Source: Fictibacillus halophilus (lineage in GTDB: Bacteria > Bacillota > Bacilli > Bacillales > Fictibacillaceae). From it: 64,000 nt of DNA. This document shows positions 1-64,000 of this stretch, in pieces (the stretch's first letter is position 1; every line of letters starts with the position of its first letter). The stretch spans positions 1,612,001 through 1,676,000 of the forward strand of contig NZ_JAEACF010000001.1 of NCBI RefSeq assembly GCF_016401385.1, given 5' to 3'. The translations under genes were made by a program, and so were the position numbers. The notes under the pieces were generated by a model. The model made no database searches and had not been told where the DNA came from. It saw only the letters and a list, made by a program, of their open reading frames with translations.

Positions 1-2613
1 GCAAAAGCAGTGATACTTTACAACAATGTGGATGGTCATGTTGGCTATAACTTAGGTGAATCTGTGGATTATGTACCAGCGTTCTCTATGACGAAGAAAG
101 CGGGAGAAGAACTAAAAGCAGCCATAGCCAGCGGAAATAAGACGTTCACGTTTACGGACTTGAAAGAAAGTTTCACAGAAGGTGATAAGCTCGCAGACTT
201 CAGTTCAAGAGGACCAGTTAATGGAAACTTTGAAATGAAGCCAGAGATCGTAGCCCCTGGCGTGAGTGTACTCTCTACGTTCCCTTCCTACATGGTGAAC
301 CATGAAACACCTGAAAATTATAAGTATGCGTATGCACGCTTAAATGGAACGTCCATGGCATCTCCCTTTGGGGCTGGAGTGGCAGCATTACTTTTAGGGG
401 AAAACCCAGATCTTGAACCAACAGATATCAAAGCCATTCTCATGAACTCTGCCGATGAGATGAATGATGACTACAGTGTATTTGAAATAGGTGCTGGCCG
501 AATCGATCCTTATCAAGCTCTTCACAGCGACACAAAGGTTCACGTACAGGATGAAACGCTAATTCCGAACGGAGAGAATTTAGTAACCATCAAGAACCAA
601 ACAGGAGGACTAAGCTTTGATAAACAAGTCGTAGCTGAGAACGCTTCTGTAAAAGTTAAGAAAACCATCACGTTCACAAATCAAAGCAACAAGAACAAAA
701 CGTTTGATGTAAAAGTCGTTGAGAACGTACAAAAAGGAACGAACAGCTTAAAAGATAACGGTGTTTCAGTAGAGGCAGAAAGCACTGTAAAAGTAGCGAA
801 AAATGCGGTTAAGAACGTGAATGTAACACTAACCCTGCCAGGTACTGCAAAAAAAGGGTTTTATGAAGGCTATCTATTGATCACAAACAGCGAGAACCCA
901 ACAGAAAAATATCGTATTCCGTTCAGCTTTAAAAAATCACAACCTGGTTTTGATAAACTAGAGTTACTTTCTCGTACCTTAACACCAAGCTACTATAATC
1001 ATGCATTCGATGGATACCGAACAACACAGTTGATGTCTCAGTTTAATCTAGGATCTTCTCTTGAGAGCATCGATATTACTTTACAAGACGGTAAGACAAA
1101 TGAAGAACTTGGACTAGTAGGTACGATCAATATGACATCGGCACTAACGGATTATGATTATTTCCTGCAAACGTTTAACGGAAACTATTACAAATTTACA
1201 GGGGATAAGAAAAATCCTATAGCTACAGAACCAAGTGTTGCAGAGCCAGGACACTATAAATTAAAGTTCGTTTCAACGTTGCCATCAGGAAAGCAACAAA
1301 CAAAAAAGGAAGACATCTTCGTTGATATTGAAACACCAAAAGTCAAGAGTTCTCTAGACGGTGAATCACCATTCGTAGAATACAAATCTGGACAAGCAAC
1401 CTACCCGTTCGAAGTGGAAATAACCGATGATAATGTTGCAAACATGCAGCAAGCAGGTCTTGATGTTGATCAATCATCCAACTTTGCTGTCTATACCTAT
1501 GGTTTCCCGTTGCCGAACGGTCCTATCCCGTTGGACAAGAACGGTAAGTGGATGGATGAAGTTGCAATGAACGAAACCGCTAAATCCCTTTCCTTTAACG
1601 TAATCGGTTATGACGCAGCAGGAAATCAGGCTAACTGGAAAGAGTACTTGTTTGTTAAAGAAGGAACGCCCGTAACCTACGCCAAACATAACGTAGAATT
1701 CGCACGTTCTGGAGATATTCTAAGTGCTTCACTTGTTATGGATAACTTAGAAGATGTGAAGGAAATTACGTGGAACTTTGCTAACCCAGGCATTCAGCAC
1801 GTTTACCTGCAAGAAGCGAAATTAACAGATGCATTCAAAGATAAAGCAACGATTGAAGTAAATGGTGATCGCATTAAAGTGAAGTTTAATGGAAACGAAA
1901 AGTTCGATCGTTCTGAAGTGGTCGATGTAAAAGTGAAAGTACAAGATGAGCTCTTCTACCCGATTGGCTTCATCAATCCGACAGCTGATATTCTAGATGC
2001 GAATGGACAAACAGTTAATTTATTAAACGGTGGAAAACGTTATCAACTAAAGCCGACATTCAACCGTATTCAAGCCAACCTAGCCCCAGAAGGTTATGTC
2101 GTGGAAGGCGGTAACTATATTGGGAACCGTGACTGGTCAAAAGTAGGAGCCAGCGTGCAAGTGACAAATGGCGATTACACACTCGATGCTTCAAACAGGT
2201 TTAACGGAAATGCGCGACTAAATATTGAACCGCTTCCTCTCAGCAATGAAAAGTATACATTTGAAGTCAATGTGCCAGGACACTTTGTGACAAAACAAAA
2301 ACAAAAGTTCGGTTTTGAATACAAAGGAGTTCCTTATGGGAAATCAGAGACGATCTCCATTCCGCTTGTAGCCGGTGACGTTAACCAAGACAACACAATT
2401 GATGTGAAAGATGCCATTGCGATTCAAGACGCTTGGAACTCAAACAACCGCGCAGCGGACATTAACTTTGATGGTACAGTTAATGCAAAAGACATGAGTT
2501 TTGTTCAGAAGAACTACCTGAAACAAAACGCATCGGTTAACAATGCACCAACACCTGTTACAACGGTCGATGGAAAAACACTAGAATCTATTTTAAAAGA
2601 ACTCGGACTATAA
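1..2613 (+). CDS. Subtilisin-like S8 serine protease with C-terminal dockerin-like domain (5' end missing)
   Basis: The reading frame is open from base 1, so the gene begins upstream of the window. About 870 residues are visible. The catalytic serine motif NGTSMASP lies near residue 120 and is preceded by the FSSRGP motif, typical of the S8 peptidases with large insertions (Vpr and lactocepin types). The catalytic Asp and His must be off the window. After the protease come several beta-rich segments of the Fn3/Ig type. Near residues 790-840 there are two Ca-binding repeats (DVNQDNTIDVKDA and DINFDGTVNAKDM) that look like a type I dockerin. It is probably secreted and degrades extracellular protein. 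Dockerins in Bacillaceae proteases are generally not part of cellulosomes, so the domain may only bind calcium or stabilise the tail. Confidence 0.93.
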   Translation, partial: AKAVILYNNVDGHVGYNLGESVDYVPAFSMTKKAGEELKAAIASGNKTFTFTDLKESFTEGDKLADFSSRGPVNGNFEMKPEIVAPGVSVLSTFPSYMVNHETPENYKYAYARLNGTSMASPFGAGVAALLLGENPDLEPTDIKAILMNSADEMNDDYSVFEIGAGRIDPYQALHSDTKVHVQDETLIPNGENLVTIKNQTGGLSFDKQVVAENASVKVKKTITFTNQSNKNKTFDVKVVENVQKGTNSLKDNGVSVEAESTVKVAKNAVKNVNVTLTLPGTAKKGFYEGYLLITNSENPTEKYRIPFSFKKSQPGFDKLELLSRTLTPSYYNHAFDGYRTTQLMSQFNLGSSLESIDITLQDGKTNEELGLVGTINMTSALTDYDYFLQTFNGNYYKFTGDKKNPIATEPSVAEPGHYKLKFVSTLPSGKQQTKKEDIFVDIETPKVKSSLDGESPFVEYKSGQATYPFEVEITDDNVANMQQAGLDVDQSSNFAVYTYGFPLPNGPIPLDKNGKWMDEVAMNETAKSLSFNVIGYDAAGNQANWKEYLFVKEGTPVTYAKHNVEFARSGDILSASLVMDNLEDVKEITWNFANPGIQHVYLQEAKLTDAFKDKATIEVNGDRIKVKFNGNEKFDRSEVVDVKVKVQDELFYPIGFINPTADILDANGQTVNLLNGGKRYQLKPTFNRIQANLAPEGYVVEGGNYIGNRDWSKVGASVQVTNGDYTLDASNRFNGNARLNIEPLPLSNEKYTFEVNVPGHFVTKQKQKFGFEYKGVPYGKSETISIPLVAGDVNQDNTIDVKDAIAIQDAWNSNNRAADINFDGTVNAKDMSFVQKNYLKQNASVNNAPTPVTTVDGKTLESILKELGL

Positions 2614-2619
2614 AAAACG

Positions 2620-2652
2620 AGAGCTCACGATCCTTTGGGTTGTGGGTTCTTT
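2620..2652 (+). terminator. Possible terminator after the protease gene
   Basis: An imperfect hairpin with several G-U pairs (arms near 2621-2633 and 2637-2649) is followed by a short T run just after the stop codon. It is weak but in the right place. Confidence 0.4.
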
Positions 2653-2748
2653 ACTGTGAATGGGATAGCAGCTAGGAACTAAATACCATTAAATACTCCA
2701 CTTCTGATAAAGTTAAAATATGGAAATATAATGTGAGGAGGAAAAAGA

Positions 2749-2982
2749 ATGGACAACTGGGTGTTTGTGTTTATGGCAAATATTATTGGCGGGATTATCG
2801 TCTTTTTTGCTCTTATGTTTTTGTTAAGCTTGGGAGGAGGATCAATGGATACAGCCTTCTTTATAGGAATTTTTCTATTTGTTCAACTCAGTTTTATAAC
2901 GACGATTCTTTTTCAAGTGTTGCACAGAGTTAAGAATTTGGAGAGTCAGCAACAGGTACTAGAGAATAAAAAGACCGGCTGA
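2749..2982 (+). CDS. Small two-helix membrane protein
   Basis: This 77-aa protein has two strongly hydrophobic segments (about residues 5-28 and 34-55), then a short polar tail rich in Glu, Gln and Lys. A GAGGAG ribosome binding site lies a few bases before the ATG at 2749. I do not recognise the family. The stop codon falls in the loop of the terminator hairpin shared with the convergent gene downstream. The function is unknown. Confidence 0.75.
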   Translation: MDNWVFVFMANIIGGIIVFFALMFLLSLGGGSMDTAFFIGIFLFVQLSFITTILFQVLHRVKNLESQQQVLENKKTG

Positions 2983-2993
2983 TGTCGGTCTTT
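2970..2993. terminator. Bidirectional terminator between convergent genes
   Basis: An 8-bp stem (AAAGACCG at 2970-2977, CGGTCTTT at 2986-2993) has A and T flanks on both sides. The stop of the plus-strand gene (2980-2982) sits in the loop, and the stop of the minus-strand gene (2992-2994) overlaps the distal arm. Confidence 0.7.
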
Positions 2994-3398
2994 AAATGAT
3001 GGATAGCCCTACTATTTGGTCAGTAAATAAGACCATTTCGTCTAACTCTCTTTTTCGATCTGGATTTAAGATAGGACTTATGGTGACATCTTTTAGATGG
3101 AGGGGTGCCGTTAGATTCAAAGCAGTCATCGTTTCTGGCAAGTTTTCAAGTCTGCTTCCTAGTTCTGTTAATCCCTCTGAAAAGAAGTACTTATTGTTTT
3201 CTTCCTCTTCATGAGTAAAGTGATTAATCTTACCTTGGATATAAGCATTTTGCGTGATAATTAATAGTTGGCTATCAGGACCAATCGTCTTTATCGAACC
3301 ATTATAATTTTGAGTGAATTTATGTAATACATCATCTAATGCCGTAGTGATGGCTTTTTGTAATCAAAAACATGATTCAATTCTTTAACATTAATCAT
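2992..3398 (-). pseudogene. Hypothetical protein, frameshifted near its start
   Basis: On the minus strand an ATG at 3398 follows a GAGGGGGAT ribosome binding site and reads MINVKELNHVFDYKK, then hits a stop 6 codons later. Adding one A to the five-A run at 3355-3359 opens a continuous frame of about 118 more codons, ending at the TAA at 2992-2994. The restored protein would be about 134 aa, acidic and soluble, with no membrane segment. I do not recognise the family. Because the rest of the frame is intact, this is either a very recent mutation or a homopolymer sequencing error. Confidence 0.7.
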
Positions 3399-3410
3399 AT
3401 TTATCCCCCT

Positions 3411-3983
3411 CTACATACACACTGATTTGAGATAGTCTTCACGAAGAATTCCATACACCGCACAGTCCTTATACTGATTCTTTGCATTACGAATCATGTG
3501 ACGGATTACGCCTTCTTGTTTCATTCCAACTTTGGCCATAACTCTTCCAGAAGCAGGATTGTCAGTGTTATGTGCAGCTGAGATCTTGTGGATATTCATC
3601 TGACGAAAACCAAACTCTACTACAGCTTGTAGCGCCTCGGTTCCGTACCCTTGATTCCACCACTTGAACCCAAGCGAATAGCTTACCTCACAGTTATCTT
3701 TTGAGCTATCAAAATCGTACAAGTCGATTTCTCCGATCAGCTCACCTGTACCTTTTAACTCAATTCCCCAATAACAAAATTCCTTATTTTTATACTGGCT
3801 GACAATCTTTTTCACACGCTCTTCTGTTTGAGCGATACTCGTATGAGCAGCGTTCACCCGATTGTCTGCCACTCGTTCGTCTGAAAGCCAATGGTAAAAT
3901 ATGCTTTGAGTGTCGGATTGTTTCAAAGGACGAAGAAGTAATCGGTCTGTTTCTATCACGGGTGTTCCTAAGTAGTTAATCAT
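3411..3983 (-). CDS. GNAT N-acetyltransferase (RimJ/RimL type)
   Basis: The 190-aa length is typical of Acetyltransf_3 proteins. The N terminus has the usual IETDRLLLRPL strand. The acetyl-CoA site region reads WWNQGYGTEALQ near residues 108-119, followed by an NIHKISA strand and ASGRVMAKVGM. It likely transfers acetyl from acetyl-CoA to an amino group on a protein, small molecule or drug; the substrate cannot be told. It is cytoplasmic. Confidence 0.9.
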   Translation of the reverse strand: MINYLGTPVIETDRLLLRPLKQSDTQSIFYHWLSDERVADNRVNAAHTSIAQTEERVKKIVSQYKNKEFCYWGIELKGTGELIGEIDLYDFDSSKDNCEVSYSLGFKWWNQGYGTEALQAVVEFGFRQMNIHKISAAHNTDNPASGRVMAKVGMKQEGVIRHMIRNAKNQYKDCAVYGILREDYLKSVCM

Positions 3984-4013
3984 TTATACACCTCATACAA
4001 ATTGATTCCACTG

Positions 4014-4091
4014 TTATTTTGTCATGTACCAGTATACGAACAAACCAATTGCAATTATGGCCCAAACAATTGATTGCAAATATCTTCTCAT
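4014..4091 (-). CDS. 25-residue single-pass membrane protein
   Basis: Minus strand: an AAGGAAGG ribosome binding site is followed at a suitable distance by ATG at 4091 and a 25-codon frame ending in TAA. The protein begins MRRYLQSIV and is almost entirely hydrophobic from residue 7 to 23, ending YMTK. Such tiny membrane proteins are common in Bacillaceae. No function can be assigned; support rests on the ribosome binding site and the hydrophobic pattern. Confidence 0.55.
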   Translation of the reverse strand: MRRYLQSIVWAIIAIGLFVYWYMTK

Positions 4092-4140
4092 TTGAAAAAA
4101 TCCTTCCTTATCCATATTAAAGCTGAAACCACCAATAAAA

Positions 4141-4477
4141 CTATTCAATCCATACTCCTGCTTTCATCTTCTGAAACCAATCCTGCATCCAATCTTCAGG
4201 CATGGATACTGTGTTCAAATCGAGTGCTCTTAATTGTTTGTCTGTATACGTATTGACTAAGTATAAATCCCACTGACACTCAATATCTCTTGCTACGAAA
4301 AAAGTTAGATCTCCTTTTTCGTCAAGATCTTCTTCTTCCCACGCCATCGTTAAATTATCGCACCATTTCGAATTGAGTATACTTACTCTTATTCTCACAG
4401 AAATCATTTAACAGCTGTTTCAAATTTTCATACGAATACTGGAGATTAATGATAGTCTCATTCCAGTTCCAGTTCAT
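4141..4477 (-). pseudogene. Hypothetical protein, frameshifted
   Basis: The start ATG at 4477 overlaps the TGA of the upstream gene (ATGA overlap), which argues for translational coupling. That frame reads MNWNWNETIINLQ and ends at a stop 40 codons later. From there a frame offset by one base continues through WEEEDLDEKGDLTFF to a TAA at 4141. Joined, they give about 110 aa rich in Trp and acidic residues. The shift must lie between about 4340 and 4400. A start inside the second frame (ATG 4407) exists but has no ribosome binding site. The function is unknown; the neighbourhood looks like a small-protein operon. Confidence 0.6.
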
Positions 4478-4872
4478 ACAAAGTCCACCTCAATCTCTGC
4501 TCCGATGTTTGACGCGAATGTGATGATGTCTTTCTCTAAATACAAAGCTGGAGCTTGCCCATTTTCCATTCGGATTACGATATAGATCTTACTCACTAAA
4601 CCAAACTCCGCTTGTAATTGATTAATGATAGACGCTTTGTCTCTAAACTGATCCCTTACTTGCTGAAGCTGTTCATTCACATCAAGGGAGTATTGGTAGT
4701 CTGTCCCGTAATCCCAGCTTGTTTCTTTCCTACAAAGCGAAGAATTGGCTGAAATAATATCTCCCTTTTTATAGCTTTCAGTTGGTGTGATCTTTAGTCT
4801 TCTCGTCACTTCATTAATCGGAAATTCATCGCCATAAAGAGTGAAATACACTTTCACTTGTGTTTCGATCAT
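4474..4872 (-). CDS. DUF4279 domain protein
   Basis: The 132-aa protein fits the DUF4279 pattern: a beta strand VKVYFTLYGDEF, then ITPTESYKKGD, a conserved W after an ETSWDYG motif, and a C-terminal beta/alpha half. It is soluble with no signal peptide. Its start overlaps the stop of the upstream membrane protein by one base (TAATG), and its stop overlaps the start of the next gene, so the three are probably one coupled operon. DUF4279 proteins often occur in small accessory or immunity-like clusters, but the biochemical role is unknown. Confidence 0.8.
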   Translation of the reverse strand: MIETQVKVYFTLYGDEFPINEVTRRLKITPTESYKKGDIISANSSLCRKETSWDYGTDYQYSLDVNEQLQQVRDQFRDKASIINQLQAEFGLVSKIYIVIRMENGQAPALYLEKDIITFASNIGAEIEVDFV

Positions 4873-5258
4873 TAAATACTCCTTTCACTTGATTTCTTCT
4901 TACCTTTTTTTATGGACCTAACCTCTTGCCTTCTTTCTTTTTCTAAAGATAGTGACAATGCGATTGTAAAAAGGATACTCATTATCGCTTTTGCTAAATC
5001 ATTGTCCTTTAATCCATCGATAAACCGTTCTAACACCTCTTGATAGAAAACAGATGCAAAAAAGGCTCCCCCAGTTGTAGTCAAAAAGGAGTAAAACTTT
5101 CTCGTGGCTAATTCTCCACTTCCCAGTGCGCAAAGATTTAACAAAATTGATATTCCTGATGTTCGATGTATGAAAGAATTCAAGAAAACAGAAAGTACCA
5201 ATGAAATTATATATACAAGTCCTAATATGGTCCACCAGTCAAAATAAAACAATAACAC
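4872..5258 (-). CDS. Small membrane protein
   Basis: About 128 aa with three hydrophobic segments (roughly residues 5-27, 30-50 and 85-105 of the longer form) and a very basic C-terminal tail rich in Lys, Arg and Ser. The frame can start at GTG 5267, but AGGTGA lies just upstream of GTG 5258, so the shorter start is favoured. It is coupled to the DUF4279 gene. The family is not recognised. Confidence 0.65.
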   Translation of the reverse strand: MLLFYFDWWTILGLVYIISLVLSVFLNSFIHRTSGISILLNLCALGSGELATRKFYSFLTTTGGAFFASVFYQEVLERFIDGLKDNDLAKAIMSILFTIALSLSLEKERRQEVRSIKKGKKKSSERSI

Positions 5259-5290
5259 CGAAATCACCTACAACATTAAATTTATGAGTT

Positions 5291-6562
5291 TTATCCTAAA
5301 TCATTCAGCAAAACCACTTCACCCGTTTCAGCGTTCACTCCATGATGACAGTCCAATTTCCCGCATAGAATATACTGCTTCTCTTCATCGTCATACACAT
5401 AAAATGACTTAAGCTCAAACAAACCCTTCAATTTTTCATACGCTTCGTCTTGTGTGACCGTTACGTCGCCAAGTTCTTCAAAGGAATCATACATCTCTAA
5501 CATGAACTGATTGTCGATGTAGTTCACAACGTCCATCGAATGGGGATCAAGGAATACCGAAAGTTTTCTTTCAAATACCCGTGTTTCATGCTGATTCGTT
5601 CTAAGTGTCGCAACTAGAAACTTTTTGTCTCGATGTAGAGTTGTCACACGCCATATCCCAGAGTCTTCCGGATATTCCTGCCGCAACAATCGTTCTACTG
5701 CTTCCACACACTTCTTCTCATCTTCCTCCGTAATGGGTAAGGTGGTTGGAGAAGGCGTACAGGAAAATGCTTCATCTACCGTAATCTCTTCTTGCAAATC
5801 GATCTCTTTACGTTCAAAAAATCCGCCAGATATCGGTTCATCCCAATTTAAAATGTGATTCACTTTTCTAGAAGTCCCACCATCTTGAAACATTTCAAAC
5901 GGCTTGGTGGTCAAATCTTTGTTTCTTATGTAGATCTCTTCCACCGCATACACGGCATATAAACTCTTATGTTCAAATGACGGATATTCTAATCTCTTCA
6001 CTTGTTCCTTAGCGATGTATTTCGCTTCCTCTAATGAAAGATTATAAGTTTCACGTAATACCTGATTACCTATCGGAAACTCTCCATGAACCGAAAAGAA
6101 GGTCAGCTCTCGATTATCATTCCATTTCACTTCAATGTAGCCAGCCGGTGAGACAGGAATACCGTCTATAATAGCTCTACATTCAATTTCATTTTCTGTT
6201 ACGTTGTGTATTTGGAACTGCTCGATATATGTTAAACCGGTTTCTAGTTCGATCCACTTAATGACATCCTCTGTTTCACCATTAAACGTGATTCCATCTT
6301 GTGCATAAGTCTCACCCATAACAAAAATCGCATTCTTCAATTTCCCAGTGTTCACGTTGTATTCGATGACAGCTGTACCTTCAGGATTCGAACCATCTTC
6401 ATCGGACTCCGTTCCATTCGGAAACCACTCCAAACAAAGTGTGTAACTCGTTTCGTTAAAATGATTCACGTCCCGCCAAAGACTATGTTGATGTAAATAG
6501 TAGTTTCCTAGTCCGAACGTCGTTTTAGCTTGATCTACGAATGCTTGTATTCTGCTATCCAC
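5291..6562 (-). CDS. YcdB/YcdC (PepSY-like repeat) protein
   Basis: 423 aa with no signal peptide. The N-terminal half contains segments such as LSLEEAKYIAKEQV that match PepSY/YcdB-type repeats, and a similar unit recurs near the C terminus (VTQDEAYEKLKGLF followed by a YVYDDEEKQYILCGKLDC strand set). These repeats usually bind or regulate peptidases, but here the protein is predicted to be cytoplasmic. The start is GTG, overlapping the TAG of the upstream membrane gene by one base. The function is not established. Confidence 0.7.
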   Translation of the reverse strand: MDSRIQAFVDQAKTTFGLGNYYLHQHSLWRDVNHFNETSYTLCLEWFPNGTESDEDGSNPEGTAVIEYNVNTGKLKNAIFVMGETYAQDGITFNGETEDVIKWIELETGLTYIEQFQIHNVTENEIECRAIIDGIPVSPAGYIEVKWNDNRELTFFSVHGEFPIGNQVLRETYNLSLEEAKYIAKEQVKRLEYPSFEHKSLYAVYAVEEIYIRNKDLTTKPFEMFQDGGTSRKVNHILNWDEPISGGFFERKEIDLQEEITVDEAFSCTPSPTTLPITEEDEKKCVEAVERLLRQEYPEDSGIWRVTTLHRDKKFLVATLRTNQHETRVFERKLSVFLDPHSMDVVNYIDNQFMLEMYDSFEELGDVTVTQDEAYEKLKGLFELKSFYVYDDEEKQYILCGKLDCHHGVNAETGEVVLLNDLG

Positions 6563-6786
6563 TACTCCCGCTCCTTATTTGATTTTTCTCCAAGTTCCAC
6601 CATGAGGATGAACAGAATCCAGAATCCAAGAGCGACCACAACTCCGTAACCTATATAAAACAATAAGGCATTTATAAAATAAAACAAATCGCCAAATGGA
6701 CCAAAGCGTCCAGCATCCACTATTCCCAGTGCTAGAAACACAATACCTACTAGAAACCCCAAAAGCAGGTGCTGCAGTCTGTTCAT
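6562..6786 (-). CDS. Small two-helix membrane protein
   Basis: 74 aa: two hydrophobic helices (about residues 7-25 and 37-65) and a short charged C-terminal tail. A GAGGAGGAGAT ribosome binding site precedes the ATG. It is coupled to the following YcdB-like gene by a one-base stop/start overlap, so it may be its membrane partner. The family is not recognised. Confidence 0.7.
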   Translation of the reverse strand: MNRLQHLLLGFLVGIVFLALGIVDAGRFGPFGDLFYFINALLFYIGYGVVVALGFWILFILMVELGEKSNKERE

Positions 6787-6804
6787 CGGAATCTCCTCCT
6801 CACC

Positions 6805-7113
6805 TTACTTCTTTTCTAAATAGATGTACTCATCTACCGTGTTTAAAGCAGAAGAGGCTTTAAAGATTTTCATGCCCTTTAAACGGCTACCGCACTGAAA
6901 ATGAACGGTGTCATCTGCACCTACCTGAATTTTATGCGTTGCGCTTTCTACCCAATCAATCTGCAGTCTCACGGTATACTCGCCAGGAGCTACATCCAGT
7001 TGCTTCGTTTCTCCGTCCTTGATCTGTTCTGTTTTGCTCTCGTTCAGGTAGATATCAAACTTTCTCATTTTGCTCACAAACTGGCTTTCTCGTTTAAACA
7101 CTAGTTTCGCCAT
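6805..7113 (-). CDS. Small beta-rich protein (PEGA-like)
   Basis: 102 aa. The pattern QLDVAPGEYTVRLQIDW is typical of small beta sandwiches of the PEGA or carboxypeptidase-regulatory type. There is no signal peptide or membrane segment. AAAGGATGGGG lies upstream of the ATG. It heads the minus-strand run of small genes that continues to 4141. The function is unknown. Confidence 0.65.
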   Translation of the reverse strand: MAKLVFKRESQFVSKMRKFDIYLNESKTEQIKDGETKQLDVAPGEYTVRLQIDWVESATHKIQVGADDTVHFQCGSRLKGMKIFKASSALNTVDEYIYLEKK

Positions 7114-7141
7114 TTTCGCCCCATCCTTTTCTATGAATCTT

Positions 7142-7972
7142 TTACAAGTTATTACATTCTCTTATAATATACTTCATATAGCTGAGTGCATCACTTCTTC
7201 TCTTTCTCATCGAGCCATAATGCGAGAACTTATTGCCGTTTCGGATGCGCAGTGCTTCTCGGATAATTTGATGATACGTTTCAGGAACCGTTCGTAATGC
7301 GTATTCACCCGCTCCAACTTTAGACGTGATGTCTTTCTCTCTTAAAGAATAATAGAGTCGCGTCACACCGAGCACTCCCCACTCATTCATGTTGGCACTC
7401 GTATATAACCCTATATATTGAAGAGACGGAAATCGCTCACAATTCTTTACCCAATTCAGCCAATAACCGTTTATATTTTCTATCAAGTTTGATTTCAATT
7501 CTGTCCAATCTATAGATAGATTGTATGTTTCGATCGGCAGTCCTTTAACGACGATGCCATATGTCTGAAGCTGATACGCATCGATCCAATTACGGTGAAA
7601 AGGTCGATAACTTTGAAGCTTTCCTTCATTAAAATACGGACAAGAGGAATTACCATTATTCTCAAACTCTAAATCATCACGCGTGAGATACATACCATCT
7701 AAGCTTGGTTTCGAAAACTGTTTTCTCATTTCATGGTGAATCTCTTTTAAAACTTCTACATCTGATTGTGTTAGCTTTTCTTTTGTTACGGCGTAAAAAT
7801 CAATGTCACTTGATTCTTCTTGGTAAGCTCCAATGGAAACAGAGCCGAATAGATAAAAGGACTCTACCTTGTTCGGCAGCTTCTTTTCTATTTTTTCAAA
7901 GTAAGCATTCAATACTTCCTTTACTTGTTTAGGTACAGAATTTGAGTTATTTGCATGTGCTGTTTTTATCAA
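7142..7972 (-). CDS. Aminoglycoside adenylyltransferase-like nucleotidyltransferase (DUF4111)
   Basis: 276 aa with an N-terminal nucleotidyltransferase fold: the motif GSVSIGAYQEESSDIDF (residues about 44-60) gives the GS-x-DxD metal site, and a later D in KPSLDGMYL could be the third carboxylate. The C-terminal helical part matches the DUF4111 partner domain of ANT(3'')/ANT(9) enzymes (WVLNW-like, GVTRLYYSLREK). It probably adds AMP to a small hydroxylated substrate, perhaps an aminoglycoside. Resistance activity is an inference. Confidence 0.85.
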   Translation of the reverse strand: MIKTAHANNSNSVPKQVKEVLNAYFEKIEKKLPNKVESFYLFGSVSIGAYQEESSDIDFYAVTKEKLTQSDVEVLKEIHHEMRKQFSKPSLDGMYLTRDDLEFENNGNSSCPYFNEGKLQSYRPFHRNWIDAYQLQTYGIVVKGLPIETYNLSIDWTELKSNLIENINGYWLNWVKNCERFPSLQYIGLYTSANMNEWGVLGVTRLYYSLREKDITSKVGAGEYALRTVPETYHQIIREALRIRNGNKFSHYGSMRKRRSDALSYMKYIIRECNNL

Positions 7973-8113
7973 TTTAATAACCTCGCTTATTTGTTGCGAT
8001 CTACTCTAATATTACGACAAATCATTACAATATTTCCATAAATATGTAATAAAATCGAAATTTAATGATATAGTTAACTCAAGAAAAACTATAATAGTTG
8101 GGGGATCTAATGA

Positions 8114-8320
8114 ATGAATATTAATGAACTTGGTCTAATTTTAAAAAACATGTATGACAAAGCACCTCAAGGATATCAAGTTGCAAGTATCCACCTATTC
8201 GGTATTGAATATGCAGAAATAATTCAAAGAAATCATTACAGTATAAAAGAGATATTAGCAAGCTCAGGATTAAATTCTTCGTATTCAACTGAAATAAGTA
8301 AAGGTATTAAATTATCATGA
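8114..8320 (+). CDS. Small conserved hypothetical protein
   Basis: 68 aa, predicted all-helical and soluble, beginning MNINELGLIL and ending SKGIKLS. A TTGGGGGAT ribosome binding site lies 7-10 bases upstream. An earlier ATG at 8110 stops after four codons, so 8114 is the start. It looks like the short helical proteins of Bacillus that resemble a helix-turn-helix fold (EIIQRNHYSIKEILASSGL), but no function can be stated. Confidence 0.7.
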   Translation: MNINELGLILKNMYDKAPQGYQVASIHLFGIEYAEIIQRNHYSIKEILASSGLNSSYSTEISKGIKLS

Positions 8321-8370
8321 TTCGTTGAAGTTAAAGCTAGCATTATGAATAGATAATTATCTGGTCGTTT

Positions 8371-8424
8371 ACATACAACCAAAAGGTGTTATATTCTAAA
8401 CATACAACCAAATGGTTACATATT
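8371..8424 (+). promoter_or_regulatory. Two tandem operator-like repeats upstream of the SRPBCC-ArsR genes
   Basis: Two near-identical copies, 29 bp apart, begin ACATACAACCAAA (8371 and 8400). Each is an imperfect inverted repeat (AACCA-N2-TGGTT in the second). A possible promoter with TTTACA (8368-8373) and TATTCT (8392-8397) overlaps the first copy. The likely ligand is the ArsR-type repressor encoded at 8867, giving autoregulation; this is an inference. Confidence 0.6.
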
Positions 8425-8440
8425 CAGACTTAGGAGATGA

Positions 8441-8866
8441 ATGCTTGTGTCAACACTACCAGATATTAAACAAACCGCAACCTTTAACGCACCGATTCAA
8501 AAAGTGTGGGATTCTGTATCGACATCAGAAGGCATGTCAGCGTGGTTCATGCCAAATAACTTTAAAGCAGAAGAAGGTCATGAGTTTCACATCCAGTCCC
8601 CTTTTGGCCCTTCACCATGTAAAGTTCTCGTGATCGATGAACCGCACAAGCTATCGTTTGCATGGGACACAGACGGTTGGGTCGTGACGTTTCTGTTAGA
8701 AGAAAAAGGTGATCAGACAGAATTCACCCTGATCCACAGCGGCTGGAAAGAAGAAAATACAATCGTTGGAAAAGCGAATCAAAAAGCGCAAGATGTGCGT
8801 GATCGCATGAACGGCGGATGGGTTGGTATTGTGAATGAAAGACTGAAAAAGGTCGTTGAGGGTTAA
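8441..8866 (+). CDS. SRPBCC (AHSA1-like) domain protein
   Basis: 141 aa with the START-like fold signature of the Aha1/AHSA1 family: [21 protein letters not shown] near the N terminus, then a central [14 protein letters not shown] strand and the C-terminal helix [12 protein letters not shown]. Such proteins bind hydrophobic ligands. TAGGAG is 4 bases before ATG 8441; a GTG at 8447 is a possible alternative. The stop is directly followed by the GTG start of the ArsR gene, so the two form an operon, a pairing often seen. Confidence 0.85.
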
Positions 8867-9190
8867 GTGGCAGCACCTGCAGAAAAACACGATGTTTTTA
8901 AGGCGATTGCCGATCCAACGAGACGTGAAGTATTGAGGTTGCTTTCTGAAAATGAACGGCCGATTTCAGAGATTGCGGATCACTTTGATATGAGCCGAAC
9001 AGCTGTGACGAAGCATCTGCAGATTTTAACGGAGGCTGAGCTAATATCAGGCAGAAAAGAAGGCCGTGAAAAGATTTATCAGCTGCACCCTGAACCGTTA
9101 ACTGAAGTGAAACAGTGGCTAGCTTATTATGAGAAGTTTTGGGGTAATAAGTTGGCTATGTTGAAGCATCTTGTTGAGGATGATAAATAA
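8867..9190 (+). CDS. ArsR-family transcriptional regulator
   Basis: 107 aa winged helix-turn-helix: FKAIADPTRREVLRLLSENE, then the recognition region FDMSRTAVTKHLQIL and the wing GRKEGREKIYQL. No cysteine metal site of the ArsR/SmtB alpha-3 type is present, so it belongs to the non-metal group that pairs with SRPBCC proteins. The start is GTG immediately after the upstream stop, with GAGGG just before. It probably represses its own operon through the repeats at 8371-8424. Confidence 0.88.
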   Translation: MAAPAEKHDVFKAIADPTRREVLRLLSENERPISEIADHFDMSRTAVTKHLQILTEAELISGRKEGREKIYQLHPEPLTEVKQWLAYYEKFWGNKLAMLKHLVEDDK

Positions 9191-9193
9191 TAA

Positions 9194-9222
9194 AAAGCTT
9201 AAGGAGCTGTTCCTTAAGCTTT
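9194..9222 (+). terminator. Terminator after the ArsR gene
   Basis: A perfect 12-bp stem (AAAGCTTAAGGA, 9194-9205; TCCTTAAGCTTT, 9211-9222) with a 5-base loop, just after the ArsR stop. The T run behind it is short. The same stem sequence recurs at 9465-9498. Confidence 0.75.
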
Positions 9223-9464
9223 ATTTATTAGAAGATTCTTTATTTAACTTCTCCCTTTACAGGTTCCTTATTAAAAATATCATTCATCAAACTATCATAC
9301 AGCATAGTTTATTTGATATGGTAAATAGTTCTTCAAAATTATTTAATTTTAGTCATGGAAAGCCAGTACTTTTAATCCCTCTTATAATTGATGAATTTGA
9401 AGTTCCGCTTATTATCAATCTAAATATATAATTACTACAATGGCTATCAATATAGTTTTTAATG
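9223..9464. other. Segment between two matching terminator hairpins, no convincing gene
   Basis: This 240-bp AT-rich stretch lies between two hairpins with the same AAAGCTTAAGGA stem. A plus-strand frame runs through it but overlaps the ArsR gene and the first terminator and has no ribosome binding site. A 37-codon tail from ATG 9318 reads protein-like (FSHGKPVLLIPLIIDEF) and may be the remnant of a lost gene. This is the left edge of the defence island. Confidence 0.4.
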
Positions 9465-9498
9465 AAAAAGCTTAAGGATCCTTATCCTTAAGCTTTTT
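9465..9498. terminator. Strong bidirectional terminator at the left edge of the island
   Basis: A perfect 15-bp stem (arms 9465-9479 and 9484-9498) with loop CCTT, an A run on one side and a T run on the other. It can end transcription of the methyltransferase operon on the minus strand and read-through from the ArsR operon on the plus strand. Confidence 0.85.
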
Positions 9499-9547
9499 TG
9501 AGATAGATAATTCTTCAAAGATTCTTTCTTTGAATTTAAAGAGTGAT

Positions 9548-10840
9548 TTAATTAACTTTATTGAGTACTATCACCCAATCTTTATTAATAATACCACCTT
9601 TTCCATTTCTCGGAAAAACCAAATGTCGATCTTTAATAATATAGCTATAAATAGTTTCTAATTCAAAACCAGCTTGCTGTGCAAACATTATTAAGTACTC
9701 ACTAATAGGAATTTCTAAGTTTAAAACTGTGTTATTGCCCACCACTATGACATATTTTCCATTATTCTTAATCACATTAGATACACATTGGATATTCTTT
9801 CTCATACCTTCAAAGTATTTATAAATAATATAAGACTTCTTTTGATTAACCTTAAAAATATCCTCTAATTGCTTATCAAGCTGCTCTAATCCAGTCTTTT
9901 GTAGTTCTTTGTATTGGTTTACATAATACCGGTCAGAACCAATATACTCTTTTCTGTGTTCATTAATTTCACTATCAGCAAAAAAATCTAACCATTGATA
10001 TTCAAGTTTAAAAACAGCTGGGTATTCTACTGCTGTTACATAAGGAGGAGATGTTATTGCTAAATCCACCTTCACCTTAGGTTCTTCAGTAATATCAGAT
10101 AAACTAAAATCAGCTGCGCTACTTGCTATTACTCTGGCAGAAACATTATTTACTCTTAACGAATTATAAAGGTGACTCATTCCTTTTAAATACTGATGAA
10201 ATCTTCTATCAAACATTTTAAATACATCAGCAGGAGGCTTTCTGAATCTGGAAGACACATATGTTTTTTGTGATCTGTACTCCGCATTAGAACATTTTCT
10301 AATAATTGCTGAAAATGTAATTAAAAAGAAATCTTTTATATCCTGGTCTTCTATTTGCAATATATAATATTTAAATCTGGATAAATTATATATTGATTCC
10401 TCTGTAAACCATTTTGTTATATTTGGTATATCTGGAATCACATTTTCTTTTATGTTTGTATCTGCATTAATATTAATAATAAGATTTGTATAACATTCTT
10501 CTAGCTTTAAGGGATCTATAGGTGTAGTTTTTACTTTTGCGATTAACCTAGCAACAGGATTAACATCAAACCCAACTGCATGTCTATTATATAACAGACT
10601 CTCAATTGCTGTTGTACCTGATCCTAAAAATGGGTCTAGAACTAAATCGCCAACCTTTGAATACTCTTCAATTGCCCACCTAGGAATTTGAGGAATAAAT
10701 TTTGATGGGTATTTATGAATGATGTGAGTAAATTCAGTTACATTCTTATCATTAATATCGAATGTGTCGTAAAGTTTAATTTCATTTTTTGATGGTAATT
10801 TAGCACACTCTATTATTTTTTCTTTAGTATCAGTTATCAC
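9548..10840 (-). CDS. DNA amino-methyltransferase 1 (N6-A or N4-C, TSPPY type)
   Basis: 430 aa. The SAM-binding motif DPFLGSGTT is at residues 69-77 with the following acidic strand AVGFDVNP, and the catalytic motif TSPPY is at 263-267. TSPPY indicates methylation of an exocyclic amino group (N4-cytosine or N6-adenine), not C5 of cytosine. The SAM motif comes before the catalytic motif. The start is GTG with GGAGTGA upstream, and it is separated from the stop of the second methyltransferase by 14 bases, so the two are one operon. It is likely the self-protection arm of the restriction genes on the other strand. Confidence 0.88.
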   Translation of the reverse strand: MITDTKEKIIECAKLPSKNEIKLYDTFDINDKNVTEFTHIIHKYPSKFIPQIPRWAIEEYSKVGDLVLDPFLGSGTTAIESLLYNRHAVGFDVNPVARLIAKVKTTPIDPLKLEECYTNLIININADTNIKENVIPDIPNITKWFTEESIYNLSRFKYYILQIEDQDIKDFFLITFSAIIRKCSNAEYRSQKTYVSSRFRKPPADVFKMFDRRFHQYLKGMSHLYNSLRVNNVSARVIASSAADFSLSDITEEPKVKVDLAITSPPYVTAVEYPAVFKLEYQWLDFFADSEINEHRKEYIGSDRYYVNQYKELQKTGLEQLDKQLEDIFKVNQKKSYIIYKYFEGMRKNIQCVSNVIKNNGKYVIVVGNNTVLNLEIPISEYLIMFAQQAGFELETIYSYIIKDRHLVFPRNGKGGIINKDWVIVLNKVN

Positions 10841-10854
10841 TTTACTTCACTCCA

Positions 10855-12186
10855 TTATTTTTTTTCCAAAAGGATAATACTTTCTCTCATGTATTGTTTT
10901 AAATATTTATTTTGATTTATTTGTTGAGAAGAAGTATTTATGCTCCTACACACGCCGATTTCTTTGACTTTAAATCCTGCATTTTCCGCTATATAAGCAA
11001 GCATTAGATCAGTAGGAACTATGTATCCTTTATATGCAGAGTTTGCAACAACAATTGCAACTTTCCCCCCGGATTTCATTAATGCATAGAAATGTTTGAT
11101 TGATTTTGTCATATCATCAAAATAACCATTTATCATTCTTGGAATTTTATTATCCCAGAGATCAAATTTATCTATCTCTTCACTAATCCACTTAATTAGT
11201 GGATATACATGTTCCATATCAGGGTTTACGCTACCATTAACATGTGACCTAATTGCCATTTGACGAAGTTTTTTAAAGTCCTTGTAATCTTTAACAAAAT
11301 CCCCCATCCATAATTCCATTTTATAAACTGCACAATAATCAAAACAGTTAGCATAGGGTGGTGAGGTAATTAAGAAATCATACTTTACATCTAGAAGCTC
11401 TTCATTTTTTTTGATATCAATAAATGATTGATGAAAAACACGAGTTAAACTTTCACTCTTTTTTATTGGTGCAATTTTTATATCTTCTTTAATCTTATTT
11501 AATGTCACAAGGTATTCTAATTCTACGTCTTTCGGATTCGGATTCTTTTTATATTTTATTCCGTTACCGTCTTTTTTCATATTAGATACAGATTCTATTA
11601 TTGAAAGGTATGCTAATTTTAATAAATAGTGAATTCTCACACCTTCATAGTTTGCTATAAAAGCTTTTAGCTTTAGTAAATCGTTTAATTGTTTCTCTTG
11701 AAAGATTTTATCTATAATTGAAAGATTAGGTTTGTCTGCTTTTTCGTATAATGCTTCAAGATTCAGTTTTTGAATAATTTGTTCTATTTGTAAGATATCA
11801 TCATTATTGTAATCTTGAGTTTTAGCTTTAGTAATAAAAACTGATATTGGATTTACATCAAAACCTACTGTGTTTAAACCTAATATTTTTCCAGTTAGTA
11901 GACTTGTGCCACTTCCAGAAAAAGGATCTAATAGATATTGACCTTCTTTATAACCGAATTTTTCTAAAAGATTTTCTACAAGCCTTGTTGAGTAGCCTTC
12001 TTTATAGTTAAACCAGCTATGATAGGGCTCCGATTGATTGGTAGAAAAATTAACCAAGTTTTTATATTCTTCACGGTTTGTAATATTATAATTTGATTGA
12101 AATACCTGTATTTCAGAAGCAAGTAGATCATAAGATGAAACATTACTATCTATATAGTTTAATAAATTCCCTGCATTTTTTTCCAT
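10855..12186 (-). CDS. DNA amino-methyltransferase 2 (N6-A or N4-C, TSPPY type)
   Basis: 443 aa with the same layout as its neighbour: DPFSGSGTS at residues 87-95, NTVGFDVNP next, and TSPPY at 274-278. The N-terminal 60 residues and the middle differ clearly from the first enzyme, so they are paralogues rather than a recent duplication. A pair of methyltransferases fits either an asymmetric site with one enzyme per strand or two different bases. It is the first gene of a leftward operon and starts 16 bases after a perfect palindrome. Confidence 0.88.
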   Translation of the reverse strand: MEKNAGNLLNYIDSNVSSYDLLASEIQVFQSNYNITNREEYKNLVNFSTNQSEPYHSWFNYKEGYSTRLVENLLEKFGYKEGQYLLDPFSGSGTSLLTGKILGLNTVGFDVNPISVFITKAKTQDYNNDDILQIEQIIQKLNLEALYEKADKPNLSIIDKIFQEKQLNDLLKLKAFIANYEGVRIHYLLKLAYLSIIESVSNMKKDGNGIKYKKNPNPKDVELEYLVTLNKIKEDIKIAPIKKSESLTRVFHQSFIDIKKNEELLDVKYDFLITSPPYANCFDYCAVYKMELWMGDFVKDYKDFKKLRQMAIRSHVNGSVNPDMEHVYPLIKWISEEIDKFDLWDNKIPRMINGYFDDMTKSIKHFYALMKSGGKVAIVVANSAYKGYIVPTDLMLAYIAENAGFKVKEIGVCRSINTSSQQINQNKYLKQYMRESIILLEKK

Positions 12187-12201
12187 AAATTAACACCGCC
12201 C

Positions 12202-12213
12202 GAACAATTGTTC
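12202..12213. promoter_or_regulatory. Perfect 12-bp palindrome upstream of the methyltransferase operon
   Basis: GAACAATTGTTC lies 15 bases before the ATG of the second methyltransferase. On the minus strand an AT-rich TATATA box lies directly upstream of it. The position near a transcription start fits an operator that controls methyltransferase level, as is common in restriction-modification systems. The binding protein is unknown; no separate C-protein gene was seen. Confidence 0.45.
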
Positions 12214-12383
12214 TATATATGTTTATTATATCTTGATTTTTTTATTAAAGCTAGAATTTCTGACAAGATGTTCAATTATAACATATTTACTTTAAAGGCT
12301 TTTATATTATTTTAATTAAACTGATTTATAAACAAAGGTACTTATGGTAAATTATTACTACAATAACATTGAGGAGAATTAAT

Positions 12384-13208
12384 ATGGATCTTAAAGGCTG
12401 GAGTAATCCTGGAAGAAATATTGAAGATAAATTACATGAGCAGTTTTATAACATGGTTAACACACTTCAAGATAAGCATTTTACAAAACACCGAAATTAT
12501 TTACAGATAAAAAGTGATTTAGTTTTATCCCTTGGTTTAAAATCAGATGGTCAATTAAGTACCATTAAAAATACAATAGAGGATCTTGGTTTAGTTAATC
12601 GCGGTATACTTGAAAGAAGAAACACTAATTTTTCAAAAGACAAACTTCTTACAGATTTAGGAAGGGTCTTATTCTCATTAATAGAGATTGAAAATGAATT
12701 ATTAAAACAAAATGAGAAAATACCACTCCAGATTAGCAAATCTATAGAGGACATGTATAAGTCTTTTTATACAGAGGCTTTGATAAACTATTATTTTACT
12801 AATGGAGTTAGAGATGGAATTAATAGTAGATTCCATCCAGTGAGAGCTATCTTAAAACAATTAAGAAAGTACGGAACATTGGATTTTTTTGAGTATTATT
12901 TACTTTGTACTCATATTTATGAGGATGATAATGAGCAACAAGAAAAACAATTTCAACAGGCTATAGAAGACTATCGAGCCGGTAATATAACTTTAAGGAA
13001 AGCTAATATCATTGAACAAGTTAAGGGACATCAATATCTTCCACAATGGATTGAAAAGGCAAATTTCATAAAAATAAAAAGAGGTACAAGAATATATGAT
13101 TGGCAAATCTCAGAAAATGTAGTAAATAAAGAAATAGTTGATCATATATTGCATAGTGACTTTCTTGATAATCTTTACAAAACTATATTAGAGGAGAAAA
13201 AAATATGA
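12384..13208 (+). CDS. First gene of McrBC-like restriction operon, possible DNA-recognition subunit
   Basis: 274 aa starting at ATG 12384 (GAGGAGA ribosome binding site 7 bases upstream; a TTG at 12369 is inside the ribosome binding site region and unlikely). Residues about 30-100 look like a winged helix (YLQIKSDLVLSLGL, then TIKNTIEDLGLVNRG, then LTDLGRVLFSLI). There is no nuclease or ATPase motif. It overlaps the next gene by ATGA. By position it could be the site-recognition or assembly subunit, comparable to the first restriction gene (ydiR) of BsuMI, but sequence similarity was not checked. Confidence 0.65.
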   Translation: MDLKGWSNPGRNIEDKLHEQFYNMVNTLQDKHFTKHRNYLQIKSDLVLSLGLKSDGQLSTIKNTIEDLGLVNRGILERRNTNFSKDKLLTDLGRVLFSLIEIENELLKQNEKIPLQISKSIEDMYKSFYTEALINYYFTNGVRDGINSRFHPVRAILKQLRKYGTLDFFEYYLLCTHIYEDDNEQQEKQFQQAIEDYRAGNITLRKANIIEQVKGHQYLPQWIEKANFIKIKRGTRIYDWQISENVVNKEIVDHILHSDFLDNLYKTILEEKKI

Positions 13209-13696
13209 GTGGAAATAGCCCCATGAACAAAGCAGTCGATTTAGCAAGAGCTAAAGTTATGCAAAATATTGAAATCATTGCAACCCAATTTGGTTATAAG
13301 AGTTCAGAAGCTAAAAGACCATCAATATCTTGGATTGATATATGCACTGATAAAGAACTACAAGAAAAAGTATGGCATTCTAAGTTGAAAAATTTTCAAC
13401 AAGAAATTCCTTCAAAAGGTGATTCAGTATATTTATTTAATGATTCTACATTTGCCTGTCAAAATAAATATAAAGTCGGCTATGTAAATATAGAAGATGA
13501 AAATATTCAAATAGAATTGGTTGAAGAAGAATTTGTTCCCGAAATAACATTGGATTCATTCATAAGCCAAGAAGGTTTATCTGAGGAATTAAAAATCGAA
13601 CTCACAGAAAAGGTACTCTCTTCGGAAGAAGGCAACATCAGTGTAAGTAAGCAGACGTCTGAGACAACTTTTGAAATTAAAGAAAAAAGGGAGTAG
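13205..13696 (+). CDS. Small acidic subunit of the restriction operon, unknown
   Basis: 163 aa, soluble, with a very acidic second half (SEELKIELTEKVLSSEEG). The middle contains a beta-rich stretch (DSVYLFNDSTFACQN, KVGYVNIEDENIQIELVEEEF). No known motif is visible. Its ATG overlaps the upstream stop (ATGA) and it is six bases from the AAA+ gene, so it is cotranslated with both. It may be an adaptor or a recognition partner. Confidence 0.6.
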   Translation: MSGNSPMNKAVDLARAKVMQNIEIIATQFGYKSSEAKRPSISWIDICTDKELQEKVWHSKLKNFQQEIPSKGDSVYLFNDSTFACQNKYKVGYVNIEDENIQIELVEEEFVPEITLDSFISQEGLSEELKIELTEKVLSSEEGNISVSKQTSETTFEIKEKRE

Positions 13697-13701
13697 TTAT
13701 T

Positions 13702-14730
13702 ATGCCTATTTTAAATAAAAGTGATGAAGAAATTTTAGTAAATGTTGCAAATAAGAAATTAAAGGTTTCGGTTACTCCTGCACAAGTTAAGTCTGAACTA
13801 CCTTTTGATTTTAATATATCCGATGATTTATTAAAACAGATGTGTGCAGCTTTAAACAGCGATAATCATTTAATTTTAACTGGTCCCCCTGGAACTGGTA
13901 AGACGACACTTTCAGCTGCATTATCAAAAGCTGCTAAAATGAATTATCTTCTGACAACCGCAACTGCGGATTGGACAACTTTTGATACTATAGGTGGTTA
14001 TATGCCTGATATTTCATCAGGAAACCCCAACAGTTTAAAGTTTGAGGAGGGGATTTTTCTACAGAGTATAAAAAATCAAGAATGGCTTATTGTCGATGAG
14101 ATAAATAGAGCGCAGATAGACAAAGCGATTGGTGCTTTGTTTACAGTATTATCTGATGGTGATGCCACCTTACCATACAGAGATAGCAATTCACGTAAAA
14201 GAATCATGATAAAATCTCAAAATGGCTTAACAACTCAAGATACCTATTACAAAAATGATAATTGGAGGCTTATTGCAACAATGAACGAGTATGACAAGAC
14301 ATCGCTTTTTGATATGTCATATGCATTCATGAGACGCTTTGCAATGATAAGAATTGGAGTCCCTACAAATTTCGATAACTTGGTTGAAGTTTGGTCTAAT
14401 AGTATTGGTTTAGATTCTGATATTACAAAAAATCTTAAAATGGTAGCAAAAGAAATATTAGATGGTAATCTTAGAGAAATCGGTCCTGCGATGTTCAAAA
14501 ATATAATAAAATATTTAGATACTAGGAAAAAAAATGATTCCCAGATTATACAACATTATGCAGAATCTTTTGTATTATATGTTCTTCCTCAATTTCAAGG
14601 ACTTGACCACTTAGAAGTAAATAAATTATATCAATTATTAAAGCCAATACTAGAAAGGGAAACAAATAGTGATTTGTATTTTAAAATAAATATAGAATCC
14701 ATGACGGGTATACCTTTAGGTGACATTTAA
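13702..14730 (+). CDS. McrB-like AAA+ NTPase of restriction module 1
   Basis: 342 aa. Walker A GPPGTGKT at residues 61-68, Walker B with the McrB-type DEINRAQID at 132-140, and the ATMNEYD signature (192-198) that corresponds to the MNxxD GTP-specificity motif of McrB. An arginine finger region FMRRF follows. The N-terminal part (about 50 aa) is too short for a DNA-reading domain, so recognition must come from other subunits. The size equals that of YdiS of BsuMI as I remember it. A one-base overlap (TAATG) couples it to the nuclease gene. Confidence 0.87.
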   Translation: MPILNKSDEEILVNVANKKLKVSVTPAQVKSELPFDFNISDDLLKQMCAALNSDNHLILTGPPGTGKTTLSAALSKAAKMNYLLTTATADWTTFDTIGGYMPDISSGNPNSLKFEEGIFLQSIKNQEWLIVDEINRAQIDKAIGALFTVLSDGDATLPYRDSNSRKRIMIKSQNGLTTQDTYYKNDNWRLIATMNEYDKTSLFDMSYAFMRRFAMIRIGVPTNFDNLVEVWSNSIGLDSDITKNLKMVAKEILDGNLREIGPAMFKNIIKYLDTRKKNDSQIIQHYAESFVLYVLPQFQGLDHLEVNKLYQLLKPILERETNSDLYFKINIESMTGIPLGDI

Positions 14731-16052
14731 TGAAAACATTAAAGTCTAATAGAAGAGCATTTATAGAAGAGAATGAAAAATATATAAAAGATCGTTATAA
14801 ATTAATTTCAAATGTTAACAAAAACCTTCTTGCTTTAAATTTATATAGACATAGTGATTTGTTAAATGGTGTTTCTTCTGTATTAGGCTGTGAAAACGAC
14901 CTTAAAATCAGTGATTTTAAGGATTTAGCAACTGTTCATTTCTTATTAAAATGTGCAAGAAATGATATACATAAAAAGTTTATTTACATTTTAGCTAATA
15001 TTGATAGAAATACCAATGTTAATCAAATAGAAACTCGTGGTTATATACAAGGTTCGGTTGATTGGAATTCGACATATAAAAGGAGAATGATAACCGGTTT
15101 TCAAGACTCTTCTTTATTTATATGTAATCCTTCTCAAAAAATATACGATATTCCTTCAAACCAACTTATACGTTATATTATCGAATTTATTTATCGGGCT
15201 ATACCCGTTGCACTTAAAGCTGCACCAGGTAATTCTGAAGGTTGGACACAAAAACTCGAGCATTTATTTGATGAAATAAAACAATTAAGAATGCACCCCA
15301 GGTTAAGGGGAATTTCAATTCCTGATCATTTACAGTATAAAACTATTCAATCAACAAAAAAACACAGAAATTCAATATATAGAGAAATTGCTGACCTCGG
15401 AGAATTGTATTATAAGTTATTCTATTTACATGAAACTCAAACCTTGTCTAATGTAATAAATGAACAACTGATAGTTCCAAAGAAAAATGATAAAATTTTT
15501 GAGTTTGTAATTCTTTTTGAATTAATGAATATGCTAGAATTTTTTAGAAAAAGATTCGGTGGAGAAAGAAAAACTACTCTTATTAGAGCAGAAGAAAAGA
15601 CAGTTTTTACTTATATTTACCCTAAAAATGATAATGAATATATACATATTAGTATATATTATCAACATGTACCTATTGAGTTTAAAGGTAGTCAGTATGT
15701 AAAAACATTAAAAAGATACTCAATTGAAAATATAAAAACAAGACAACCTGATATAATACTTGTTGTTAAACATTTTAATAAAAATACAATAATAAAAAAA
15801 AGAAGTTCAATTATTGAGATAAAGTATTCTGACAGTAGATTGTATTTAGGTGAAGGAGTTCATGATCTTTTATCATATCTTCATGATTTCAGTCATACTT
15901 TTACAAAAAACCCTAAATCATTGTTAACAATTTGGGATAGTAAAATGATAATACCTGAACTTTCCGAAGAAATAAACCAAGAAATCTGGTTGACTGATTA
16001 CAGCAGATTAAAAAGTTCATTAAAAAATTTTATTATTAAAACACTAAAATAA
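14730..16052 (+). CDS. McrC-like PD-(D/E)XK nuclease of restriction module 1
   Basis: 440 aa. The C-terminal nuclease core shows P-D341 in RQPDIILVV and E363-I-K365 in IIEIKYS, the PD-(D/E)XK pattern. The N-terminal half is helical, with an RGYIQGSVDW-TYKRR segment as seen in DUF2357/McrC proteins that dock on the AAA+ ring. It should cut DNA when driven by the AAA+ protein. Base use is very AT-rich, like the whole module, and suggests horizontal gain. The specificity is not known. Confidence 0.8.
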   Translation: MKTLKSNRRAFIEENEKYIKDRYKLISNVNKNLLALNLYRHSDLLNGVSSVLGCENDLKISDFKDLATVHFLLKCARNDIHKKFIYILANIDRNTNVNQIETRGYIQGSVDWNSTYKRRMITGFQDSSLFICNPSQKIYDIPSNQLIRYIIEFIYRAIPVALKAAPGNSEGWTQKLEHLFDEIKQLRMHPRLRGISIPDHLQYKTIQSTKKHRNSIYREIADLGELYYKLFYLHETQTLSNVINEQLIVPKKNDKIFEFVILFELMNMLEFFRKRFGGERKTTLIRAEEKTVFTYIYPKNDNEYIHISIYYQHVPIEFKGSQYVKTLKRYSIENIKTRQPDIILVVKHFNKNTIIKKRSSIIEIKYSDSRLYLGEGVHDLLSYLHDFSHTFTKNPKSLLTIWDSKMIIPELSEEINQEIWLTDYSRLKSSLKNFIIKTLK

Positions 16053-16082
16053 ACAATTTAAATGTAGTATCTAGACTTGTAA

Positions 16083-16125
16083 AAAAACCAAGAAACTACT
16101 TGTTAAAAGTAGTTTCTTGGTTTTT
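16083..16125 (+). terminator. Strong terminator closing restriction module 1
   Basis: A perfect 18-bp stem (16083-16100 and 16108-16125) with a 7-base loop; A run before, T run inside the distal arm. It lies 30 bases after the nuclease stop and could work in both directions. Confidence 0.9.
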
Positions 16126-16169
16126 AAAATAAGTTTGTATATGTATATTGATGTAATCTTATTTCCTTC

Positions 16170-16394
16170 TTATTCAATAGTTGATTTTATTATCTTATAT
16201 GATGATGAATTATTCTTAACTTTTTTAATTAATTTACTCTCTTCTCCATTACCTCCTAATGTACAATTATCACATATAGGTAAAGATGACATCTCTCTTA
16301 AGATTATCCAATCAGTAACATGTATTTGAACTCCACATTTAATGCATTTTTTGTTCTTTTTGATAATCCCACCCACTTTCATTAAAATAAACAT
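16170..16394 (-). CDS. Possible zinc-ribbon protein
   Basis: 74 codons. Two Cys pairs (CIKC and CDNC, about 20 residues apart) suggest a zinc ribbon. The N terminus is basic and the C terminus polar. No clear ribosome binding site is seen before ATG 16394 or the internal starts, and it lies between two defence modules. The Cys spacing is the main support; it may also be the remnant of a larger zinc protein. Confidence 0.4.
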   Translation of the reverse strand: MFILMKVGGIIKKNKKCIKCGVQIHVTDWIILREMSSLPICDNCTLGGNGEESKLIKKVKNNSSSYKIIKSTIE

Positions 16395-16470
16395 TCGGTA
16401 AGAAAACTTTTAGGTAGCGTCCAATTTTATAATTGATAATAATTTTCTATTATCATTATCACGATTGCCG

Positions 16471-18960
16471 CTAGTTGTTTAAAACCTCGATTATATACTT
16501 AAATAATCGAATAGGATTATTTAAGTATTCTTCTCTATCAATTGATTTTAATTGCATACCTCCCACACGTTTAACTTGTATTTCAAGATTGCCCACAGAA
16601 ACTAATACTTCCCCTGATTTTATTTGAACAATTTCTGATGCCTGATCAACGTGTTTATGGTTCAAGTTAATTTTAGGATTGTTTGATAACCTACGCATGG
16701 TTTTCCAAATTGCTAACTCATCTTTACTTTTCATATAAAGTTCAGGTAATTCTGTAGCTTCTTTCAAATTATTTAGAGTAGTTAGCATGTATGAAGATAT
16801 CCCATAACCAACAGGTTTAATCACATTCTTCAAAGCTTCCCAAACAGTCACTGTAAATACAACAAGTTGTTCATTATTATTTAGCGAACTAAACTGGATG
16901 TCATCTATTTTACCGTAATACTTTACTCCGTTATTTTTCGAAACATTACTGGATAGGTAAAGGGCAATATGCTTTGCCTCTTGCCACCCTTTTTTCAAGT
17001 CCTTAGCTGATATCTTAAACGTTTTTTGTTGGATGCAATCCGTAAAAACTTCCTCATCACTTACTAAGCCAACCAGAACGGTTTCATCTAATGAAGACTG
17101 CCAGCGAGCTAATGTACCTCTTGGTAATATACCTTCTTCTTGAATTTCTTCAGGACTTTTTTCAATGAGGTGTTCCACAAACTGCTCAACTAACCTCGTT
17201 GCATTTGGTAAGAAAGGTAATCCTCCGATATTAACAGTCTCAATGCTTTTATAAAAAGCATGCTGCTCATACAATTCTTCTTCAAACCAAGGGAATAACA
17301 CGTATGCCCCAAAGGCTGTTCGTTCATATGGCCCTTCATGCTGAACAACTAACGCATCTCGGTATCGATGCATCGTGTTAATATCATCCTCCATCGGACC
17401 AGGGCTCTTATAGCGTTTTCCGTAATAACTATCCTCTACCGCAAAATCAATACGATATTTGGCATCAAAAATATAGTTATAGCTGTAGTCCTTACCTTTC
17501 TTCCGAATACTCAACATCGTATCGGGTTTCTGTGAGATCGTTGGAAGCTGCCTTTCTTCCTTTTGATATTGAAGAATAATCTTCTCTCCTGTATATGGGT
17601 GCTGATATACACGTTTAGCTGAATTACTACGTACAAGGTTCACAAACAGACCTTCTCTATTCACCTTCACCACATCTTGAGATAAGAGTATATACTTCTT
17701 ATCTAAGAGAGCACCAAGCTTAAGGTATGTCCAATACTCATAAAGCTGAGCTACATCTTTAACTGACATTTTATAGATTTGACCATGTAGTTCTAATCCA
17801 CGTGTAAGTAGAGCATAAATTTGAAAAGCCTCTCTATATCCTGGTGCCATCTGAATGACTAAGCTCATTACAGAACGATCCAATTTACTGATGGTCTTCC
17901 AAAATGGGTTTTTAATTCTTTGCTGAAGAAGTTTTTGCATGTCTTTGATCGCCTTAACCACTTGTTGATCTGGTTCTGTTTTATATCTTCCATTTGGAGC
18001 TTCTATCTTTCTATAGAGATCCTTAAGCTTATCTTCAATTCGAATTAGCAACCACTTAATTAGACGATTTTCCATCGTATCAAATGAGTGCTCTTTTATT
18101 ATCTGCCAACCCTCAATAGGCATAAGTTGTTTATTCTCAAACTGAATACCTTTTGGAACCTTTGGAACCTCTTGAAACAATGAAGCTTTTTTTCTAAGCT
18201 GGTTACGACCATAAGAGTCCATCTTCTTAAGTTGGTCACCTCTCACCTTTTGATGCGTGGTTATCAGTTGATGATGGGGTTGTTGTTCAATTCTTTTGAT
18301 CGCCTGGAGAAAAGATCTAAAATGGTGTTGAATTAGCCTATAAAATTCAGCAGCACTTGCTTCTCCCTCTACCCTAGTCCTCGCACCAAGATATGTTTTT
18401 CGTAAGAAGTGAAACGCTAGATTATAGATTTCTTCATTCACTTCATCTAGGAGCTTTCGATAATCTTCTTTATAATCAAGCTTTGAAGGAAAGATTTCAA
18501 AAGTTACAGACAATAAGATTTTTCCTTGCGAACGAATTTCAAAGGATGACAAGCCGACTTCATTCTGAAATTGTAGACTTCCCATCAGAACCTGCTTAGG
18601 ACCGACTGGAACACTGCTCACAGCATTTCGTAAAAGATGATGTTCGTGATAGAACTCTAACTCCGCATCTATTTTTGATGTAACGATAATTTGATAGTTT
18701 CCATTCTCAAAAAAGATGGGTCTAAAAGTTGAACCAGCAGCTAACACTTGTTGATCTACATCAAAAACTTTAACAGACTGAATCGACTTTCCTTTAGCCT
18801 TAAACTCCATCGTTTCATTTTGCAGTTTCTTCTTATATTGAGACAACCCTTCAAACCGCTGATGATAAGGTTTTCCTTTCATAAAAAGAGTAAATTCAGC
18901 CGTTTCAATTAAAACTAGCTCAACATCTTCACGAACCAATCCAGAAGGAAGTGAAGCCAT
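16471..18960 (-). CDS. DUF2357 PD-(D/E)XK nuclease of type IV-like module 2
   Basis: 829 aa. A long beta-rich N-terminal part (about 1-160) is followed by a helical DUF2357 region with the VAQLYEYWTYLKLG motif (403-416) and a nuclease core with P-D480 (QKPDTMLSI) and D499-A-K501 (YIFDAKYRID). The C-terminal 250 residues look like a further domain. The start overlaps the end of the AAA+ gene by 32 bases, so the two are translated together and probably form a McrBC-type complex. It is much longer than classical McrC (about 350 aa). No methyltransferase is linked, which suggests it targets modified DNA. Confidence 0.85.
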   Translation of the reverse strand: MASLPSGLVREDVELVLIETAEFTLFMKGKPYHQRFEGLSQYKKKLQNETMEFKAKGKSIQSVKVFDVDQQVLAAGSTFRPIFFENGNYQIIVTSKIDAELEFYHEHHLLRNAVSSVPVGPKQVLMGSLQFQNEVGLSSFEIRSQGKILLSVTFEIFPSKLDYKEDYRKLLDEVNEEIYNLAFHFLRKTYLGARTRVEGEASAAEFYRLIQHHFRSFLQAIKRIEQQPHHQLITTHQKVRGDQLKKMDSYGRNQLRKKASLFQEVPKVPKGIQFENKQLMPIEGWQIIKEHSFDTMENRLIKWLLIRIEDKLKDLYRKIEAPNGRYKTEPDQQVVKAIKDMQKLLQQRIKNPFWKTISKLDRSVMSLVIQMAPGYREAFQIYALLTRGLELHGQIYKMSVKDVAQLYEYWTYLKLGALLDKKYILLSQDVVKVNREGLFVNLVRSNSAKRVYQHPYTGEKIILQYQKEERQLPTISQKPDTMLSIRKKGKDYSYNYIFDAKYRIDFAVEDSYYGKRYKSPGPMEDDINTMHRYRDALVVQHEGPYERTAFGAYVLFPWFEEELYEQHAFYKSIETVNIGGLPFLPNATRLVEQFVEHLIEKSPEEIQEEGILPRGTLARWQSSLDETVLVGLVSDEEVFTDCIQQKTFKISAKDLKKGWQEAKHIALYLSSNVSKNNGVKYYGKIDDIQFSSLNNNEQLVVFTVTVWEALKNVIKPVGYGISSYMLTTLNNLKEATELPELYMKSKDELAIWKTMRRLSNNPKINLNHKHVDQASEIVQIKSGEVLVSVGNLEIQVKRVGGMQLKSIDREEYLNNPIRLFKYIIEVLNN

Positions 18961-20980
18961 CTAGCTGATACCTCCTAATCATATCCACAATCTTTTGTGC
19001 AGACTTAGGATATTTTGCTTTATCGAATTCAGGAAGGATATCTGTATCATAGACCTGATTCGTGCAAATTACATAAAGTCCCTTAAGAGTATCCCATACA
19101 CGTTCATCACTACCTGAAATACGAGGAAGTATCTTCTGAAGAATTGATTGATCTATAGCTTCTTTAAATGTCAGTAAGTTGTCTTTCTCGCTATAAATTA
19201 CATAAAAACATATTTCATCTCGTACCCGATAACCGACCTGTGCACCAATACCTTCAAGTTGTTTGTTAATATCGACTAAAACTTCTGTTACCTTTTTAAT
19301 TAACGCCATGTTATTCCGGTAAGCATCTTTTAAATGCAAGAAGTCCCCCGCTAAAGACTGATTTTCTATAGACAAAGGTTCCTGTTCTTTAAGATCCTCT
19401 AAGAAAGCAAAGTGATCCAATTGAACTCTATTAAACTCAATTGTATTTGCACGGTCCAACACCTTTTTGCTAAAAGGATGTGTCGTCTCGTCCATGTTTA
19501 CCGTTCCAATAATATAAACATTTGAAGGGAGGATAATGTCTCTGCCATCCACCTCAAAAGGTAATACCGGTGTCGTTATAATCTCTCCATTTTCCCGTTG
19601 CCGACTTTCCATTACACTTAATAAATCACTGAAGTAATATTCCACTCGCGCTAAGTTCATTTCATCAAGTAAAACAAAGAAAGGTTTGGTCGGATCATCC
19701 ATTGCCCTTTCCAAAACTGAAGTTAATAGACCTTTCTTAAAGTCACCCTTAATATCTACATAACCTAATAGGTCAGAACCATCACTCCAGTCAGGACGTA
19801 CTGGAATTAAGGTGAACTGACCATTTCTCTCTGTAGCACCCAAACTCTCAGCAAACCACTGAACCATTTTTGTTTTACCTGTACCAGATATACCGGAGAG
19901 TATGACAAAAGGTTTTGTTTTTAACGAAAGAAAAAGATTGATGACTTCTTCTTTCTTATAGTAGAAACCTTTGCTTTGTATGTAAGAATGTATGTGATTT
20001 GTTACATTCATACCGTTTATATCACTTATTCCTTTTTCTACAATTGAATCTTTATGTAAAAATGCATTTTTAATTTCCATTGGAAAACCCTCTCCAAACA
20101 TTGAATACAACTGACTAGCAAAGCTTTTTGAAACAGAGTAAAAGTAACCTTGTTTGATGTCGCCATGCTTATCAAAAGGACCTTTTTCTTCAATTCTCCA
20201 ACTTTCAGGTATTTCTATTTTCGGAATTGGTTTATTTAAATCGAAATAATTAACTTTTAATTGATTTCCATCAACTTGCCATTCATCAGTTTGTATTTCC
20301 TTTGGTTTAGCATGCTGTTCAGCTTCTTTATTTACAATTCCAACACACCTGATGTGCATGTTGCTGTACACAAAAACAATATCACCTTTTTTTGCTTTTA
20401 ATAAATCTGTGTGATGGGCTAATGGTGAGCCATTTTTCGCTCTTTGTGGTGCCCATAAATAACTACCACTTCTCTCTTGAATATGGGTTTTCCCCTGGTT
20501 TACCCACCAGAAAGCATTATTAGATATTCTCTTAAATGGATCTAATTTTATTGTAAATACAAAAGGATTCTCTGTTTTATAAAATTCAATATATTCTGCT
20601 TGATCCAGAGGGACATGAACCTGTTGTTTTTCGTTTTCTATTCTTCTTTCTCTTATGTATTCATAGCTTTTGTTAAATGTAGTAAGTAGAATTTGTTTTA
20701 ATTTGGCATTATTGTCGTACCTTATTTGTAAAGAATCTACACTAACACCTTTTCTATCAACATTTGTTAATTGAGCATCATATACTTCATCATCTAGAAT
20801 TAACTTAATGTTATATTTTTCTCCTCTATTAACATGAGTTCCATGATTTGCTTCCTCAAAGTCTTCATGAAACTCAATCGGTATATGAGATCCATTACTA
20901 AATATTGACCAGTCAACTTTTTTCCTTGCAATCATTTGTGAATGTGTTTTTGACCAACTTCTTTTTTCTTTTATCATCAT
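18929..20980 (-). CDS. EVE-like domain McrB-type AAA+ NTPase of module 2
   Basis: 683 aa. Residues about 150-290 look like an EVE/PUA-type domain (SGSYLWAPQ, KAKKGDIVFVYSN, RCVGIVN), a fold that reads modified bases. An extra N-terminal beta domain (30-110, IPIEFHEDF) precedes it. The AAA+ part has Walker A GISGTGKT (363-370), DEMNLARVE (439-447) and the GTVNMDET signature (492-499). Two ATGs are possible (20980 or 20977) behind CAGGAG. An EVE plus McrB layout is known for modification-dependent restriction, so the likely target is phage DNA with altered cytosines; this is an inference. Confidence 0.85.
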   Translation of the reverse strand: MMIKEKRSWSKTHSQMIARKKVDWSIFSNGSHIPIEFHEDFEEANHGTHVNRGEKYNIKLILDDEVYDAQLTNVDRKGVSVDSLQIRYDNNAKLKQILLTTFNKSYEYIRERRIENEKQQVHVPLDQAEYIEFYKTENPFVFTIKLDPFKRISNNAFWWVNQGKTHIQERSGSYLWAPQRAKNGSPLAHHTDLLKAKKGDIVFVYSNMHIRCVGIVNKEAEQHAKPKEIQTDEWQVDGNQLKVNYFDLNKPIPKIEIPESWRIEEKGPFDKHGDIKQGYFYSVSKSFASQLYSMFGEGFPMEIKNAFLHKDSIVEKGISDINGMNVTNHIHSYIQSKGFYYKKEEVINLFLSLKTKPFVILSGISGTGKTKMVQWFAESLGATERNGQFTLIPVRPDWSDGSDLLGYVDIKGDFKKGLLTSVLERAMDDPTKPFFVLLDEMNLARVEYYFSDLLSVMESRQRENGEIITTPVLPFEVDGRDIILPSNVYIIGTVNMDETTHPFSKKVLDRANTIEFNRVQLDHFAFLEDLKEQEPLSIENQSLAGDFLHLKDAYRNNMALIKKVTEVLVDINKQLEGIGAQVGYRVRDEICFYVIYSEKDNLLTFKEAIDQSILQKILPRISGSDERVWDTLKGLYVICTNQVYDTDILPEFDKAKYPKSAQKIVDMIRRYQLDGFTSFWIGS

Positions 20981-21095
20981 TTACTCCTGATGGATTATCA
21001 TAAAAGATAATTATTTTTTATAAATTTTAGATTTTAGACAATGCTTCAAATTTACAGGTTTATTGTAGAGTCAAACCAACCTAGTTAAACTCATA

Positions 21096-21602
21096 CTATT
21101 CTTCTAACCACGTTGTAAAAAAACTCCAATCTTTAACGGTTCCATCTTCATTTAATAAACCTAAGTAAGTACCATCACCCTTACCAACTTGCCAAATGGC
21201 TTGGGCAGTATTATCTTTTTCAGAAATTCCACTGCTCTTTATGTAATCAAAAAAGATATTTTTACCTGATCCATAATTCTCAGCAACATATGCAATCAAG
21301 TAAATGTCCACACAACTTGCACCCAGTTCCTTTGGGTGGAAACTAAGAATATGAGATTTTAGCAACTGAATAACTTCTTCATCAGAAATAGTTAACAATT
21401 CATCTTTAATGTTATTAATATGGTAAGATTGATAACTTCTTTTTTCCCACTGTTTTAATTGATAATAATCTCCATTCACTGTTGAAAGCTTTTTAAGCAT
21501 ATTCTTAAGATTACATACTGTAGGGATTATATTTGTGTGAATACTTCTACCACGTATATTATCAGGTAGTGTGTATACAATAATATCTTTTTTGATATCC
21601 AT
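21096..21602 (-). CDS. Unknown third protein of module 3
   Basis: 168 aa if started at ATG 21602, which has AGGAGC 8 bases upstream, overlapping the stop of the nuclease gene. An upstream in-frame ATG (21632) lies inside the nuclease gene and has no such site. It is soluble, with no ATPase, nuclease or membrane motif. Helical middle; C-terminal pattern AQAIWQVGKGDGTYLGLL and a Trp-rich end. It is the last gene of the AAA+/nuclease operon, so a role in that system (adaptor, effector or control) is likely. I do not recognise the family. Confidence 0.65.
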   Translation of the reverse strand: MDIKKDIIVYTLPDNIRGRSIHTNIIPTVCNLKNMLKKLSTVNGDYYQLKQWEKRSYQSYHINNIKDELLTISDEEVIQLLKSHILSFHPKELGASCVDIYLIAYVAENYGSGKNIFFDYIKSSGISEKDNTAQAIWQVGKGDGTYLGLLNEDGTVKDWSFFTTWLEE

Positions 21603-21612
21603 CTCTGCGCTC

Positions 21613-23088
21613 CTAAATTGAGTTCCTATCATGTTCTTCGGTTACTCCAGGCATCATTTTTACTGCCCCCATCTTGTACCTTTGATGAAATTGATCAGCA
21701 TAATATCTGAGTTCTTCTCCTGACTCCTGAAACGGTGTCAGGATATACACTTCTTCTACTACTTTTTCATCCGTAAAGACGTTTCTAATCCCATCCCTGT
21801 ATTTATGCATTTCACCCAATGCTGTACCTATGTTGTTCTGTACACGATATTTCGGATCATAAATAAATAGCTTTTTCCCTCGCTGGATGACAATGTCAGG
21901 AATCATCCTTTGGGTGAAGGTATAAAAAGGCGCTTTTGTATTAACTGCAACATGTTCTGGATTTCGATACTGAAACACACGCTGGAATGAAATGGTGTCA
22001 CCGTTTTTTAGTTTAACGGTACTCTCTTTGTTTTCCGCTAACGAGAGAAATATCCCGTCTGATGTAGTTTTATAAAGCTGTGATGAATCAGCCAGTTCCC
22101 CGTTCTGTCTTGCTTGTTTGATTAACTTCATGTAGCACCACATTTCATATACTTGAAACGTATCTTTTAACGGTATGTGATACTCAAATCCAATCTCATA
22201 CTTCTGATGCTGATACAGCTTTTCAAACCATGTGTGCCATTTTCGATAGATCGGATGCTTTCTTAACCGTTGTGTGATGGTCACCTGGCCGTTATAAGAT
22301 TTGATATCATTCAAGAATGAATGGTTCAGCCAGTACAACACCTTGTTTCTTAGTTTCTCTGCTTCCTCTTTTAACACACCATCCGCATAATCACGGTATT
22401 TGGAAAGAAGATGTCTTAGTTCAAGAAGCTGCTTTTTTACTAAACGGTTTTCATACAGGTCGTTCGTTTCCTGCCGTTTTGACGTCCACACTTTTTTAGG
22501 AACAAGCAGTTCTGTCCGGCCGTGATTTCTTTCCAGCCATAGTGACGTAGATGTATGTACCTGCTGGATTTTTTCACGGTTCGTTATGAAGTTTTCCTGC
22601 TTAAGAACAGATAATGGATTGCTGTTGATTTTTTGAAACAGCAGGGATAACTCGTGAAAGCTTCTTTTAATGTACGACCATTGTGTCCAAGACAGAGTAC
22701 GTTCTCTTCCACTTGTATTGAACCCATTATTCAGGCCGCTATAATCAAAACAAACGGCTGCTTCCTCAAGTATTTCTCTCAGCATGATCTCATACTGCTC
22801 GGTCGTCATCTTTCTTTCATCGGTATAGATGTAAGTTTTTAGGTGAGTTCCATTGATTTCAATAGTTGCTTCCCCTGATTGAAAGGGTGTCTGCAGCGTT
22901 CCTCTCACTCCAGATTCATTTGGAACGAACGGTAGAGGCATCCCGTTAAACAATATGACAGGATTGCTCTCACTCTCCAGTTTCCACTCATAAGAAGTGG
23001 CTTCTCTTAAATAAGCTTCTTCAAGTGGAAGCCAGCCTTCTTCATTACTCCGGATATATAGATTAACGCCAGAACTGGGTTGCTCCAT
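21613..23088 (-). CDS. DUF2357 PD-(D/E)XK nuclease of type IV-like module 3
   Basis: 491 aa. The DUF2357 helical region holds the TFQVYEMWCYMKLI motif (310-323), matching the sister motif in the 829-aa nuclease. The nuclease core is IPDIVIQ (D398) and IYDPKYRV (D411-x-K413). The N-terminal 90 residues form a small beta domain. Its start lies 26 bases inside the end of the AAA+ gene, so they are coupled. It is expected to be the cutting subunit loaded by the 753-aa AAA+ protein. Confidence 0.85.
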   Translation of the reverse strand: MEQPSSGVNLYIRSNEEGWLPLEEAYLREATSYEWKLESESNPVILFNGMPLPFVPNESGVRGTLQTPFQSGEATIEINGTHLKTYIYTDERKMTTEQYEIMLREILEEAAVCFDYSGLNNGFNTSGRERTLSWTQWSYIKRSFHELSLLFQKINSNPLSVLKQENFITNREKIQQVHTSTSLWLERNHGRTELLVPKKVWTSKRQETNDLYENRLVKKQLLELRHLLSKYRDYADGVLKEEAEKLRNKVLYWLNHSFLNDIKSYNGQVTITQRLRKHPIYRKWHTWFEKLYQHQKYEIGFEYHIPLKDTFQVYEMWCYMKLIKQARQNGELADSSQLYKTTSDGIFLSLAENKESTVKLKNGDTISFQRVFQYRNPEHVAVNTKAPFYTFTQRMIPDIVIQRGKKLFIYDPKYRVQNNIGTALGEMHKYRDGIRNVFTDEKVVEEVYILTPFQESGEELRYYADQFHQRYKMGAVKMMPGVTEEHDRNSI

Positions 23089-25324
23089 AACGCTCCAGCT
23101 CCTTTTCCATTCTCATGATATGACCAAAAGATTGAGATTCTTCACCAAAGTGAGCTTGGAATTTAGTTTTAAGCTTTGTAAACAAGTCAGTAATTCGCTC
23201 GTCTCCTCTTAATTTCGGTAGCATTTTCTCACTGATCACTCGATCCAGTGCAGACATAGAATCGAGACTGAACTGCTCATCCAGTTCCTTATTCCTCACC
23301 AGCTTCTGAACCATCTCGTTCATCGTTCTGTAGCCAAAGTGAAGGTCAAATGATTTTAGATCATTGTGAATGTCACAAAGAATATCATATTCATTACTGA
23401 CCATTGATTTAACCGATTGATCAAGTGTTGACCAATAATGATCAAAATCAACATCTGATAGTGTCATCACAAAAGCACGGTCAAGGACCTTATCTGACAA
23501 GCTATGCGTCGTCTCGTCCACATTAATCGTTCCCAACACATACACGTTTGGCGGGATGCTGATCTTTTGTGGAATATCCGTAACATCCTCTCGGTTATGC
23601 AGCAGGATTTCTTTGCGAGACTCAACAGCACTTAAGTAATCACTCAAGTAATATTCCACCCGAGCCAGGTTCATCTCGTCTAGCACAATAAAATGAGGCT
23701 TGTCTCGTTCCTTTTGAGCTGAGATTAATACCTGGAGGAATTCTGTCATAATATATTTTTTCTCAAATGAACTATAATACCCGAATAGCGCTGTAGCATC
23801 CATCCAATCAGGACGAACAGGAATAATCGACAAATAGGGATTTTCAGCCTCATAGTCAAGTCCGTACACAGCATTCGCATACAAACGGCACAACTGCGTT
23901 TTCCCCGTACCAGAAATTCCATTTAAGATGACAAAGTGCTTTTCATCAAGTGCTGTTAAATTCAAATGGAAATCACGAATGATATCTGTTGAAAAAGTAA
24001 ACTGGCTGTTAGCAATTGTTTCGTGAATTTCTCTGAATGAGAAGTTGCTGACAAACTTGGCTTCCAGTATTTCTTCTGTTTCATCTTCATTTGAATCAAG
24101 TATAGCTGGATCCGTATCCGGCAGTTCTAATCTCTTACTGACATAAGCAAATAGTAAACTTGCTGTAACAAGTTCTTTTTTTATCACGGAAATCTCCTTA
24201 TTAAACAACTTGGTTTCGTTGTTATATAAGCCCACATAATAAGAATTTCCTTCTGTTTCAAAACCATGTTCATTTAAAAGCTCCATCGCATTTCTATTCA
24301 ATTCTGTATTATCTAGGTGCCGTGTTGTGAAAACTTTTTTTATCCACCACTCTGCTTCATCCTTAAGAACAAGGTCTCTTACGTTCGAGTAAATATGGTC
24401 ATGACCTTCAATTGCTACACAAATTACTTGATTCGGTGAAATCGTTTCATCAATTTCGAAATATATTATAAAACCTTTAGTAATTAATTGGTCCTGATCA
24501 TAAATAGAAAACGCTTGTCTTTTAGCCTTTGATTTAAAATGATCTACTTCCCCAAAAATTAGAGAGTAAGAATGCTCTAATAACTGAATAGTATCTTTCC
24601 TGTATCCCTCATTAATAAAAAGATCTAAAAACTCGTTTCCTTGTTTGTCCCACTTTTTTTCTTCCATTAATTTTTCTTTAACAATTTCAGTATTCTCCCA
24701 CACTTTTAACAAGTGTTTTTCCAATTCCTCTTTTGAAATTTGACCGTATAGAGGTAGCTCCGTCCCAAAGTGATAGTAAGGACGTTTTCTTTGTTTTCTA
24801 AAGGTAGTAAACACTGGTTTAAAATTAGATTTCAATACTTGTTCTTTTTTAAACCAATCTGATTGAAAATAAATGGAAACATCCTCAGGCAATTGCTGAA
24901 TGGCCGGCATCAATTGATCGGCTCTCATCAAATACCAGATTGGGAGAAAAGTTGAATCAACTGAAATATAAAGCTTTTGGTCAACACCGTTCAGTTCCAG
25001 TGTTAATAAGTTTACCTCTTGTTCTCCTATTTTTTCGTTAAGAGCGACGTAATATTTTCTCCCTATTTTTGTGCTCTTTTTTTGTTCAGCTAATTTTGGG
25101 TTTTTTGAATCATGATAAGTAGTAGTTAAAGTAACAGAATAATCTTTTATAACTCTGTTTTCTGTAAGTAGATTATTATCATGACAAAAACGCTCAAAGA
25201 AAGCCTTTATCTCAGGATGTATATTGTCTAAAACACTTCTACATCTGTCCGAAGTGTCAATTTCATTAAAGATAGTTTGATATTTTAAAAGATCGAATGT
25301 GGTTGTAGACGTGTCATGCACCAT
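23063..25324 (-). CDS. McrB-type AAA+ NTPase of module 3
   Basis: 753 aa. The C-terminal AAA+ domain has GISGTGKT (469-476), DEMNLARVE (549-557) and GTINVDETT (598-606). The roughly 440-residue N-terminal region is not recognised; it contains a beta-rich unit (KKYYVALNEKIGE-like, residues about 85-155) reminiscent of MrcB_N and a second alpha/beta unit (280-380) that may be another base reader. AAAGGA precedes the ATG. The AAA+ core shares the DEMNLARVEYY block with module 2, so the two modules are related, but the N-terminal readers differ and so may their targets. Confidence 0.85.
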   Translation of the reverse strand: MVHDTSTTTFDLLKYQTIFNEIDTSDRCRSVLDNIHPEIKAFFERFCHDNNLLTENRVIKDYSVTLTTTYHDSKNPKLAEQKKSTKIGRKYYVALNEKIGEQEVNLLTLELNGVDQKLYISVDSTFLPIWYLMRADQLMPAIQQLPEDVSIYFQSDWFKKEQVLKSNFKPVFTTFRKQRKRPYYHFGTELPLYGQISKEELEKHLLKVWENTEIVKEKLMEEKKWDKQGNEFLDLFINEGYRKDTIQLLEHSYSLIFGEVDHFKSKAKRQAFSIYDQDQLITKGFIIYFEIDETISPNQVICVAIEGHDHIYSNVRDLVLKDEAEWWIKKVFTTRHLDNTELNRNAMELLNEHGFETEGNSYYVGLYNNETKLFNKEISVIKKELVTASLLFAYVSKRLELPDTDPAILDSNEDETEEILEAKFVSNFSFREIHETIANSQFTFSTDIIRDFHLNLTALDEKHFVILNGISGTGKTQLCRLYANAVYGLDYEAENPYLSIIPVRPDWMDATALFGYYSSFEKKYIMTEFLQVLISAQKERDKPHFIVLDEMNLARVEYYLSDYLSAVESRKEILLHNREDVTDIPQKISIPPNVYVLGTINVDETTHSLSDKVLDRAFVMTLSDVDFDHYWSTLDQSVKSMVSNEYDILCDIHNDLKSFDLHFGYRTMNEMVQKLVRNKELDEQFSLDSMSALDRVISEKMLPKLRGDERITDLFTKLKTKFQAHFGEESQSFGHIMRMEKELERYGATQFWR

Positions 25325-25527
25325 AGTTCCAAATCCTTTCTAAATAGATTAACAAATAGCTCCACAGGTTTATTATTTATCAATTAATGTAAATACCATT
25401 ATTTAAATAGATACGGTTATCTTGTTATACCTCTCATTATATAATAAATCATTTGTAATGTTTTCCAAATTTTATTATTCTACTAATATACGTGTGTTTA
25501 ACTATTATTGGAAAGGATATTAAAACA

Positions 25528-26205
25528 ATGCTAAAAGGTTTTTTATCATTTTTAAATAAGAAGAGCAATAATACAACTATACAAAATGTTGTATTTTCTC
25601 CTCAGAAAATCTACCTTTACCAACCCGATCAGAATGAACTTCAAAAAATTATAGATAAACCATTTCCAGAAGGGAAAGCTCCAGGTTATGTTTATTTTGT
25701 GCAAGAACATCTGAACGGGACTTTTAAGATTGGAAAGACAAAACATATAGAAAAGCGGATGAATGTCTTTGGTGTAAAACTACCATTTAAGAATGAACTT
25801 ATATATTTGATTAAGACTGGTGATCATCATCAAACAGAAGTCGCATTTCACAAATATTTTTCTCAAAAGAGGCTAGAAGGAGAATGGTTTCAATTAAACC
25901 AAGAAGACATTACTTGGATTAAGGAGCAAAAATATACCACTGAAATATTTAAATCTATACATTCACTAAGTATAGATGGGGTTAAAAGTAAGGTTAAAAC
26001 AAACAAAGTATATTTAACTCCCAAACAGATTGAGTATGCTATTTCAATGGTAAACAAATTAGATAGATACGAACTAGTTATTAATCATGCTGAACTTACA
26101 AAGAAAGATCTTGATCGCCTAATCATGTACTCTAAGTTTAAAAATAAAGGAACTCTCGTAAATATGGTTAAAGAAGGAATACTAAAAGAAAAAATAACCA
26201 TATAA
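25528..26205 (+). CDS. GIY-YIG nuclease-like protein (T5orf172/MUG113 type)
   Basis: 225 aa from ATG 25528, with GGAAAGGA 10 bases upstream; an upstream GTG (25492) lacks one. The central domain (about 55-135) matches the T5orf172 version of the GIY-YIG fold: GYVYFVQE, then GTFKIGKTKHIEKRM, and the EVAFHKYFSQKRLEGEWFQL end. The C-terminal 80 residues are helical and basic. Such proteins are often found in phages and defence regions and may nick DNA. It is divergent from the module 3 operon and marks the right edge of the island. Confidence 0.8.
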   Translation: MLKGFLSFLNKKSNNTTIQNVVFSPQKIYLYQPDQNELQKIIDKPFPEGKAPGYVYFVQEHLNGTFKIGKTKHIEKRMNVFGVKLPFKNELIYLIKTGDHHQTEVAFHKYFSQKRLEGEWFQLNQEDITWIKEQKYTTEIFKSIHSLSIDGVKSKVKTNKVYLTPKQIEYAISMVNKLDRYELVINHAELTKKDLDRLIMYSKFKNKGTLVNMVKEGILKEKITI

Positions 26206-26210
26206 ATATA

Positions 26211-26236
26211 GAAAGTTGCCTAATTTGGCAACTTTC
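26211..26236. terminator. Bidirectional terminator
   Basis: A perfect 10-bp stem (GAAAGTTGCC, 26211-26220; GGCAACTTTC, 26227-26236) between convergent genes, directly after the GIY-YIG stop and at the stop of the hydrolase on the other strand. Confidence 0.8.
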
Positions 26237-27052
26237 TTAGTTATTTCCCTTGACCCTCATCAACCACTCACTTATATGTATATTCAACAGCTCACCCTGC
26301 TCAATCTGCAAATTATGCCCAGCAACATCCAACACCGAAAACGTAGCCCTCGGATACTTATCAAGTAAGTCATATACATCCTTATAACCCGTAACATGGT
26401 CTTGTCTACCAGTTATAAACACACAAGGTTTCTCAAACACTTCTTGGTCGATCTTAAACGTGTATCCATAAGCTCCTGAGATTTTCTCTAAGAAAGTTGA
26501 ATCTGTGCTCTTCAATCCAACGACTACTTCATCCCTGTACCTTTTCCACGTGTATTCATTTATCTTTACATGAATGCCTTTGAAATCTTCTCTTTCTTCT
26601 TTTGTTAGTGTGGCTAGAAATTCGTTATCAACTTCAATGTTTGTTTGATCTGGCAAAGTTCGTTCACTGTGGTTAGGCAGGATCATCGGACAGATGAATG
26701 CTGCACCTAGTACTCGCTCTGCGATTTTTGCAATAATGCCTCTTATGATATAACCACCGTACGATTGCCCAGCTAGTAAAAATGATTGGTCTGGTAATAA
26801 TGTATCGATGAACTGAATGACCGCCTCTAGCATTTCATCCGAGTTCTGAATCGTTTCATAGTCTTTCGTCTGCCCCATTCCTGGCAGATCGATATAGATG
26901 CGTCTGTATCCTTCCCTCTCTTGAAAGATTGGTTCCATGCAGCCTTTCATCAACCGGTGATCGGGTGAGAACCCGTGAATCATCACGATCGGTGTCCCAC
27001 TTCCGTATTCTTCATAATAGATGTTCGCTTTCTGTACTTGGCAATACGACAT
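26237..27052 (-). CDS. Alpha/beta hydrolase
   Basis: 271 aa with the full alpha/beta hydrolase layout: oxyanion strand VMIHGFSPDHR, nucleophile elbow GQSYGG (Ser near residue 97), and the late His in DVAGHNLQIEQ; the acid is probably the D in GRQDHVTG. There is no signal peptide, so it is cytoplasmic. The substrate is unknown, perhaps an ester or a small lactone. It is the first ordinary gene to the right of the defence island. Confidence 0.9.
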   Translation of the reverse strand: MSYCQVQKANIYYEEYGSGTPIVMIHGFSPDHRLMKGCMEPIFQEREGYRRIYIDLPGMGQTKDYETIQNSDEMLEAVIQFIDTLLPDQSFLLAGQSYGGYIIRGIIAKIAERVLGAAFICPMILPNHSERTLPDQTNIEVDNEFLATLTKEEREDFKGIHVKINEYTWKRYRDEVVVGLKSTDSTFLEKISGAYGYTFKIDQEVFEKPCVFITGRQDHVTGYKDVYDLLDKYPRATFSVLDVAGHNLQIEQGELLNIHISEWLMRVKGNN

Positions 27053-27181
27053 ATTTCAACACTCCTTCTCTATAAAGGGGTTTCTCTGTTATTAAAGAAA
27101 TTCCTTCTATTCTGGATATAAACGAATATCATATAGGTGTTGTGTTAAAATGGAAAAAAAAATAAACGGGGAGGGCTATCT

Positions 27182-27363
27182 CTGAAGAACTATTTGATTC
27201 GATTGTTATTTGGAGTATTGACTGGCTTCGTTACGTATGGAATTCTAGTAGTGTTTGATTTATATAAAGGTGAAAGTTCAAACCTAATCATAGTCTTTCT
27301 ATAATATGTGGTGGATGGTTTGGGTGGTATGTGTATCGTAATTGGACCACTAAAAAACATTGA
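27182..27363 (+). pseudogene. Frameshifted paralogue of the following small membrane protein
   Basis: GGGGAGGG is followed six bases later by CTG and a frame KNYLIRLLFGVLTGFVTYG that stops after about 40 codons. One missing base near 27293-27298 would join it to a second frame ending WYVYRNWTTKKH before TGA 27361-27363. The joined product (about 60 aa) parallels the intact 64-aa protein at 27406, with the same start, a GGWFGWYVY-like second helix and the same length. A CTG start is itself unusual. Confidence 0.6.
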
Positions 27364-27405
27364 ATGTAAGCAAGTGAAAGATAAATAATTGAAGGAGCGT
27401 TTTGT

Positions 27406-27600
27406 TTGAAAGCTTATTTTATCCGGTTAGCGTTTAGTATCATGTCGATGGTCATCATTTATGGGATATTCTTTTTATTAGGATGGCACAAGAAGAACTT
27501 TGCACCTTTCATCATCCTTCCGCTTGGTTTAGCAGGTGGTTTCGGTGCGCTTTATGTGTATAAAATGATTCAAGAGGCTAAAGCGAAGGAACAACTGTAA
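27406..27600 (+). CDS. Small two-helix membrane protein
   Basis: 64 aa with a TTG start and GAAGGAG upstream. Two hydrophobic helices (about 5-24 and 32-52) and a basic end KEQL. It follows a frameshifted tandem paralogue. The function is unknown. Confidence 0.7.
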   Translation: MKAYFIRLAFSIMSMVIIYGIFFLLGWHKKNFAPFIILPLGLAGGFGALYVYKMIQEAKAKEQL

Positions 27601-27603
27601 AGA

Positions 27604-27648
27604 AAAAGGACAGGTGTGAAGTCATCGTAACTTCTAACCTGTCCTTTT
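27604..27648 (+). terminator. Terminator after the small membrane gene
   Basis: A perfect 12-bp outer stem (27604-27615, 27637-27648) with an inner GAAGT/ACTTC hairpin, directly after the stop codon and followed by T residues. Confidence 0.85.
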
Positions 27649-27651
27649 CTA

Positions 27652-27747
27652 TTAAGAAACGGAATCGCATTTCGTTTCACAGTTTTTAGCAAGTGAGCAA
27701 GCCGCACACTTGCCTTGCTTGCTTTTTTTGATGTGACGAATAAATGC
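27652..27747 (-). pseudogene. Remnant of a FeoB-associated Cys-rich membrane protein
   Basis: On the minus strand a frame between a TGA and a TAA reads FIRHIKKSKQGKCAACSLAK, then a C-x3-C end. The basic linker followed by GKCAAC and further cysteines is characteristic of the C-terminal end of FeoB-associated Cys-rich proteins. The N-terminal membrane helix and any start codon are missing; a stop lies right before the fragment. No feoA or feoB is seen nearby. This is best read as a truncated, dead gene. Confidence 0.5.
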
Positions 27748-27768
27748 TCAGCTAAGTTGATAAGAGTT

Positions 27769-28575
27769 TTATACTTTCATCTGACAGCTCGGACAATAAA
27801 ACGACTTATATGAATGCTCCACTCTTTCTATCGTCCCTCCACATCTCGGACACTTCTCACCTTCTCGTTCATATACGTACGTGTTTTCGTTATATCTTCC
27901 GGTCTTCTCGTCGCCTTCATACATCGGGAAATCCATGTATCCCCCAAATTGAACAGCTCTGGCAAGAACAGGTTTGATGCTGTCATATAGATTATTTCTC
28001 TCTTCTTCCTTTAAGTCACTCGCTTTTCGTAACGGATGTAACCTCGCTTGAAAGCAGATTTCATCGGAATAGCAGTTTCCGATTCCAGCGATAAAGGATT
28101 GATCGACTAACAATGGTTTGAGTGCACCCTTTTTCCGTTCTAATCTATCTAAGAACACATCCCTCTGCAATTCAAATGGTTCTGGACCAAGATCGCTGAG
28201 CTTTTCATCCAGTTCCACTTGACTCAGTAAATGTAGATAACCTAACCGGAGCCCAATAAAGTTCAGTTGCAGCTCTCCAAAGGAAAGAATGATCTGTTTC
28301 GTTCGATCAGGACTATTTTTTGTTGTCCCGAGAAACATCAGTCCTCCAAGCATCAAGTGAAGCAATAGAAACTTACCCGAACTTAATTCAAAGATTAGAT
28401 GCTTTGCTCTTCTTTTGACGAAGGTGATATTTGCTCCTTTTACTGCTTCAATAAAGGTTTGAACTCCTGTATTGATGGACTTCTCTCTGTTGATCTCTAC
28501 ATTCGTGATCGTCTTATGTAAGATATTATGGTTTAAAAACTCACGATACGTTTCCATTTCTGGCAGCTCCGGCAT
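27769..28575 (-). CDS. Fpg/Nei-family DNA glycosylase
   Basis: 268 aa. The N terminus MPELPEMETY holds the catalytic Pro2 and Glu3. The helix-two-turn-helix (DQSFIAGIGNCYSDEI) and the C-terminal zinc ribbon (CPRC and CPSC) are complete. The family removes oxidised bases such as 8-oxoguanine or oxidised pyrimidines and cuts the strand by beta/delta-elimination. It stands alone rather than next to polA, so it may be an extra Fpg/Nei-like enzyme rather than the housekeeping MutM. Confidence 0.92.
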   Translation of the reverse strand: MPELPEMETYREFLNHNILHKTITNVEINREKSINTGVQTFIEAVKGANITFVKRRAKHLIFELSSGKFLLLHLMLGGLMFLGTTKNSPDRTKQIILSFGELQLNFIGLRLGYLHLLSQVELDEKLSDLGPEPFELQRDVFLDRLERKKGALKPLLVDQSFIAGIGNCYSDEICFQARLHPLRKASDLKEEERNNLYDSIKPVLARAVQFGGYMDFPMYEGDEKTGRYNENTYVYEREGEKCPRCGGTIERVEHSYKSFYCPSCQMKV

Positions 28576-28642
28576 GATTCCAACTCCTTAGATTGCGTTC
28601 TCTCTTGTTAGTATTGAGTTGGTTGGATAATTTATGTAAATA

Positions 28643-28675
28643 AAAAAAGCCGAATCAAAATGATCAGCTTTATTT
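28643..28675 (-). terminator. Terminator after the phosphotransferase gene
   Basis: On the minus strand an AAAGC-GATCA / TGATT-GGCTTT type hairpin is followed by seven T residues, just downstream of the stop at 28688. Confidence 0.7.
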
Positions 28676-28687
28676 TGTGCATCTCTT

Positions 28688-29479
28688 TTATAGCCACTCT
28701 TTTCCGTGATTCAGAATAAAACGAATATCTTCTCGATAGTGATCAAGATGCCCCATTTCTATCATTTGTTGAAAAGCTTTGTCACCTTCACTTGCTCTTC
28801 TTATTATTGTTCTACATAACCCTTCTAATCGACGCAAAATCATATCCAAATAACTACTATCCACATCTTCACCGTACGCTTCAAAAAAACATTGGACTCT
28901 TTGTTTGATTCGGTCTGCGTGCTGCTTACGATTGTAATTTATGGTCTTGCCTGTTTCATCTAGATAAAATCTGCTTAAAGGCACGCACGTGTAGAGCGTA
29001 TAGGCAATGTCCCAAAGTTTCGGCCCAGGACCCGCTACATCAAAATCAATGATTCCAACCGGTCGTTCGTGATCAAAGATAATGTTATAAATGGCAAAAT
29101 CATTGTGGCAGAGCACCTCAAAAGGCTCTGGAGTGTGATCGATGGGCTGCCAACATTTTTCTATAGGGAAATCTGCTACAGCATCGTGATAGCGTCGAAG
29201 CATTTTGGCAATCTCAATTAGTACACCATCTGACCACATATACTTTTTTAACGGGTAATGACCAGCTTCACCTTCTATAAAAGATAAGATCTCTCTATCC
29301 TTTTCATCAATACCTAAAAACTTTGGCGCATAAGGGAACCCTTTGTTTTCTAAGTGCTTTAATAGCTTGTGAACTTTAGTGCTTTCTGGTTTAAGTTGTC
29401 GTCGAACCGTATCTCCTAATCGATATACAGCTGAGACATTTCCTCCAGTTAGTATTTCTTCGTTTTCGTTGTTTGGCAT
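28688..29479 (-). CDS. Aminoglycoside phosphotransferase (APH) family protein
   Basis: 263 aa kinase-like fold. The catalytic loop HNDFAIYNII (H-x-D-x4-N) and the metal site GIIDFDVAGPG are intact. An N-terminal GGNVSAVYRLGD segment takes the place of the nucleotide-binding loop. These enzymes phosphorylate small hydroxylated compounds (antibiotics, choline, sugars). The substrate cannot be named from the sequence. Confidence 0.88.
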   Translation of the reverse strand: MPNNENEEILTGGNVSAVYRLGDTVRRQLKPESTKVHKLLKHLENKGFPYAPKFLGIDEKDREILSFIEGEAGHYPLKKYMWSDGVLIEIAKMLRRYHDAVADFPIEKCWQPIDHTPEPFEVLCHNDFAIYNIIFDHERPVGIIDFDVAGPGPKLWDIAYTLYTCVPLSRFYLDETGKTINYNRKQHADRIKQRVQCFFEAYGEDVDSSYLDMILRRLEGLCRTIIRRASEGDKAFQQMIEMGHLDHYREDIRFILNHGKEWL

Positions 29480-29532
29480 CTAATCTACACCTCCTTATTT
29501 CGTTAATTAACTTTCTCTAATCCTTTAATCAT

Positions 29533-29982
29533 TTATAGAACTAAGTCCTGTTTATATACTATTCCATGCTCTAAATATACTTTTAACAGGGTTAATGCTT
29601 CTCCCCATCCAACAGCACATCCGATGCAGGCACGTATGTCTCTTTCTGAATGCGCATAACCAGACTCATTCAGTACTACTAATGTACCGTCTTTATAAGG
29701 TTTAAGTTTAATGGTTACTGTTGAACTTTGTTCTCCTGGTGACCACTGAAACACAAATTTTTGGTTTGGAATTGCTTCAAGTATACTTCCGCCATCTTCA
29801 ATCGTTACTTTTTCACTACCAAAGTTTATCCACCGCATTCGAATTTCACCAGTTCCGTCTGGATAGATCTCTAAAGACGTTTCATCTGTAAACCATGCAT
29901 TCCACCCTTGAGCTGTTGAAATTGTATGATACACGTCTTCTACTGTTACTTTAATATAGGTTTTATGATTTATTTCTGGCAT
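29533..29982 (-). CDS. SRPBCC (AHSA1-like) domain protein
   Basis: 149 aa START-like protein: YIKVTVEDVYHTISTAQGWNAWF at the N terminus (shown in two overlapping motifs, TVEDVYHTIS and AQGWNAWFTDE), the central strands EIRMRWINFG and KFVFQWSPGE, and the C-terminal helix GWGEALTLLKVYLEHG. It probably binds a hydrophobic ligand. It lies in a minus-strand run with APH and GNAT genes but has its own ribosome binding site (GGAGGATTG). Confidence 0.85.
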   Translation of the reverse strand: MPEINHKTYIKVTVEDVYHTISTAQGWNAWFTDETSLEIYPDGTGEIRMRWINFGSEKVTIEDGGSILEAIPNQKFVFQWSPGEQSSTVTIKLKPYKDGTLVVLNESGYAHSERDIRACIGCAVGWGEALTLLKVYLEHGIVYKQDLVL

Positions 29983-30075
29983 TTATACAATCCTCCTTAC
30001 ACTTATGGTTCTTTCTTTATAAAAGAATATCTAACATCCATTCGCTTGAAGAAGTTTTGGGATGGGTTCAATCTT

Positions 30076-30579
30076 CTAAAGTTCTCGTACACTCCAAACA
30101 ATCTCTCCACTCTCGTCCCATGTACTGTGATTACGTTCAAACCCCAACTTTTCAAGTACGCGGAAAGATGCAGCATTCCAAGCCCGTACCGTCGACCAAA
30201 GCTTGTGTCGTCCGGTTGCAACTGCAGCATCTAAGACCACGGTTGCTGCCTCAGTCGCATAACCATTACCGTGTACTTTTTGGAACAACTCGTATGCAAT
30301 CTCCGGTTCTTCAAGTGTAGAACGACCAATAATTAATCCGCAGTACCCAATAAAATCGCCTTCATCTCGACGACGAATAGTTAGCAATGCAATTCCGCTT
30401 TCATATGCTCGATTGCGTAAAGTAGTGACATTCTCACGAGCAGTAACTATAGTCGGCATACCTTTGCCCCGTTCTGCAACAAGTTCTCTATACCATGATG
30501 CATCTGATTCCTTCCATAGACTAAGGGACAATCGATCCGTTTCCATCTCAAACATCATAGGTTTAAATTTAGCTGTCAT
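30076..30579 (-). CDS. GNAT N-acetyltransferase
   Basis: 167 aa, Acetyltransf_3 type: METDRLSLSLWKESD at the start, the acetyl-CoA loop VHGNGYATEAATVV (near residues 106-119) and AASFRVLEKLGFERN near the end. AGGAGG lies upstream of ATG 30579. The substrate is unknown. Confidence 0.88.
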   Translation of the reverse strand: MTAKFKPMMFEMETDRLSLSLWKESDASWYRELVAERGKGMPTIVTARENVTTLRNRAYESGIALLTIRRRDEGDFIGYCGLIIGRSTLEEPEIAYELFQKVHGNGYATEAATVVLDAAVATGRHKLWSTVRAWNAASFRVLEKLGFERNHSTWDESGEIVWSVREL

Positions 30580-30667
30580 CTTATGTGAAACCTCCTAGAC
30601 TAATAGTTTTATATTAATGAACTCATTAACCTTGAAAATCTGCACTTTTCACAACTGCCATCGTTAA

Positions 30668-31150
30668 TCAGTTAACTTCAACTACAAACGTGTAAGATAT
30701 TTCACCATTGGACCATTTGGCTAAAACCTCATAGATGTATCGACCTTTACTTGACGGGGCGGATAAACGATTATTCTCTAAAATAATTTCTTTACCGCTA
30801 CCATCTCTGTTCCACGGAAAAACAGATAGTTTCGGTTTATCTTTTATTTTGATTGCAATATCAGCGCCTGGTTTTACTTCTATAGCATCAAACCCCTCAC
30901 CAATTTGATAAGATGATGCTGCATCCGTTGTCACAGCTTCAGTTTCTAATCCCTTTTTTCTTTCCCATCTATAATTTCCTGGTTCCATCTCATGTCTGAC
31001 ACCTTCGATTTTAATAAATCCTAGAACATTTGGAGGGAAGTCCTTTTCATTCTCTTCTGTTTTCTGACCATTTCCATCAAAAGAAGTTGTACACCCCGTT
31101 ATGCAAAATAAAAAAAGAACAATTACGAAAAACAGTTGTTTTGTTTTCAA
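30668..31150 (-). CDS. Lipoprotein
   Basis: 160 aa. A lipoprotein signal peptide is clear: KTKQLFFVIVLFLFCITGC with the lipobox ITGC. The mature part is beta-rich and ends with GEISYTFVVEVN, a repeat-like strand pair. It is anchored on the outside of the membrane. The family is not recognised; no partner is evident. Confidence 0.8.
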   Translation of the reverse strand: MKTKQLFFVIVLFLFCITGCTTSFDGNGQKTEENEKDFPPNVLGFIKIEGVRHEMEPGNYRWERKKGLETEAVTTDAASSYQIGEGFDAIEVKPGADIAIKIKDKPKLSVFPWNRDGSGKEIILENNRLSAPSSKGRYIYEVLAKWSNGEISYTFVVEVN

Positions 31151-31206
31151 AGCTTATCCCCTTTAAGACATGACATCTATTAAGCAGTAACTCATGCTCA
31201 ATATTT

Positions 31207-31464
31207 TTAAAATTGATCAATACCATAAATGGATGTAAGTATGTAGATCATGGTTAGAACTTGTAAGATTGATTTTGATTTTACACAAAACTTATAAGTA
31301 AAATAAGTCACGGTAGCGGATAGAAAGGGACTAAAAGCAAAAACAGAAGTATACAGGAAAGCTCCATAATCCATTTGGTCCACAAAATACATATGGCTAG
31401 AAATCCAAACAAAGAACATCCACCAACTAACTAAGGAAAACATGATAAAGATTATATACTTCAT
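31207..31464 (-). CDS. Small membrane protein
   Basis: 85 aa with three hydrophobic segments (about 2-20, 33-55 and 64-82). Aromatic-rich N terminus with WWMFFVW. There is no strong ribosome binding site, although GAAGGGATCG lies upstream. The family is not recognised. Confidence 0.6.
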   Translation of the reverse strand: MKYIIFIMFSLVSWWMFFVWISSHMYFVDQMDYGAFLYTSVFAFSPFLSATVTYFTYKFCVKSKSILQVLTMIYILTSIYGIDQF

Positions 31465-31551
31465 TGTGTTTCACCATGTTCGATCCCTTCTTAATTTTTA
31501 AAATGAACACACTTTATTGATATAAGAACTACACCCGATTATTGAATATAA

Positions 31552-31944
31552 TCATTCTGCTAAAAGATCGGTAATGTATTCTACTAACTCTTCTTTAACT
31601 TCTTCTAGCGTTTCATCTAGTAGTTCCCCAACAATTTTACTGCCTGGAATCTTTTTTGAAACAGGCATTCCTAAGAATGATCGATAGCAATCCCATATTT
31701 TAATTGTATGTAGATCAATTAGTTCTTTTTCTTCTGATATACCTATCGAAATGGTGGAAATGTATTCACGAGTAAATGGATGGTCACCTTCTCTGTGAAA
31801 TTCACCATCAAAAGATAAATTCTTCTTATTAAGAAGAGGTTTGTATTTTAATAACAAATATTCAATATCGTCTGCTAAAGCTGCTTCAATATCTTTAATT
31901 CTTTGCATTAGTTCATGTGAAAACTCTCTTTGATGATATCTCAT
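31552..31944 (-). CDS. Hypothetical soluble protein
   Basis: 130 aa, acidic, alpha/beta in appearance: an N-terminal helix with RIKDIEAALADDIEYLL, a middle strand segment TISIGISEEKELI, and a C-terminal acidic helix LLDETLEEVKEELVEYI. No signal peptide, no known motif. Confidence 0.65.
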   Translation of the reverse strand: MRYHQREFSHELMQRIKDIEAALADDIEYLLLKYKPLLNKKNLSFDGEFHREGDHPFTREYISTISIGISEEKELIDLHTIKIWDCYRSFLGMPVSKKIPGSKIVGELLDETLEEVKEELVEYITDLLAE

Positions 31945-32009
31945 TTTACAATCACTTCATTTCTCAAATGTCTTTTCAGTAAACAATCTGTTGCGTTATT
32001 TAATTCAAT

Positions 32010-32044
32010 AAAAAAGAGCATTAATCCTTTAAAGATTAGTGCTC
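32010..32044 (-). terminator. Terminator after the HAD gene
   Basis: On the minus strand the hairpin GAGCACTAATC / GATTAATGCTC (arms 32034-32044 and 32016-32026) is followed by TTTTTT, downstream of the HAD stop at 32095. Confidence 0.8.
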
Positions 32045-32094
32045 CATATTGCGTATTAAATTTATCTCCCAAAAAAAGAACAATACTCTACTCT

Positions 32095-32781
32095 TCAATT
32101 TGAAAGTTGCATTGCCTTTTCATGGGTTTCTAAAATTAGCTTAAGCTCTGCCAGATCGCTTATCGTATAATCGGCTGCCTCCGCTTCTTTCCAATGAGGG
32201 CTGGTTTTCCAGACGGCAATCATACCAGTATTTCTAGCAGCTTCCACGTCATTTTTGGGGTGATCGCCAACAAACATGCACTCTTCCTTCTTAACATTCA
32301 ACCTCTCTGCAGCTCTCTCGAAAACAAGTGGATCAGGCTTTCTCAATCCCTCCATCTCAGATATAAGGATTGTGTCGAAGTACTCTTTTATCTCTAGTGC
32401 TTGAATCAAGTCATTCTGAAACACACCGTAACCGTTCGTGACCAAACCGAGGCGATAGCCTTCTTTCTTCAGCTCATCTAACATGCTAATAAGATTAGGA
32501 AATGGGGTGCAATGGTGCTTGAATTGCGTTAAATAATCATCGAGTAATTCTCCAGGAGGCATTCTTCTAACAGCCAGCTCCTCGGCTAGCTTTTGGTACA
32601 CTTTGTCCTTCCACACGTATCCGTTTTCCTCTAACTCTATAAATCTTCTCGCAAACAATTTTATAGGTATATGGGACAGTACGGATGAAAGCCGAGTATG
32701 TTGGTCCTCTACGAACTTCTTAACCGAGGTGTCGCGATCCAATAGGGTTCCGTCCAAATCAAACAGTACAGCTTTTATCAA
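32095..32781 (-). CDS. HAD-family hydrolase
   Basis: 228 aa. All four HAD motifs are seen: FDLDGTLLDRD (nucleophile and acid Asp), LVTNGYG (Thr), KPDPLVFERA (Lys) and FVGDHPKNDVEAARNTG (Asp pair). The cap is the helical C1 type. It is likely a phosphatase for a small phosphate ester such as a phosphosugar or nucleotide. It stands alone with its own terminator. Confidence 0.92.
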   Translation of the reverse strand: MIKAVLFDLDGTLLDRDTSVKKFVEDQHTRLSSVLSHIPIKLFARRFIELEENGYVWKDKVYQKLAEELAVRRMPPGELLDDYLTQFKHHCTPFPNLISMLDELKKEGYRLGLVTNGYGVFQNDLIQALEIKEYFDTILISEMEGLRKPDPLVFERAAERLNVKKEECMFVGDHPKNDVEAARNTGMIAVWKTSPHWKEAEAADYTISDLAELKLILETHEKAMQLSN

Positions 32782-32929
32782 AATAACTCTCTCCTATCCT
32801 TGCATTCTCTATATGAAGGTCTGTACCCGTAATAATGACTTTGCACGCATCATTCTACTTATACTTAATGTTTTCACTCTAATGGTTCATCCAAAAATGA
32901 CTAATCATCTAGCACAAACGAACTGATCC

Positions 32930-33445
32930 TTAAACAAAGCTACCAACATTTCCAAGTTTTTGATCGAGCTCATACTTCTGACGTAGATGATGGCGAAAAT
33001 GCATGCCGACAAGAGCTAACCACTCTTGTGCATTCAAACATCCAAAGCCTCCATGCTTCATTTTATAATTGGGGTTCATAAATTCTACTTTCCTATCTAA
33101 GTCTTTTATTCGTTGCATTAGTTCATTGAGCTCTTCTATAATGTCTTCTTTACTTTTTGTATTGTTCGGTGGGGCATCAAATTCTTCAGGCAATTTAATT
33201 TTAATGGGAGGAAATCCACCAATGTTAAATAGATATTCTCCGAACTCGGTTTTTCCCTGGTGTTCCTCATCAACAGCATTCTCACAATCTTCTACACGAT
33301 CGAGATATTCATGAGCTACAACAATCAAATGGTCATACATTTGACCAACCGACCAAACTCCTTGTTCAGGTATATACCTTAGTTGATCCTGTGAATAGTT
33401 TTGTAAAAAGCTTTTGTATGTTTCAATCAACTTCAGATCACTCAT
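32930..33445 (-). CDS. DinB-like protein
   Basis: 171 aa four-helix protein of the DinB/YfiT type. The metal-site histidines are in VGQMYDHLIVV (His near residue 37) and in GMHFRHHLRQKYEL near residues 146-159. Members are thiol- or damage-related enzymes (for example bacillithiol transferases). The exact reaction is unknown. Confidence 0.85.
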   Translation of the reverse strand: MSDLKLIETYKSFLQNYSQDQLRYIPEQGVWSVGQMYDHLIVVAHEYLDRVEDCENAVDEEHQGKTEFGEYLFNIGGFPPIKIKLPEEFDAPPNNTKSKEDIIEELNELMQRIKDLDRKVEFMNPNYKMKHGGFGCLNAQEWLALVGMHFRHHLRQKYELDQKLGNVGSFV

Positions 33446-33601
33446 ACTAAGAACCTCCGTTTCAATTTAAGAAATACTTAGATGGTACATCCTTGAATTC
33501 AATAAAAAGAACACTTTTCCTCCTAAAAAAATAATCCGATTGTGGTTTGTAAATATCCCGTGTTATCCTGACTTATAATAAAAAGAAAGCGGAGATTTGA
33601 A

Positions 33602-33991
33602 ATGAAGACTTTCACTCATTTAAAAGGCTATGCACAGAAATTAAAGAAGGATATTTGTGTTCTTTACCTTTCTTATAAAGACTCTCGAACTCCTTTATTT
33701 GCTAAAATCGTAGCCATTTGTGTGGTAGCTTATGCCTTTAGTCCAATCGATTTAATCCCAGATTTTATTCCGATTTTGGGATATCTCGATGATCTAATCC
33801 TTGTTCCGCTTGGGATTTCTCTAGCCTTAAAATTAATACCAGATCGAATCATTAAAGAGAATCGTAAAATCGCTGAACACACAAAGAAAAACGGTAAACC
33901 TAAGAATTGGTTTGTTGGTATTTTATTTATTATGATTTGGATATTGTTTGCTGTTTGGATTGGTAATCTGCTTCTTGGTTTGTTTTCATAA
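33602..33991 (+). CDS. DUF1232 (YkvA-type) membrane protein
   Basis: 129 aa. The DUF1232 core reads AYAFSPIDLIPDFIPILGYLDD (given here as the SPIDLIPDFIP and GYLDDLILVP motifs), followed by an amphipathic helix and a C-terminal membrane helix. GCGGAG precedes the ATG and TATAAT is at 33574-33579. The family is widespread; the function is unknown. Confidence 0.85.
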   Translation: MKTFTHLKGYAQKLKKDICVLYLSYKDSRTPLFAKIVAICVVAYAFSPIDLIPDFIPILGYLDDLILVPLGISLALKLIPDRIIKENRKIAEHTKKNGKPKNWFVGILFIMIWILFAVWIGNLLLGLFS

Positions 33992-34018
33992 TCCATTCGC
34001 TTGTACACTTCGCTCACT

Positions 34019-34051
34019 AAAAAGACACCTAAACCGATTAGGTGTCTTTTT
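34019..34051 (+). terminator. Terminator after the YkvA-type gene
   Basis: A perfect 14-bp stem (34019-34032, 34038-34051) with a five-base loop and terminal T run. Confidence 0.9.
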
Positions 34052-34244
34052 GCTTAGATAGAAAATTAAGATAAACTTGAGTTTAATAACATCTTCTGGT
34101 TATCTATGATTAGAACTTGCACTGGCGTGTTATTCGCCATCTCTTTTCAAGAGACCCTTACAGTCCTATGCTACTTTTGAATGTCCTGTATTATTGTAAA
34201 TATCAGCACATTCAATGAACACATTAAGAAGGGAATGTTTACAT

Positions 34245-34457
34245 ATGGAATTAATGCTATCTAACTTGGTTGAAGCCAAACGACAAATACAATCAACTAT
34301 TCACAAACTAAAAGAAACAGTAAAAACTCTTGAAGTTAAAGAAAATCCTAATAGATATAAATCCCAGATCACCTTAGCACAAAGGCGTATCGAAGCATTT
34401 GAAATATCTGTGTTTCTTATCGAGAGAGAAATAAGTAACCTGAGTGAAAATAGCTAA
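34245..34457 (+). CDS. Small coiled-coil protein
   Basis: 70 aa from ATG 34245, with AAGAAGGGA about 11 bases upstream; an upstream in-frame ATG (34215) is before the ribosome binding site. It is nearly all helix with heptad-like spacing (LVEAKRQIQSTIHKLKETV, then RRIEAFEISVFLIEREI). Probably a soluble coiled-coil dimer. The family is not recognised. Confidence 0.65.
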   Translation: MELMLSNLVEAKRQIQSTIHKLKETVKTLEVKENPNRYKSQITLAQRRIEAFEISVFLIEREISNLSENS

Positions 34458-34491
34458 AGTTCAAGTATTTCCTTTTTTAAGAGGGGAACAA

Positions 34492-34520
34492 AAAAAGGTA
34501 CCCAATTTAGGTACCTTTTT
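34492..34520. terminator. Terminator after the coiled-coil gene
   Basis: A perfect 11-bp stem AAAAAGGTACC / GGTACCTTTTT with a 7-base loop. It lies between convergent genes and can act on both strands. Confidence 0.9.
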
Positions 34521-34551
34521 AGTTTCTTCATTATTGGTTCGTTATTTTTTC

Positions 34552-34830
34552 TTATCTACCAGTACCGTTGTCTAATCTATTGCGTAATGCACAGTTTTGA
34601 CTTTCTGAAACTCTTCGAACACTTTCTACTCTGTTTCGACAGAGCTTTCTCCATTCGTTATCGTTTCGATATTTGTACCAGTTACATCTGTCACACATAT
34701 TTCTTTCCACGTGGCAACCACAGTGATGATGTTTTACTTTTTTGTGACAACCACATTCATGTTGTCTATGATCTTCATGCTTGTTACATCCACAAGAATG
34801 ATGACCTGAATTATTTCCAATCCAACCCAT
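34552..34830 (-). CDS. Cys/His-rich small protein
   Basis: 92 aa. The first half carries three CGC blocks in a His-rich frame (SGHHSCGCNKHEDH, HECGCHKK, KHHHCGCHVE), then CDRC; the second half is Arg/Asn-rich. AAAGGGGGG is 6 bases before the ATG. The composition suggests strong metal binding or a cross-linked spore coat protein. I do not recognise the family. No membrane segment or signal peptide is present. Confidence 0.75.
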   Translation of the reverse strand: MGWIGNNSGHHSCGCNKHEDHRQHECGCHKKVKHHHCGCHVERNMCDRCNWYKYRNDNEWRKLCRNRVESVRRVSESQNCALRNRLDNGTGR

Positions 34831-34945
34831 AACTAACCCCCCTTTAGTTCCCGAAGGTAACCCTCCGATTATGATATTCTATGAAATACATGAGAAAGTG
34901 CTTGTACATGTATCACAAACATTCAAGATTCTGTTTCAATAAAGG

Positions 34946-34979
34946 CAAAAAAAAGGCGTTAATCCTTTTGGATCAACGC
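34946..34979 (-). terminator. Terminator after the GNAT gene
   Basis: Minus strand: a GCGTT-ATCC hairpin (arms 34956-34965 and 34970-34979, one mismatch) followed by eight T residues. Confidence 0.85.
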
Positions 34980-35005
34980 ACCCAGTGATTTATTCAATTT
35001 AATGA

Positions 35006-35557
35006 TTAGTATATGAATTCTTCTTTTAGTAATCCCATTACAACGGTGTCATAATATTTTCCATCTATAAACTCATCGTTTCTCAAACGTCCTTCTACTA
35101 CAAATCCACATTTTTCATAGGAACGAATGGCTTGCACGTTTCCACTCCATGTTTCAAGTTTTATCCGTTGTAGATTCATCGTTTGAAATAAGTAGTGAAT
35201 GAGAGTTTTCATGGCATCCGTTCCATAACCCTTGCTCCAGTATTCTTTCACACCAATACCAATCCCGACCGTACAACTTCTCGAAATGATGTTCAGTGCA
35301 CTATACTGAATACCCCCAATATGTTGAGAGTTTTCTCCCTTCGTATAGATGGAAAATTTCCCGGTTTCACGCTTATCTATCCTTTTTACATCATTCTCGT
35401 AATCTGCTTCAACATTTTCTGTTGAAACATGACAATAGGCGTAAAAACCAGTACCCGCTATTAATTTAGCTGTTTCCTCATCATTTCGCCATTCAAAGAT
35501 CCTCTTATAATCTTCTAGTGAAACTGGCCGCAGTTCTACTTTTTGTCCCTTAATCAT
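35006..35557 (-). CDS. GNAT N-acetyltransferase
   Basis: 183 aa, Acetyltransf_3: KVELRPVSLEDYKRIFEWRND at the N terminus (shown as VELRPVSLEDY), the acetyl-CoA loop EYWSKGYGTDAMKTL near residues 109-123, then NLQRIKLETW and YEKCGFVVEGR. Resembles RimJ- and SpeG-like enzymes. The substrate is unknown. Confidence 0.9.
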   Translation of the reverse strand: MIKGQKVELRPVSLEDYKRIFEWRNDEETAKLIAGTGFYAYCHVSTENVEADYENDVKRIDKRETGKFSIYTKGENSQHIGGIQYSALNIISRSCTVGIGIGVKEYWSKGYGTDAMKTLIHYLFQTMNLQRIKLETWSGNVQAIRSYEKCGFVVEGRLRNDEFIDGKYYDTVVMGLLKEEFIY

Positions 35558-35652
35558 AAGCGTGACCCCATCCTTTATCGCAATTGAATGAATACCTTAA
35601 GTATGAATAAACCTAAATATACTACTGAAATACTACTAATAATTAGTCCAAA

Positions 35653-35952
35653 CTACTTTACAAACTCAATTTGTTCTAGTAACCAAGGACTCTCTCCTTC
35701 TTTTGCATAAGTGGAAAAATACTCTTTATCTTCCTCAATCAGGTTCCAAACCATTACTTCTTCAACAATAATCCTAAAAGTATCTGCTTTTCCTTCATTA
35801 TTGGGATTATATGCCGCAATCCAATATTCTTTGTTGTCTTCGGAATGACCTTTATCCGTAACAATAATTATCGAAGAGGTAGAATGAGTTTCCCCACAAG
35901 AAGTTAGTGGTAATAAAGTTAATATGATGAGTAAACCTGATATCCATTTCAT
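35653..35952 (-). CDS. Small lipoprotein
   Basis: 99 aa from ATG 35952, which follows GGAGGAG closely; a longer frame to 35988 is not supported. The signal peptide is KWISGLLIILTLLPLTSC with lipobox LTSC. The mature part (about 80 aa) is beta-rich and acidic. The family is not recognised. Confidence 0.75.
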   Translation of the reverse strand: MKWISGLLIILTLLPLTSCGETHSTSSIIIVTDKGHSEDNKEYWIAAYNPNNEGKADTFRIIVEEVMVWNLIEEDKEYFSTYAKEGESPWLLEQIEFVK

Positions 35953-36072
35953 GTACTCCTCCAATAAATGCCCAATTATCTTTAACAATTATTCCATAAC
36001 ATAGATTCCATTTCCTTCTTATCGATAGTTCATTTGTGGCATAGCAAAATTCTCTATACATATATAGGTCCC

Positions 36073-36103
36073 ACAAAAAAAGACCCGCTCAGCAGGTCCT
36101 TTA
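36073..36103 (-). terminator. Terminator after the 41-aa membrane gene
   Basis: Minus strand: AGGACCTGCT / AGCGGGTCT hairpin followed by seven T residues, just after the stop at 36110. Confidence 0.75.
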
Positions 36104-36109
36104 TAATCA

Positions 36110-36235
36110 TTATATGTTCTTTAAGAATTTAAATAAGGTTGGATATTGATGCTCTGGAATGTACTGATTGAAAAAATGTGTAGCAACCAAAACTAATACT
36201 ATTGTGAGAACGCTAAATAAAGTAATCTCTTTCAT
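36110..36235 (-). CDS. 41-residue single-pass membrane protein
   Basis: Minus strand: GGAG nine bases before ATG 36235, then 41 codons ending TAA. The protein starts MKEITLFSVLTIVLVLVATH, a clear membrane helix, and ends with a polar tail HQYPTLFKFLKNI. It has its own terminator. No function can be assigned. Confidence 0.6.
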   Translation of the reverse strand: MKEITLFSVLTIVLVLVATHFFNQYIPEHQYPTLFKFLKNI

Positions 36236-36294
36236 CTATGTTATCTCCTTTTCTCTCTTCAAGTGGAATAAAACCGATTCATTCTACTTAAATG

Positions 36295-36618
36295 TCAGAG
36301 ATAACTTGATTGATAGAGAAAAGGATTAAGAAATAAGGCTTTCTTTTGAGGGTTCTCAATAGTTGGTTTTACATCAAACTTATTCTCCACATGAACTTTT
36401 CTTACACTTTTATTCTGAAAAGTATTGAAAGCTTTTTGGACCTTATTACTCTCAATGACGTTTTTAGTCATGATTATAGAGATGTCTTCCGAAGCTGTTG
36501 AGAGTACAGTCCATTCATACTCTTGCCCAGAAGTTGAGCTTTCAGTATGAAAGTAATTCGGAACGAAAGACACTTTTAAACACAGACATAGTAAAACCAA
36601 CAAAGAAAATACCCGCAA
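36295..36618 (-). CDS. Hypothetical protein with N-terminal membrane helix
   Basis: 107 aa if started at TTG 36618, which has GGGGAGGG nine bases upstream; the ATG at 36639 lies before that site and is less likely. The hydrophobic stretch RVFSLLVLLCLCLKVSFV is a membrane anchor or signal peptide. The rest is polar and basic. The family is not recognised. Confidence 0.6.
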   Translation of the reverse strand: MRVFSLLVLLCLCLKVSFVPNYFHTESSTSGQEYEWTVLSTASEDISIIMTKNVIESNKVQKAFNTFQNKSVRKVHVENKFDVKPTIENPQKKALFLNPFLYQSSYL

Positions 36619-36775
36619 TTTCTTAATCCCTCCCCTCATTCAAAACTATTTTAATTTTAGCATAATAAGGAACCTGGTAAATATATGAGATTATCAGTGG
36701 ATTAATAGTGATTTATTAGGGTGAATCTATACTCTATGTAGAGCTATTCTCCTTCTCGAAGAATAGCTCATTTTC

Positions 36776-37693
36776 TTATTTATATCCTTCTACATTAGCT
36801 GGTTTCCCTGCCTCGACGACTTCGACTAAGTACCGGAAACAATCAGGCTGTGAACCATCTAAATCCACAAAGTCATACTTTTTAGCAAGTTCTCCGCTAG
36901 AAAAAGATTGTCCTTTTAGTTCATGTCGGTTATCATCCATCGCTAATGCTGCCACCGCTCTTCCAACAAAACGCGGTGTTTCGGATATTGCAAAATGTGG
37001 ATCTTTCTCAATGCCATCCCGCCAATTTTCTTCTGTTACACCAAAGACTTCAAGCATGATCTCTGAACGCATCCAGCCTGGTGATAGTGAAACCGCTGAA
37101 CATTGATACGGTGATAGTTCGTGTGACAAAGCTTTGGCCATCCGAATAACAGACGTTTTGGCTAAATCGTAAAACATGGACACTCTATAATTGTTATCAT
37201 TGTATTCTTTTGTTCCATCTGTCATTTCAATCACGAGTCCACCTTCGTTTTTAATCAACAATGGTAGCGCGTAGTGGCTTGTTATAAGATGGGTATCTAC
37301 AGCGAGACGGAGCATTCTTAGCCCTTTTTCAAGTGAATGTTTCCACACTGGTGTACTCCATTCAATGAGATTCTCTCCTCCCCAAATATCGTTTACTAGA
37401 ATGTCTAATCTACCTTGTTCGTTTTCAATTCGCTCTACTAAGGCTTGTACTTGTTCTGCAATAAGATGATCGACTTTAACTGGGATTCCAATGCCACCAA
37501 GTTCGTTTACTAATTCTGCCGTTTCCTCAATGGTTTCTGGTCGGTTGTATTCTGATACTTCCTTACGTGTTGTTCTACCAGTAATATATACGGTTGCTCC
37601 TGCTGCTCCCAACTCCATTGCAATCCCGCGTCCAGCACCTCGTGTTCCTCCAGCTACAAGTGCGATCTTTCCTTGTAAAGGTTTCATTTGCAT
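36776..37693 (-). CDS. SDR-family oxidoreductase
   Basis: 305 aa. The NAD(P)-binding motif GGTRGAGRGIA is at residues about 16-26, the NDIWGG strand replaces NNAG, and the catalytic YDLAK is in the middle. The length and the arginine after the first strand (ITGRTTR) suggest NADP use. It is divergent from the WYL regulator gene 37773, with a palindrome between them, so it is probably under that regulator. The substrate is unknown. Confidence 0.9.
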   Translation of the reverse strand: MQMKPLQGKIALVAGGTRGAGRGIAMELGAAGATVYITGRTTRKEVSEYNRPETIEETAELVNELGGIGIPVKVDHLIAEQVQALVERIENEQGRLDILVNDIWGGENLIEWSTPVWKHSLEKGLRMLRLAVDTHLITSHYALPLLIKNEGGLVIEMTDGTKEYNDNNYRVSMFYDLAKTSVIRMAKALSHELSPYQCSAVSLSPGWMRSEIMLEVFGVTEENWRDGIEKDPHFAISETPRFVGRAVAALAMDDNRHELKGQSFSSGELAKKYDFVDLDGSQPDCFRYLVEVVEAGKPANVEGYK

Positions 37694-37734
37694 TCACTCC
37701 TTTTTTGATTTATCTTTATTTTAGCCTTTAAAGT

Positions 37735-37749
37735 TGACATCCAATGTCA
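37735..37749. promoter_or_regulatory. Palindrome between the SDR and WYL genes
   Basis: TGACAT-CCA-ATGTCA is a perfect 6+3+6 inverted repeat between divergent genes, overlapping a TTGACA sequence (37734-37739). It is the likely operator for the WYL regulator. Confidence 0.5.
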
Positions 37750-37772
37750 TATTAAAAGTTAGGAGTAAACAT

Positions 37773-38729
37773 ATGAGAGCAGACCGTTTAATCAGCATCT
37801 TATTGCTGCTTCAGAATCATGGAAAGATGACAACAAAAGCGTTAGCTCAAGAATTAGAAGTCACAGAGCGAACCATCCATCGTGACATGGAAGCTTTAAG
37901 TGTCGCAGGAATTCCAGTGCTAGCCGAGCGTGGCAAACACGGCGGATGGCGGCTCGTTGATCAGTACAGAACACGATTGACTGGATTAAAAGACAGCGAG
38001 CTAAAAACTTTGTTTCTTTCCCCTTCTTTTCAGCTTTTAAGTGATCTAGGGATTACAAAAGATTGGAAAGAAGCCCGACAAAAGCTGTTAGCTGCTCTCC
38101 CAAACACACTTCAATCACAAGCTGATCACCTTTGGAATCGCATTCATATTGATACCGATCCATGGAAGCAATCCAGTCAAGAAATTACCGCATTGAGCTT
38201 GCTACAACAAGCTCTATGGGAAGAACGAAAAATACGTATTACATACGAAAAAGCAAACAAGGAAACATCTGAGAGAATAGTAGAACCATTAGGACTCGTG
38301 GCAAAAGGTCGTACATGGTACCTGATTGCGGTAGCTAATAAAGATATAAAAAATTTCAGGGTATCTCGAATAAAGTATGTAGAATTAACGAATGACTTAT
38401 TTGCCCGGCCAACTAATTTTCAACTAGCGGATTATTGGACAGAATCGAAACAAAATTTTGTTCAAAGTTTACCTGTATTCGAAGTAGATGTTGAAGCATC
38501 TCCAGCTATTATTCAACGGTTATCCTTTAGCGGACGCTTTGCACAAGTTGTGAGTAAGGGTTCACCAAATGAAAACGGATGGTTTCCCGTAAAACTTACT
38601 TTTGATACAAAGCAAGAAGCTGCGTCTTATATCATCGGGTTTGGTGATCAGATGAAAATTATTTCTCCCTCCTCATTGATTGATTCAGTCAAGAGGATCG
38701 GTGAATCGGTACTATCTCTTTACAAGTGA
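37773..38729 (+). CDS. HTH-WYL transcriptional regulator
   Basis: 318 aa from ATG 37773, with AGGAG seven bases upstream; a longer frame from 37734 covers the palindrome and is unlikely. The N terminus is a winged HTH (RADRLISILLLLQNHGKM, TTKALAQELEVTERTIHRDM), and the WYL domain follows (EPLGLVAKGRTWYLIAVAN). WYL proteins sense a ligand, often a nucleic acid-related one. It probably controls the divergent SDR gene. Confidence 0.9.
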   Translation: MRADRLISILLLLQNHGKMTTKALAQELEVTERTIHRDMEALSVAGIPVLAERGKHGGWRLVDQYRTRLTGLKDSELKTLFLSPSFQLLSDLGITKDWKEARQKLLAALPNTLQSQADHLWNRIHIDTDPWKQSSQEITALSLLQQALWEERKIRITYEKANKETSERIVEPLGLVAKGRTWYLIAVANKDIKNFRVSRIKYVELTNDLFARPTNFQLADYWTESKQNFVQSLPVFEVDVEASPAIIQRLSFSGRFAQVVSKGSPNENGWFPVKLTFDTKQEAASYIIGFGDQMKIISPSSLIDSVKRIGESVLSLYK

Positions 38730-38980
38730 TGACTGTCTCTGGAATGCTTTGGAGTACAAAAAGTTTAACCAAACACAATAAATTAGCTATCGAAAAAGCG
38801 CTGTAAGTAAATGAACTGTATCTTTTATTTCTCCTAGAAACTGAATTTCTATAACAAAATATACATTTTTAATTCACCTTACCTTTCACGAAGGAAAACC
38901 ATTTTTGTTAATTATAGGAAGGTGTTTTGTAAAAAAATGTAGAAATATACAGATATATAGAATATTAAGTTGGTGATAGG

Positions 38981-40225
38981 ATGCGAAGAGTTGTAGTGAC
39001 AGGTATGGGCGCTATTACACCCCTTGGTAATTCGGTTGAAGAAAGTTGGACGAAATTAATTCATGGTGAGTCTGGGATTGGTTTACTTACTCGTTTTGAC
39101 TCAACTCATTTTTCTGCAAAAACGGCTGCTGAAGTTAAAGATTTTTGTCTTTCTAACTATATTCAGGTAAACGAGAGACATCGTATGGATCGGTTCACTG
39201 AATACGCCGTCGCTTCTTCTATAATGGCCATTCAGGATGCAAACGTGATCCCCGGTAAAACCGTCCATGAAGAACGCGTCGGCGTATCATTCGGAACAGC
39301 AATTGGGGGTATTGAAAGTTTTGAAAATACATATAAAGACCTGCAGAACGGTGGGTATCAAAATCTCTATCCCTTTTCTACAACAACGGTTATTTCAAAT
39401 ATGGCAGCGAGCCAAGTCGCGATTGCCATTGGAGCTAAAGGCGTAAATACGTGTGTCGTATTATCCTGTGCTTCCGGTTCAAATGCAATAGGAGATGCCT
39501 ATCGAGCCATTCAGCGAGGTGATGCAGAAGTGATAGTGGCTGGAGGTTCTGAAGCTTCACTGACTCCTCTTGGAATCGGGGCTTTCTGTGCCATGGGAGC
39601 CATATCCACTAATCCTGATCCTAAAAGTGCTTGTAGACCTTTTGATAAGAATAGAGACGGCTTAGTCATGGGAGAAGGTGCAGGTGCAATCGTGCTAGAA
39701 TCCCTTGATACTGCATTGAGTCGAAAAGCAAAGATTTATGGCGAGATCGTAGGTTATTCAACTGTTTCAGACGCTTATCATATTACGAGCCCCGCTCCAG
39801 GCGGTGAAGGAGCGGTTCGAGCGATGACAGGCGCATTATCAGAATCTCGCTTAGCGCTTGAAGACATTGATTATATTAACGCACACGGAACGAGCACCAC
39901 CTATAATGATAGATTCGAAACAGAAGCCATCAAAAGCTTCTTAAAGAAAAGAGCTTACGACGTTCCGATCAGTTCCACTAAATCTATGACCGGTCACATG
40001 ATGGGTGCTGCGGGTGCAGTTGAAGCCATTTTTACTCTTCTTGCTATTAAGACGGGAATCATTCCTCCTACTGTAAACTTACATACGAGAGATGAAGTAT
40101 GCGATTTGGATTATGTACCAAACGAAGCCCGGAAAACCACTATAAAAGCAGCACTTAGTAACGCACTAGGCTTTGGTGGACACAACACTGCCCTACTTTT
40201 TCAAAAGTATGAAGCTCGTTTATAA
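38981..40225 (+). CDS. fabF: Beta-ketoacyl-ACP synthase II (FabF-like), solitary
   Basis: 414 aa thiolase-fold condensing enzyme. The catalytic triad is Cys163 (VLSCASGSNAIG), His302 (NAHGTSTT) and His339 (KSMTGHMMGAAG), and Lys334 is present. The start RRVVVTGMGAITPLGN is typical of FabF. The Cys motif CASGSN differs slightly from CATGTN of housekeeping FabF. No other fatty-acid gene is nearby, so it is likely a second FabF acting on special acyl chains. A weak GGTGATAGG precedes the ATG. Confidence 0.88.
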   Translation: MRRVVVTGMGAITPLGNSVEESWTKLIHGESGIGLLTRFDSTHFSAKTAAEVKDFCLSNYIQVNERHRMDRFTEYAVASSIMAIQDANVIPGKTVHEERVGVSFGTAIGGIESFENTYKDLQNGGYQNLYPFSTTTVISNMAASQVAIAIGAKGVNTCVVLSCASGSNAIGDAYRAIQRGDAEVIVAGGSEASLTPLGIGAFCAMGAISTNPDPKSACRPFDKNRDGLVMGEGAGAIVLESLDTALSRKAKIYGEIVGYSTVSDAYHITSPAPGGEGAVRAMTGALSESRLALEDIDYINAHGTSTTYNDRFETEAIKSFLKKRAYDVPISSTKSMTGHMMGAAGAVEAIFTLLAIKTGIIPPTVNLHTRDEVCDLDYVPNEARKTTIKAALSNALGFGGHNTALLFQKYEARL

Positions 40226-40239
40226 AGGAGAGATTCGTT

Positions 40240-41022
40240 ATACAATTCGTTAGAAATTATGGCCTGTTATTCGTTTACGCAAGTTTGTTTTTTCTTAGTA
40301 TCATCTTTTTCTCATACAGATGGTACAGCTGGGGAGCATTTTCGGTGTTATCGTTGTTCCTGCTTTATAGAACAAACTTAAAATATCGATCGACCCTATC
40401 CCTGTTCATCTTCTTTTTGTTAGGGTTGATTTTGTATATTTTAGGAATGGACTTAATTGCCGAGTGGGGACTTTCCATAGAAACAAAGATTATCTTAAAC
40501 AGAATTTTACTTTTATTTATCATCCTAGGAGCTGTTATCTCTGTAAAACTTTTTAAACAAAGAGTGAATTTCTTTACTAAGATGCCAGACTGGAACGGTG
40601 AGATCGTATTTCCTCATCATACGATAAAAACACTAACCTTTTTGATGTTTGGTTTGCTCGGATCGACGACAATCCTTTTGCCACTCCTATTCATAGAGAA
40701 TACAAGCTTTACAAGATCATTACTGGTATTTGCATTGATCTTTTCACTGTTCAATGCTGTTCTGGAGGAGTTACTTTGGAGAGGGATATTGTTATCTTTT
40801 CTAAGAGAGTACACCTCTACCTTTTATGCTTTTCTCATTACTAGCGTTGGGTTCGGTCTGTTACATCTATCCATCGGAATTCCTCTCATCATGAGTATTC
40901 TGTTTTCGTTTGGAGGACTATTTTATGCTTTTGTGGTGTTAAAGACGAATAGTATATACCCTGCTATCGTGTTTCATTTTGTCATAAACATAGGGATGGT
41001 TCTTAACGGTTGGATCATGTAA
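40240..41022 (+). CDS. CPBP intramembrane metalloprotease
   Basis: About 260 aa with seven or eight membrane helices. The CPBP motifs are LEELLWRG (EExxxR) and FGLLHLSIG, and the last helix has YPAIVFHFVINIG; these build the metal site. The frame is open upstream of the first standard start (TTG 40285), and AAAGGAG (40224-40230) sits nine bases before an ATA codon at 40240, where a start would be expected. Either ATA is used or an ATG has changed. It may process prenylated or other membrane proteins, or bacteriocin-type peptides. Confidence 0.8.
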   Translation: MQFVRNYGLLFVYASLFFLSIIFFSYRWYSWGAFSVLSLFLLYRTNLKYRSTLSLFIFFLLGLILYILGMDLIAEWGLSIETKIILNRILLLFIILGAVISVKLFKQRVNFFTKMPDWNGEIVFPHHTIKTLTFLMFGLLGSTTILLPLLFIENTSFTRSLLVFALIFSLFNAVLEELLWRGILLSFLREYTSTFYAFLITSVGFGLLHLSIGIPLIMSILFSFGGLFYAFVVLKTNSIYPAIVFHFVINIGMVLNGWIM

Positions 41023-41072
41023 TTCTGTCTTGTCTTGTTCTGATTCATGCAGAAACAAAAAACAATCAAATC

Positions 41073-41107
41073 AAAAAAAAAGAATCACAACCGGATTCGT
41101 TGTGATT
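41073..41107 (-). terminator. Terminator after the glycosyltransferase-methyltransferase gene
   Basis: A 9-bp stem AATCACAAC / GTTGTGATT (41083-41091, 41099-41107). On the minus strand it is followed by nine T residues, downstream of the stop at 41158. Confidence 0.8.
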
Positions 41108-41157
41108 TCCTCATTTGTCTGTGGAAGGACAAGAGATACTTCAAGCATTCATAATCA

Positions 41158-43422
41158 TTAATTCTTTTCAAATACATCTACGAGTTGTTTAGGAACAAAG
41201 ACGTAATCATCCATAAAACCTTCAGAGTCATCCACTTCTAGCGGTCCAACTTTTCCCGTCCAAAAATTGATTCTATATATTTTATAGTTTGGAAGAAGTT
41301 CCTTAATGTTTATTATGCTGTTCTTTGCATTATTGTGATGTTCTATTGTGATTACAGGTTTAGCGTGTTCGATCAGATGAAGTGCTCCTTGGATGACCTG
41401 AAGTTCGTAACCTTGTGTATCAATCTTTATCAAACGGACTTCTTCTTTTATATCACGTGATAAAAATGTATCAAGTGTTATTGTATCCACTTCCACCTCA
41501 GTAAAATCAGAACCAATCCCATCATAATATTCAACAGCCGACATTCCACGATTGTAATTCGAATCGTTTTGCATATAGAAATTGATCCTACCATCAACAT
41601 CTCCAACAGCGAGTGAGTGTGCCTTTAGATTTTGGAATCTGTTCAACTCATTGTTTCTGACCAGTTGTTTGTATATTTTCTGATGAGGTTCAAAACATAT
41701 ACATTCTACGTTCGAGTAAAGACTTGCAGCGTGTAATGCATGGTACCCAATATTCGCCCCTATATCTAAAAAGACCCCACCCTCTCTTAAGAATGTCCCG
41801 AGCTTCTTTACAAGATACGGCTCCCAGTTTCCTTGTTTTATAATTGTCTCTTCAATAAATCCGGGAATCTTTAGGTCCATCCTAAACGGATGACCTTCCC
41901 CGTTTAACAGTGTAACGATTTGGGATGCACTCGTAGTCTGATTGTGCATCTTGTCTTCCAGCATTTTCTTATTATTATCTAGATGTTCGTAGCTTGGGTG
42001 GAGCTTCCTTGCTTCTTCATTATGATCATAAGACTTTTCATAGTTTTTTAATTGATAATAACAAACACAAAGTTGAATGTGTGGCAGCCATGTCCAACAA
42101 GAATCGTAATAAAGCATTCCTACCTCTAGTGGCTTATCAAGTTCGGTTGCTTTTGTATACCAAAAGACCGCTTGTTCTAACTGGTTCTGTTGTAAGAACC
42201 GATAACCAAGTCGACAACAGATCTCAGCTCGAGGCTTGTCATATTGAAATGATCGGTAACAATATTCTCTTTCTTTCTCATCATTTGAGAGTTGGTGATA
42301 GATATCTGCCACTTCATTACAGATGAAAATCTTTATGTCGTCCTCCACTTCAACTGAGTTCAGTAGTTTTTCATAGAGATCTATAGCTTGCTCAAATTCT
42401 TTCGTCTTTTTGAAATAGTTTGCAGCTGGAAGGAGGTGTTCAACTATATCCTTTTCTCTATTTCGTTCTTGAGATTTATGAATGACTTTTTGATAGACAG
42501 CTAGATATCCCTCTGTCATATGTTCAACTGTAAAATGATCCGAAACATAGTCTCTCAATCGATTTGGCTCAGATTGTAACGCTTCTAAACTCTTAATCAT
42601 TTCATCGGTAGTCTGACAAACCTGAGAAGGAAAAGATTTTAACACTTCAGAAACAGCACCGTTATCAAGAGCCACAACAGGAGTACCACATGCCATCGCT
42701 TCTACCATCACAAGTCCAAACGGTTCTTCCCATGACGTAGGAAAGACAAGACAAGCTGCTTCTTTTAATAGTTTAAGACGATACTCTCCCCCAACTTCTC
42801 CTACATATTCCACATTGCTTAGTTTCTTAATTCGAGGTTCGATCTCTGTTTGAAAATATTCGGAATTGAATACAGGTCCTGCTATCTTCATACGCCTTTT
42901 TGTACGCTCAGCTATGTCTAGAGCATGATGAATACCTTTATGAGCACTTATAACGCCTAGAAAAAGTAAATAGTCTTCCTTTATCGGCTGAAAAGGATAC
43001 TCATTTAAATCAATTCCGTTATAAACAAAATACCCATAGCCTTTTCCCACATGTTCAAGCGCTCGTTTACTGAGATATATAGGATGTTCAATTTCATTGT
43101 TCAAGCTATCATGGATGGTGCAGACAGTTGGTACTGACAGTTTCAACCTCCCGATCACTGAAAGGTGTGTGTGATCATGAATGACATCCACTTCGTCAGG
43201 CAAAGTTTCCTTTACATAAACCGCAATATGTTCAGGTCTTCCCGCTTCATGATGATAGGGAATTAACTGAGCACTTGTCTGGCTACCTTCTCTTGCATAC
43301 AAATAAACGTCATGGCCTTGTCTTACACTTTCTTCGACAAGGGCATGAATCATCCGTTCGATTCCTCCATAGTTTAGCGGCGGTACAGGATAAAAGTCAG
43401 GCGCAACATGCACGATTCTCAT
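41158..43422 (-). CDS. GT4 glycosyltransferase - TPR - FkbM methyltransferase fusion
   Basis: 754 aa. Residues 1-320: GT4 fold with APDFYPVPPLNYGGIERM at the N terminus and the SWEEPFGLVMVEAMACGTPVV motif (given as EEPFGLVMVEAMACG) for the sugar nucleotide. Residues 330-480: TPR-like repeats (KEFEQAIDLYEKLL, NQLEQAVFWYTKATE). Residues 490-754: FkbM methyltransferase with FLDIGANIGYHALHAA and LIKIDTQGYELQVIQGA. It should add a sugar and O-methylate it. The start overlaps the upstream GT2 gene by ATGA. Its neighbour is the collagen-like protein, the likely acceptor. Confidence 0.88.
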   Translation of the reverse strand: MRIVHVAPDFYPVPPLNYGGIERMIHALVEESVRQGHDVYLYAREGSQTSAQLIPYHHEAGRPEHIAVYVKETLPDEVDVIHDHTHLSVIGRLKLSVPTVCTIHDSLNNEIEHPIYLSKRALEHVGKGYGYFVYNGIDLNEYPFQPIKEDYLLFLGVISAHKGIHHALDIAERTKRRMKIAGPVFNSEYFQTEIEPRIKKLSNVEYVGEVGGEYRLKLLKEAACLVFPTSWEEPFGLVMVEAMACGTPVVALDNGAVSEVLKSFPSQVCQTTDEMIKSLEALQSEPNRLRDYVSDHFTVEHMTEGYLAVYQKVIHKSQERNREKDIVEHLLPAANYFKKTKEFEQAIDLYEKLLNSVEVEDDIKIFICNEVADIYHQLSNDEKEREYCYRSFQYDKPRAEICCRLGYRFLQQNQLEQAVFWYTKATELDKPLEVGMLYYDSCWTWLPHIQLCVCYYQLKNYEKSYDHNEEARKLHPSYEHLDNNKKMLEDKMHNQTTSASQIVTLLNGEGHPFRMDLKIPGFIEETIIKQGNWEPYLVKKLGTFLREGGVFLDIGANIGYHALHAASLYSNVECICFEPHQKIYKQLVRNNELNRFQNLKAHSLAVGDVDGRINFYMQNDSNYNRGMSAVEYYDGIGSDFTEVEVDTITLDTFLSRDIKEEVRLIKIDTQGYELQVIQGALHLIEHAKPVITIEHHNNAKNSIINIKELLPNYKIYRINFWTGKVGPLEVDDSEGFMDDYVFVPKQLVDVFEKN

Positions 43423-44504
43423 ATCTTCACCTCAATCTTGTGCTTCTCTTCGAGCAATTTTTTATTGTGAAGGACATGTTCATCACTAGGACGATGTTTA
43501 CGTGCTTGTTCGTTATGTTCATAAGACTTCTCAAACTCTCCAAGATGATAGTAACAAATACATAGTTGCAGGTGAGGAAACCATGACCAGTAGGCTTCTT
43601 GTATAAAACCCAAATGGTCTTCAGGCTTTTTTAGTTCAATCGCTTGCTTAAACCAAAATCGGGCTTGGTCATATTTTTGCTGTTTTAAAAATAATGAACC
43701 GAGGCGACAGCACAACTCCGCTCTTGGTGGATCATAATCGAATGATTTCATGGCCACTCGAAATGCATCATCAAACTTGTCCGTCATCATATAAATTCCG
43801 CTCAAGCGGTAACAAGCCGAGATAATATCTTCACTCCATCCGTTTTTTTCTTTTATAAATTTTTCATAGATGATTGAAGCTTTCTCGTACTGTTGATTGT
43901 CCATCAATTCGTTTCCATAGTAGTATAAATCACGAGGAGAGAAAGTCTCTCCTCGTGTAACTCTATTCTCAAAGATAGCTAGATTACGTCCAGAGTGGCC
44001 ATGTGTTCTCGTATGTGTGACCACAATATCTGAATGCTTGATGTTACCACTCACATTCAAATATTCATGAACGGGACCGACCCATTGAAAATTTTTACTT
44101 CGTTTGACGAGCCGATTTCGTCTAAGACTCGTTGTCACGTTTCCAAATTCATCAAACGCGTAGTTATATAACATCGTTACAGAATCGATCGAATCTACTA
44201 ACTCTTTCTTTAAACTTACTAGTTTTGCTTGATCTTCTTTTAACAGAAGATCATCCGCATCAAACCAAAGGATGTAGTCCTTTGTCGCTTGAGCGAAAGC
44301 GAAATTACGAGCTGCTGAAAAATCATAGATCCAGTGGAAATCATAAACAAGAGAAGTAAAAGATCTCGCAATCTTCTTCGTATGATCTGTTGAGCCCGTA
44401 TCTACGATGATGATCTCATCTACCACTGAAGAGATTGATTCTAAGCATTTTCCAAGTGTGCTTTCTTCGTTTTTTACAATCATACAAAGACTGATGCTAC
44501 ACAT
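43419..44504 (-). CDS. GT2 glycosyltransferase with TPR tail
   Basis: 361 aa. The N-terminal GT-A domain starts ISLCMIVKNEESTLG, has the nucleotide site DEIIIVDTGSTD and the metal motif ILWFDADD. The C-terminal third is TPR-like (QKYDQARFWFKQAIEL). The TPR end resembles that of the fusion protein downstream, so both may bind the same acceptor. It lies ten bases after the collagen-like gene in the same operon. Similar GT2-TPR enzymes act on spore surface proteins. Confidence 0.9.
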   Translation of the reverse strand: MCSISLCMIVKNEESTLGKCLESISSVVDEIIIVDTGSTDHTKKIARSFTSLVYDFHWIYDFSAARNFAFAQATKDYILWFDADDLLLKEDQAKLVSLKKELVDSIDSVTMLYNYAFDEFGNVTTSLRRNRLVKRSKNFQWVGPVHEYLNVSGNIKHSDIVVTHTRTHGHSGRNLAIFENRVTRGETFSPRDLYYYGNELMDNQQYEKASIIYEKFIKEKNGWSEDIISACYRLSGIYMMTDKFDDAFRVAMKSFDYDPPRAELCCRLGSLFLKQQKYDQARFWFKQAIELKKPEDHLGFIQEAYWSWFPHLQLCICYYHLGEFEKSYEHNEQARKHRPSDEHVLHNKKLLEEKHKIEVKI

Positions 44505-44514
44505 AACAATCCTC

Positions 44515-46767
44515 CTAAATTCCAGTGTTTAAGAATACTGTGTAAGCAGCGCTATTTGCGGCTATAGGGTTTGCGTATAAAGAGATAGCATCTGTTCTCG
44601 ACACAACATTCCCCGCTATGATAGTCGTCCAGCTAACTGAACCAGGACCCACTACGTAAGGACTTCCATTCGAAACAAAAATAGGTTGTGCCCCTACATC
44701 TGTTGGACGTATTGAGAAGATAAGTGTTCCTGAAGTCACTGCAGTTATATTCAAAGTGATCCTTGAAATTATATTTCCCGCAGCAGGAACAACCGCGTTA
44801 TTTATGACATCAAAACAGATTTCATAGATGTATGTTCCAACAGGTATATTATTCGAGTTAAGTGCAGCTGAAAAACTTACAACAGAGCCTGATCCTCCTG
44901 TGACATACGGAATTGCTTGTGACAAGGCTCCCGGAGAACCCGCTAGACGCTGAAATCCATTATTAGCTCCCGTGAACGTGATGGGTTTGGTTGAACCAGT
45001 CGCCGCTGGCCCTGTGGCACCAGTCGCTCCTGTAGGTCCTGTTGGACCGGTAGCCCCAAGTGCACCAGTAGGTCCCGTTGGACCTGTTGAACCTTGAGTT
45101 CCTGTAGGACCCGTCGCACCTTGTTGACCGATTGGGCCTTGAGCTCCTTGGGGACCCGTCGGACCGGTTGGACCTGTTGGACCCAAATCCCCCGTTGGAC
45201 CTCGGTCCCCTGTTGGACCTTGAGCTCCTTGGGGGCCGGTTGGTCCCAGATCTCCGGTTGGTCCCAGGTCTCCAGTTGGACCTTGGGCTCCTTGGGGACC
45301 GGTTGGTCCCAGATCTCCGGTTGGACCTCGGTCTCCCGTTGGACCTAGCGCTCCTTGGGGACCGGTTGGTCCTTGAGGACCGGTCGGACCCTGCTGACCA
45401 ATCGGACCTGTTGGACCTATATCACCCGTTGGACCGGTTAAACCGGTCGGTCCTATCACGCCTGTTGGGCCGGTAACTCCAGTCGCTCCTTGGGGACCAA
45501 GTGCACCCGTTGCACCCTGTGGACCTTCAGCGCCTGTTGGACCTTGTGCACCAGTTGCTCCTTGTGGGCCGGTCGCTCCTTGAATACCAGCTATTCCTTG
45601 TGGACCAGTTGGCCCTGTTACACCTTCACCTGTTGGACCGGTTGGACCGGTCGGACCAATTTCTCCCGTTGGGCCAGGTGGACCTCCCGACGGACCTGTT
45701 GGACCCGTTGGACCTGTTGGACCTCCTGCTGGTCCCGTTGGACCAGTCGGTCCGGTTTCACCCGTACCTCCTTGTGTGCCATCGGTTCCTGCAGGACCTG
45801 TTGGGCCGGTTATTCCAATTCCAGGTGCACCCGTGGCTCCCGTTGGACCGAGAGCACCTGTTGCTCCCTGGGGTCCCGTCGCTCCTTGCGGTCCTGATTC
45901 ACCGGTTGGACCTGTTGGACCTGCTATACCTTGCGCTCCAATTGGACCTTGTTGTCCTTGAGGACCAATAAGCCCCTGATCTCCTTGAGGTCCTTGTTGG
46001 CCGGTTGGACCCTGTGCACCTAAAGGCCCCGTTGGACCAAGAGGGCCAGTGGGTCCAACATGTCCAGTTGGACCCAGGTCTCCGGTTGGGCCTTGTAATC
46101 CTTGTGGACCGGTAGGACCTGGGTCTCCGGTAGGGCCGAGGTCTCCAGTCGGACCTTGAAAACCTTGAGGACCTGTTGGACCAAGATCTCCAGTTGGACC
46201 AAGGTCACCGGTAGGGCCTTGTAATCCTTGTGGACCAATAGCACCTTGAGGACCTGTTGGCCCTGTTAATCCGATTGAACCTGTTGGTCCTTGTTGCCCG
46301 ATTGGACCTGTAGCCCCTACCGGTCCCTGTGTTCCCTGTATTCCTTGTGGTCCTGTCGGTCCTGTTGGGCCTGTTGGACCAGTCGGACCCGTCGGACCTC
46401 CTGAAGGTCCTGGTGGGCCAGTCGGACCCGTTGGACCTATTATAGGAAAGTAATTGGCACAGAAATCATTTGATTCGTCTAACTTTGATTCCTGAATCTC
46501 TTTAATCTGCTTAGAAAGACTTGTAGGGATAAGCGCTTCCCAAAACAGACCGGTATACCGATAAAAAGTTTTCGTGTTTATATCTAGAAACAAACTTCCT
46601 ATTTCTGCTTTAATCGGCCGATCAATTAACTTACCTTCCTGTATAAAGGGTGCTCCTCCCCCGTTAATAACATAATTATCGGTAAGACCATTTAATGGTT
46701 GGGTTAATTCATCTGAGAAAACCTTACTCTTACCAGAACCCCCATTCTTACGCTTCTTCGATGTCAT
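44515..46767 (-). CDS. BclA-like collagen repeat glycoprotein
   Basis: 750 aa. N-terminal region of about 110 residues, not collagen-like ([19 protein letters not shown]). Then about 480 residues of Gly-x-y repeats, mainly GPTG and GPQG, with many Thr in the third position, which are glycosylation sites in BclA. The C-terminal 135 residues form a beta-rich BclA-type trimerisation domain. GGAGG is seven bases before the ATG. It is probably an exosporium or spore surface filament. It is the first gene of an operon with two glycosyltransferases. Confidence 0.92.
44998..46440 (-). repeat. Collagen triplet repeat tract
   Basis: About 1.44 kb of near-continuous 9-bp units coding for Gly-x-y. Longer units repeat too, such as [15 protein letters not shown] at least three times. 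Such DNA often varies in length between strains and can be misassembled. Confidence 0.9.
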
Positions 46768-46962
46768 AATAAAACCTCCAGTAGGGTGCTAATGCTTCTA
46801 TAAAAATATTCATTTATACTGCGTTTTATACACTGAAGATTCGACTAATTGTACCCGTTAAGCTCACATAAAAAGGAGTTTATAAACAAAATGTGAAGAA
46901 AGAATGACCGGAAGAAAGGGTATCGGTTCCCCGATACCCTAACATTTCATATTTTAGTTGTT

Positions 46963-47298
46963 TTATTTAAAAGCATATTTATAGAGTGTTCTAAAGTAAA
47001 TAAGAAGAAGAATGAAAATCATTAAAACCGGAAAAAGAATTTCGCCTTCTGATGGAACAAGTTTAAATTTCTTTCTTGAATCTGATATTACAATTACACC
47101 TGTGTAAATAATGTCAAAAACAAAGAATCCCTTCCAAAAGATCTTATGGAAAATGTTCTTTTTGTACACATATCCATAGATTCCCAAGAGGCCTATCACC
47201 GTGATTATGGGGTTAATGAGGTCCTTAAAGCTCTTTATATCGAGCCAAAGAAAGTTGTACGTGGAGAGCAGTAAGAATAACCAAAAGTAAACCTTCAA
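46963..47298 (-). CDS. Small membrane protein
   Basis: 111 aa with four hydrophobic segments (about 3-18, 28-45, 53-70 and 85-105). The start has no strong ribosome binding site; GAGAGAGGTGCTATTTG lies before it, so GAGAGGTG may serve. The family is not recognised. Confidence 0.6.
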   Translation of the reverse strand: MKVYFWLFLLLSTYNFLWLDIKSFKDLINPIITVIGLLGIYGYVYKKNIFHKIFWKGFFVFDIIYTGVIVISDSRKKFKLVPSEGEILFPVLMIFILLLIYFRTLYKYAFK

Positions 47299-47507
47299 AT
47301 AGCACCTCTCTCTTGTGTTCTTTGATGCTTATTTTATTGTATAGGTTCTGCTCCAATTTTGTTCATCTGTTTAAATAAATGTGCATTTAACTAATAATTC
47401 TCTTCTGTTTCTCAAGTGTTATATTTTGTTGGATTGTCTAATGCACAAACACTTCTATAAAGTTTTTCACAAAAGATATTCCGACAGAAATATCCCCTTC
47501 TTACCAT

Positions 47508-48155
47508 TTACCTTAGAGGATATATCACCTGTACATCTTTCTCTCTCATGAGAGATTCATAATACCAATAATTGTGATCAGCTCCATGAATACAAAGAAT
47601 TCTTTTACCTTTATGCTTTCTAATCGATTGTTTTACTCTTGCAGTCATTATGAAATGTCTAGCGTTCCATTCAATATTTTGAACATCAGGATTTATGGTA
47701 TGTAACCAAGCATACATTTCTTTGGTAACAGCGTCGTATTCAAACGAGTTAAATGGAATGTTCGCTTTATTCCATAACAAAAGCTGTTTTTCATTCCAAC
47801 GATGTAATTCATTCTCTAATCTTCTCTTAACTTCGGAATCGTACCTATCAAAAGGACCTTCTTCAAAGACATCCTCTTCAAACCAATTTACGGGAACAAA
47901 CTCAATTCCCTTCTCTTCACACAAAGGAAATATCAATCTAGGATATTCGTTTTGTGTTTCTCCTAAAATTCCACCAGGATCTCTTTCATTTAAGTATAGC
48001 TCCCAGCTTAGTGGATGAACTTCTCCACAGATCACATCAGGATTAAATTCTGTAATCAATTGTTTGACAAGCGACAAAGGGTAGTTATACTTTCTCTGCA
48101 ATTCTTCATCATGAGTCATACCTAAAATACCAACAGTAGTAACAATAATAGTCAC
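47508..48155 (-). CDS. TraB/ChaN-like conserved hypothetical protein
   Basis: 215 aa, soluble. The pattern VICGEVHPLSWELY near residue 40, the central YDSEVKRRLENEL helix, and the C-terminal GKRILCIHGADHNYWYYESL are like the GxxH and HxxxH-type sites of the TraB/ChaN/Tiki group. The function is unknown; a metal-dependent hydrolase is possible. GGAGGTGAC precedes the ATG. Confidence 0.6.
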   Translation of the reverse strand: MTIIVTTVGILGMTHDEELQRKYNYPLSLVKQLITEFNPDVICGEVHPLSWELYLNERDPGGILGETQNEYPRLIFPLCEEKGIEFVPVNWFEEDVFEEGPFDRYDSEVKRRLENELHRWNEKQLLLWNKANIPFNSFEYDAVTKEMYAWLHTINPDVQNIEWNARHFIMTARVKQSIRKHKGKRILCIHGADHNYWYYESLMREKDVQVIYPLR

Positions 48156-48233
48156 CTCCTAATAATTTTAGTAGTATTAAATAGTAAATTTTTGGTAATG
48201 CGAAATAAAAATGAGGTGATTTTTCTGAACAGC

Positions 48234-48398
48234 ATGACTACGGGATTTGTATGTACATTAGCTGGATTTACCTTTCTAATGGTAACCTTTACTCTCTCTG
48301 AGCCATTTTTATTATGGGCATGTTTACTAGGAGCAAGCATTATTGTAAATGTAGTAGCAACTGCCCTATTTTTTAAAACTATGAAAACAACAAAATAA
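48234..48398 (+). CDS. Small two-helix membrane protein
   Basis: About 54 aa from ATG 48234. Two membrane helices, the second reading LLWACLLGASIIVNVVATAL. GAGGTGA (48213-48219) is 14 bases before this ATG but only 5 before a CTG (48225), and the frame also holds an ATG at 48198, so the start is uncertain. A terminator follows directly. Unknown function. Confidence 0.6.
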   Translation: MTTGFVCTLAGFTFLMVTFTLSEPFLLWACLLGASIIVNVVATALFFKTMKTTK

Positions 48399-48413
48399 GA
48401 TGCTGATCCATAA

Positions 48414-48433
48414 TGACCTTAAGTTTAAGGTCA
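48414..48433. terminator. Bidirectional terminator
   Basis: A perfect 9-bp stem TGACCTTAA / TTAAGGTCA with a two-base spacer (a tetraloop in practice), between convergent genes. Confidence 0.7.
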
Positions 48434-48451
48434 CTTTTCTTTAACAATAAA

Positions 48452-48799
48452 TTAGAGCACTCGTTTTTTCCTACGGAGTAACAAGAATGGTAAACCTAAC
48501 ACAAAGTACAATACACCTGGAAAGAACACTAACAAAGGAAATCGGAAATCGAACCCCATTAAATTAGAGACGGGTACATTTTCTACGTAAAGATATCCTC
48601 CTAATAGAAAAATACTTAATTTGAATAGAGCTAATAAAAATACAGTTAAATTCGACTTGTTCTTACTAAAGATATCTGAGTACATGAAAATAAATACACA
48701 CATAAGAAATAGGGCATACATAAAAGAAAACAGCAAAAAACTACAGCCGAATATACCTGCACATAGAATGATATAGAAAGCGATTAAGCTAACTTTCAT
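48452..48799 (-). CDS. Small membrane protein
   Basis: 115 aa with four hydrophobic segments and a basic end LLLRRKKRVL. GAGGAAGGAATTCT precedes the ATG. The family is not recognised. Confidence 0.65.
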   Translation of the reverse strand: MKVSLIAFYIILCAGIFGCSFLLFSFMYALFLMCVFIFMYSDIFSKNKSNLTVFLLALFKLSIFLLGGYLYVENVPVSNLMGFDFRFPLLVFFPGVLYFVLGLPFLLLRRKKRVL

Positions 48800-48845
48800 A
48801 GAATTCCTTCCTCATTAGTATTTTGATCTCGAATGGTTTATCCAC

Positions 48846-49271
48846 TTAAATATCAAAGTATGCATTTAAGAATTCATAAAAAGTTAACCATGTAGGATCT
48901 AATTCTCCACGTAACAGCTTTTCATCCCCACCCTCAAAATCAACTGTAAAAACATGATCAGTTAACGTGTCAAGAACGAGTACAGCGTTTGCACTCATTT
49001 CACTTAGAACCAAATATTGTTTCGTAAAATTGTGTTCAACTCGAGCACTTCGAGTGTGGGACTCAATTTCTGTTATATCAAGAAGTTCAAAGGCTACACT
49101 CTCTTCCCAAAAAGGTCCTTCATACCTGTTATAAAACCATTTGAACGTATTTGAGGGATTTGATTCTAACCTTACTAAACTATCTTGCACTTGATTTTTA
49201 TCAGTGCGTTTATAGAGATCATCATGAAGGATTATCTCTAATGAATTGAATAGATTATTCACACTTACCAT
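48846..49271 (-). CDS. SMI1/KNR4 (SUKH) family protein
   Basis: 141 aa. The SUKH pattern is seen: FKWFYNRYEGPFWEE near the N terminus, then FELLDITEIE, QYLVLSEMSANAVLVLD and the final LTFYEFLNAYF. Many SUKH proteins are immunity proteins against contact-dependent or polymorphic toxins. No toxin gene is adjacent, so it may be an orphan immunity gene or a cellular regulator. Confidence 0.75.
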   Translation of the reverse strand: MVSVNNLFNSLEIILHDDLYKRTDKNQVQDSLVRLESNPSNTFKWFYNRYEGPFWEESVAFELLDITEIESHTRSARVEHNFTKQYLVLSEMSANAVLVLDTLTDHVFTVDFEGGDEKLLRGELDPTWLTFYEFLNAYFDI

Positions 49272-49366
49272 CTCCCTATTGGTCCTAGCTCTTTTTAAGT
49301 GTATATTCCGATGAGTTTTAGCCGTGTAAGAATATCGGTTTTTCCAATTTAATCTGTTTACATAAG

Positions 49367-49456
49367 TTAACCTAACCAGTTATTGTTATATGCAATAAAT
49401 CCTAGAAGAGCACCGATACAACCACCAAAAACTAGAGCTGCTATCTGTCTTTTCAT
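49367..49456 (-). CDS. 29-residue membrane protein
   Basis: Minus strand: GAAAGGA eleven bases before ATG 49456, then 29 codons to TAA. The protein is MKRQIAALVFGGCIGALLG and a short polar end, a Gly-rich single helix. Function unknown; the ribosome binding site and hydrophobic pattern are the only support. Confidence 0.5.
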   Translation of the reverse strand: MKRQIAALVFGGCIGALLGFIAYNNNWLG

Positions 49457-49491
49457 TTTGTTTTTTATCCTTTCGTTAATCCTTCGAAATT

Positions 49492-50397
49492 TTATGTATA
49501 ATACGAATTCGATTGTATTTCTTTAAATTTCACTAATATGGACTTCCATACCTCTTCGCTTTCTGTTAAGAAATGTCCAGCTTCTTCTAGATAGTGGGTT
49601 TGTACATGAGGGATTTTATTAGCCATGTTTTTCACTTCAATGATAGGTGAAAAAGTATCTTTCTCGCCATGCCAAACGATTACAGGTGTTGTTAGCGCCT
49701 CTGCTTTGAACCCCCAATCTTTTGTTAATAATTTGCTTTCTTCCATCACTCCATCTACTCCTTGTCGGTATGCTTCTTTAGAATGCAGCACGCCATTTTC
49801 AAGAACGTCTCCATTTTGAAGCATTTTGTTGTCCCATTCTGAGAGATAAGAACCACCTTTTTTTAGATTTTCTATGTATAAATCAGGTTTCTGATCAATT
49901 AATTTTTTCTTGGACTTCTCTATCAACTTAAGCAACCACGGAAAGTGATTTGTAAGATAAAAAGCCAAACAATTCTCTTTTGACATGGTTTTAGGAGGTT
50001 TACCATTTACAAACGGTGTAGCCGTACAAACTAAAATACAGGTGTCGACCATTTTTGGGAGAGCATACGTAACAGCTGCAGCGAATGCTCCACCTCCCGA
50101 TACACCTAACACGGAAAACTTTTCTAACTGTAAATGTTCTGCAAGTTCTTCAATATCTTGAGCATAATCAAGTAGTTTGAGCTTATGTTTCTTATCCGAT
50201 AAACCGTAGCCAGGACGATCAGTAGCAATCAAATAAATGCCTAATTCTTTTGCGATTGGATCATCTTCTGTAAACCACACTCTTGAACCTGGTGTTCCGT
50301 GAAATAAGAATAATGGAATTCCTTCTGGATCTCCAAATACGGAATAACCTAACCTTCTTCCGTCAGATAAAACCTTGGTGTTATCATTCATAGCCAA
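49492..50397 (-). CDS. Alpha/beta hydrolase
   Basis: 301 aa. Oxyanion strand LFLFHGTPGSR, nucleophile GVSGGGAFA (Ser near residue 101), acid in WHGEKDTFSP, and His in EEAGHFLTE. No signal peptide. A GGGAGATTGGCT ribosome site leads the ATG. Esterase or lipase-like; the substrate is unknown. Confidence 0.9.
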   Translation of the reverse strand: MAMNDNTKVLSDGRRLGYSVFGDPEGIPLFLFHGTPGSRVWFTEDDPIAKELGIYLIATDRPGYGLSDKKHKLKLLDYAQDIEELAEHLQLEKFSVLGVSGGGAFAAAVTYALPKMVDTCILVCTATPFVNGKPPKTMSKENCLAFYLTNHFPWLLKLIEKSKKKLIDQKPDLYIENLKKGGSYLSEWDNKMLQNGDVLENGVLHSKEAYRQGVDGVMEESKLLTKDWGFKAEALTTPVIVWHGEKDTFSPIIEVKNMANKIPHVQTHYLEEAGHFLTESEEVWKSILVKFKEIQSNSYYT

Positions 50398-50540
50398 TCT
50401 CCCTTATCAAAAGCCGTTTTAGAAGTTTGAAAATAAGAGAATACAGTCCTTCTATATCTTCATTTTATCATTCTGGTTTGTAAGTTTAATCCATTTATAT
50501 GTCTTTTTATGTATTTTTTTGTCATGAGGACTAACTCAAA

Positions 50541-50571
50541 AAAATAATCGCAACGTTAATACGCTGCGATT
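50541..50571 (-). terminator. Terminator after kynA
   Basis: A 7-bp stem AATCGCA / TGCGATT (50546-50552, 50565-50571); on the minus strand a T run follows. Nothing else is seen in the 240-bp gap. Confidence 0.65.
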
Positions 50572-50636
50572 CTGAAAAATGGTTATTTATTTGGTTTTGA
50601 TTTAGGGAAAGTAGCTACTTCCAAAACTCCCTTACT

Positions 50637-51485
50637 TTATATACTCGTACGCAGATCCCAAAGCTCAGGGAAGAAGCGTTGATCCAACACTTTCTTGAGA
50701 TAGTTCACCCCAGATGATCCGCCTGTTCCGACTTTGAAGCCAATAATGCGTTCTACCGTTTTCATATGGCGGAATCGCCACTGCTGCAACCAGTCTTCAA
50801 TATCTACAAGTTTTTCTGCTAATTCATACAAATCCCAATATCTTTCAACGTTTCGGTACACTTCTAGCCAAGCTGCTTCTACTGATGCGTTATATTCATA
50901 TCGCTTCGTTACATCACGGTTCAGTACTTCCTCGTCGATATAAAGCCCCGCTTTTGCGAGTGCCTGAATGGAAACGTCGTACAGACTTGGTGTATGAAGA
51001 GCAGCCGTTAATTGTTCGTGAAGGTCTGCGTCTTTTTTATAGATTTCTAGGATGTGCGGCGTCTTATAGCCGAGAGCAAATTCAATCATGCGGTATTGGT
51101 ACGATTGAAAGCCTGATGCTTGTCCTAGCTTGTCACGAAACTCCATGTATTCTGCTGGCGTTAAGGTTGAGAGTACATCCCATGATTCGATGATCTGAGA
51201 TTGAATCTTTGAAACACGTGCGAGCATTTTAAACGCTGAATGAAGATTCCCGCTTTCAATAGAAGCTATCGCCGAACGCGTTTCGTGCAGAATGAGTTTC
51301 ATCCATAGCTCTGAAACTTGGTGGATAATGATAAACAACATTTCATCGTGATGACCGGAAAGCCTTTTCTGACCGGATAAGATCTTATCTAGGTTCAGAT
51401 ATTCACCATACGTCATTTGGTTGATAAAGTCTGTGTGAAGTCCTTTTTCTGTTTCTTTGCTGTCCAATTTTTTCTGTTCTGTCAT
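50637..51485 (-). CDS. kynA: Tryptophan 2,3-dioxygenase
   Basis: 282 aa from ATG 51485, with GGGGGAG upstream; the TTG at 51506 is ahead of the ribosome binding site. Haem dioxygenase that opens the indole ring of L-tryptophan to N-formylkynurenine, the first step of the kynurenine pathway. Family motifs: [32 protein letters not shown] (given as [10 protein letters not shown]), [12 protein letters not shown] with the haem-ligand His, and [11 protein letters not shown] at the end. No kynB or kynU gene is adjacent. Confidence 0.96.
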
Positions 51486-51577
51486 TGAAATCCACTCCCC
51501 CGACAAATTACTGGTATGTCACCGCTTTCATTATACATGATTGTCGAAGTATCGGATTATTCTCGGACAAAAAAATA

Positions 51578-51601
51578 AAACCCGGAACGAATTCCGGGTT
51601 T
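51578..51601. terminator. Terminator of the ssp gene
   Basis: A perfect 10-bp GC-rich stem AAACCCGGAA / TTCCGGGTTT with loop CGAA. It follows the SASP stop at 51624 on the minus strand, with an A/T run behind. Confidence 0.9.
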
Positions 51602-51623
51602 CTTCTTACAAGGAGGTTACTGA

Positions 51624-51812
51624 TTAACGAAGTCCGCCTAGCGCTTGTGCTACAAGACGCTTAGTGATTTCGCCACCTACAGATCCGTTTGCACGAGAAG
51701 TTGTGTCTGGTCCAAGATGTACTCCGAACTCAGCAGCGATCTCTTGTTTCATTGCGTCAAGAGCTCCTTGTGCTCCAGGAACCACGATTTGGTTGCTGTT
51801 ATTACGTGCCAT
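51624..51812 (-). CDS. Alpha/beta-type small acid-soluble spore protein
   Basis: 62 aa with the full signature: the germination protease site in [11 protein letters not shown] and the DNA-binding block [16 protein letters not shown]. It coats spore DNA in the A-like form and protects against UV, and is degraded by GPR at germination. AAAGGAGGG precedes the ATG. A sigma-G type promoter lies upstream (51871-51899). It proves that the host forms endospores. Confidence 0.97.
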
Positions 51813-51870
51813 GCGATTTCCCTCCTTTGGGATAATATGTACGAAAAACTTATTTGTTTTCCGTTAAATG

Positions 51871-51899
51871 TAGTATGGGTTAATTCTGAAAACCTATTC
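51871..51899 (-). promoter_or_regulatory. Sigma-G promoter of the ssp gene
   Basis: On the minus strand GAATA (51899-51895) is followed after exactly 17 bases by CATACTA (51877-51871), matching the sigma-G consensus GHATR-N17/18-CATNNTA. It lies about 60 bases upstream of the SASP start. Confidence 0.8.
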
Positions 51900-51928
51900 A
51901 TAGAAATATAAATTTTTTCAAAAAAAAA

Positions 51929-51951
51929 CAAGAACTCGTCATAAGTCCTTG
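51929..51951 (-). terminator. Terminator overlapping the stop of the small membrane gene
   Basis: Minus strand: CAAGGACT / AGTTCTTG hairpin (one mismatch) followed by nine T residues; the TGA stop is in the loop. Confidence 0.7.
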
Positions 51952-52127
51952 TTTTTCAGCTCTTGGCTTAACAAATTTTCTTCTATTAATTGTGCTCTCT
52001 TTAACTCTTTTGCAGAATGTTTCTTAAAAAAGACTACCGTTCTCCAAGCAAAAATCGTAAAGAGGGCAAGCGTTATCAAAGCCGGTATGTACTCAAGTTT
52101 GTTCTCTGGAAATACGATTGGTAACAT
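51939..52127 (-). CDS. Small membrane protein
   Basis: 62 aa from ATG 52127, with AAAGGGTG upstream; a longer frame to 52181 lacks a site. One membrane helix (IPALITLALFTIFAWRTVVF) and a charged coil ELKRAQLIEENLLSQEL. Unknown function. Confidence 0.65.
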   Translation of the reverse strand: MLPIVFPENKLEYIPALITLALFTIFAWRTVVFFKKHSAKELKRAQLIEENLLSQELKNKDL

Positions 52128-52192
52128 ATCTTTGCACCCTTTCGGTAAACAATTCCGTCTTATTATACCAAATACGAACAATAATTGATATG

Positions 52193-52819
52193 TTATACAG
52201 CTGTATTTGTGTTGTTTCTGTTAACGCTTTCTACTTGTTTCGCACGTTTGTCTGTGAGTTTGCTAAGAGCAATTGCAAGAACGATGCCGATTGCAAAGCC
52301 TGCCAAAATATCAGATGGATAATGAACGCCAACATAAACACGACTCAATCCGAGTAGGAACGGAAGAATCGCACCTGACACTAGGATCCAGCGCTTTTGA
52401 TACCGTTGATAGAGAAGAACGGCTGCAAATATGTAAAACGTTGTCCCTACCATAGCGTTTCCACTCGGAAAACTGTACCCGTCCTCTTCAAGAAGGCGGA
52501 AATCTAGCGGCCGTTCTCTTTGAAACATGGATTTAACTAGCAAGTTCAGACCATAAGAAACCAGAATACTTCCGATCAGTAACAAGCTGTTTCTCCATTG
52601 TCTCATTATGAAAAGAACAATTGCACCGAGTAAACAGAGTCCAGCGAGCACTTTGGCATCCCCTACGTGAGTGAAGGCTAGTACGATTTCATTTAACCGA
52701 TCTCTTCGGAGATTTAAAATAAGCTCTCTCAAACTCGAATCGAAAGTTGTTATGAAACTTGAGCTGTAAAATGAAAGACTGACAAAGATTAACATACATA
52801 AACTCAAAGTTATTTTCAT
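52193..52819 (-). CDS. PAP2-family membrane phosphatase
   Basis: 208 aa with six membrane helices. Motif 1 is KSMFQRERP, motif 2 is SFPSGNAM, and motif 3 is SRVYVGVHYPSDI. Members remove phosphate from lipids such as undecaprenyl pyrophosphate or phosphatidylglycerol phosphate. In motif 2 the usual PSGH is PSGN, so the second catalytic-site His is replaced by Asn; activity may differ. A tandem repeat array lies upstream of its start. Confidence 0.85.
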   Translation of the reverse strand: MKITLSLCMLIFVSLSFYSSSFITTFDSSLRELILNLRRDRLNEIVLAFTHVGDAKVLAGLCLLGAIVLFIMRQWRNSLLLIGSILVSYGLNLLVKSMFQRERPLDFRLLEEDGYSFPSGNAMVGTTFYIFAAVLLYQRYQKRWILVSGAILPFLLGLSRVYVGVHYPSDILAGFAIGIVLAIALSKLTDKRAKQVESVNRNNTNTAV

Positions 52820-52902
52820 TATTATTCCCCCTACATCTCATATTACTTCACGTCATCCAATATTAGGAATAACAATTCGGGGGATTACGGATAAAAATTA
52901 AT

Positions 52903-52980
52903 TTACTACGTAATTAAATTATATTACCTCGTATAAAAAATCCGATTACTACGTAATTAATTGAGATTACTACGTAATTC
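52903..52980. repeat. Four short repeats at 21-22 bp spacing
   Basis: Copies of TTACTACGTAATT begin at 52903, 52946 and 52967, and a degenerate copy TTACCTCGTATAA at 52924. Spacing is 21, 22 and 21 bp, two helical turns, so all face the same side of the DNA. Each copy has a TACGTA core that is palindromic. It lies upstream of the PAP2 gene and downstream of trhO. It could be an operator array. Confidence 0.75.
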
Positions 52981-53078
52981 TTTATCTCTGTTTCCCTGAA
53001 ACGCACATATCATCTATTTTCCTCCTGGAGAGTACACGCATATTTATCAACTGACTCTTCAAAAAGAAAAAGCCCCCC

Positions 53079-54002
53079 CTACAAAGGAGAACTTTCGCTT
53101 TCTGCTTCACATTCTTTTATATAACGGTTCCACGGATGTTCCCTGCATTCTGTGCTGCATGAGCGTTTGTGTTCATGCTCGCACTCTTCACACATCAACA
53201 GATGCGCGTTGCATTCTGGATTTCCGCATTTCACATAACGTTCTTCAGGGTTTCCGCAGTGATAACACTTACCCACCACAACCTCTTCCCCTGTTCTGTT
53301 AACAGGTACAGAGATCCGCTCATCGAACACATAACACTTACCGTCCCATAGCTTACCTTTGGCGATTTCATCATAGCCGTAAGAGATGATTCCGCCTTCT
53401 AGCTGAGAAACGTCCTTGAACCCTTCTTTTACCAAGAAGCCTGAGAATTTCTCACAACGAATACCACCTGTGCAATATGTTAGAACTTTTTTATCTTTAT
53501 ATTGACTGAAGTTCTCTCTCACCCATTGTGGCAGCTCGCGGAATGTTTCTACGTCTGGTCTGATCGCATTCTTGAAATGGCCGAGGTCGTATTCGTATGT
53601 GTTACGGGCATCTAAGATCACGACATCTTCTGATTCCATCGCTTCGAGCCATTCTTTTGGGGAAAGATGTTTACCCGTAAGTTCGTTTGGATTCACATCG
53701 TCTTCCAAACTTAAATGAACAAGCTCTGGTCGTACGCGAACCTTCATCTTTTTGAAGGCATGTTCGTTTGATCTCTCTATTTTAAAAACGGTATCTGCAA
53801 AACGAGAATCATTTTTCATGACCTGCATATAGGATTCGGTTTGCTCTACTGTTCCTGACACGGTTCCGTTGATCCCTTCATTCGCTACAAGGATTCTGCC
53901 TTTTAATCCGATCTCCTTACAACGAGCGAGATGTTCTTCTTTAAATGCTTCAGGGTCTTCGATTGTTACGTATTTATAATACAATAATACTTGAAAGTCC
54001 AT
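53079..54002 (-). CDS. trhO: tRNA uridine(34) hydroxylase (rhodanese family)
   Basis: 307 aa from ATG 54002, with AGGTGG upstream. N-terminal acylphosphatase-like domain ([15 protein letters not shown]), then a rhodanese domain with the active Cys in [15 protein letters not shown], and a C-terminal Cys-rich zinc region ([16 protein letters not shown]). TrhO makes 5-hydroxyuridine at the wobble position of some tRNAs, using oxygen. Confidence 0.95.
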
Positions 54003-54068
54003 GATTACCACCTACTTATACTTCTTAAAAAACTACCTTACCTATAATAACAAATTATGAGAAAAAGA

Positions 54069-54094
54069 AAAATACAGGACACGTCCTGTATTTT
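54069..54094. terminator. Terminator of the ankyrin gene
   Basis: A perfect 12-bp stem AAAATACAGGAC / GTCCTGTATTTT with a two-base spacer; it overlaps the stop codon of the ankyrin gene on the minus strand. Confidence 0.85.
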
Positions 54095-54581
54095 AGATTT
54101 TATTCAGTGTACTGTTTCTCAAAATGTCAGCTGCCTCATGCGCTTCTTCATCTTCAGCCAATTCAAGGGCTGTTTTTCCATCTTCTTTGGCGAGGTAAGG
54201 ATCTGCTCCTTTTTCAACAAAATAGGCGATCATCTCAGGATCGTTATGCTGAGCGGCTTGATGTAGAATCGTCCAGCCTCCGCTCTGTTTTTCGTTAATA
54301 TTAGCTCCGTGCGATAGTAAGAGACTCATCATCTCTTGGCGATTTTTCATATTTGCTGCCGCGGCATGAAGCGGTGTGTTCGCCATGTTGTTTCCTGACT
54401 TCACATGAACATCAGCTCCTTGATCAAGCAACAGTCTCACAATCTCGATATGTCCAAAATGTGCGGCCAAATGAAGAGGTGACCATCCTTCACTGAGTCC
54501 GTTTATGCTTGTTTCTTCGTTTTTCAAAAGTTCCTCAACAACCGTTAAATTCCCATCCATTGCTGCTTGGTGCAGATTCAT
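54093..54581 (-). CDS. Ankyrin repeat protein
   Basis: 162 aa from ATG 54581, with AAAGGGTGG just upstream. Four or five ankyrin repeats, for example GWSPLHLAAHFGHIEIVRLL, NTPLHAAAANMKNRQEMMSLL and TILHQAAQHNDPEMIAYFV. It is soluble. Ankyrin repeats bind proteins; the partner is unknown. No signal peptide. Confidence 0.9.
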   Translation of the reverse strand: MNLHQAAMDGNLTVVEELLKNEETSINGLSEGWSPLHLAAHFGHIEIVRLLLDQGADVHVKSGNNMANTPLHAAAANMKNRQEMMSLLLSHGANINEKQSGGWTILHQAAQHNDPEMIAYFVEKGADPYLAKEDGKTALELAEDEEAHEAADILRNSTLNKI

Positions 54582-54758
54582 CGTATCCACCCTTTCTGAT
54601 AGTTGTTAGACGACTACTTCGACTTCCTGACACGAAAACCCTTTTACATACAATTATTTACAAATTTTTTCTCTGATTCCCAGTTGTTTCGCGGTCAAAA
54701 TTATGTGAACATTTAAATAGTGAAAGTCGTTGGGGGAACTGAATATACGGGGGATTTT

Positions 54759-55538
54759 ATGCGTTTAAAAATACTATCTTTATCACTGGCTGCTTTTCTC
54801 GTGATGACAACTGCAGCACACGCTTCAACACCATATACGGTTCAGCAAAATGACACACTGTGGAAGATCGCACAGCATAAAAATGTAAGCGTATCAAATG
54901 TTATCGGAATGAATCGATTGACGAGCCATAGCATCTATACTGGTCAAACGTTATATATTCCATCGTCTTCAAATCTACACAAAGTAGTAATTGGAGAGAC
55001 TCTTAACAAAATCGCTTCGGCGTCAAATGTTAGTTTATGGGCAATCCAACAGGCAAACCCACAGATCAAAGAGATCAATTGGGTTTATCCTGGACAAGTG
55101 ATCGAGCTGCCAGCTTCTGTTGCCAAACAACAGCCAGCACCAAAATCCACAGCTCCAGCACAACCTGCAGTCGGTTCAACTGCTACACAGGTTTCACAGC
55201 TTGTGAATGCAGAGCGTCAAAAAGCCGGCCTTGCCCCATTAACACTTGATGCTGAACTTAGCAATGTTGCTTTGGCAAAAGCTAAAGACATGATCCAGAA
55301 TAACTATTTCGATCATAACTCACCTACTTACGGATCTCCGTTTGACATGATGCGAAGCTTTGGAATCGAATACACAGCAGCAGGTGAGAACATTGCACAA
55401 GGCCAAACTTCACCACAAGCAGTAATGACAGATTGGATGAATAGTCCTGGTCACCGCCAAAACATTTTAAGCTCTAACTACGACTCCATCGGAGTAGGTT
55501 ATTTTGAGGGAGCTTGGGTACAACTATTTAAAAAATAA
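54759..55538 (+). CDS. LysM and CAP (YkwD/SCP-like) domain secreted protein
   Basis: 259 aa from ATG 54759, chosen because it starts a classical signal peptide MRLKILSLSLAAFLVMTTA; a GTG at 54720 would extend it. Two LysM units follow (YTVQQNDTLWKIAQHKNVS and HKVVIGETLNKIASASNVS), then a Pro/Ala linker, then a CAP domain with VNAERQKAGLAPLTLDAEL, ENIAQGQTSP and SPGHRQNILSSNYDSIGVG. It binds peptidoglycan, likely at the cell surface or spore coat. Confidence 0.9.
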   Translation: MRLKILSLSLAAFLVMTTAAHASTPYTVQQNDTLWKIAQHKNVSVSNVIGMNRLTSHSIYTGQTLYIPSSSNLHKVVIGETLNKIASASNVSLWAIQQANPQIKEINWVYPGQVIELPASVAKQQPAPKSTAPAQPAVGSTATQVSQLVNAERQKAGLAPLTLDAELSNVALAKAKDMIQNNYFDHNSPTYGSPFDMMRSFGIEYTAAGENIAQGQTSPQAVMTDWMNSPGHRQNILSSNYDSIGVGYFEGAWVQLFKK

Positions 55539-55565
55539 GGATCTTCCGCACGACTTTCCACTTAA

Positions 55566-55594
55566 AAACATGCAGCTTCTCTGGTTGCATGTTT
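55566..55594. terminator. Terminator between convergent genes
   Basis: A perfect 9-bp stem AAACATGCA / TGCATGTTT with T run, after the LysM-CAP gene and before the stop of the kinase-like gene on the other strand. Confidence 0.8.
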
Positions 55595-55595
55595 T

Positions 55596-56135
55596 TTATA
55601 TGTGTATCAACCGGTCTTCAGTCTTTATTTCCTGAATGACTTGTTGCATGTCATCAGTAGTTAGGAGACTTGTATGAAGAAGATGTTTAGAATCTAAGTC
55701 TGATTTCAAAAACTCATGAAAAAGAATCAAACACCTTTCACCCATTCGATCTTCGTCATTGCGCAACGCATCTCTTTTTACCAACGTATCCTTATCTGCC
55801 CAAAGAACAACGTATTTGATCGTAACGCCGAAATCACTCAACTGTTCTCTTAACCATTCAACATCCTTGGGAAAGATGATGTAATCAATCACAACGTCAC
55901 AGCCATAATCAATGAAGTTCCTTGTAAGTTGAAGAATGTTATTCCAGATCAAATCATGCTCCTGTTCACTTTCCCAGGGCTTCTCTCTTCCATTAATGTG
56001 CATATGACTGATATCATCACCCGAGAGGTAGGCGCTTTCGGGTAAACTTTTTACAAGTTCAGTTGAAGTTGTTGATTTCCCGACTCCTGCAGGTCCTGAC
56101 AGGAGATAAACGGTTCTTGCATGCTCTCTTGTCAC
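55596..56135 (-). CDS. P-loop kinase-like ATPase
   Basis: 179 aa. Walker A SGPAGVGKSTTS near residues 13-24, SGDDISH, and a lid-like LVKRDALRNDEDRMGER region with two Arg, typical of small-molecule kinases (AAA_33/zeta-toxin-like fold). It probably phosphorylates a small substrate. It is 16 bases downstream of the AbrB-type gene in the same orientation. Confidence 0.8.
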   Translation of the reverse strand: MTREHARTVYLLSGPAGVGKSTTSTELVKSLPESAYLSGDDISHMHINGREKPWESEQEHDLIWNNILQLTRNFIDYGCDVVIDYIIFPKDVEWLREQLSDFGVTIKYVVLWADKDTLVKRDALRNDEDRMGERCLILFHEFLKSDLDSKHLLHTSLLTTDDMQQVIQEIKTEDRLIHI

Positions 56136-56151
56136 TGGTGTTCCTCCACAC

Positions 56152-56424
56152 TTAAAACTTTAATTCTAGTTCTTCTAAAAGTGCTCTTGCACCGTTCGGA
56201 CTAAGTACGAACTTTCCGCCTGCATACGTGGAATTTTGATCTGTCACTTCTCCTGTAATCACACAAGAGTTATTAGCTATGTATTTCTTTAAAATAATAC
56301 GGTCATCTTCTACAAATATCTCTATGCCATCCTTAATGTCTAGATCCATCATTCGGCGCAATTCAATCGGAATAACGATTCTTCCTAACTCATCCACTTT
56401 TCTTACGATCCCCGTGCTTTTCAT
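56152..56424 (-). CDS. AbrB-family transition-state regulator
   Basis: 90 aa from ATG 56424, with GGAAGG seven bases upstream; an upstream ATG at 56445 is before the ribosome binding site. N-terminal AbrB DNA-binding fold MKSTGIVRKVDELGRIVIP and LRRMMDLDIKDGIEIFVED, and a C-terminal multimerisation part with a single Cys (NNSCVITGEV). Length and tail are like Abh or AbrB of Bacillus. It likely represses post-exponential genes. Confidence 0.92.
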   Translation of the reverse strand: MKSTGIVRKVDELGRIVIPIELRRMMDLDIKDGIEIFVEDDRIILKKYIANNSCVITGEVTDQNSTYAGGKFVLSPNGARALLEELELKF

Positions 56425-56665
56425 TTGTTCTACCTTCCCTTTCATTCCAAGCGGATTATTACATTCTGTATTAAAGTTGCCACACTTGGTAAATTATGTT
56501 TTTTATGACTGAATTAATCATCTCAAAAACTTCTAAAAATAGGAAGGGGATTTGGGTTGGGTTAATTTATTGAGTAAATAGAACTAATTTAAAAGAACAA
56601 AATGCAAAAATACGATTTTTTGTATTTGTCATGAGGCAAGAATCCTATAACTTTTTCCCAAAATA

Positions 56666-56696
56666 AAAGCTTGCAGGAAAATTCCCTGCAAGCTTT
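56666..56696. terminator. Terminator of the methyltransferase gene
   Basis: A perfect 12-bp stem AAAGCTTGCAGG / CCTGCAAGCTTT with a 7-base loop, at the stop of the minus-strand methyltransferase gene. The 220 bp on its right hold no gene that I can support. Confidence 0.85.
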
Positions 56697-57411
56697 AAAC
56701 AGATTTTTTCATTACGACATAGGTTATGGCATTAGTCGTAAGAAGGACAGGTCTTAGATTACGTACGATTTTAAAACTTAACGGATTTATGACTGCTTTT
56801 AAAATTTCCCAGTTAGGATAGGAATTCTTAAGCAATTTGCTCATATCATTCGTATTCATGTTAATTTCAATAAGAGCTTCTAGTGGTGTTTGAGTTTCTA
56901 GATCAGTCTCTGTGACTTCGGAGTTTACAATCAAGCAATTTACCCCACCGTTACGAGTTCCTTTTTCCATTCGTTGAAGAACCGTCCTTAAAGATTCAAC
57001 AGAATCAGCATGTTCTAGACTTGAAACAGCTACGATCAAATCATATGCATCTTCTTTGATTTCATATGTGCTTATGTCTGCATTAATAGGCGTGATATGA
57101 TCCAATACTTCAAACTCTTTGCTATATTGTTCTAGTTTTTCAAGTGCAGAGTCTAGGAAGTCGACACAATCAATTTCAACACCTTGTTCTATAAACGCCT
57201 GAGCTAATGGAATACTATTTCTCCCCACTCCACAGCCTAAATCTAATATCTGAATATCTTGCAATCCACTCAAAATAGGAACTAACTCCATGACTGTTCT
57301 TACAGGTCTATTAAGCCATGAACCTTTTTCGAACAGTTTATAATTGTCATAACAATAATCATGGTATTCTTTTTCTTCTTGACGAATTCTCTCTAATTTA
57401 TTCAAGCTCAA
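56695..57411 (-). CDS. Class I SAM-dependent methyltransferase
   Basis: About 238 aa, start at TTG 57411 or 57405 behind GGAGGA; the ATG at 57450 is ahead of that site. SAM motif I ILDLGCGVGRNSIPLA, acidic loop CVDFLDSALEKL and motif VAVSSLEHADS. It has the general look of TehB or UbiG-type enzymes. The substrate is unknown. It is 50 bases after the TetR gene in the same direction. Confidence 0.85.
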   Translation of the reverse strand: MSLNKLERIRQEEKEYHDYCYDNYKLFEKGSWLNRPVRTVMELVPILSGLQDIQILDLGCGVGRNSIPLAQAFIEQGVEIDCVDFLDSALEKLEQYSKEFEVLDHITPINADISTYEIKEDAYDLIVAVSSLEHADSVESLRTVLQRMEKGTRNGGVNCLIVNSEVTETDLETQTPLEALIEINMNTNDMSKLLKNSYPNWEILKAVINPLSFKIVRNLRPVLLTTNAITYVVMKKSV

Positions 57412-57461
57412 GAATCCTCCATTCATCAAACAGGAATCAATTACGCTCACTACACGGACAA

Positions 57462-58004
57462 CTATTTTTGAAAATCAGAAAATCCTTCTAATGCTTTATT
57501 AATATTAGGCTCAAAATCAATCGCATCAAGCATAGCAATTCCTTCTACTATAATGAACGTTAAAGGTGCTAGTTTCTCTTTTTCTTCATCGTCAGCTTGA
57601 ATGAGTTCAGAACAGTATTGGATAAAAATATTCCCGATCTGTTTGGCAATTGGATAATAAGGCTCTTCTTTTTTCGAAGCTCGTGCAATTAACTCGAGCC
57701 AGAGCTGAATGTAGGGTTTCACGACAGGGTTTTTGATCAATTGGTAAAGATGCGGTACTAATTGATTAAAAGGAATAGGAACTGTTTGCGCCTGTTCAAG
57801 AATAGTAATCAGGTTATCAGATATCTGGGTTAACACTTCTGTCATTAGCTCTTCTTTGTCTTGATAATAATGAAGCAGCATTCTGTCACTCGTCCCTGCA
57901 GCCTGTGCTAAACTTCTTAAGCTTCCTGACTGAAGACCGTTTATGAGAATATGGTTCGCCATTTTTTCTTGAATCTCTTGTTTTCGTAATTCGCCTTTTT
58001 TCAT
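57462..58004 (-). CDS. TetR-family transcriptional regulator
   Basis: 180 aa from ATG 58004, with GAGGAAAA upstream (GTG 58007 possible). N-terminal HTH: LINGLQSGSLRSLAQAAGTSDRMLLHYYQDKEEL, shown here as RSLAQAAGTSDRMLLHYY, the TetR recognition unit. The C-terminal helical domain is ligand-binding. It faces the DUF5367 membrane gene, with two palindromic operators between them, so it represses both genes in all likelihood. Confidence 0.92.
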   Translation of the reverse strand: MKKGELRKQEIQEKMANHILINGLQSGSLRSLAQAAGTSDRMLLHYYQDKEELMTEVLTQISDNLITILEQAQTVPIPFNQLVPHLYQLIKNPVVKPYIQLWLELIARASKKEEPYYPIAKQIGNIFIQYCSELIQADDEEKEKLAPLTFIIVEGIAMLDAIDFEPNINKALEGFSDFQK

Positions 58005-58028
58005 CACATTTTCCTCGTTGCATTTTTT

Positions 58029-58071
58029 ATGTAGTATATGCTACATTTTAATTATGTAGCAAGTGCTACAT
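58029..58071. promoter_or_regulatory. Two palindromic TetR operators
   Basis: ATGTAG-N6-CTACAT occurs twice (58029-58046 and 58054-58071), centres 25 bp apart, between the divergent TetR and DUF5367 genes. Both half-sites are perfect in both copies. Confidence 0.85.
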
Positions 58072-58099
58072 TTTTGTGAAAATGGGAGGGATCTAATAA

Positions 58100-58543
58100 A
58101 TGAAGAATAGTGAAGTTGCAGAAGTTAGCGATTTAGAATCACCACGTTTTTTCAGTAAAAAACAAACAGCAATTTTATTCGCATTCGGAATTATATTTTG
58201 GTTCAGTGGTGCAATGGCTGTTAAATTTGGGTATTCCATGGGTTTATTTGGCCATACGGGCAGTCTGATTTCTTTCGCTCTTGCTTTACCAGTATCTTGG
58301 TTTTCTGTTTTACTTATCGTGAAAGGTGCAGATCTTAAGCCCCTACAAATTGTTCCTGGAATCGGTTTAGGTCTTGCAACAGCTACATTCTTTGATGGAA
58401 TTGTTCTAACTTGGGGAACTTGGGTTTATGGTACGAATTCAGATCAGATCAGTTTTGGTGCAGCATGGATCTTATGGGGTGCCTTTACGTTTTTGGCATT
58501 CGCATTTTTGGAAGCATACCGAAAAGGAATAAAATTGGCTTAA
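58100..58543 (+). CDS. DUF5367 family membrane protein
   Basis: 147 aa with four membrane helices; GGGAGGG precedes the ATG. The pattern WFSGAMAVKFGYSMG and GLATATFFDGIVLTWG fits the DUF5367 family. The gene is under two TetR operators, so it may be a small-molecule stress or export-related protein. The molecular role is unknown. Confidence 0.75.
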   Translation: MKNSEVAEVSDLESPRFFSKKQTAILFAFGIIFWFSGAMAVKFGYSMGLFGHTGSLISFALALPVSWFSVLLIVKGADLKPLQIVPGIGLGLATATFFDGIVLTWGTWVYGTNSDQISFGAAWILWGAFTFLAFAFLEAYRKGIKLA

Positions 58544-58555
58544 AGCGTTCAAAAA

Positions 58556-58593
58556 AATACCAAGTACACTTTAAAAGCGGTGTACTTGGTATT
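58556..58593. terminator. Terminator between convergent genes
   Basis: A perfect 14-bp stem AATACCAAGTACAC / GTGTACTTGGTATT with A and T flanks; it overlaps the stop of the amidase gene on the minus strand. Confidence 0.9.
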
Positions 58594-59284
58594 ACTTTAC
58601 TCTTAAGATTTGACCTGGAAATATGCTGTAGTTACTATCTAGATTGTTCCAGCTTTTGATTTGTTGAATCGTGCTTCCGTATTGTTGGCTAAGAGAATAA
58701 ACCGTATCTCCACTCACTACAGTGTGATAAATTGCTTTTTTAGGAAGATTGAAGCTCTTCACAATCCCATTTACATGTCCTCGCGCAATACTTTCAATAA
58801 ATGACGTTGTTTTCAACTTATTTGCATCATTCACATTATCTATAAACCCATTCTCTGTTAACAGAGCAGGCATATTTGATTCACGCAATACATGAAAGTC
58901 TGCTGTCTTTTGCCCACGATCACTAAAATTCACAAGTTTTAAAATTTCCGCATGGATATTATCTTGATACGTCGTTGTAGGTGCTATGGAACCTGGATAG
59001 ACGTAATCTTCATACCCTGTTCCACCGCCTGCATTGGTATGAACGGATAAAAAGAAATCAGCTCCCCATGCGTTTGCAGCATCGGTTCGTTCTGTTAATG
59101 ACTTTGTTACATCTGATGTCCTGCTCATCAAAACGGAAACATTGCTATATTCAGCAAGTAAAATATCTCTTATACGAAGTCCAATTTTTAAAGTAAGTGC
59201 CTTTTCTGTGAGGTTATTAGCAACCCCTCCAGGATCAGTTCCTCCATGACCTGGATCAATAAAGATTTTCACCATTTTCATCAC
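58592..59284 (-). CDS. N-acetylmuramoyl-L-alanine amidase with C-terminal LysM
   Basis: 230 aa. Amidase_3 zinc site: DPGHGGTDPGG (His), NLTEK (Glu), LSVHTNAGGG (His) and catalytic Glu in LLTENGFIDN. The LysM unit at residues about 183-229 reads YHTVVSGDTVYSLSQQYGS. No signal peptide, as in CwlC-type enzymes made in the mother cell for lysis at the end of sporulation. It cuts the amide bond between MurNAc and L-Ala. Confidence 0.93.
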   Translation of the reverse strand: MMKMVKIFIDPGHGGTDPGGVANNLTEKALTLKIGLRIRDILLAEYSNVSVLMSRTSDVTKSLTERTDAANAWGADFFLSVHTNAGGGTGYEDYVYPGSIAPTTTYQDNIHAEILKLVNFSDRGQKTADFHVLRESNMPALLTENGFIDNVNDANKLKTTSFIESIARGHVNGIVKSFNLPKKAIYHTVVSGDTVYSLSQQYGSTIQQIKSWNNLDSNYSIFPGQILRVK

Positions 59285-59466
59285 CCCTATTATTCATCAT
59301 ATGATGGAATCTATGAAAAGGTTTGTACAATTTACTAGAGTTTATCTAGCCTTAAACGCCTTTTGTTGCATAGTGTCCAATCAACTAGAGAACTCCTTTC
59401 ATAATCTACTACATAGAGAGTGTAACGTCTCTATAAAATGCACTACAAAGATATGGGGTGTCTTTT

Positions 59467-59553
59467 ATGCGTAATTTCTTAAGTCTATTAGACGGATTAT
59501 TTGCTGACAAAAAAATCCGCAAGACTCCACAAGACAAAAAAAGAATTGGCTAA
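59467..59553 (+). CDS. 28-residue basic protein
   Basis: ATG 59467 follows GGGGTGTC and a short T stretch; 28 codons to TAA. The protein starts MRNFLSLLDGLFADKK and ends RIG; an amphipathic first half and a basic second half. It resembles the many tiny Bacillus proteins without known function. Low certainty. Confidence 0.4.
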   Translation: MRNFLSLLDGLFADKKIRKTPQDKKRIG

Positions 59554-59562
59554 AAACAAATT

Positions 59563-59584
59563 GCCTAACTATTTGAAGTTAGGC
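59563..59584 (-). terminator. Hairpin, possible terminator of the AraC gene
   Basis: A perfect 8-bp stem GCCTAACT / AGTTAGGC with a 6-base loop. The T run is on the minus-strand side, so it may end the AraC gene at 59626. Confidence 0.5.
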
Positions 59585-59625
59585 TAGACGTACATAATAT
59601 ATAAGAGGTTTATATTTTTCTCTAA

Positions 59626-60462
59626 TTACCTTCTTACAATTGGAATCCAGATTTCAGCACTTCTCCCAGACTCCCCTACAAAGTAAACCTCAATCTCTGG
59701 CAATCCAGCATGTTGGTAGTCCGTTGCCGGAAACCACTCCCGATAGATTCGATGAAATCCACTCTGTATAGCTTCAGGAAGTGAGCCATGGCAAGGAAAA
59801 ACAGCCCATGTAGTAGAGGGGATTCTCTTAACTGTCAATCTTTCAGAAGAGGTTACTACTTCTTCCTTTCTGCCAATCATATATGTAAAGTCCTCATCAA
59901 AGTTTAATGTTAGACCAAGTAAAGAGTTACTAATAGACTCTTGATTGATATCATCTATCGTTCCATCCCGCCTACACTCTCCCCAGAAATCTTGTCGTGT
60001 TCGACCTTCGTTTCCACAAGTTAGAGTAGTCGTTTTTCCGAAAACTATGAAAGATTCTTTTTCCTCAATTAAATAATCCAGTTCACGATCTCCAGAAACG
60101 GTAAGTTGGAACGAGATGCGTGGGAATGCTTTCAGTGATACACCCGATTGACGAGCTTCAGATGGTGAGATACCATGGATTTTCCGAAATGCCTTAGAAA
60201 ACGATTCTGGGGTTTTGTACCCGTATTTCAATGCTACATCGATCACTTTGGAGGGAGAAACAGCCAGTTCTTGAGCAGCTAAGGTCAGCTTTCGTTTCCG
60301 TACATATTCCGCAACTGTCATTCCAGAAATCATAAAAAACATTCGTTGAAAATGGAAAGGTGAAGAATACGCTACCTTCGCAATCGCGTTGATATTTAAT
60401 GGTTCCTCCATCATACTCTCTATGTAATCTAAAGCTTCTTCCATCCGATTCAGCCACTCCAT
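59626..60462 (-). CDS. AraC-family regulator with GyrI-like effector domain
   Basis: 278 aa. Two HTH units: NINAIAKVAYSSPFHFQRMF and KVIDVALKYGYKTPESFSKAF, residues about 22-100. The C-terminal 160 residues follow the AraC effector-binding (GyrI-like) fold, with PSTTWAVFPCHGSLPEAI and EIEVYFVGESGRSAEIWIPI. It senses a small ligand, often a drug. The target genes are not evident. Confidence 0.92.
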   Translation of the reverse strand: MEWLNRMEEALDYIESMMEEPLNINAIAKVAYSSPFHFQRMFFMISGMTVAEYVRKRKLTLAAQELAVSPSKVIDVALKYGYKTPESFSKAFRKIHGISPSEARQSGVSLKAFPRISFQLTVSGDRELDYLIEEKESFIVFGKTTTLTCGNEGRTRQDFWGECRRDGTIDDINQESISNSLLGLTLNFDEDFTYMIGRKEEVVTSSERLTVKRIPSTTWAVFPCHGSLPEAIQSGFHRIYREWFPATDYQHAGLPEIEVYFVGESGRSAEIWIPIVRR

Positions 60463-60647
60463 ACTAAACCACCTCTATAATATTGCTCGAAAAGATTGAT
60501 AAAATATAACTTCGCTCCTCTGCTTTGTTAACCTGCTATTATTCTCTTTTCATACCAGTTCGTTAAAAGCACGGAATGACAGGATACCCAACAATACTGC
60601 TTCTATAATGAAATGGAAAAGTACAAATTTATGAAAAGAGGGATTAG

Positions 60648-61361
60648 ATGAAGAAAAGCATGGTTAGTTTGATTACAGTCGGGCTATTATTCTCCAGCGG
60701 TTCAGCTACTTGGGCTCACCCATCTAAACAGAAAAAGGTGGAGTATGTTGCGTTAGGTGATTCCATACCTGCTGGGATGACGCCTTATGGTAACTATGAT
60801 GAAAGTTATCCGGATATGCTAAAAGATATGTTCCAGCGCTCAAACACTAAACTAAAAGACTATGACAATTTTTCAGTTTCAGGTTATAGCTCAGAACAAT
60901 TGAAGGACGATGTTGAAAATAACTCTACTATTCGTAACGAACTTCGTGAGGCTACTCATATTACGATTACGATTGGAGCCAACGATCTGTTTCAAAAACT
61001 ACTATCTGACCCATCAACCGCACAACAAGGAATTGATGCAGCAAGTTCAAATTTAAACGATATTCTACAAATGATTGACGAGTTAAACCCAAAAGCAAAC
61101 GTCTATGTCATGGGCTATTACAATCCTTTTGCTTATTATCCAAAAGAAGTTCAGAATTTCCTTGTTCCCCTTTCTGATACCTTGAATCATGAAATTGAAG
61201 TTCGAGCTATAGAAAACGGTGATACATATGTCCCTACTGCATATGTCATCGATCCTGAGTTTGAAAAATACATGCCTAACCCTGAAGATAACCATTTAAA
61301 TGTGAAGGGATATAAGGTGATCGCTAAAGAATTTTGGAAGGTTATGAAAAAAGATAGATGA
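60648..61361 (+). CDS. Secreted SGNH/GDSL hydrolase
   Basis: 237 aa. Signal peptide KKSMVSLITVGLLFSSGSATWA. SGNH blocks: VALGDSIPAG (Ser), SGYSSEQL (Gly), TIGANDLF (Asn), and DNHLNVKGY (Asp and His). Esterase or lipase, acting outside the cell, maybe on acylated polymers of the wall. Own ribosome binding site (AGAGGGATTAG) and terminator. Confidence 0.92.
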   Translation: MKKSMVSLITVGLLFSSGSATWAHPSKQKKVEYVALGDSIPAGMTPYGNYDESYPDMLKDMFQRSNTKLKDYDNFSVSGYSSEQLKDDVENNSTIRNELREATHITITIGANDLFQKLLSDPSTAQQGIDAASSNLNDILQMIDELNPKANVYVMGYYNPFAYYPKEVQNFLVPLSDTLNHEIEVRAIENGDTYVPTAYVIDPEFEKYMPNPEDNHLNVKGYKVIAKEFWKVMKKDR

Positions 61362-61362
61362 G

Positions 61363-61393
61363 AAAAAAGACTCGTCAATGGCGAGTCTTTTTT
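61363..61393. terminator. Terminator of the SGNH hydrolase gene
   Basis: A perfect 12-bp stem AAAAAAGACTCG / CGAGTCTTTTTT with a 7-base loop. It can serve both converging genes. Confidence 0.92.
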
Positions 61394-61415
61394 CATTAAA
61401 ACACTTCACTAATCC

Positions 61416-62297
61416 TTATTCATCAAATCCTAAATTTATCGGTTGATCTGGTAAATTCTCAGATCCCATCATATTGGTAGTTGGCTCTGATTCATCTACT
61501 TCTACAAACTGAAATCCGTCTGCCCATACTTTCCCTTGTCCGGCTAAAAGCACCCCAAAATGCATAGACGCACTTTCAGCAGGAACATCGAGTACCACTT
61601 TATAATAGTTCCAATCAGAGGTTCCTGAAATTGACCGGTTGTCCATATTGTCAAATTGAACAACATCCCCTGATTGATTGTCTACGCGAAACCATGCTCC
61701 ACACTTTGTTACATCCTCCGTTTTTAAATAGCACGACATCTTAATTCTTTTTCCTCTGAATCGTTCTGCTGAAATACTTTGCATCATCGTACCAAATTGT
61801 CCTTCTCCCATATCCCCTGTTGAATATAAAAGACCTGATTTGGTTCCAGTATGGAATACCTTATCATCCGATTCCATGCAATAATCACTTGGATGCGATC
61901 CGCTCAACATCCACCCTTTTACTGTTGTTGTTTGGTTCATTTCATTTTCCTCCATCCCACTAATGGTTCTCATCAGTTTTCGATATTTTCCCGGTGGCAT
62001 GTTGTACAGTTCTTTAAATGAACGTGTGAAAGCTTCTTGTGATTGAAACTGTAATGAAAATGCGATGTGTAAAATGGACTCATCCGAATAGAGAAGGTAC
62101 ATGGCTGCTATCGCTAAACGCCGCTTACGAACATACTCACTTAACGTTTGGCCCGTTTCTTTCTTAAAGATCCGCGATAGATGAAATTTCGAATACCCTA
62201 CTTTATTTGCATAATGTTCTAGGAACCAGTCATCTTGTAAATGTTCTTCAATGTAACGAATGGTCTCCTTCGTGACTTCACTATACATCCTGCTCAC
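61416..62297 (-). CDS. AraC-family regulator with C-terminal beta-sandwich domain
   Basis: 293 aa. N-terminal AraC HTH pair: FLEHYANKVGYSKFHLSRIF and LHIAFSLQFQSQEAFTRSF, ending PPGKYRKL. The C-terminal part (about 125-275) is beta-rich: RFRGKRIKMSCYLKTEDV, WNYYKVVLDVPAES and MHFGVLLAGQGKVWADGFQF, much like the carbohydrate-binding fold of secreted enzymes, but here in a cytoplasmic regulator. It may sense a sugar or other small ligand. There is no signal peptide. Confidence 0.88.
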   Translation of the reverse strand: MSRMYSEVTKETIRYIEEHLQDDWFLEHYANKVGYSKFHLSRIFKKETGQTLSEYVRKRRLAIAAMYLLYSDESILHIAFSLQFQSQEAFTRSFKELYNMPPGKYRKLMRTISGMEENEMNQTTTVKGWMLSGSHPSDYCMESDDKVFHTGTKSGLLYSTGDMGEGQFGTMMQSISAERFRGKRIKMSCYLKTEDVTKCGAWFRVDNQSGDVVQFDNMDNRSISGTSDWNYYKVVLDVPAESASMHFGVLLAGQGKVWADGFQFVEVDESEPTTNMMGSENLPDQPINLGFDE

Positions 62298-62427
62298 CTC
62301 ACTATTATCATAATAGAAGGTGTAAATGAATTTTTGATATTATTTGCTAATCTATCTATTTTTTTCATACTTTTTATGAACATCACACTAAATAACACAG
62401 CGGAAGTTAATTAGTTCATTAGTTATA

Positions 62428-62459
62428 AAAAAATGCACTTCCTCTTCTCGAAGAAATGC
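62428..62459 (-). terminator. Possible terminator of the YjdJ-like gene
   Basis: An imperfect hairpin (TGCATTTCTTC / GAAGTGCA type) followed on the minus strand by seven T residues, just after the stop at 62483. Confidence 0.5.
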
Positions 62460-62482
62460 AATCATTTAGTAATTATTCGCGC

Positions 62483-62956
62483 TTAATATACCTCTTGATT
62501 ATTCGATGTGAATTTTATTCTCAACATTACTGCAACGATGCTACTCGACATTCCAGCTAGTAGAAACAGCCAAGTAAACCATTCCAGACCCATAGTAGGG
62601 GATCTAAACGTTAACGAACTGGCTAAAAATAGTGTAAGTCCCAGTATGCCGAAAAATAAGCTCAGTTTGTTCGTTTGATTTTTTAAAAGCCATGTAGCAA
62701 TTAATACAAGCATATACAACAAGCTAATTGTCATGAGTATGGGGAATACTGGTTTAAATTTTGCTGCGTAGATGAAATGATCCAATCCTGAGATATCAGA
62801 TACATTTGTTACAGCTCCATGTTTCCATGTTGAAAAAATAGCCGAGTACTTCCATTCCCACTGTGTATCTCTTAATTCACTTCCTTCATACCATGCTGAG
62901 AACGTTGAAAATAAAAATACTAAGATTGATAAAACAAATTGAATCATATACGACAT
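62483..62956 (-). CDS. YjdJ-like (DUF4306) membrane protein
   Basis: 157 aa from ATG 62956 (GAGAGGGA upstream; an upstream in-frame ATG at 62965 is inside the ribosome binding region). Four membrane helices. The extracellular loop after the first helix has FSAWYEGSELRD, WEWKYSAIFS and ISGLDHFIYAAKF, as in YjdJ of Bacillus. Function unknown. Confidence 0.75.
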   Translation of the reverse strand: MSYMIQFVLSILVFLFSTFSAWYEGSELRDTQWEWKYSAIFSTWKHGAVTNVSDISGLDHFIYAAKFKPVFPILMTISLLYMLVLIATWLLKNQTNKLSLFFGILGLTLFLASSLTFRSPTMGLEWFTWLFLLAGMSSSIVAVMLRIKFTSNNQEVY

Positions 62957-63099
62957 AGCTAGCATTCCCTCTCATTCATATGTTGTTCCTTATTTTACCA
63001 TGCGAGGTTTGATCTTTGCTAATTACTATTAGACTAAATTTCTTAAGGTCAGTTAATTTTAATCGAAGAACATTGAGAACGATATCCTAGTCGTTTTAA

Positions 63100-63537
63100 T
63101 TATCCGATTTTCTCCGCTAACTCTAGAATTATTCCTTCTGGACCACGAACGTAGCAAAGTTTATAGCTAATCTCGTATTGCTCGATCTCACTAAAAGTTT
63201 CCATGCCCTTCTTTTCCAATATAGCAACAATCGCCTCTAGATTCTCAACCGCAAAGCAAATATGTCGGATGCCTAGCGTATTTGCATAAGGTTGTTGAGT
63301 ATCTGAATCATCTGATGGCGTATGAAATTTGACTAGCTCTATCCAGGTCTTACCATCAGGCATTCCTAATTCTACACATTCAGTTTTTACATTTTCAAGT
63401 CCAACAAGCCTGTCCAACTGATTTCCTTGCATTTCCCATTCCGCTTTCACTTCAAGTCCTATTTCAAGGAAGAATGCTTTCGCTTCTGAAAGTTTGTTTA
63501 CGTTTATACTCACATGATCGATTCTATTAACCTTCAT
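63100..63537 (-). CDS. VOC (glyoxalase-fold) protein
   Basis: 145 aa from ATG 63537, with GGAGG eight bases upstream. Two beta-alpha-beta-beta-beta units: RIDHVSINVNKLSEAKAFF and GIRHICFAVENLEAIVAIL. Metal ligands are probably the His in IDHVSI, the Glu in WIELVKF, the His in IRHICF and the Glu in IILELAEK. It may be an epimerase, lyase or dioxygenase; a lactoylglutathione lyase-like role is only one option. Confidence 0.9.
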   Translation of the reverse strand: MKVNRIDHVSINVNKLSEAKAFFLEIGLEVKAEWEMQGNQLDRLVGLENVKTECVELGMPDGKTWIELVKFHTPSDDSDTQQPYANTLGIRHICFAVENLEAIVAILEKKGMETFSEIEQYEISYKLCYVRGPEGIILELAEKIG

Positions 63538-63830
63538 AATCAATTCCTCCGATGTTCATTTTGGCTCATAAGTTATATTCGATCGAACCACTTTTAAACC
63601 TTTTCTGAAATGAAAGTTCCCTTCTTAAAGCTAAATACATTCAAAGCTATCCATCCTATTTTAAAATACTTATCTAGTTAAATAGATTCACACAAAAACT
63701 ACTAAAAGTTCACTTTCCAAAATTACTTCTATAGTAAGACATTATCATTTTTTTCCAATGTTTCTGATTTCCATATACATATTACCTTTTCTGCATTATA
63801 TTGGAACACATTAAGAGGAGGAGAGTTATT

Positions 63831-64000
63831 ATGAAAAAGTTTCTTAGTCTATTCACTGTGTTTATTTTTTCACTCGTGCTCGTTGCTCCATCGTTTGCGT
63901 CTGCAGCTCAAAAGTTGATTCAACCAATCAACAACGCGTATATTACCGCTGGTTTTTTGAATGCTAACTATCAGCAGAAATTTGGCTTCAAACATTATGG
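63831..64000 (+). CDS. Secreted peptidase, probably M23 family (3' end missing)
   Basis: AAGAGGAGGAGAG is followed by ATG 63831. The first 56 residues are visible: a signal peptide MKKFLSLFTVFIFSLVLVA ending near ASA, then LIQPINNAYITAGFLNANY and KFGFKHYG. The last motif fits the start of an M23 peptidase, in which HYG is followed by the zinc-site Asp. The gene runs off the window, so the family call is tentative. Confidence 0.7.
   Translation, partial: MKKFLSLFTVFIFSLVLVAPSFASAAQKLIQPINNAYITAGFLNANYQQKFGFKHY

Follow-up and report, generated by a model that had tools for sequence, protein, structure and literature searches.

The AAA+ components of the LlaI and BsuMI restriction cassettes, each of three ORFs, are short proteins (LlaIB, 337 aa; BsuMIB, 343 aa) (PMC1459862). 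LlaJI and PcaI likewise combine a McrB-type AAA+ protein with a PD-(D/E)xK nuclease that restricts unmethylated DNA beside cognate methyltransferases, and the LlaJI reader is fused to the AAA+ protein (PMC1459862 and PMC8989522). EVE-McrB, a type IV arrangement, is called the commonest architecture of EVE proteins from defense systems, and Escherichia coli McrB, which carries a DUF3578 reader, also restricts 4mC (both from PMC7641849). The ligand pocket of EVE domains is known from VcaM4I, an EVE-HNH protein (PDB: 6YEX), in which E15, P24, W82, Q128 and Y130 are the flipped-base and gap residues (PMC7897488). McrB GTPases with an NxD motif, such as those of CoCoNuTs, CoCoPALMs and relatives, form a separate branch, and none had been characterized when PMC11090510 was written. 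Here we describe a locus at which three McrB-type motors of unlike kinds stand side by side and at which the reader of one of them differs between strains.

An island of three McrB-type modules

The window analyzed is a stretch of 64,000 nucleotides (G000:C1:1612001-1676000) from a source genome of 3.92 Mb (G000), which homologs of known origin assign to Fictibacillus or a close neighbor. Its interval 9223-26236 contains three intact pairs of a McrB-type AAA+ protein and a nuclease, hereafter M1, M2 and M3, with all genes open and in their stated positions. The left edge lies directly past the terminator of an ArsR gene (9194-9222), and the right edge falls inside a terminator-like stem-loop (26210-26237) that adjoins an abhydrolase gene (26237). 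Because both ends sit at a terminator or terminator-like stem-loop, the interval can be regarded as a real island. Its right edge is occupied by a resident GIY-YIG/T5orf172 gene (25492-26205, plus strand; MUG113, E = 4.3e-13; T5orf172, E = 7.9e-10), an interval member absent from the initial annotation and also present in G002, G003, G008, G011, G015 and G016.

Each AAA+ protein possesses a Walker A and an Nx(x)D motif, with DEIN in M1 and DEMN in M2 and M3, and matches AAA_5 as well as McrB models and structures. The nuclease partners carry PD-EIK (M1), PD-DAK (M2) and PD-DPK (M3). These motifs and families confirm the initial annotation of three AAA+ proteins with DE(M/I)N in one interval, each with a PD-(D/E)XK partner. 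The differences in reader and nuclease that it described also hold for the short AAA+ protein with separate subunits and two methyltransferases, for the EVE reader and for the large M3 reader, but not for a third gene thought specific to M3 (see below).

The three motors are unlike one another, which corrects the earlier view of them: M1 has an NxxD motif (ATMNEYD), whereas M2 (GTVNMDE) and M3 (GTINVDE) have NxD followed by E. Close relatives within each motor group keep the respective form; the exceptions are a distant M2-group row with NxxD (L032) and two cut-off rows that are unreadable. The motors share 22% (M1-M3), 23% (M1-M2) and 34% (M2-M3) identity. Given these values and the position of NxD proteins on a separate McrB branch, M1-M3 are not recent tandem duplicates, and tandem duplication was rejected as the origin of the three modules. 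Like the NxD clade described in PMC11090510, M2 and M3 combine NxD-E with a DUF2357 McrC. They differ from it in that the PD-DxK motif of McrC is intact in both, and the AlphaFold2 (AF2) model of the M3 reader shows two alpha/beta domains in place of the long coiled coil fused to McrB that marks a CoCoNuT.

Module 1 and its candidate reader

The minus strand of M1 encodes two DNA methyltransferases, A (430 aa; 9548-10840; Pfam N6_N4_Mtase, E = 4.1e-17; PADLOC MTase_II, E = 1.6e-80) and B (443 aa; 10855-12186; N6_N4_Mtase, E = 9.1e-11; MTase_II, E = 2e-93). The two are divergent, both contain FxGxGT and TSPPY motifs, and by layout they are the putative cognate enzymes of the module. Four genes follow on the plus strand: a probable DNA-recognition subunit (12384-13208), proposed from its relatives and its AF2 model; a 163-aa small subunit (13205-13696), without a match in Pfam, PADLOC, NCBIfam or PHROGs at the limits used; a 342-aa AAA+ protein without a fused reader (13702-14730; AAA_5, E = 1.1e-20; E. 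coli McrB, E = 8.5e-8); and a 440-aa PD-(D/E)xK nuclease (14730-16052).

Against PDB sequences, the AAA+ protein matched midasin best, over several summed stretches, and E. coli McrB second; the YdjA-YdiS model (9a5m) was absent among the matches of M1 and may lie outside the PDB set searched. In each of the 18 other genomes where this motor has a match, the best relative is a long open frame (584-977 aa). For the nuclease, Pfam gave nothing credible: up to E = 0.1, no DUF2357, PDDEXK_7 or RE_LlaJI was found, just RelE (E = 0.02). Its PD...EIK motif is kept in relatives P0030-P0032, and its relatives adjoin an AAA+ gene of the M1 group in six of six mapped loci. Plasmids, many of them haloarchaeal, account for 20 records of nuclease relatives and 27 of AAA+ relatives, with neighborhoods examined for two records.

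In layout, M1 resembles self-protecting restriction of the LlaI/BsuMI type, and its AAA+ protein is comparable in length to LlaIB and BsuMIB. It differs in having four restriction-side ORFs and two divergent methyltransferases of the N6/N4 class. The methyltransferases of BsuMI are of the C5 class. The combination of motor, nuclease and methyltransferases also recalls LlaJI and PcaI, from which M1 departs in that theirs are C5 methyltransferases and its own nuclease has no RE_LlaJI match; unlike in LlaJI, the reader would be separate from the motor.

The candidate for this separate reader, 279 aa long when read from 12369, probably starts at 12384 (274 aa), since its relatives begin there. It is rare. 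A word-based search among 5.8 billion proteins found three, itself included, and the phylum sample yielded one of 398, again itself. A distant relative is encoded in another genus (G414), just upstream of a different short reader-less McrB with an NxD motor. The search that gave G414 returned 40 matches, of which 38 were weak (E = 3e-4 to 0.01), mostly to frames of ∼1200 aa, and were dropped; the source genome and G414 were kept. Profiles of the protein found nothing in genome or viral contigs, both searched with narrow patterns, and only weak unrelated matches in the PDB; plasmids searched with the M1 and G414 proteins gave no result.

The AF2 model of the 279-aa protein is of low confidence (pLDDT 59), and BpuJI and BspD6I take the top eight rows of its structural comparison. 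Such a model suggests that this protein is the probable sequence reader of M1. If the protein instead regulated or helped to assemble the short McrB, and did not read DNA, this would suit the poor model and the winged-helix regulators found in the lower structural ranks. This alternative is nevertheless unlikely, as relatives lie just upstream of two unlike reader-less McrBs (NxxD in M1, with the 163-aa gene between; NxD in G414), the top structural rows point elsewhere, and M1 would otherwise be readerless unless the 163-aa protein serves.

Module 2 and the exchange of its reader

M2 lies on the minus strand and comprises an 829-aa McrC (16471-18960; DUF2357, E = 1.3e-81; PDDEXK_7, E = 2.2e-55) and a 683-aa McrB (18929-20980; PADLOC PDC-M26A, E = 4.7e-53), whose reader-motor break is near 20004. 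Residues 157-297 of McrB (20090-20512, minus strand) form an EVE domain that matches VcaM4I (6YEX, E = 3.6e-17). All five VcaM4I pocket residues are kept (E169, P178, W234, Q277 and Y279 in M2), as they are in the other EVE alleles, G011 and G002. By homology, the M2 reader is predicted to recognize C5-modified cytosine (5mC/5hmC). With a predicted McrB GTPase, a DUF2357-PD-(D/E)xK McrC and an EVE domain as its putative modified-base reader, M2 fits a type IV McrBC at the level of sequence. No methyltransferase was detected at E = 1e-4 in ten site genes scanned from G002, G004, G008, G011 and G016; the M1 methyltransferases share the island with M2 but belong to M1 by layout. M2 is like EVE-McrB systems and VcaM4I in its EVE reader with a complete pocket, and unlike them in its NxD motor, in a further N-terminal domain before EVE, and in the exchange of its reader at the same site in congeners.

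M2 occurs in five of 17 congeners (G002, G004, G008, G011 and G016), with motors 87-92% identical to that of the source genome, and its McrB falls into two reader classes. The first (G000, G011 and G002) has an N-terminal domain followed by EVE; the second (G008, G016 and G004) has another N-terminal region, X, followed by MrcB_N (PF12102, E ≤ 1.6e-53). Between classes, blastp finds no match in the reader while the motors keep 87-92% identity, and the DNA match to the alternative alleles ends at 19984-20004, the reader-motor border. The motor nearest to that of the source genome (G008, 92.5%) belongs to the other reader class. A six-row tree of motor and McrC requires at least three changes of reader class, and forcing the three EVE alleles into one clade, a group named after the pattern had been seen, costs 164 log-likelihood units in this tree (p-AU 3e-81). 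In a tree with a far outgroup (G172), none of the inner branches has a star, and the starred branches by themselves require just one change. Recombination of the motor would produce a like effect on the tree.

The wider M2 group provides further arrangements. Among 17 McrBs with motors 46-94% identical, pairwise matches, partly checked with Pfam, distinguish five clear ones: the N-terminus and EVE as in the source genome; X and EVE (G084); X and MrcB_N (eight rows); MrcB_N before an X-like region (G080); and MrcB_N alone (G039 and G077). Two readers are less clear, one an EVE with another or diverged N-terminus (G172) and one unrelated and perhaps incomplete (G099). As part of the overall explanation given below, the reader, and not the motor-nuclease core, is probably the fast-changing part of M2, exchanged between strains as a cassette.

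Module 3 and the 178-aa gene

M3, also on the minus strand, comprises a 491-aa McrC (21613-23088; DUF2357, E = 5.2e-16; PDDEXK_7, E = 1.1e-13) and a 753-aa McrB (23063-25324) with an NxD motor and a two-domain N-terminal reader. It therefore carries the type IV core of a predicted McrB GTPase and a DUF2357-PD-(D/E)xK McrC. In the AF2 model, reader domain 1 (residues 7-224; 24653-25306, minus strand) matches the fold of B. subtilis Q45498 (PDB: 2a8e); for domain 2 (residues 225-395), no structural row stood out in a brief test. A relationship of domain 1 to DUF1054 (YktB) by sequence was rejected, as a clean 20-row profile scored 21.2, below the highest of 60 shuffles (25.4), and so was not significant; an earlier profile match (E = 0.00077) was set aside because its alignment held one unrelated row. 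The modeled relation to 2a8e accordingly stands as a fold match alone.

The 178-aa gene beside M3 (21096-21632, minus strand), previously counted as a third member of the module, is a probable passenger. It is found in three of six M3 loci (G000, G011 and G015) and is absent from the other three (G003, G005 and G083), so it was rejected as an M3 subunit. Matches exist in eight other genomes, and none of the seven that were mapped is beside M3; a match in G127, a 45-aa frame with one stop, was left out. The match in G172 adjoins an M2-like pair.

A rival view of M3 is that it works with a methyltransferase partner (type II-like) or tolerates 5mC, and does not depend on modification. A C5 methyltransferase match is present in four of five genus genomes with M3 against three of 13 without it (a post hoc comparison, Fisher ∼0.05), and in G015 the enzyme adjoins the 178-aa gene that follows M3. 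The proposal is doubtful, however: the source genome has M3 and no C5 methyltransferase, the enzyme lies on another contig in G005 and ∼16 kb off in G003, and M3 has no conserved methyltransferase neighbor.

A variable site and the probable separate acquisition of its modules

Thirteen of 18 genus genomes have the AHSA1 gene of the left flank and the abhydrolase gene of the right flank together on a single contig, so that the distance could be measured (by subtraction); it is 10.1-66.5 kb, and the site is never empty. Homology to the DNA of six relatives ends at 9177-9233, at or near the ArsR-gene terminator. The site contains M3 without M2 in G015 and G003, and M2 without M3 in G016 and G008. 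In G011, M2 and M3 are collinear with the window over 10.6 kb at ∼84% DNA identity, with no M1. In G002, M2 has as its neighbor a further AAA+/nuclease pair, which belongs to the M1-motor group and includes an EVE domain. The site is not purely defensive, as CoA-transferase and aconitase genes are found there in G011.

M3 is present in four of 17 congeners (G003, G005, G011 and G015; 46-82% identity over nearly the whole length). M2 and M3 occur together in one of the 17 (G011) against 1.2 expected (5×4/17), and the M1 nuclease has a single relative among congeners, at 22% identity in G002. The varied site contents, the chance co-occurrence of M2 and M3, the rarity of the M1 nuclease and the GC content of the M1 genes (26-32% vs 37% for the window) make M1, M2 and M3 look separately acquired at a variable site.

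It is consequently improbable that the modules form one coordinated, layered system kept by selection, in which M1 marks self while M2 and M3 remove the modified phage DNA that gets past M1: their adjacency in the source genome, the M2-M3 order and identity shared with G011 and the EVE-bearing pair adjoining M2 in G002 speak for it, but the chance-level co-occurrence, the near absence of the M1 nuclease from congeners and the presence of M2 or M3 alone in seven of the eight congeners having either weigh more heavily. The initial annotation had combined self-protected with modification-dependent restriction in such a layered role. The two kinds of restriction are supported by the methyltransferase-accompanied M1 and by the EVE-type M2 with its intact 5mC/5hmC pocket, but their joint layering is not, as the modules come and go separately.

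Probable compatibility of the M1 mark with the M2 reader

A concern raised earlier was that the readers must be blind to the mark set by M1. For M2 this conflict is weaker than feared. Its EVE reader is expected not to sense the mark set by M1, because the M1 methyltransferases belong to the N6/N4 class, EVE pockets are known for C5-modified cytosine, and the source genome has no C5 methyltransferase match at E = 1e-10. An MrcB_N-type allele might conflict with M1, since E. coli McrB, whose DUF3578 reader we take to be the same domain as MrcB_N, restricts 4mC; this possible conflict is drawn from one genome. The idea that the EVE allele occurs just where there is no C5 methyltransferase is unsupported, as the enzyme is found in one of three EVE-allele genomes (G011) and in none of three MrcB_N-allele genomes.

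Discussion

What is shown here, from the genes and their motifs through the pocket residues to the variable site and the reader exchange, is probably best explained by a hotspot that collected three separate McrBC-type systems, which we infer to act independently, and by exchange of the M2 reader as a cassette. M1 would be type II-like: its two methyltransferases would mark both strands of a probably asymmetric site, and the 279-aa recognition subunit, perhaps with the 163-aa protein, would act in trans to bring the reader-less AAA+ ring and the PD-ExK nuclease to unmodified sites. M2 would act as a type IV system, in which EVE flips the C5-modified cytosine, the NxD motor engages McrC, and the DUF2357-PD-DxK domain cuts. 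M3 would be a further McrBC of the NxD kind, its reader built of two domains.

The systems themselves are of known kinds. Two things appear new, as far as could be seen. One is the exchange of a reader between alleles of an NxD McrBC whose site is fixed; the other is a stand-alone reader candidate, a rare protein, found with two reader-less McrB motors that differ from each other. In the literature examined, no description of McrB reader exchange at one site was found, which is not proof of its absence; a search joining Fictibacillus, restriction and 'defense systems' returned no paper, and one on the BsuMI genes gave nothing helpful.

A more tentative generalization, which we consider possible but do not favor, is that McrBC cores work in general as translocating cutters, with readers swapped as cassettes both in cis (EVE vs MrcB_N, several times at this site on one NxD motor-nuclease pair) and in trans (the stand-alone, type IIS-like 279-aa family serving the NxxD motor of M1 and the NxD motor of G414). 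A bolder corollary still is that a host might come to accept an N4-cytosine methyltransferase system like M1 by switching to an EVE reader, given that 4mC can be sensed by readers of the DUF3578/MrcB_N type.

M2 offers an NxD McrB for whose reader the ligand is known through the crystal structures of a homolog. Nature also supplies control alleles in which almost the same motor carries a different reader, so experiments should be able to separate the effect of the reader from that of the NxD motif. M1 and the G414 locus, in turn, suggest that restriction specificity may exist as a free-standing protein shared by different McrB motors.

Other genes at the variable site and elsewhere

In the congener G002, an EVE-bearing McrB whose NxxD motor belongs to the M1 group lies with its nuclease beside M2 (L038, 2388-6470). 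No methyltransferase was found among the scanned neighbours of this McrB, which comprise a UvrD-NERD gene and genes of 401 and 204 aa.

Three congeners, G016, G004 and G002, have at the site a recurring pair of genes of ∼400 and 204 aa, matched by size and order (L039, 10007-11878; L040, 4345-6171; L083, 1811-3643). The only Pfam match within these pairs is a bacterial PH domain, in the 204-aa gene of G016.

The domain of the 178-aa gene that lies beside M3 in the window was also found inside a 280-aa protein, partnered by a gene of 160 or 161 aa, in two genomes (L142, 4161-5500; L143, 4921-6272). The 280-aa protein and its partner perhaps constitute a two-gene system of their own.

Elsewhere in the window, a 750-aa gene (44515-46767) has a GC content of 53%, versus 37% for the window, and adjoins two genes that were judged by eye to be glycosyltransferase-like.

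Edges of the site

The right edge of the site is occupied by a GIY-YIG/T5orf172 gene (25492-26205), which is retained at this position in at least six congeners, whether M3 is present or absent.

At the left edge of the island, the stem-loop that follows the ArsR gene is present in two copies (9192-9225 and 9465-9499), spaced 273 bp apart. Stem-loops with like arms occur at the same site in six further stretches (L035, L038, L039, L081, L084 and L090), the copy in L090 being distant from its ArsR gene, and had no matches across 681 kb of other loci. The doubled stem-loop is possibly a recombination site or the trace of stacked insertions.
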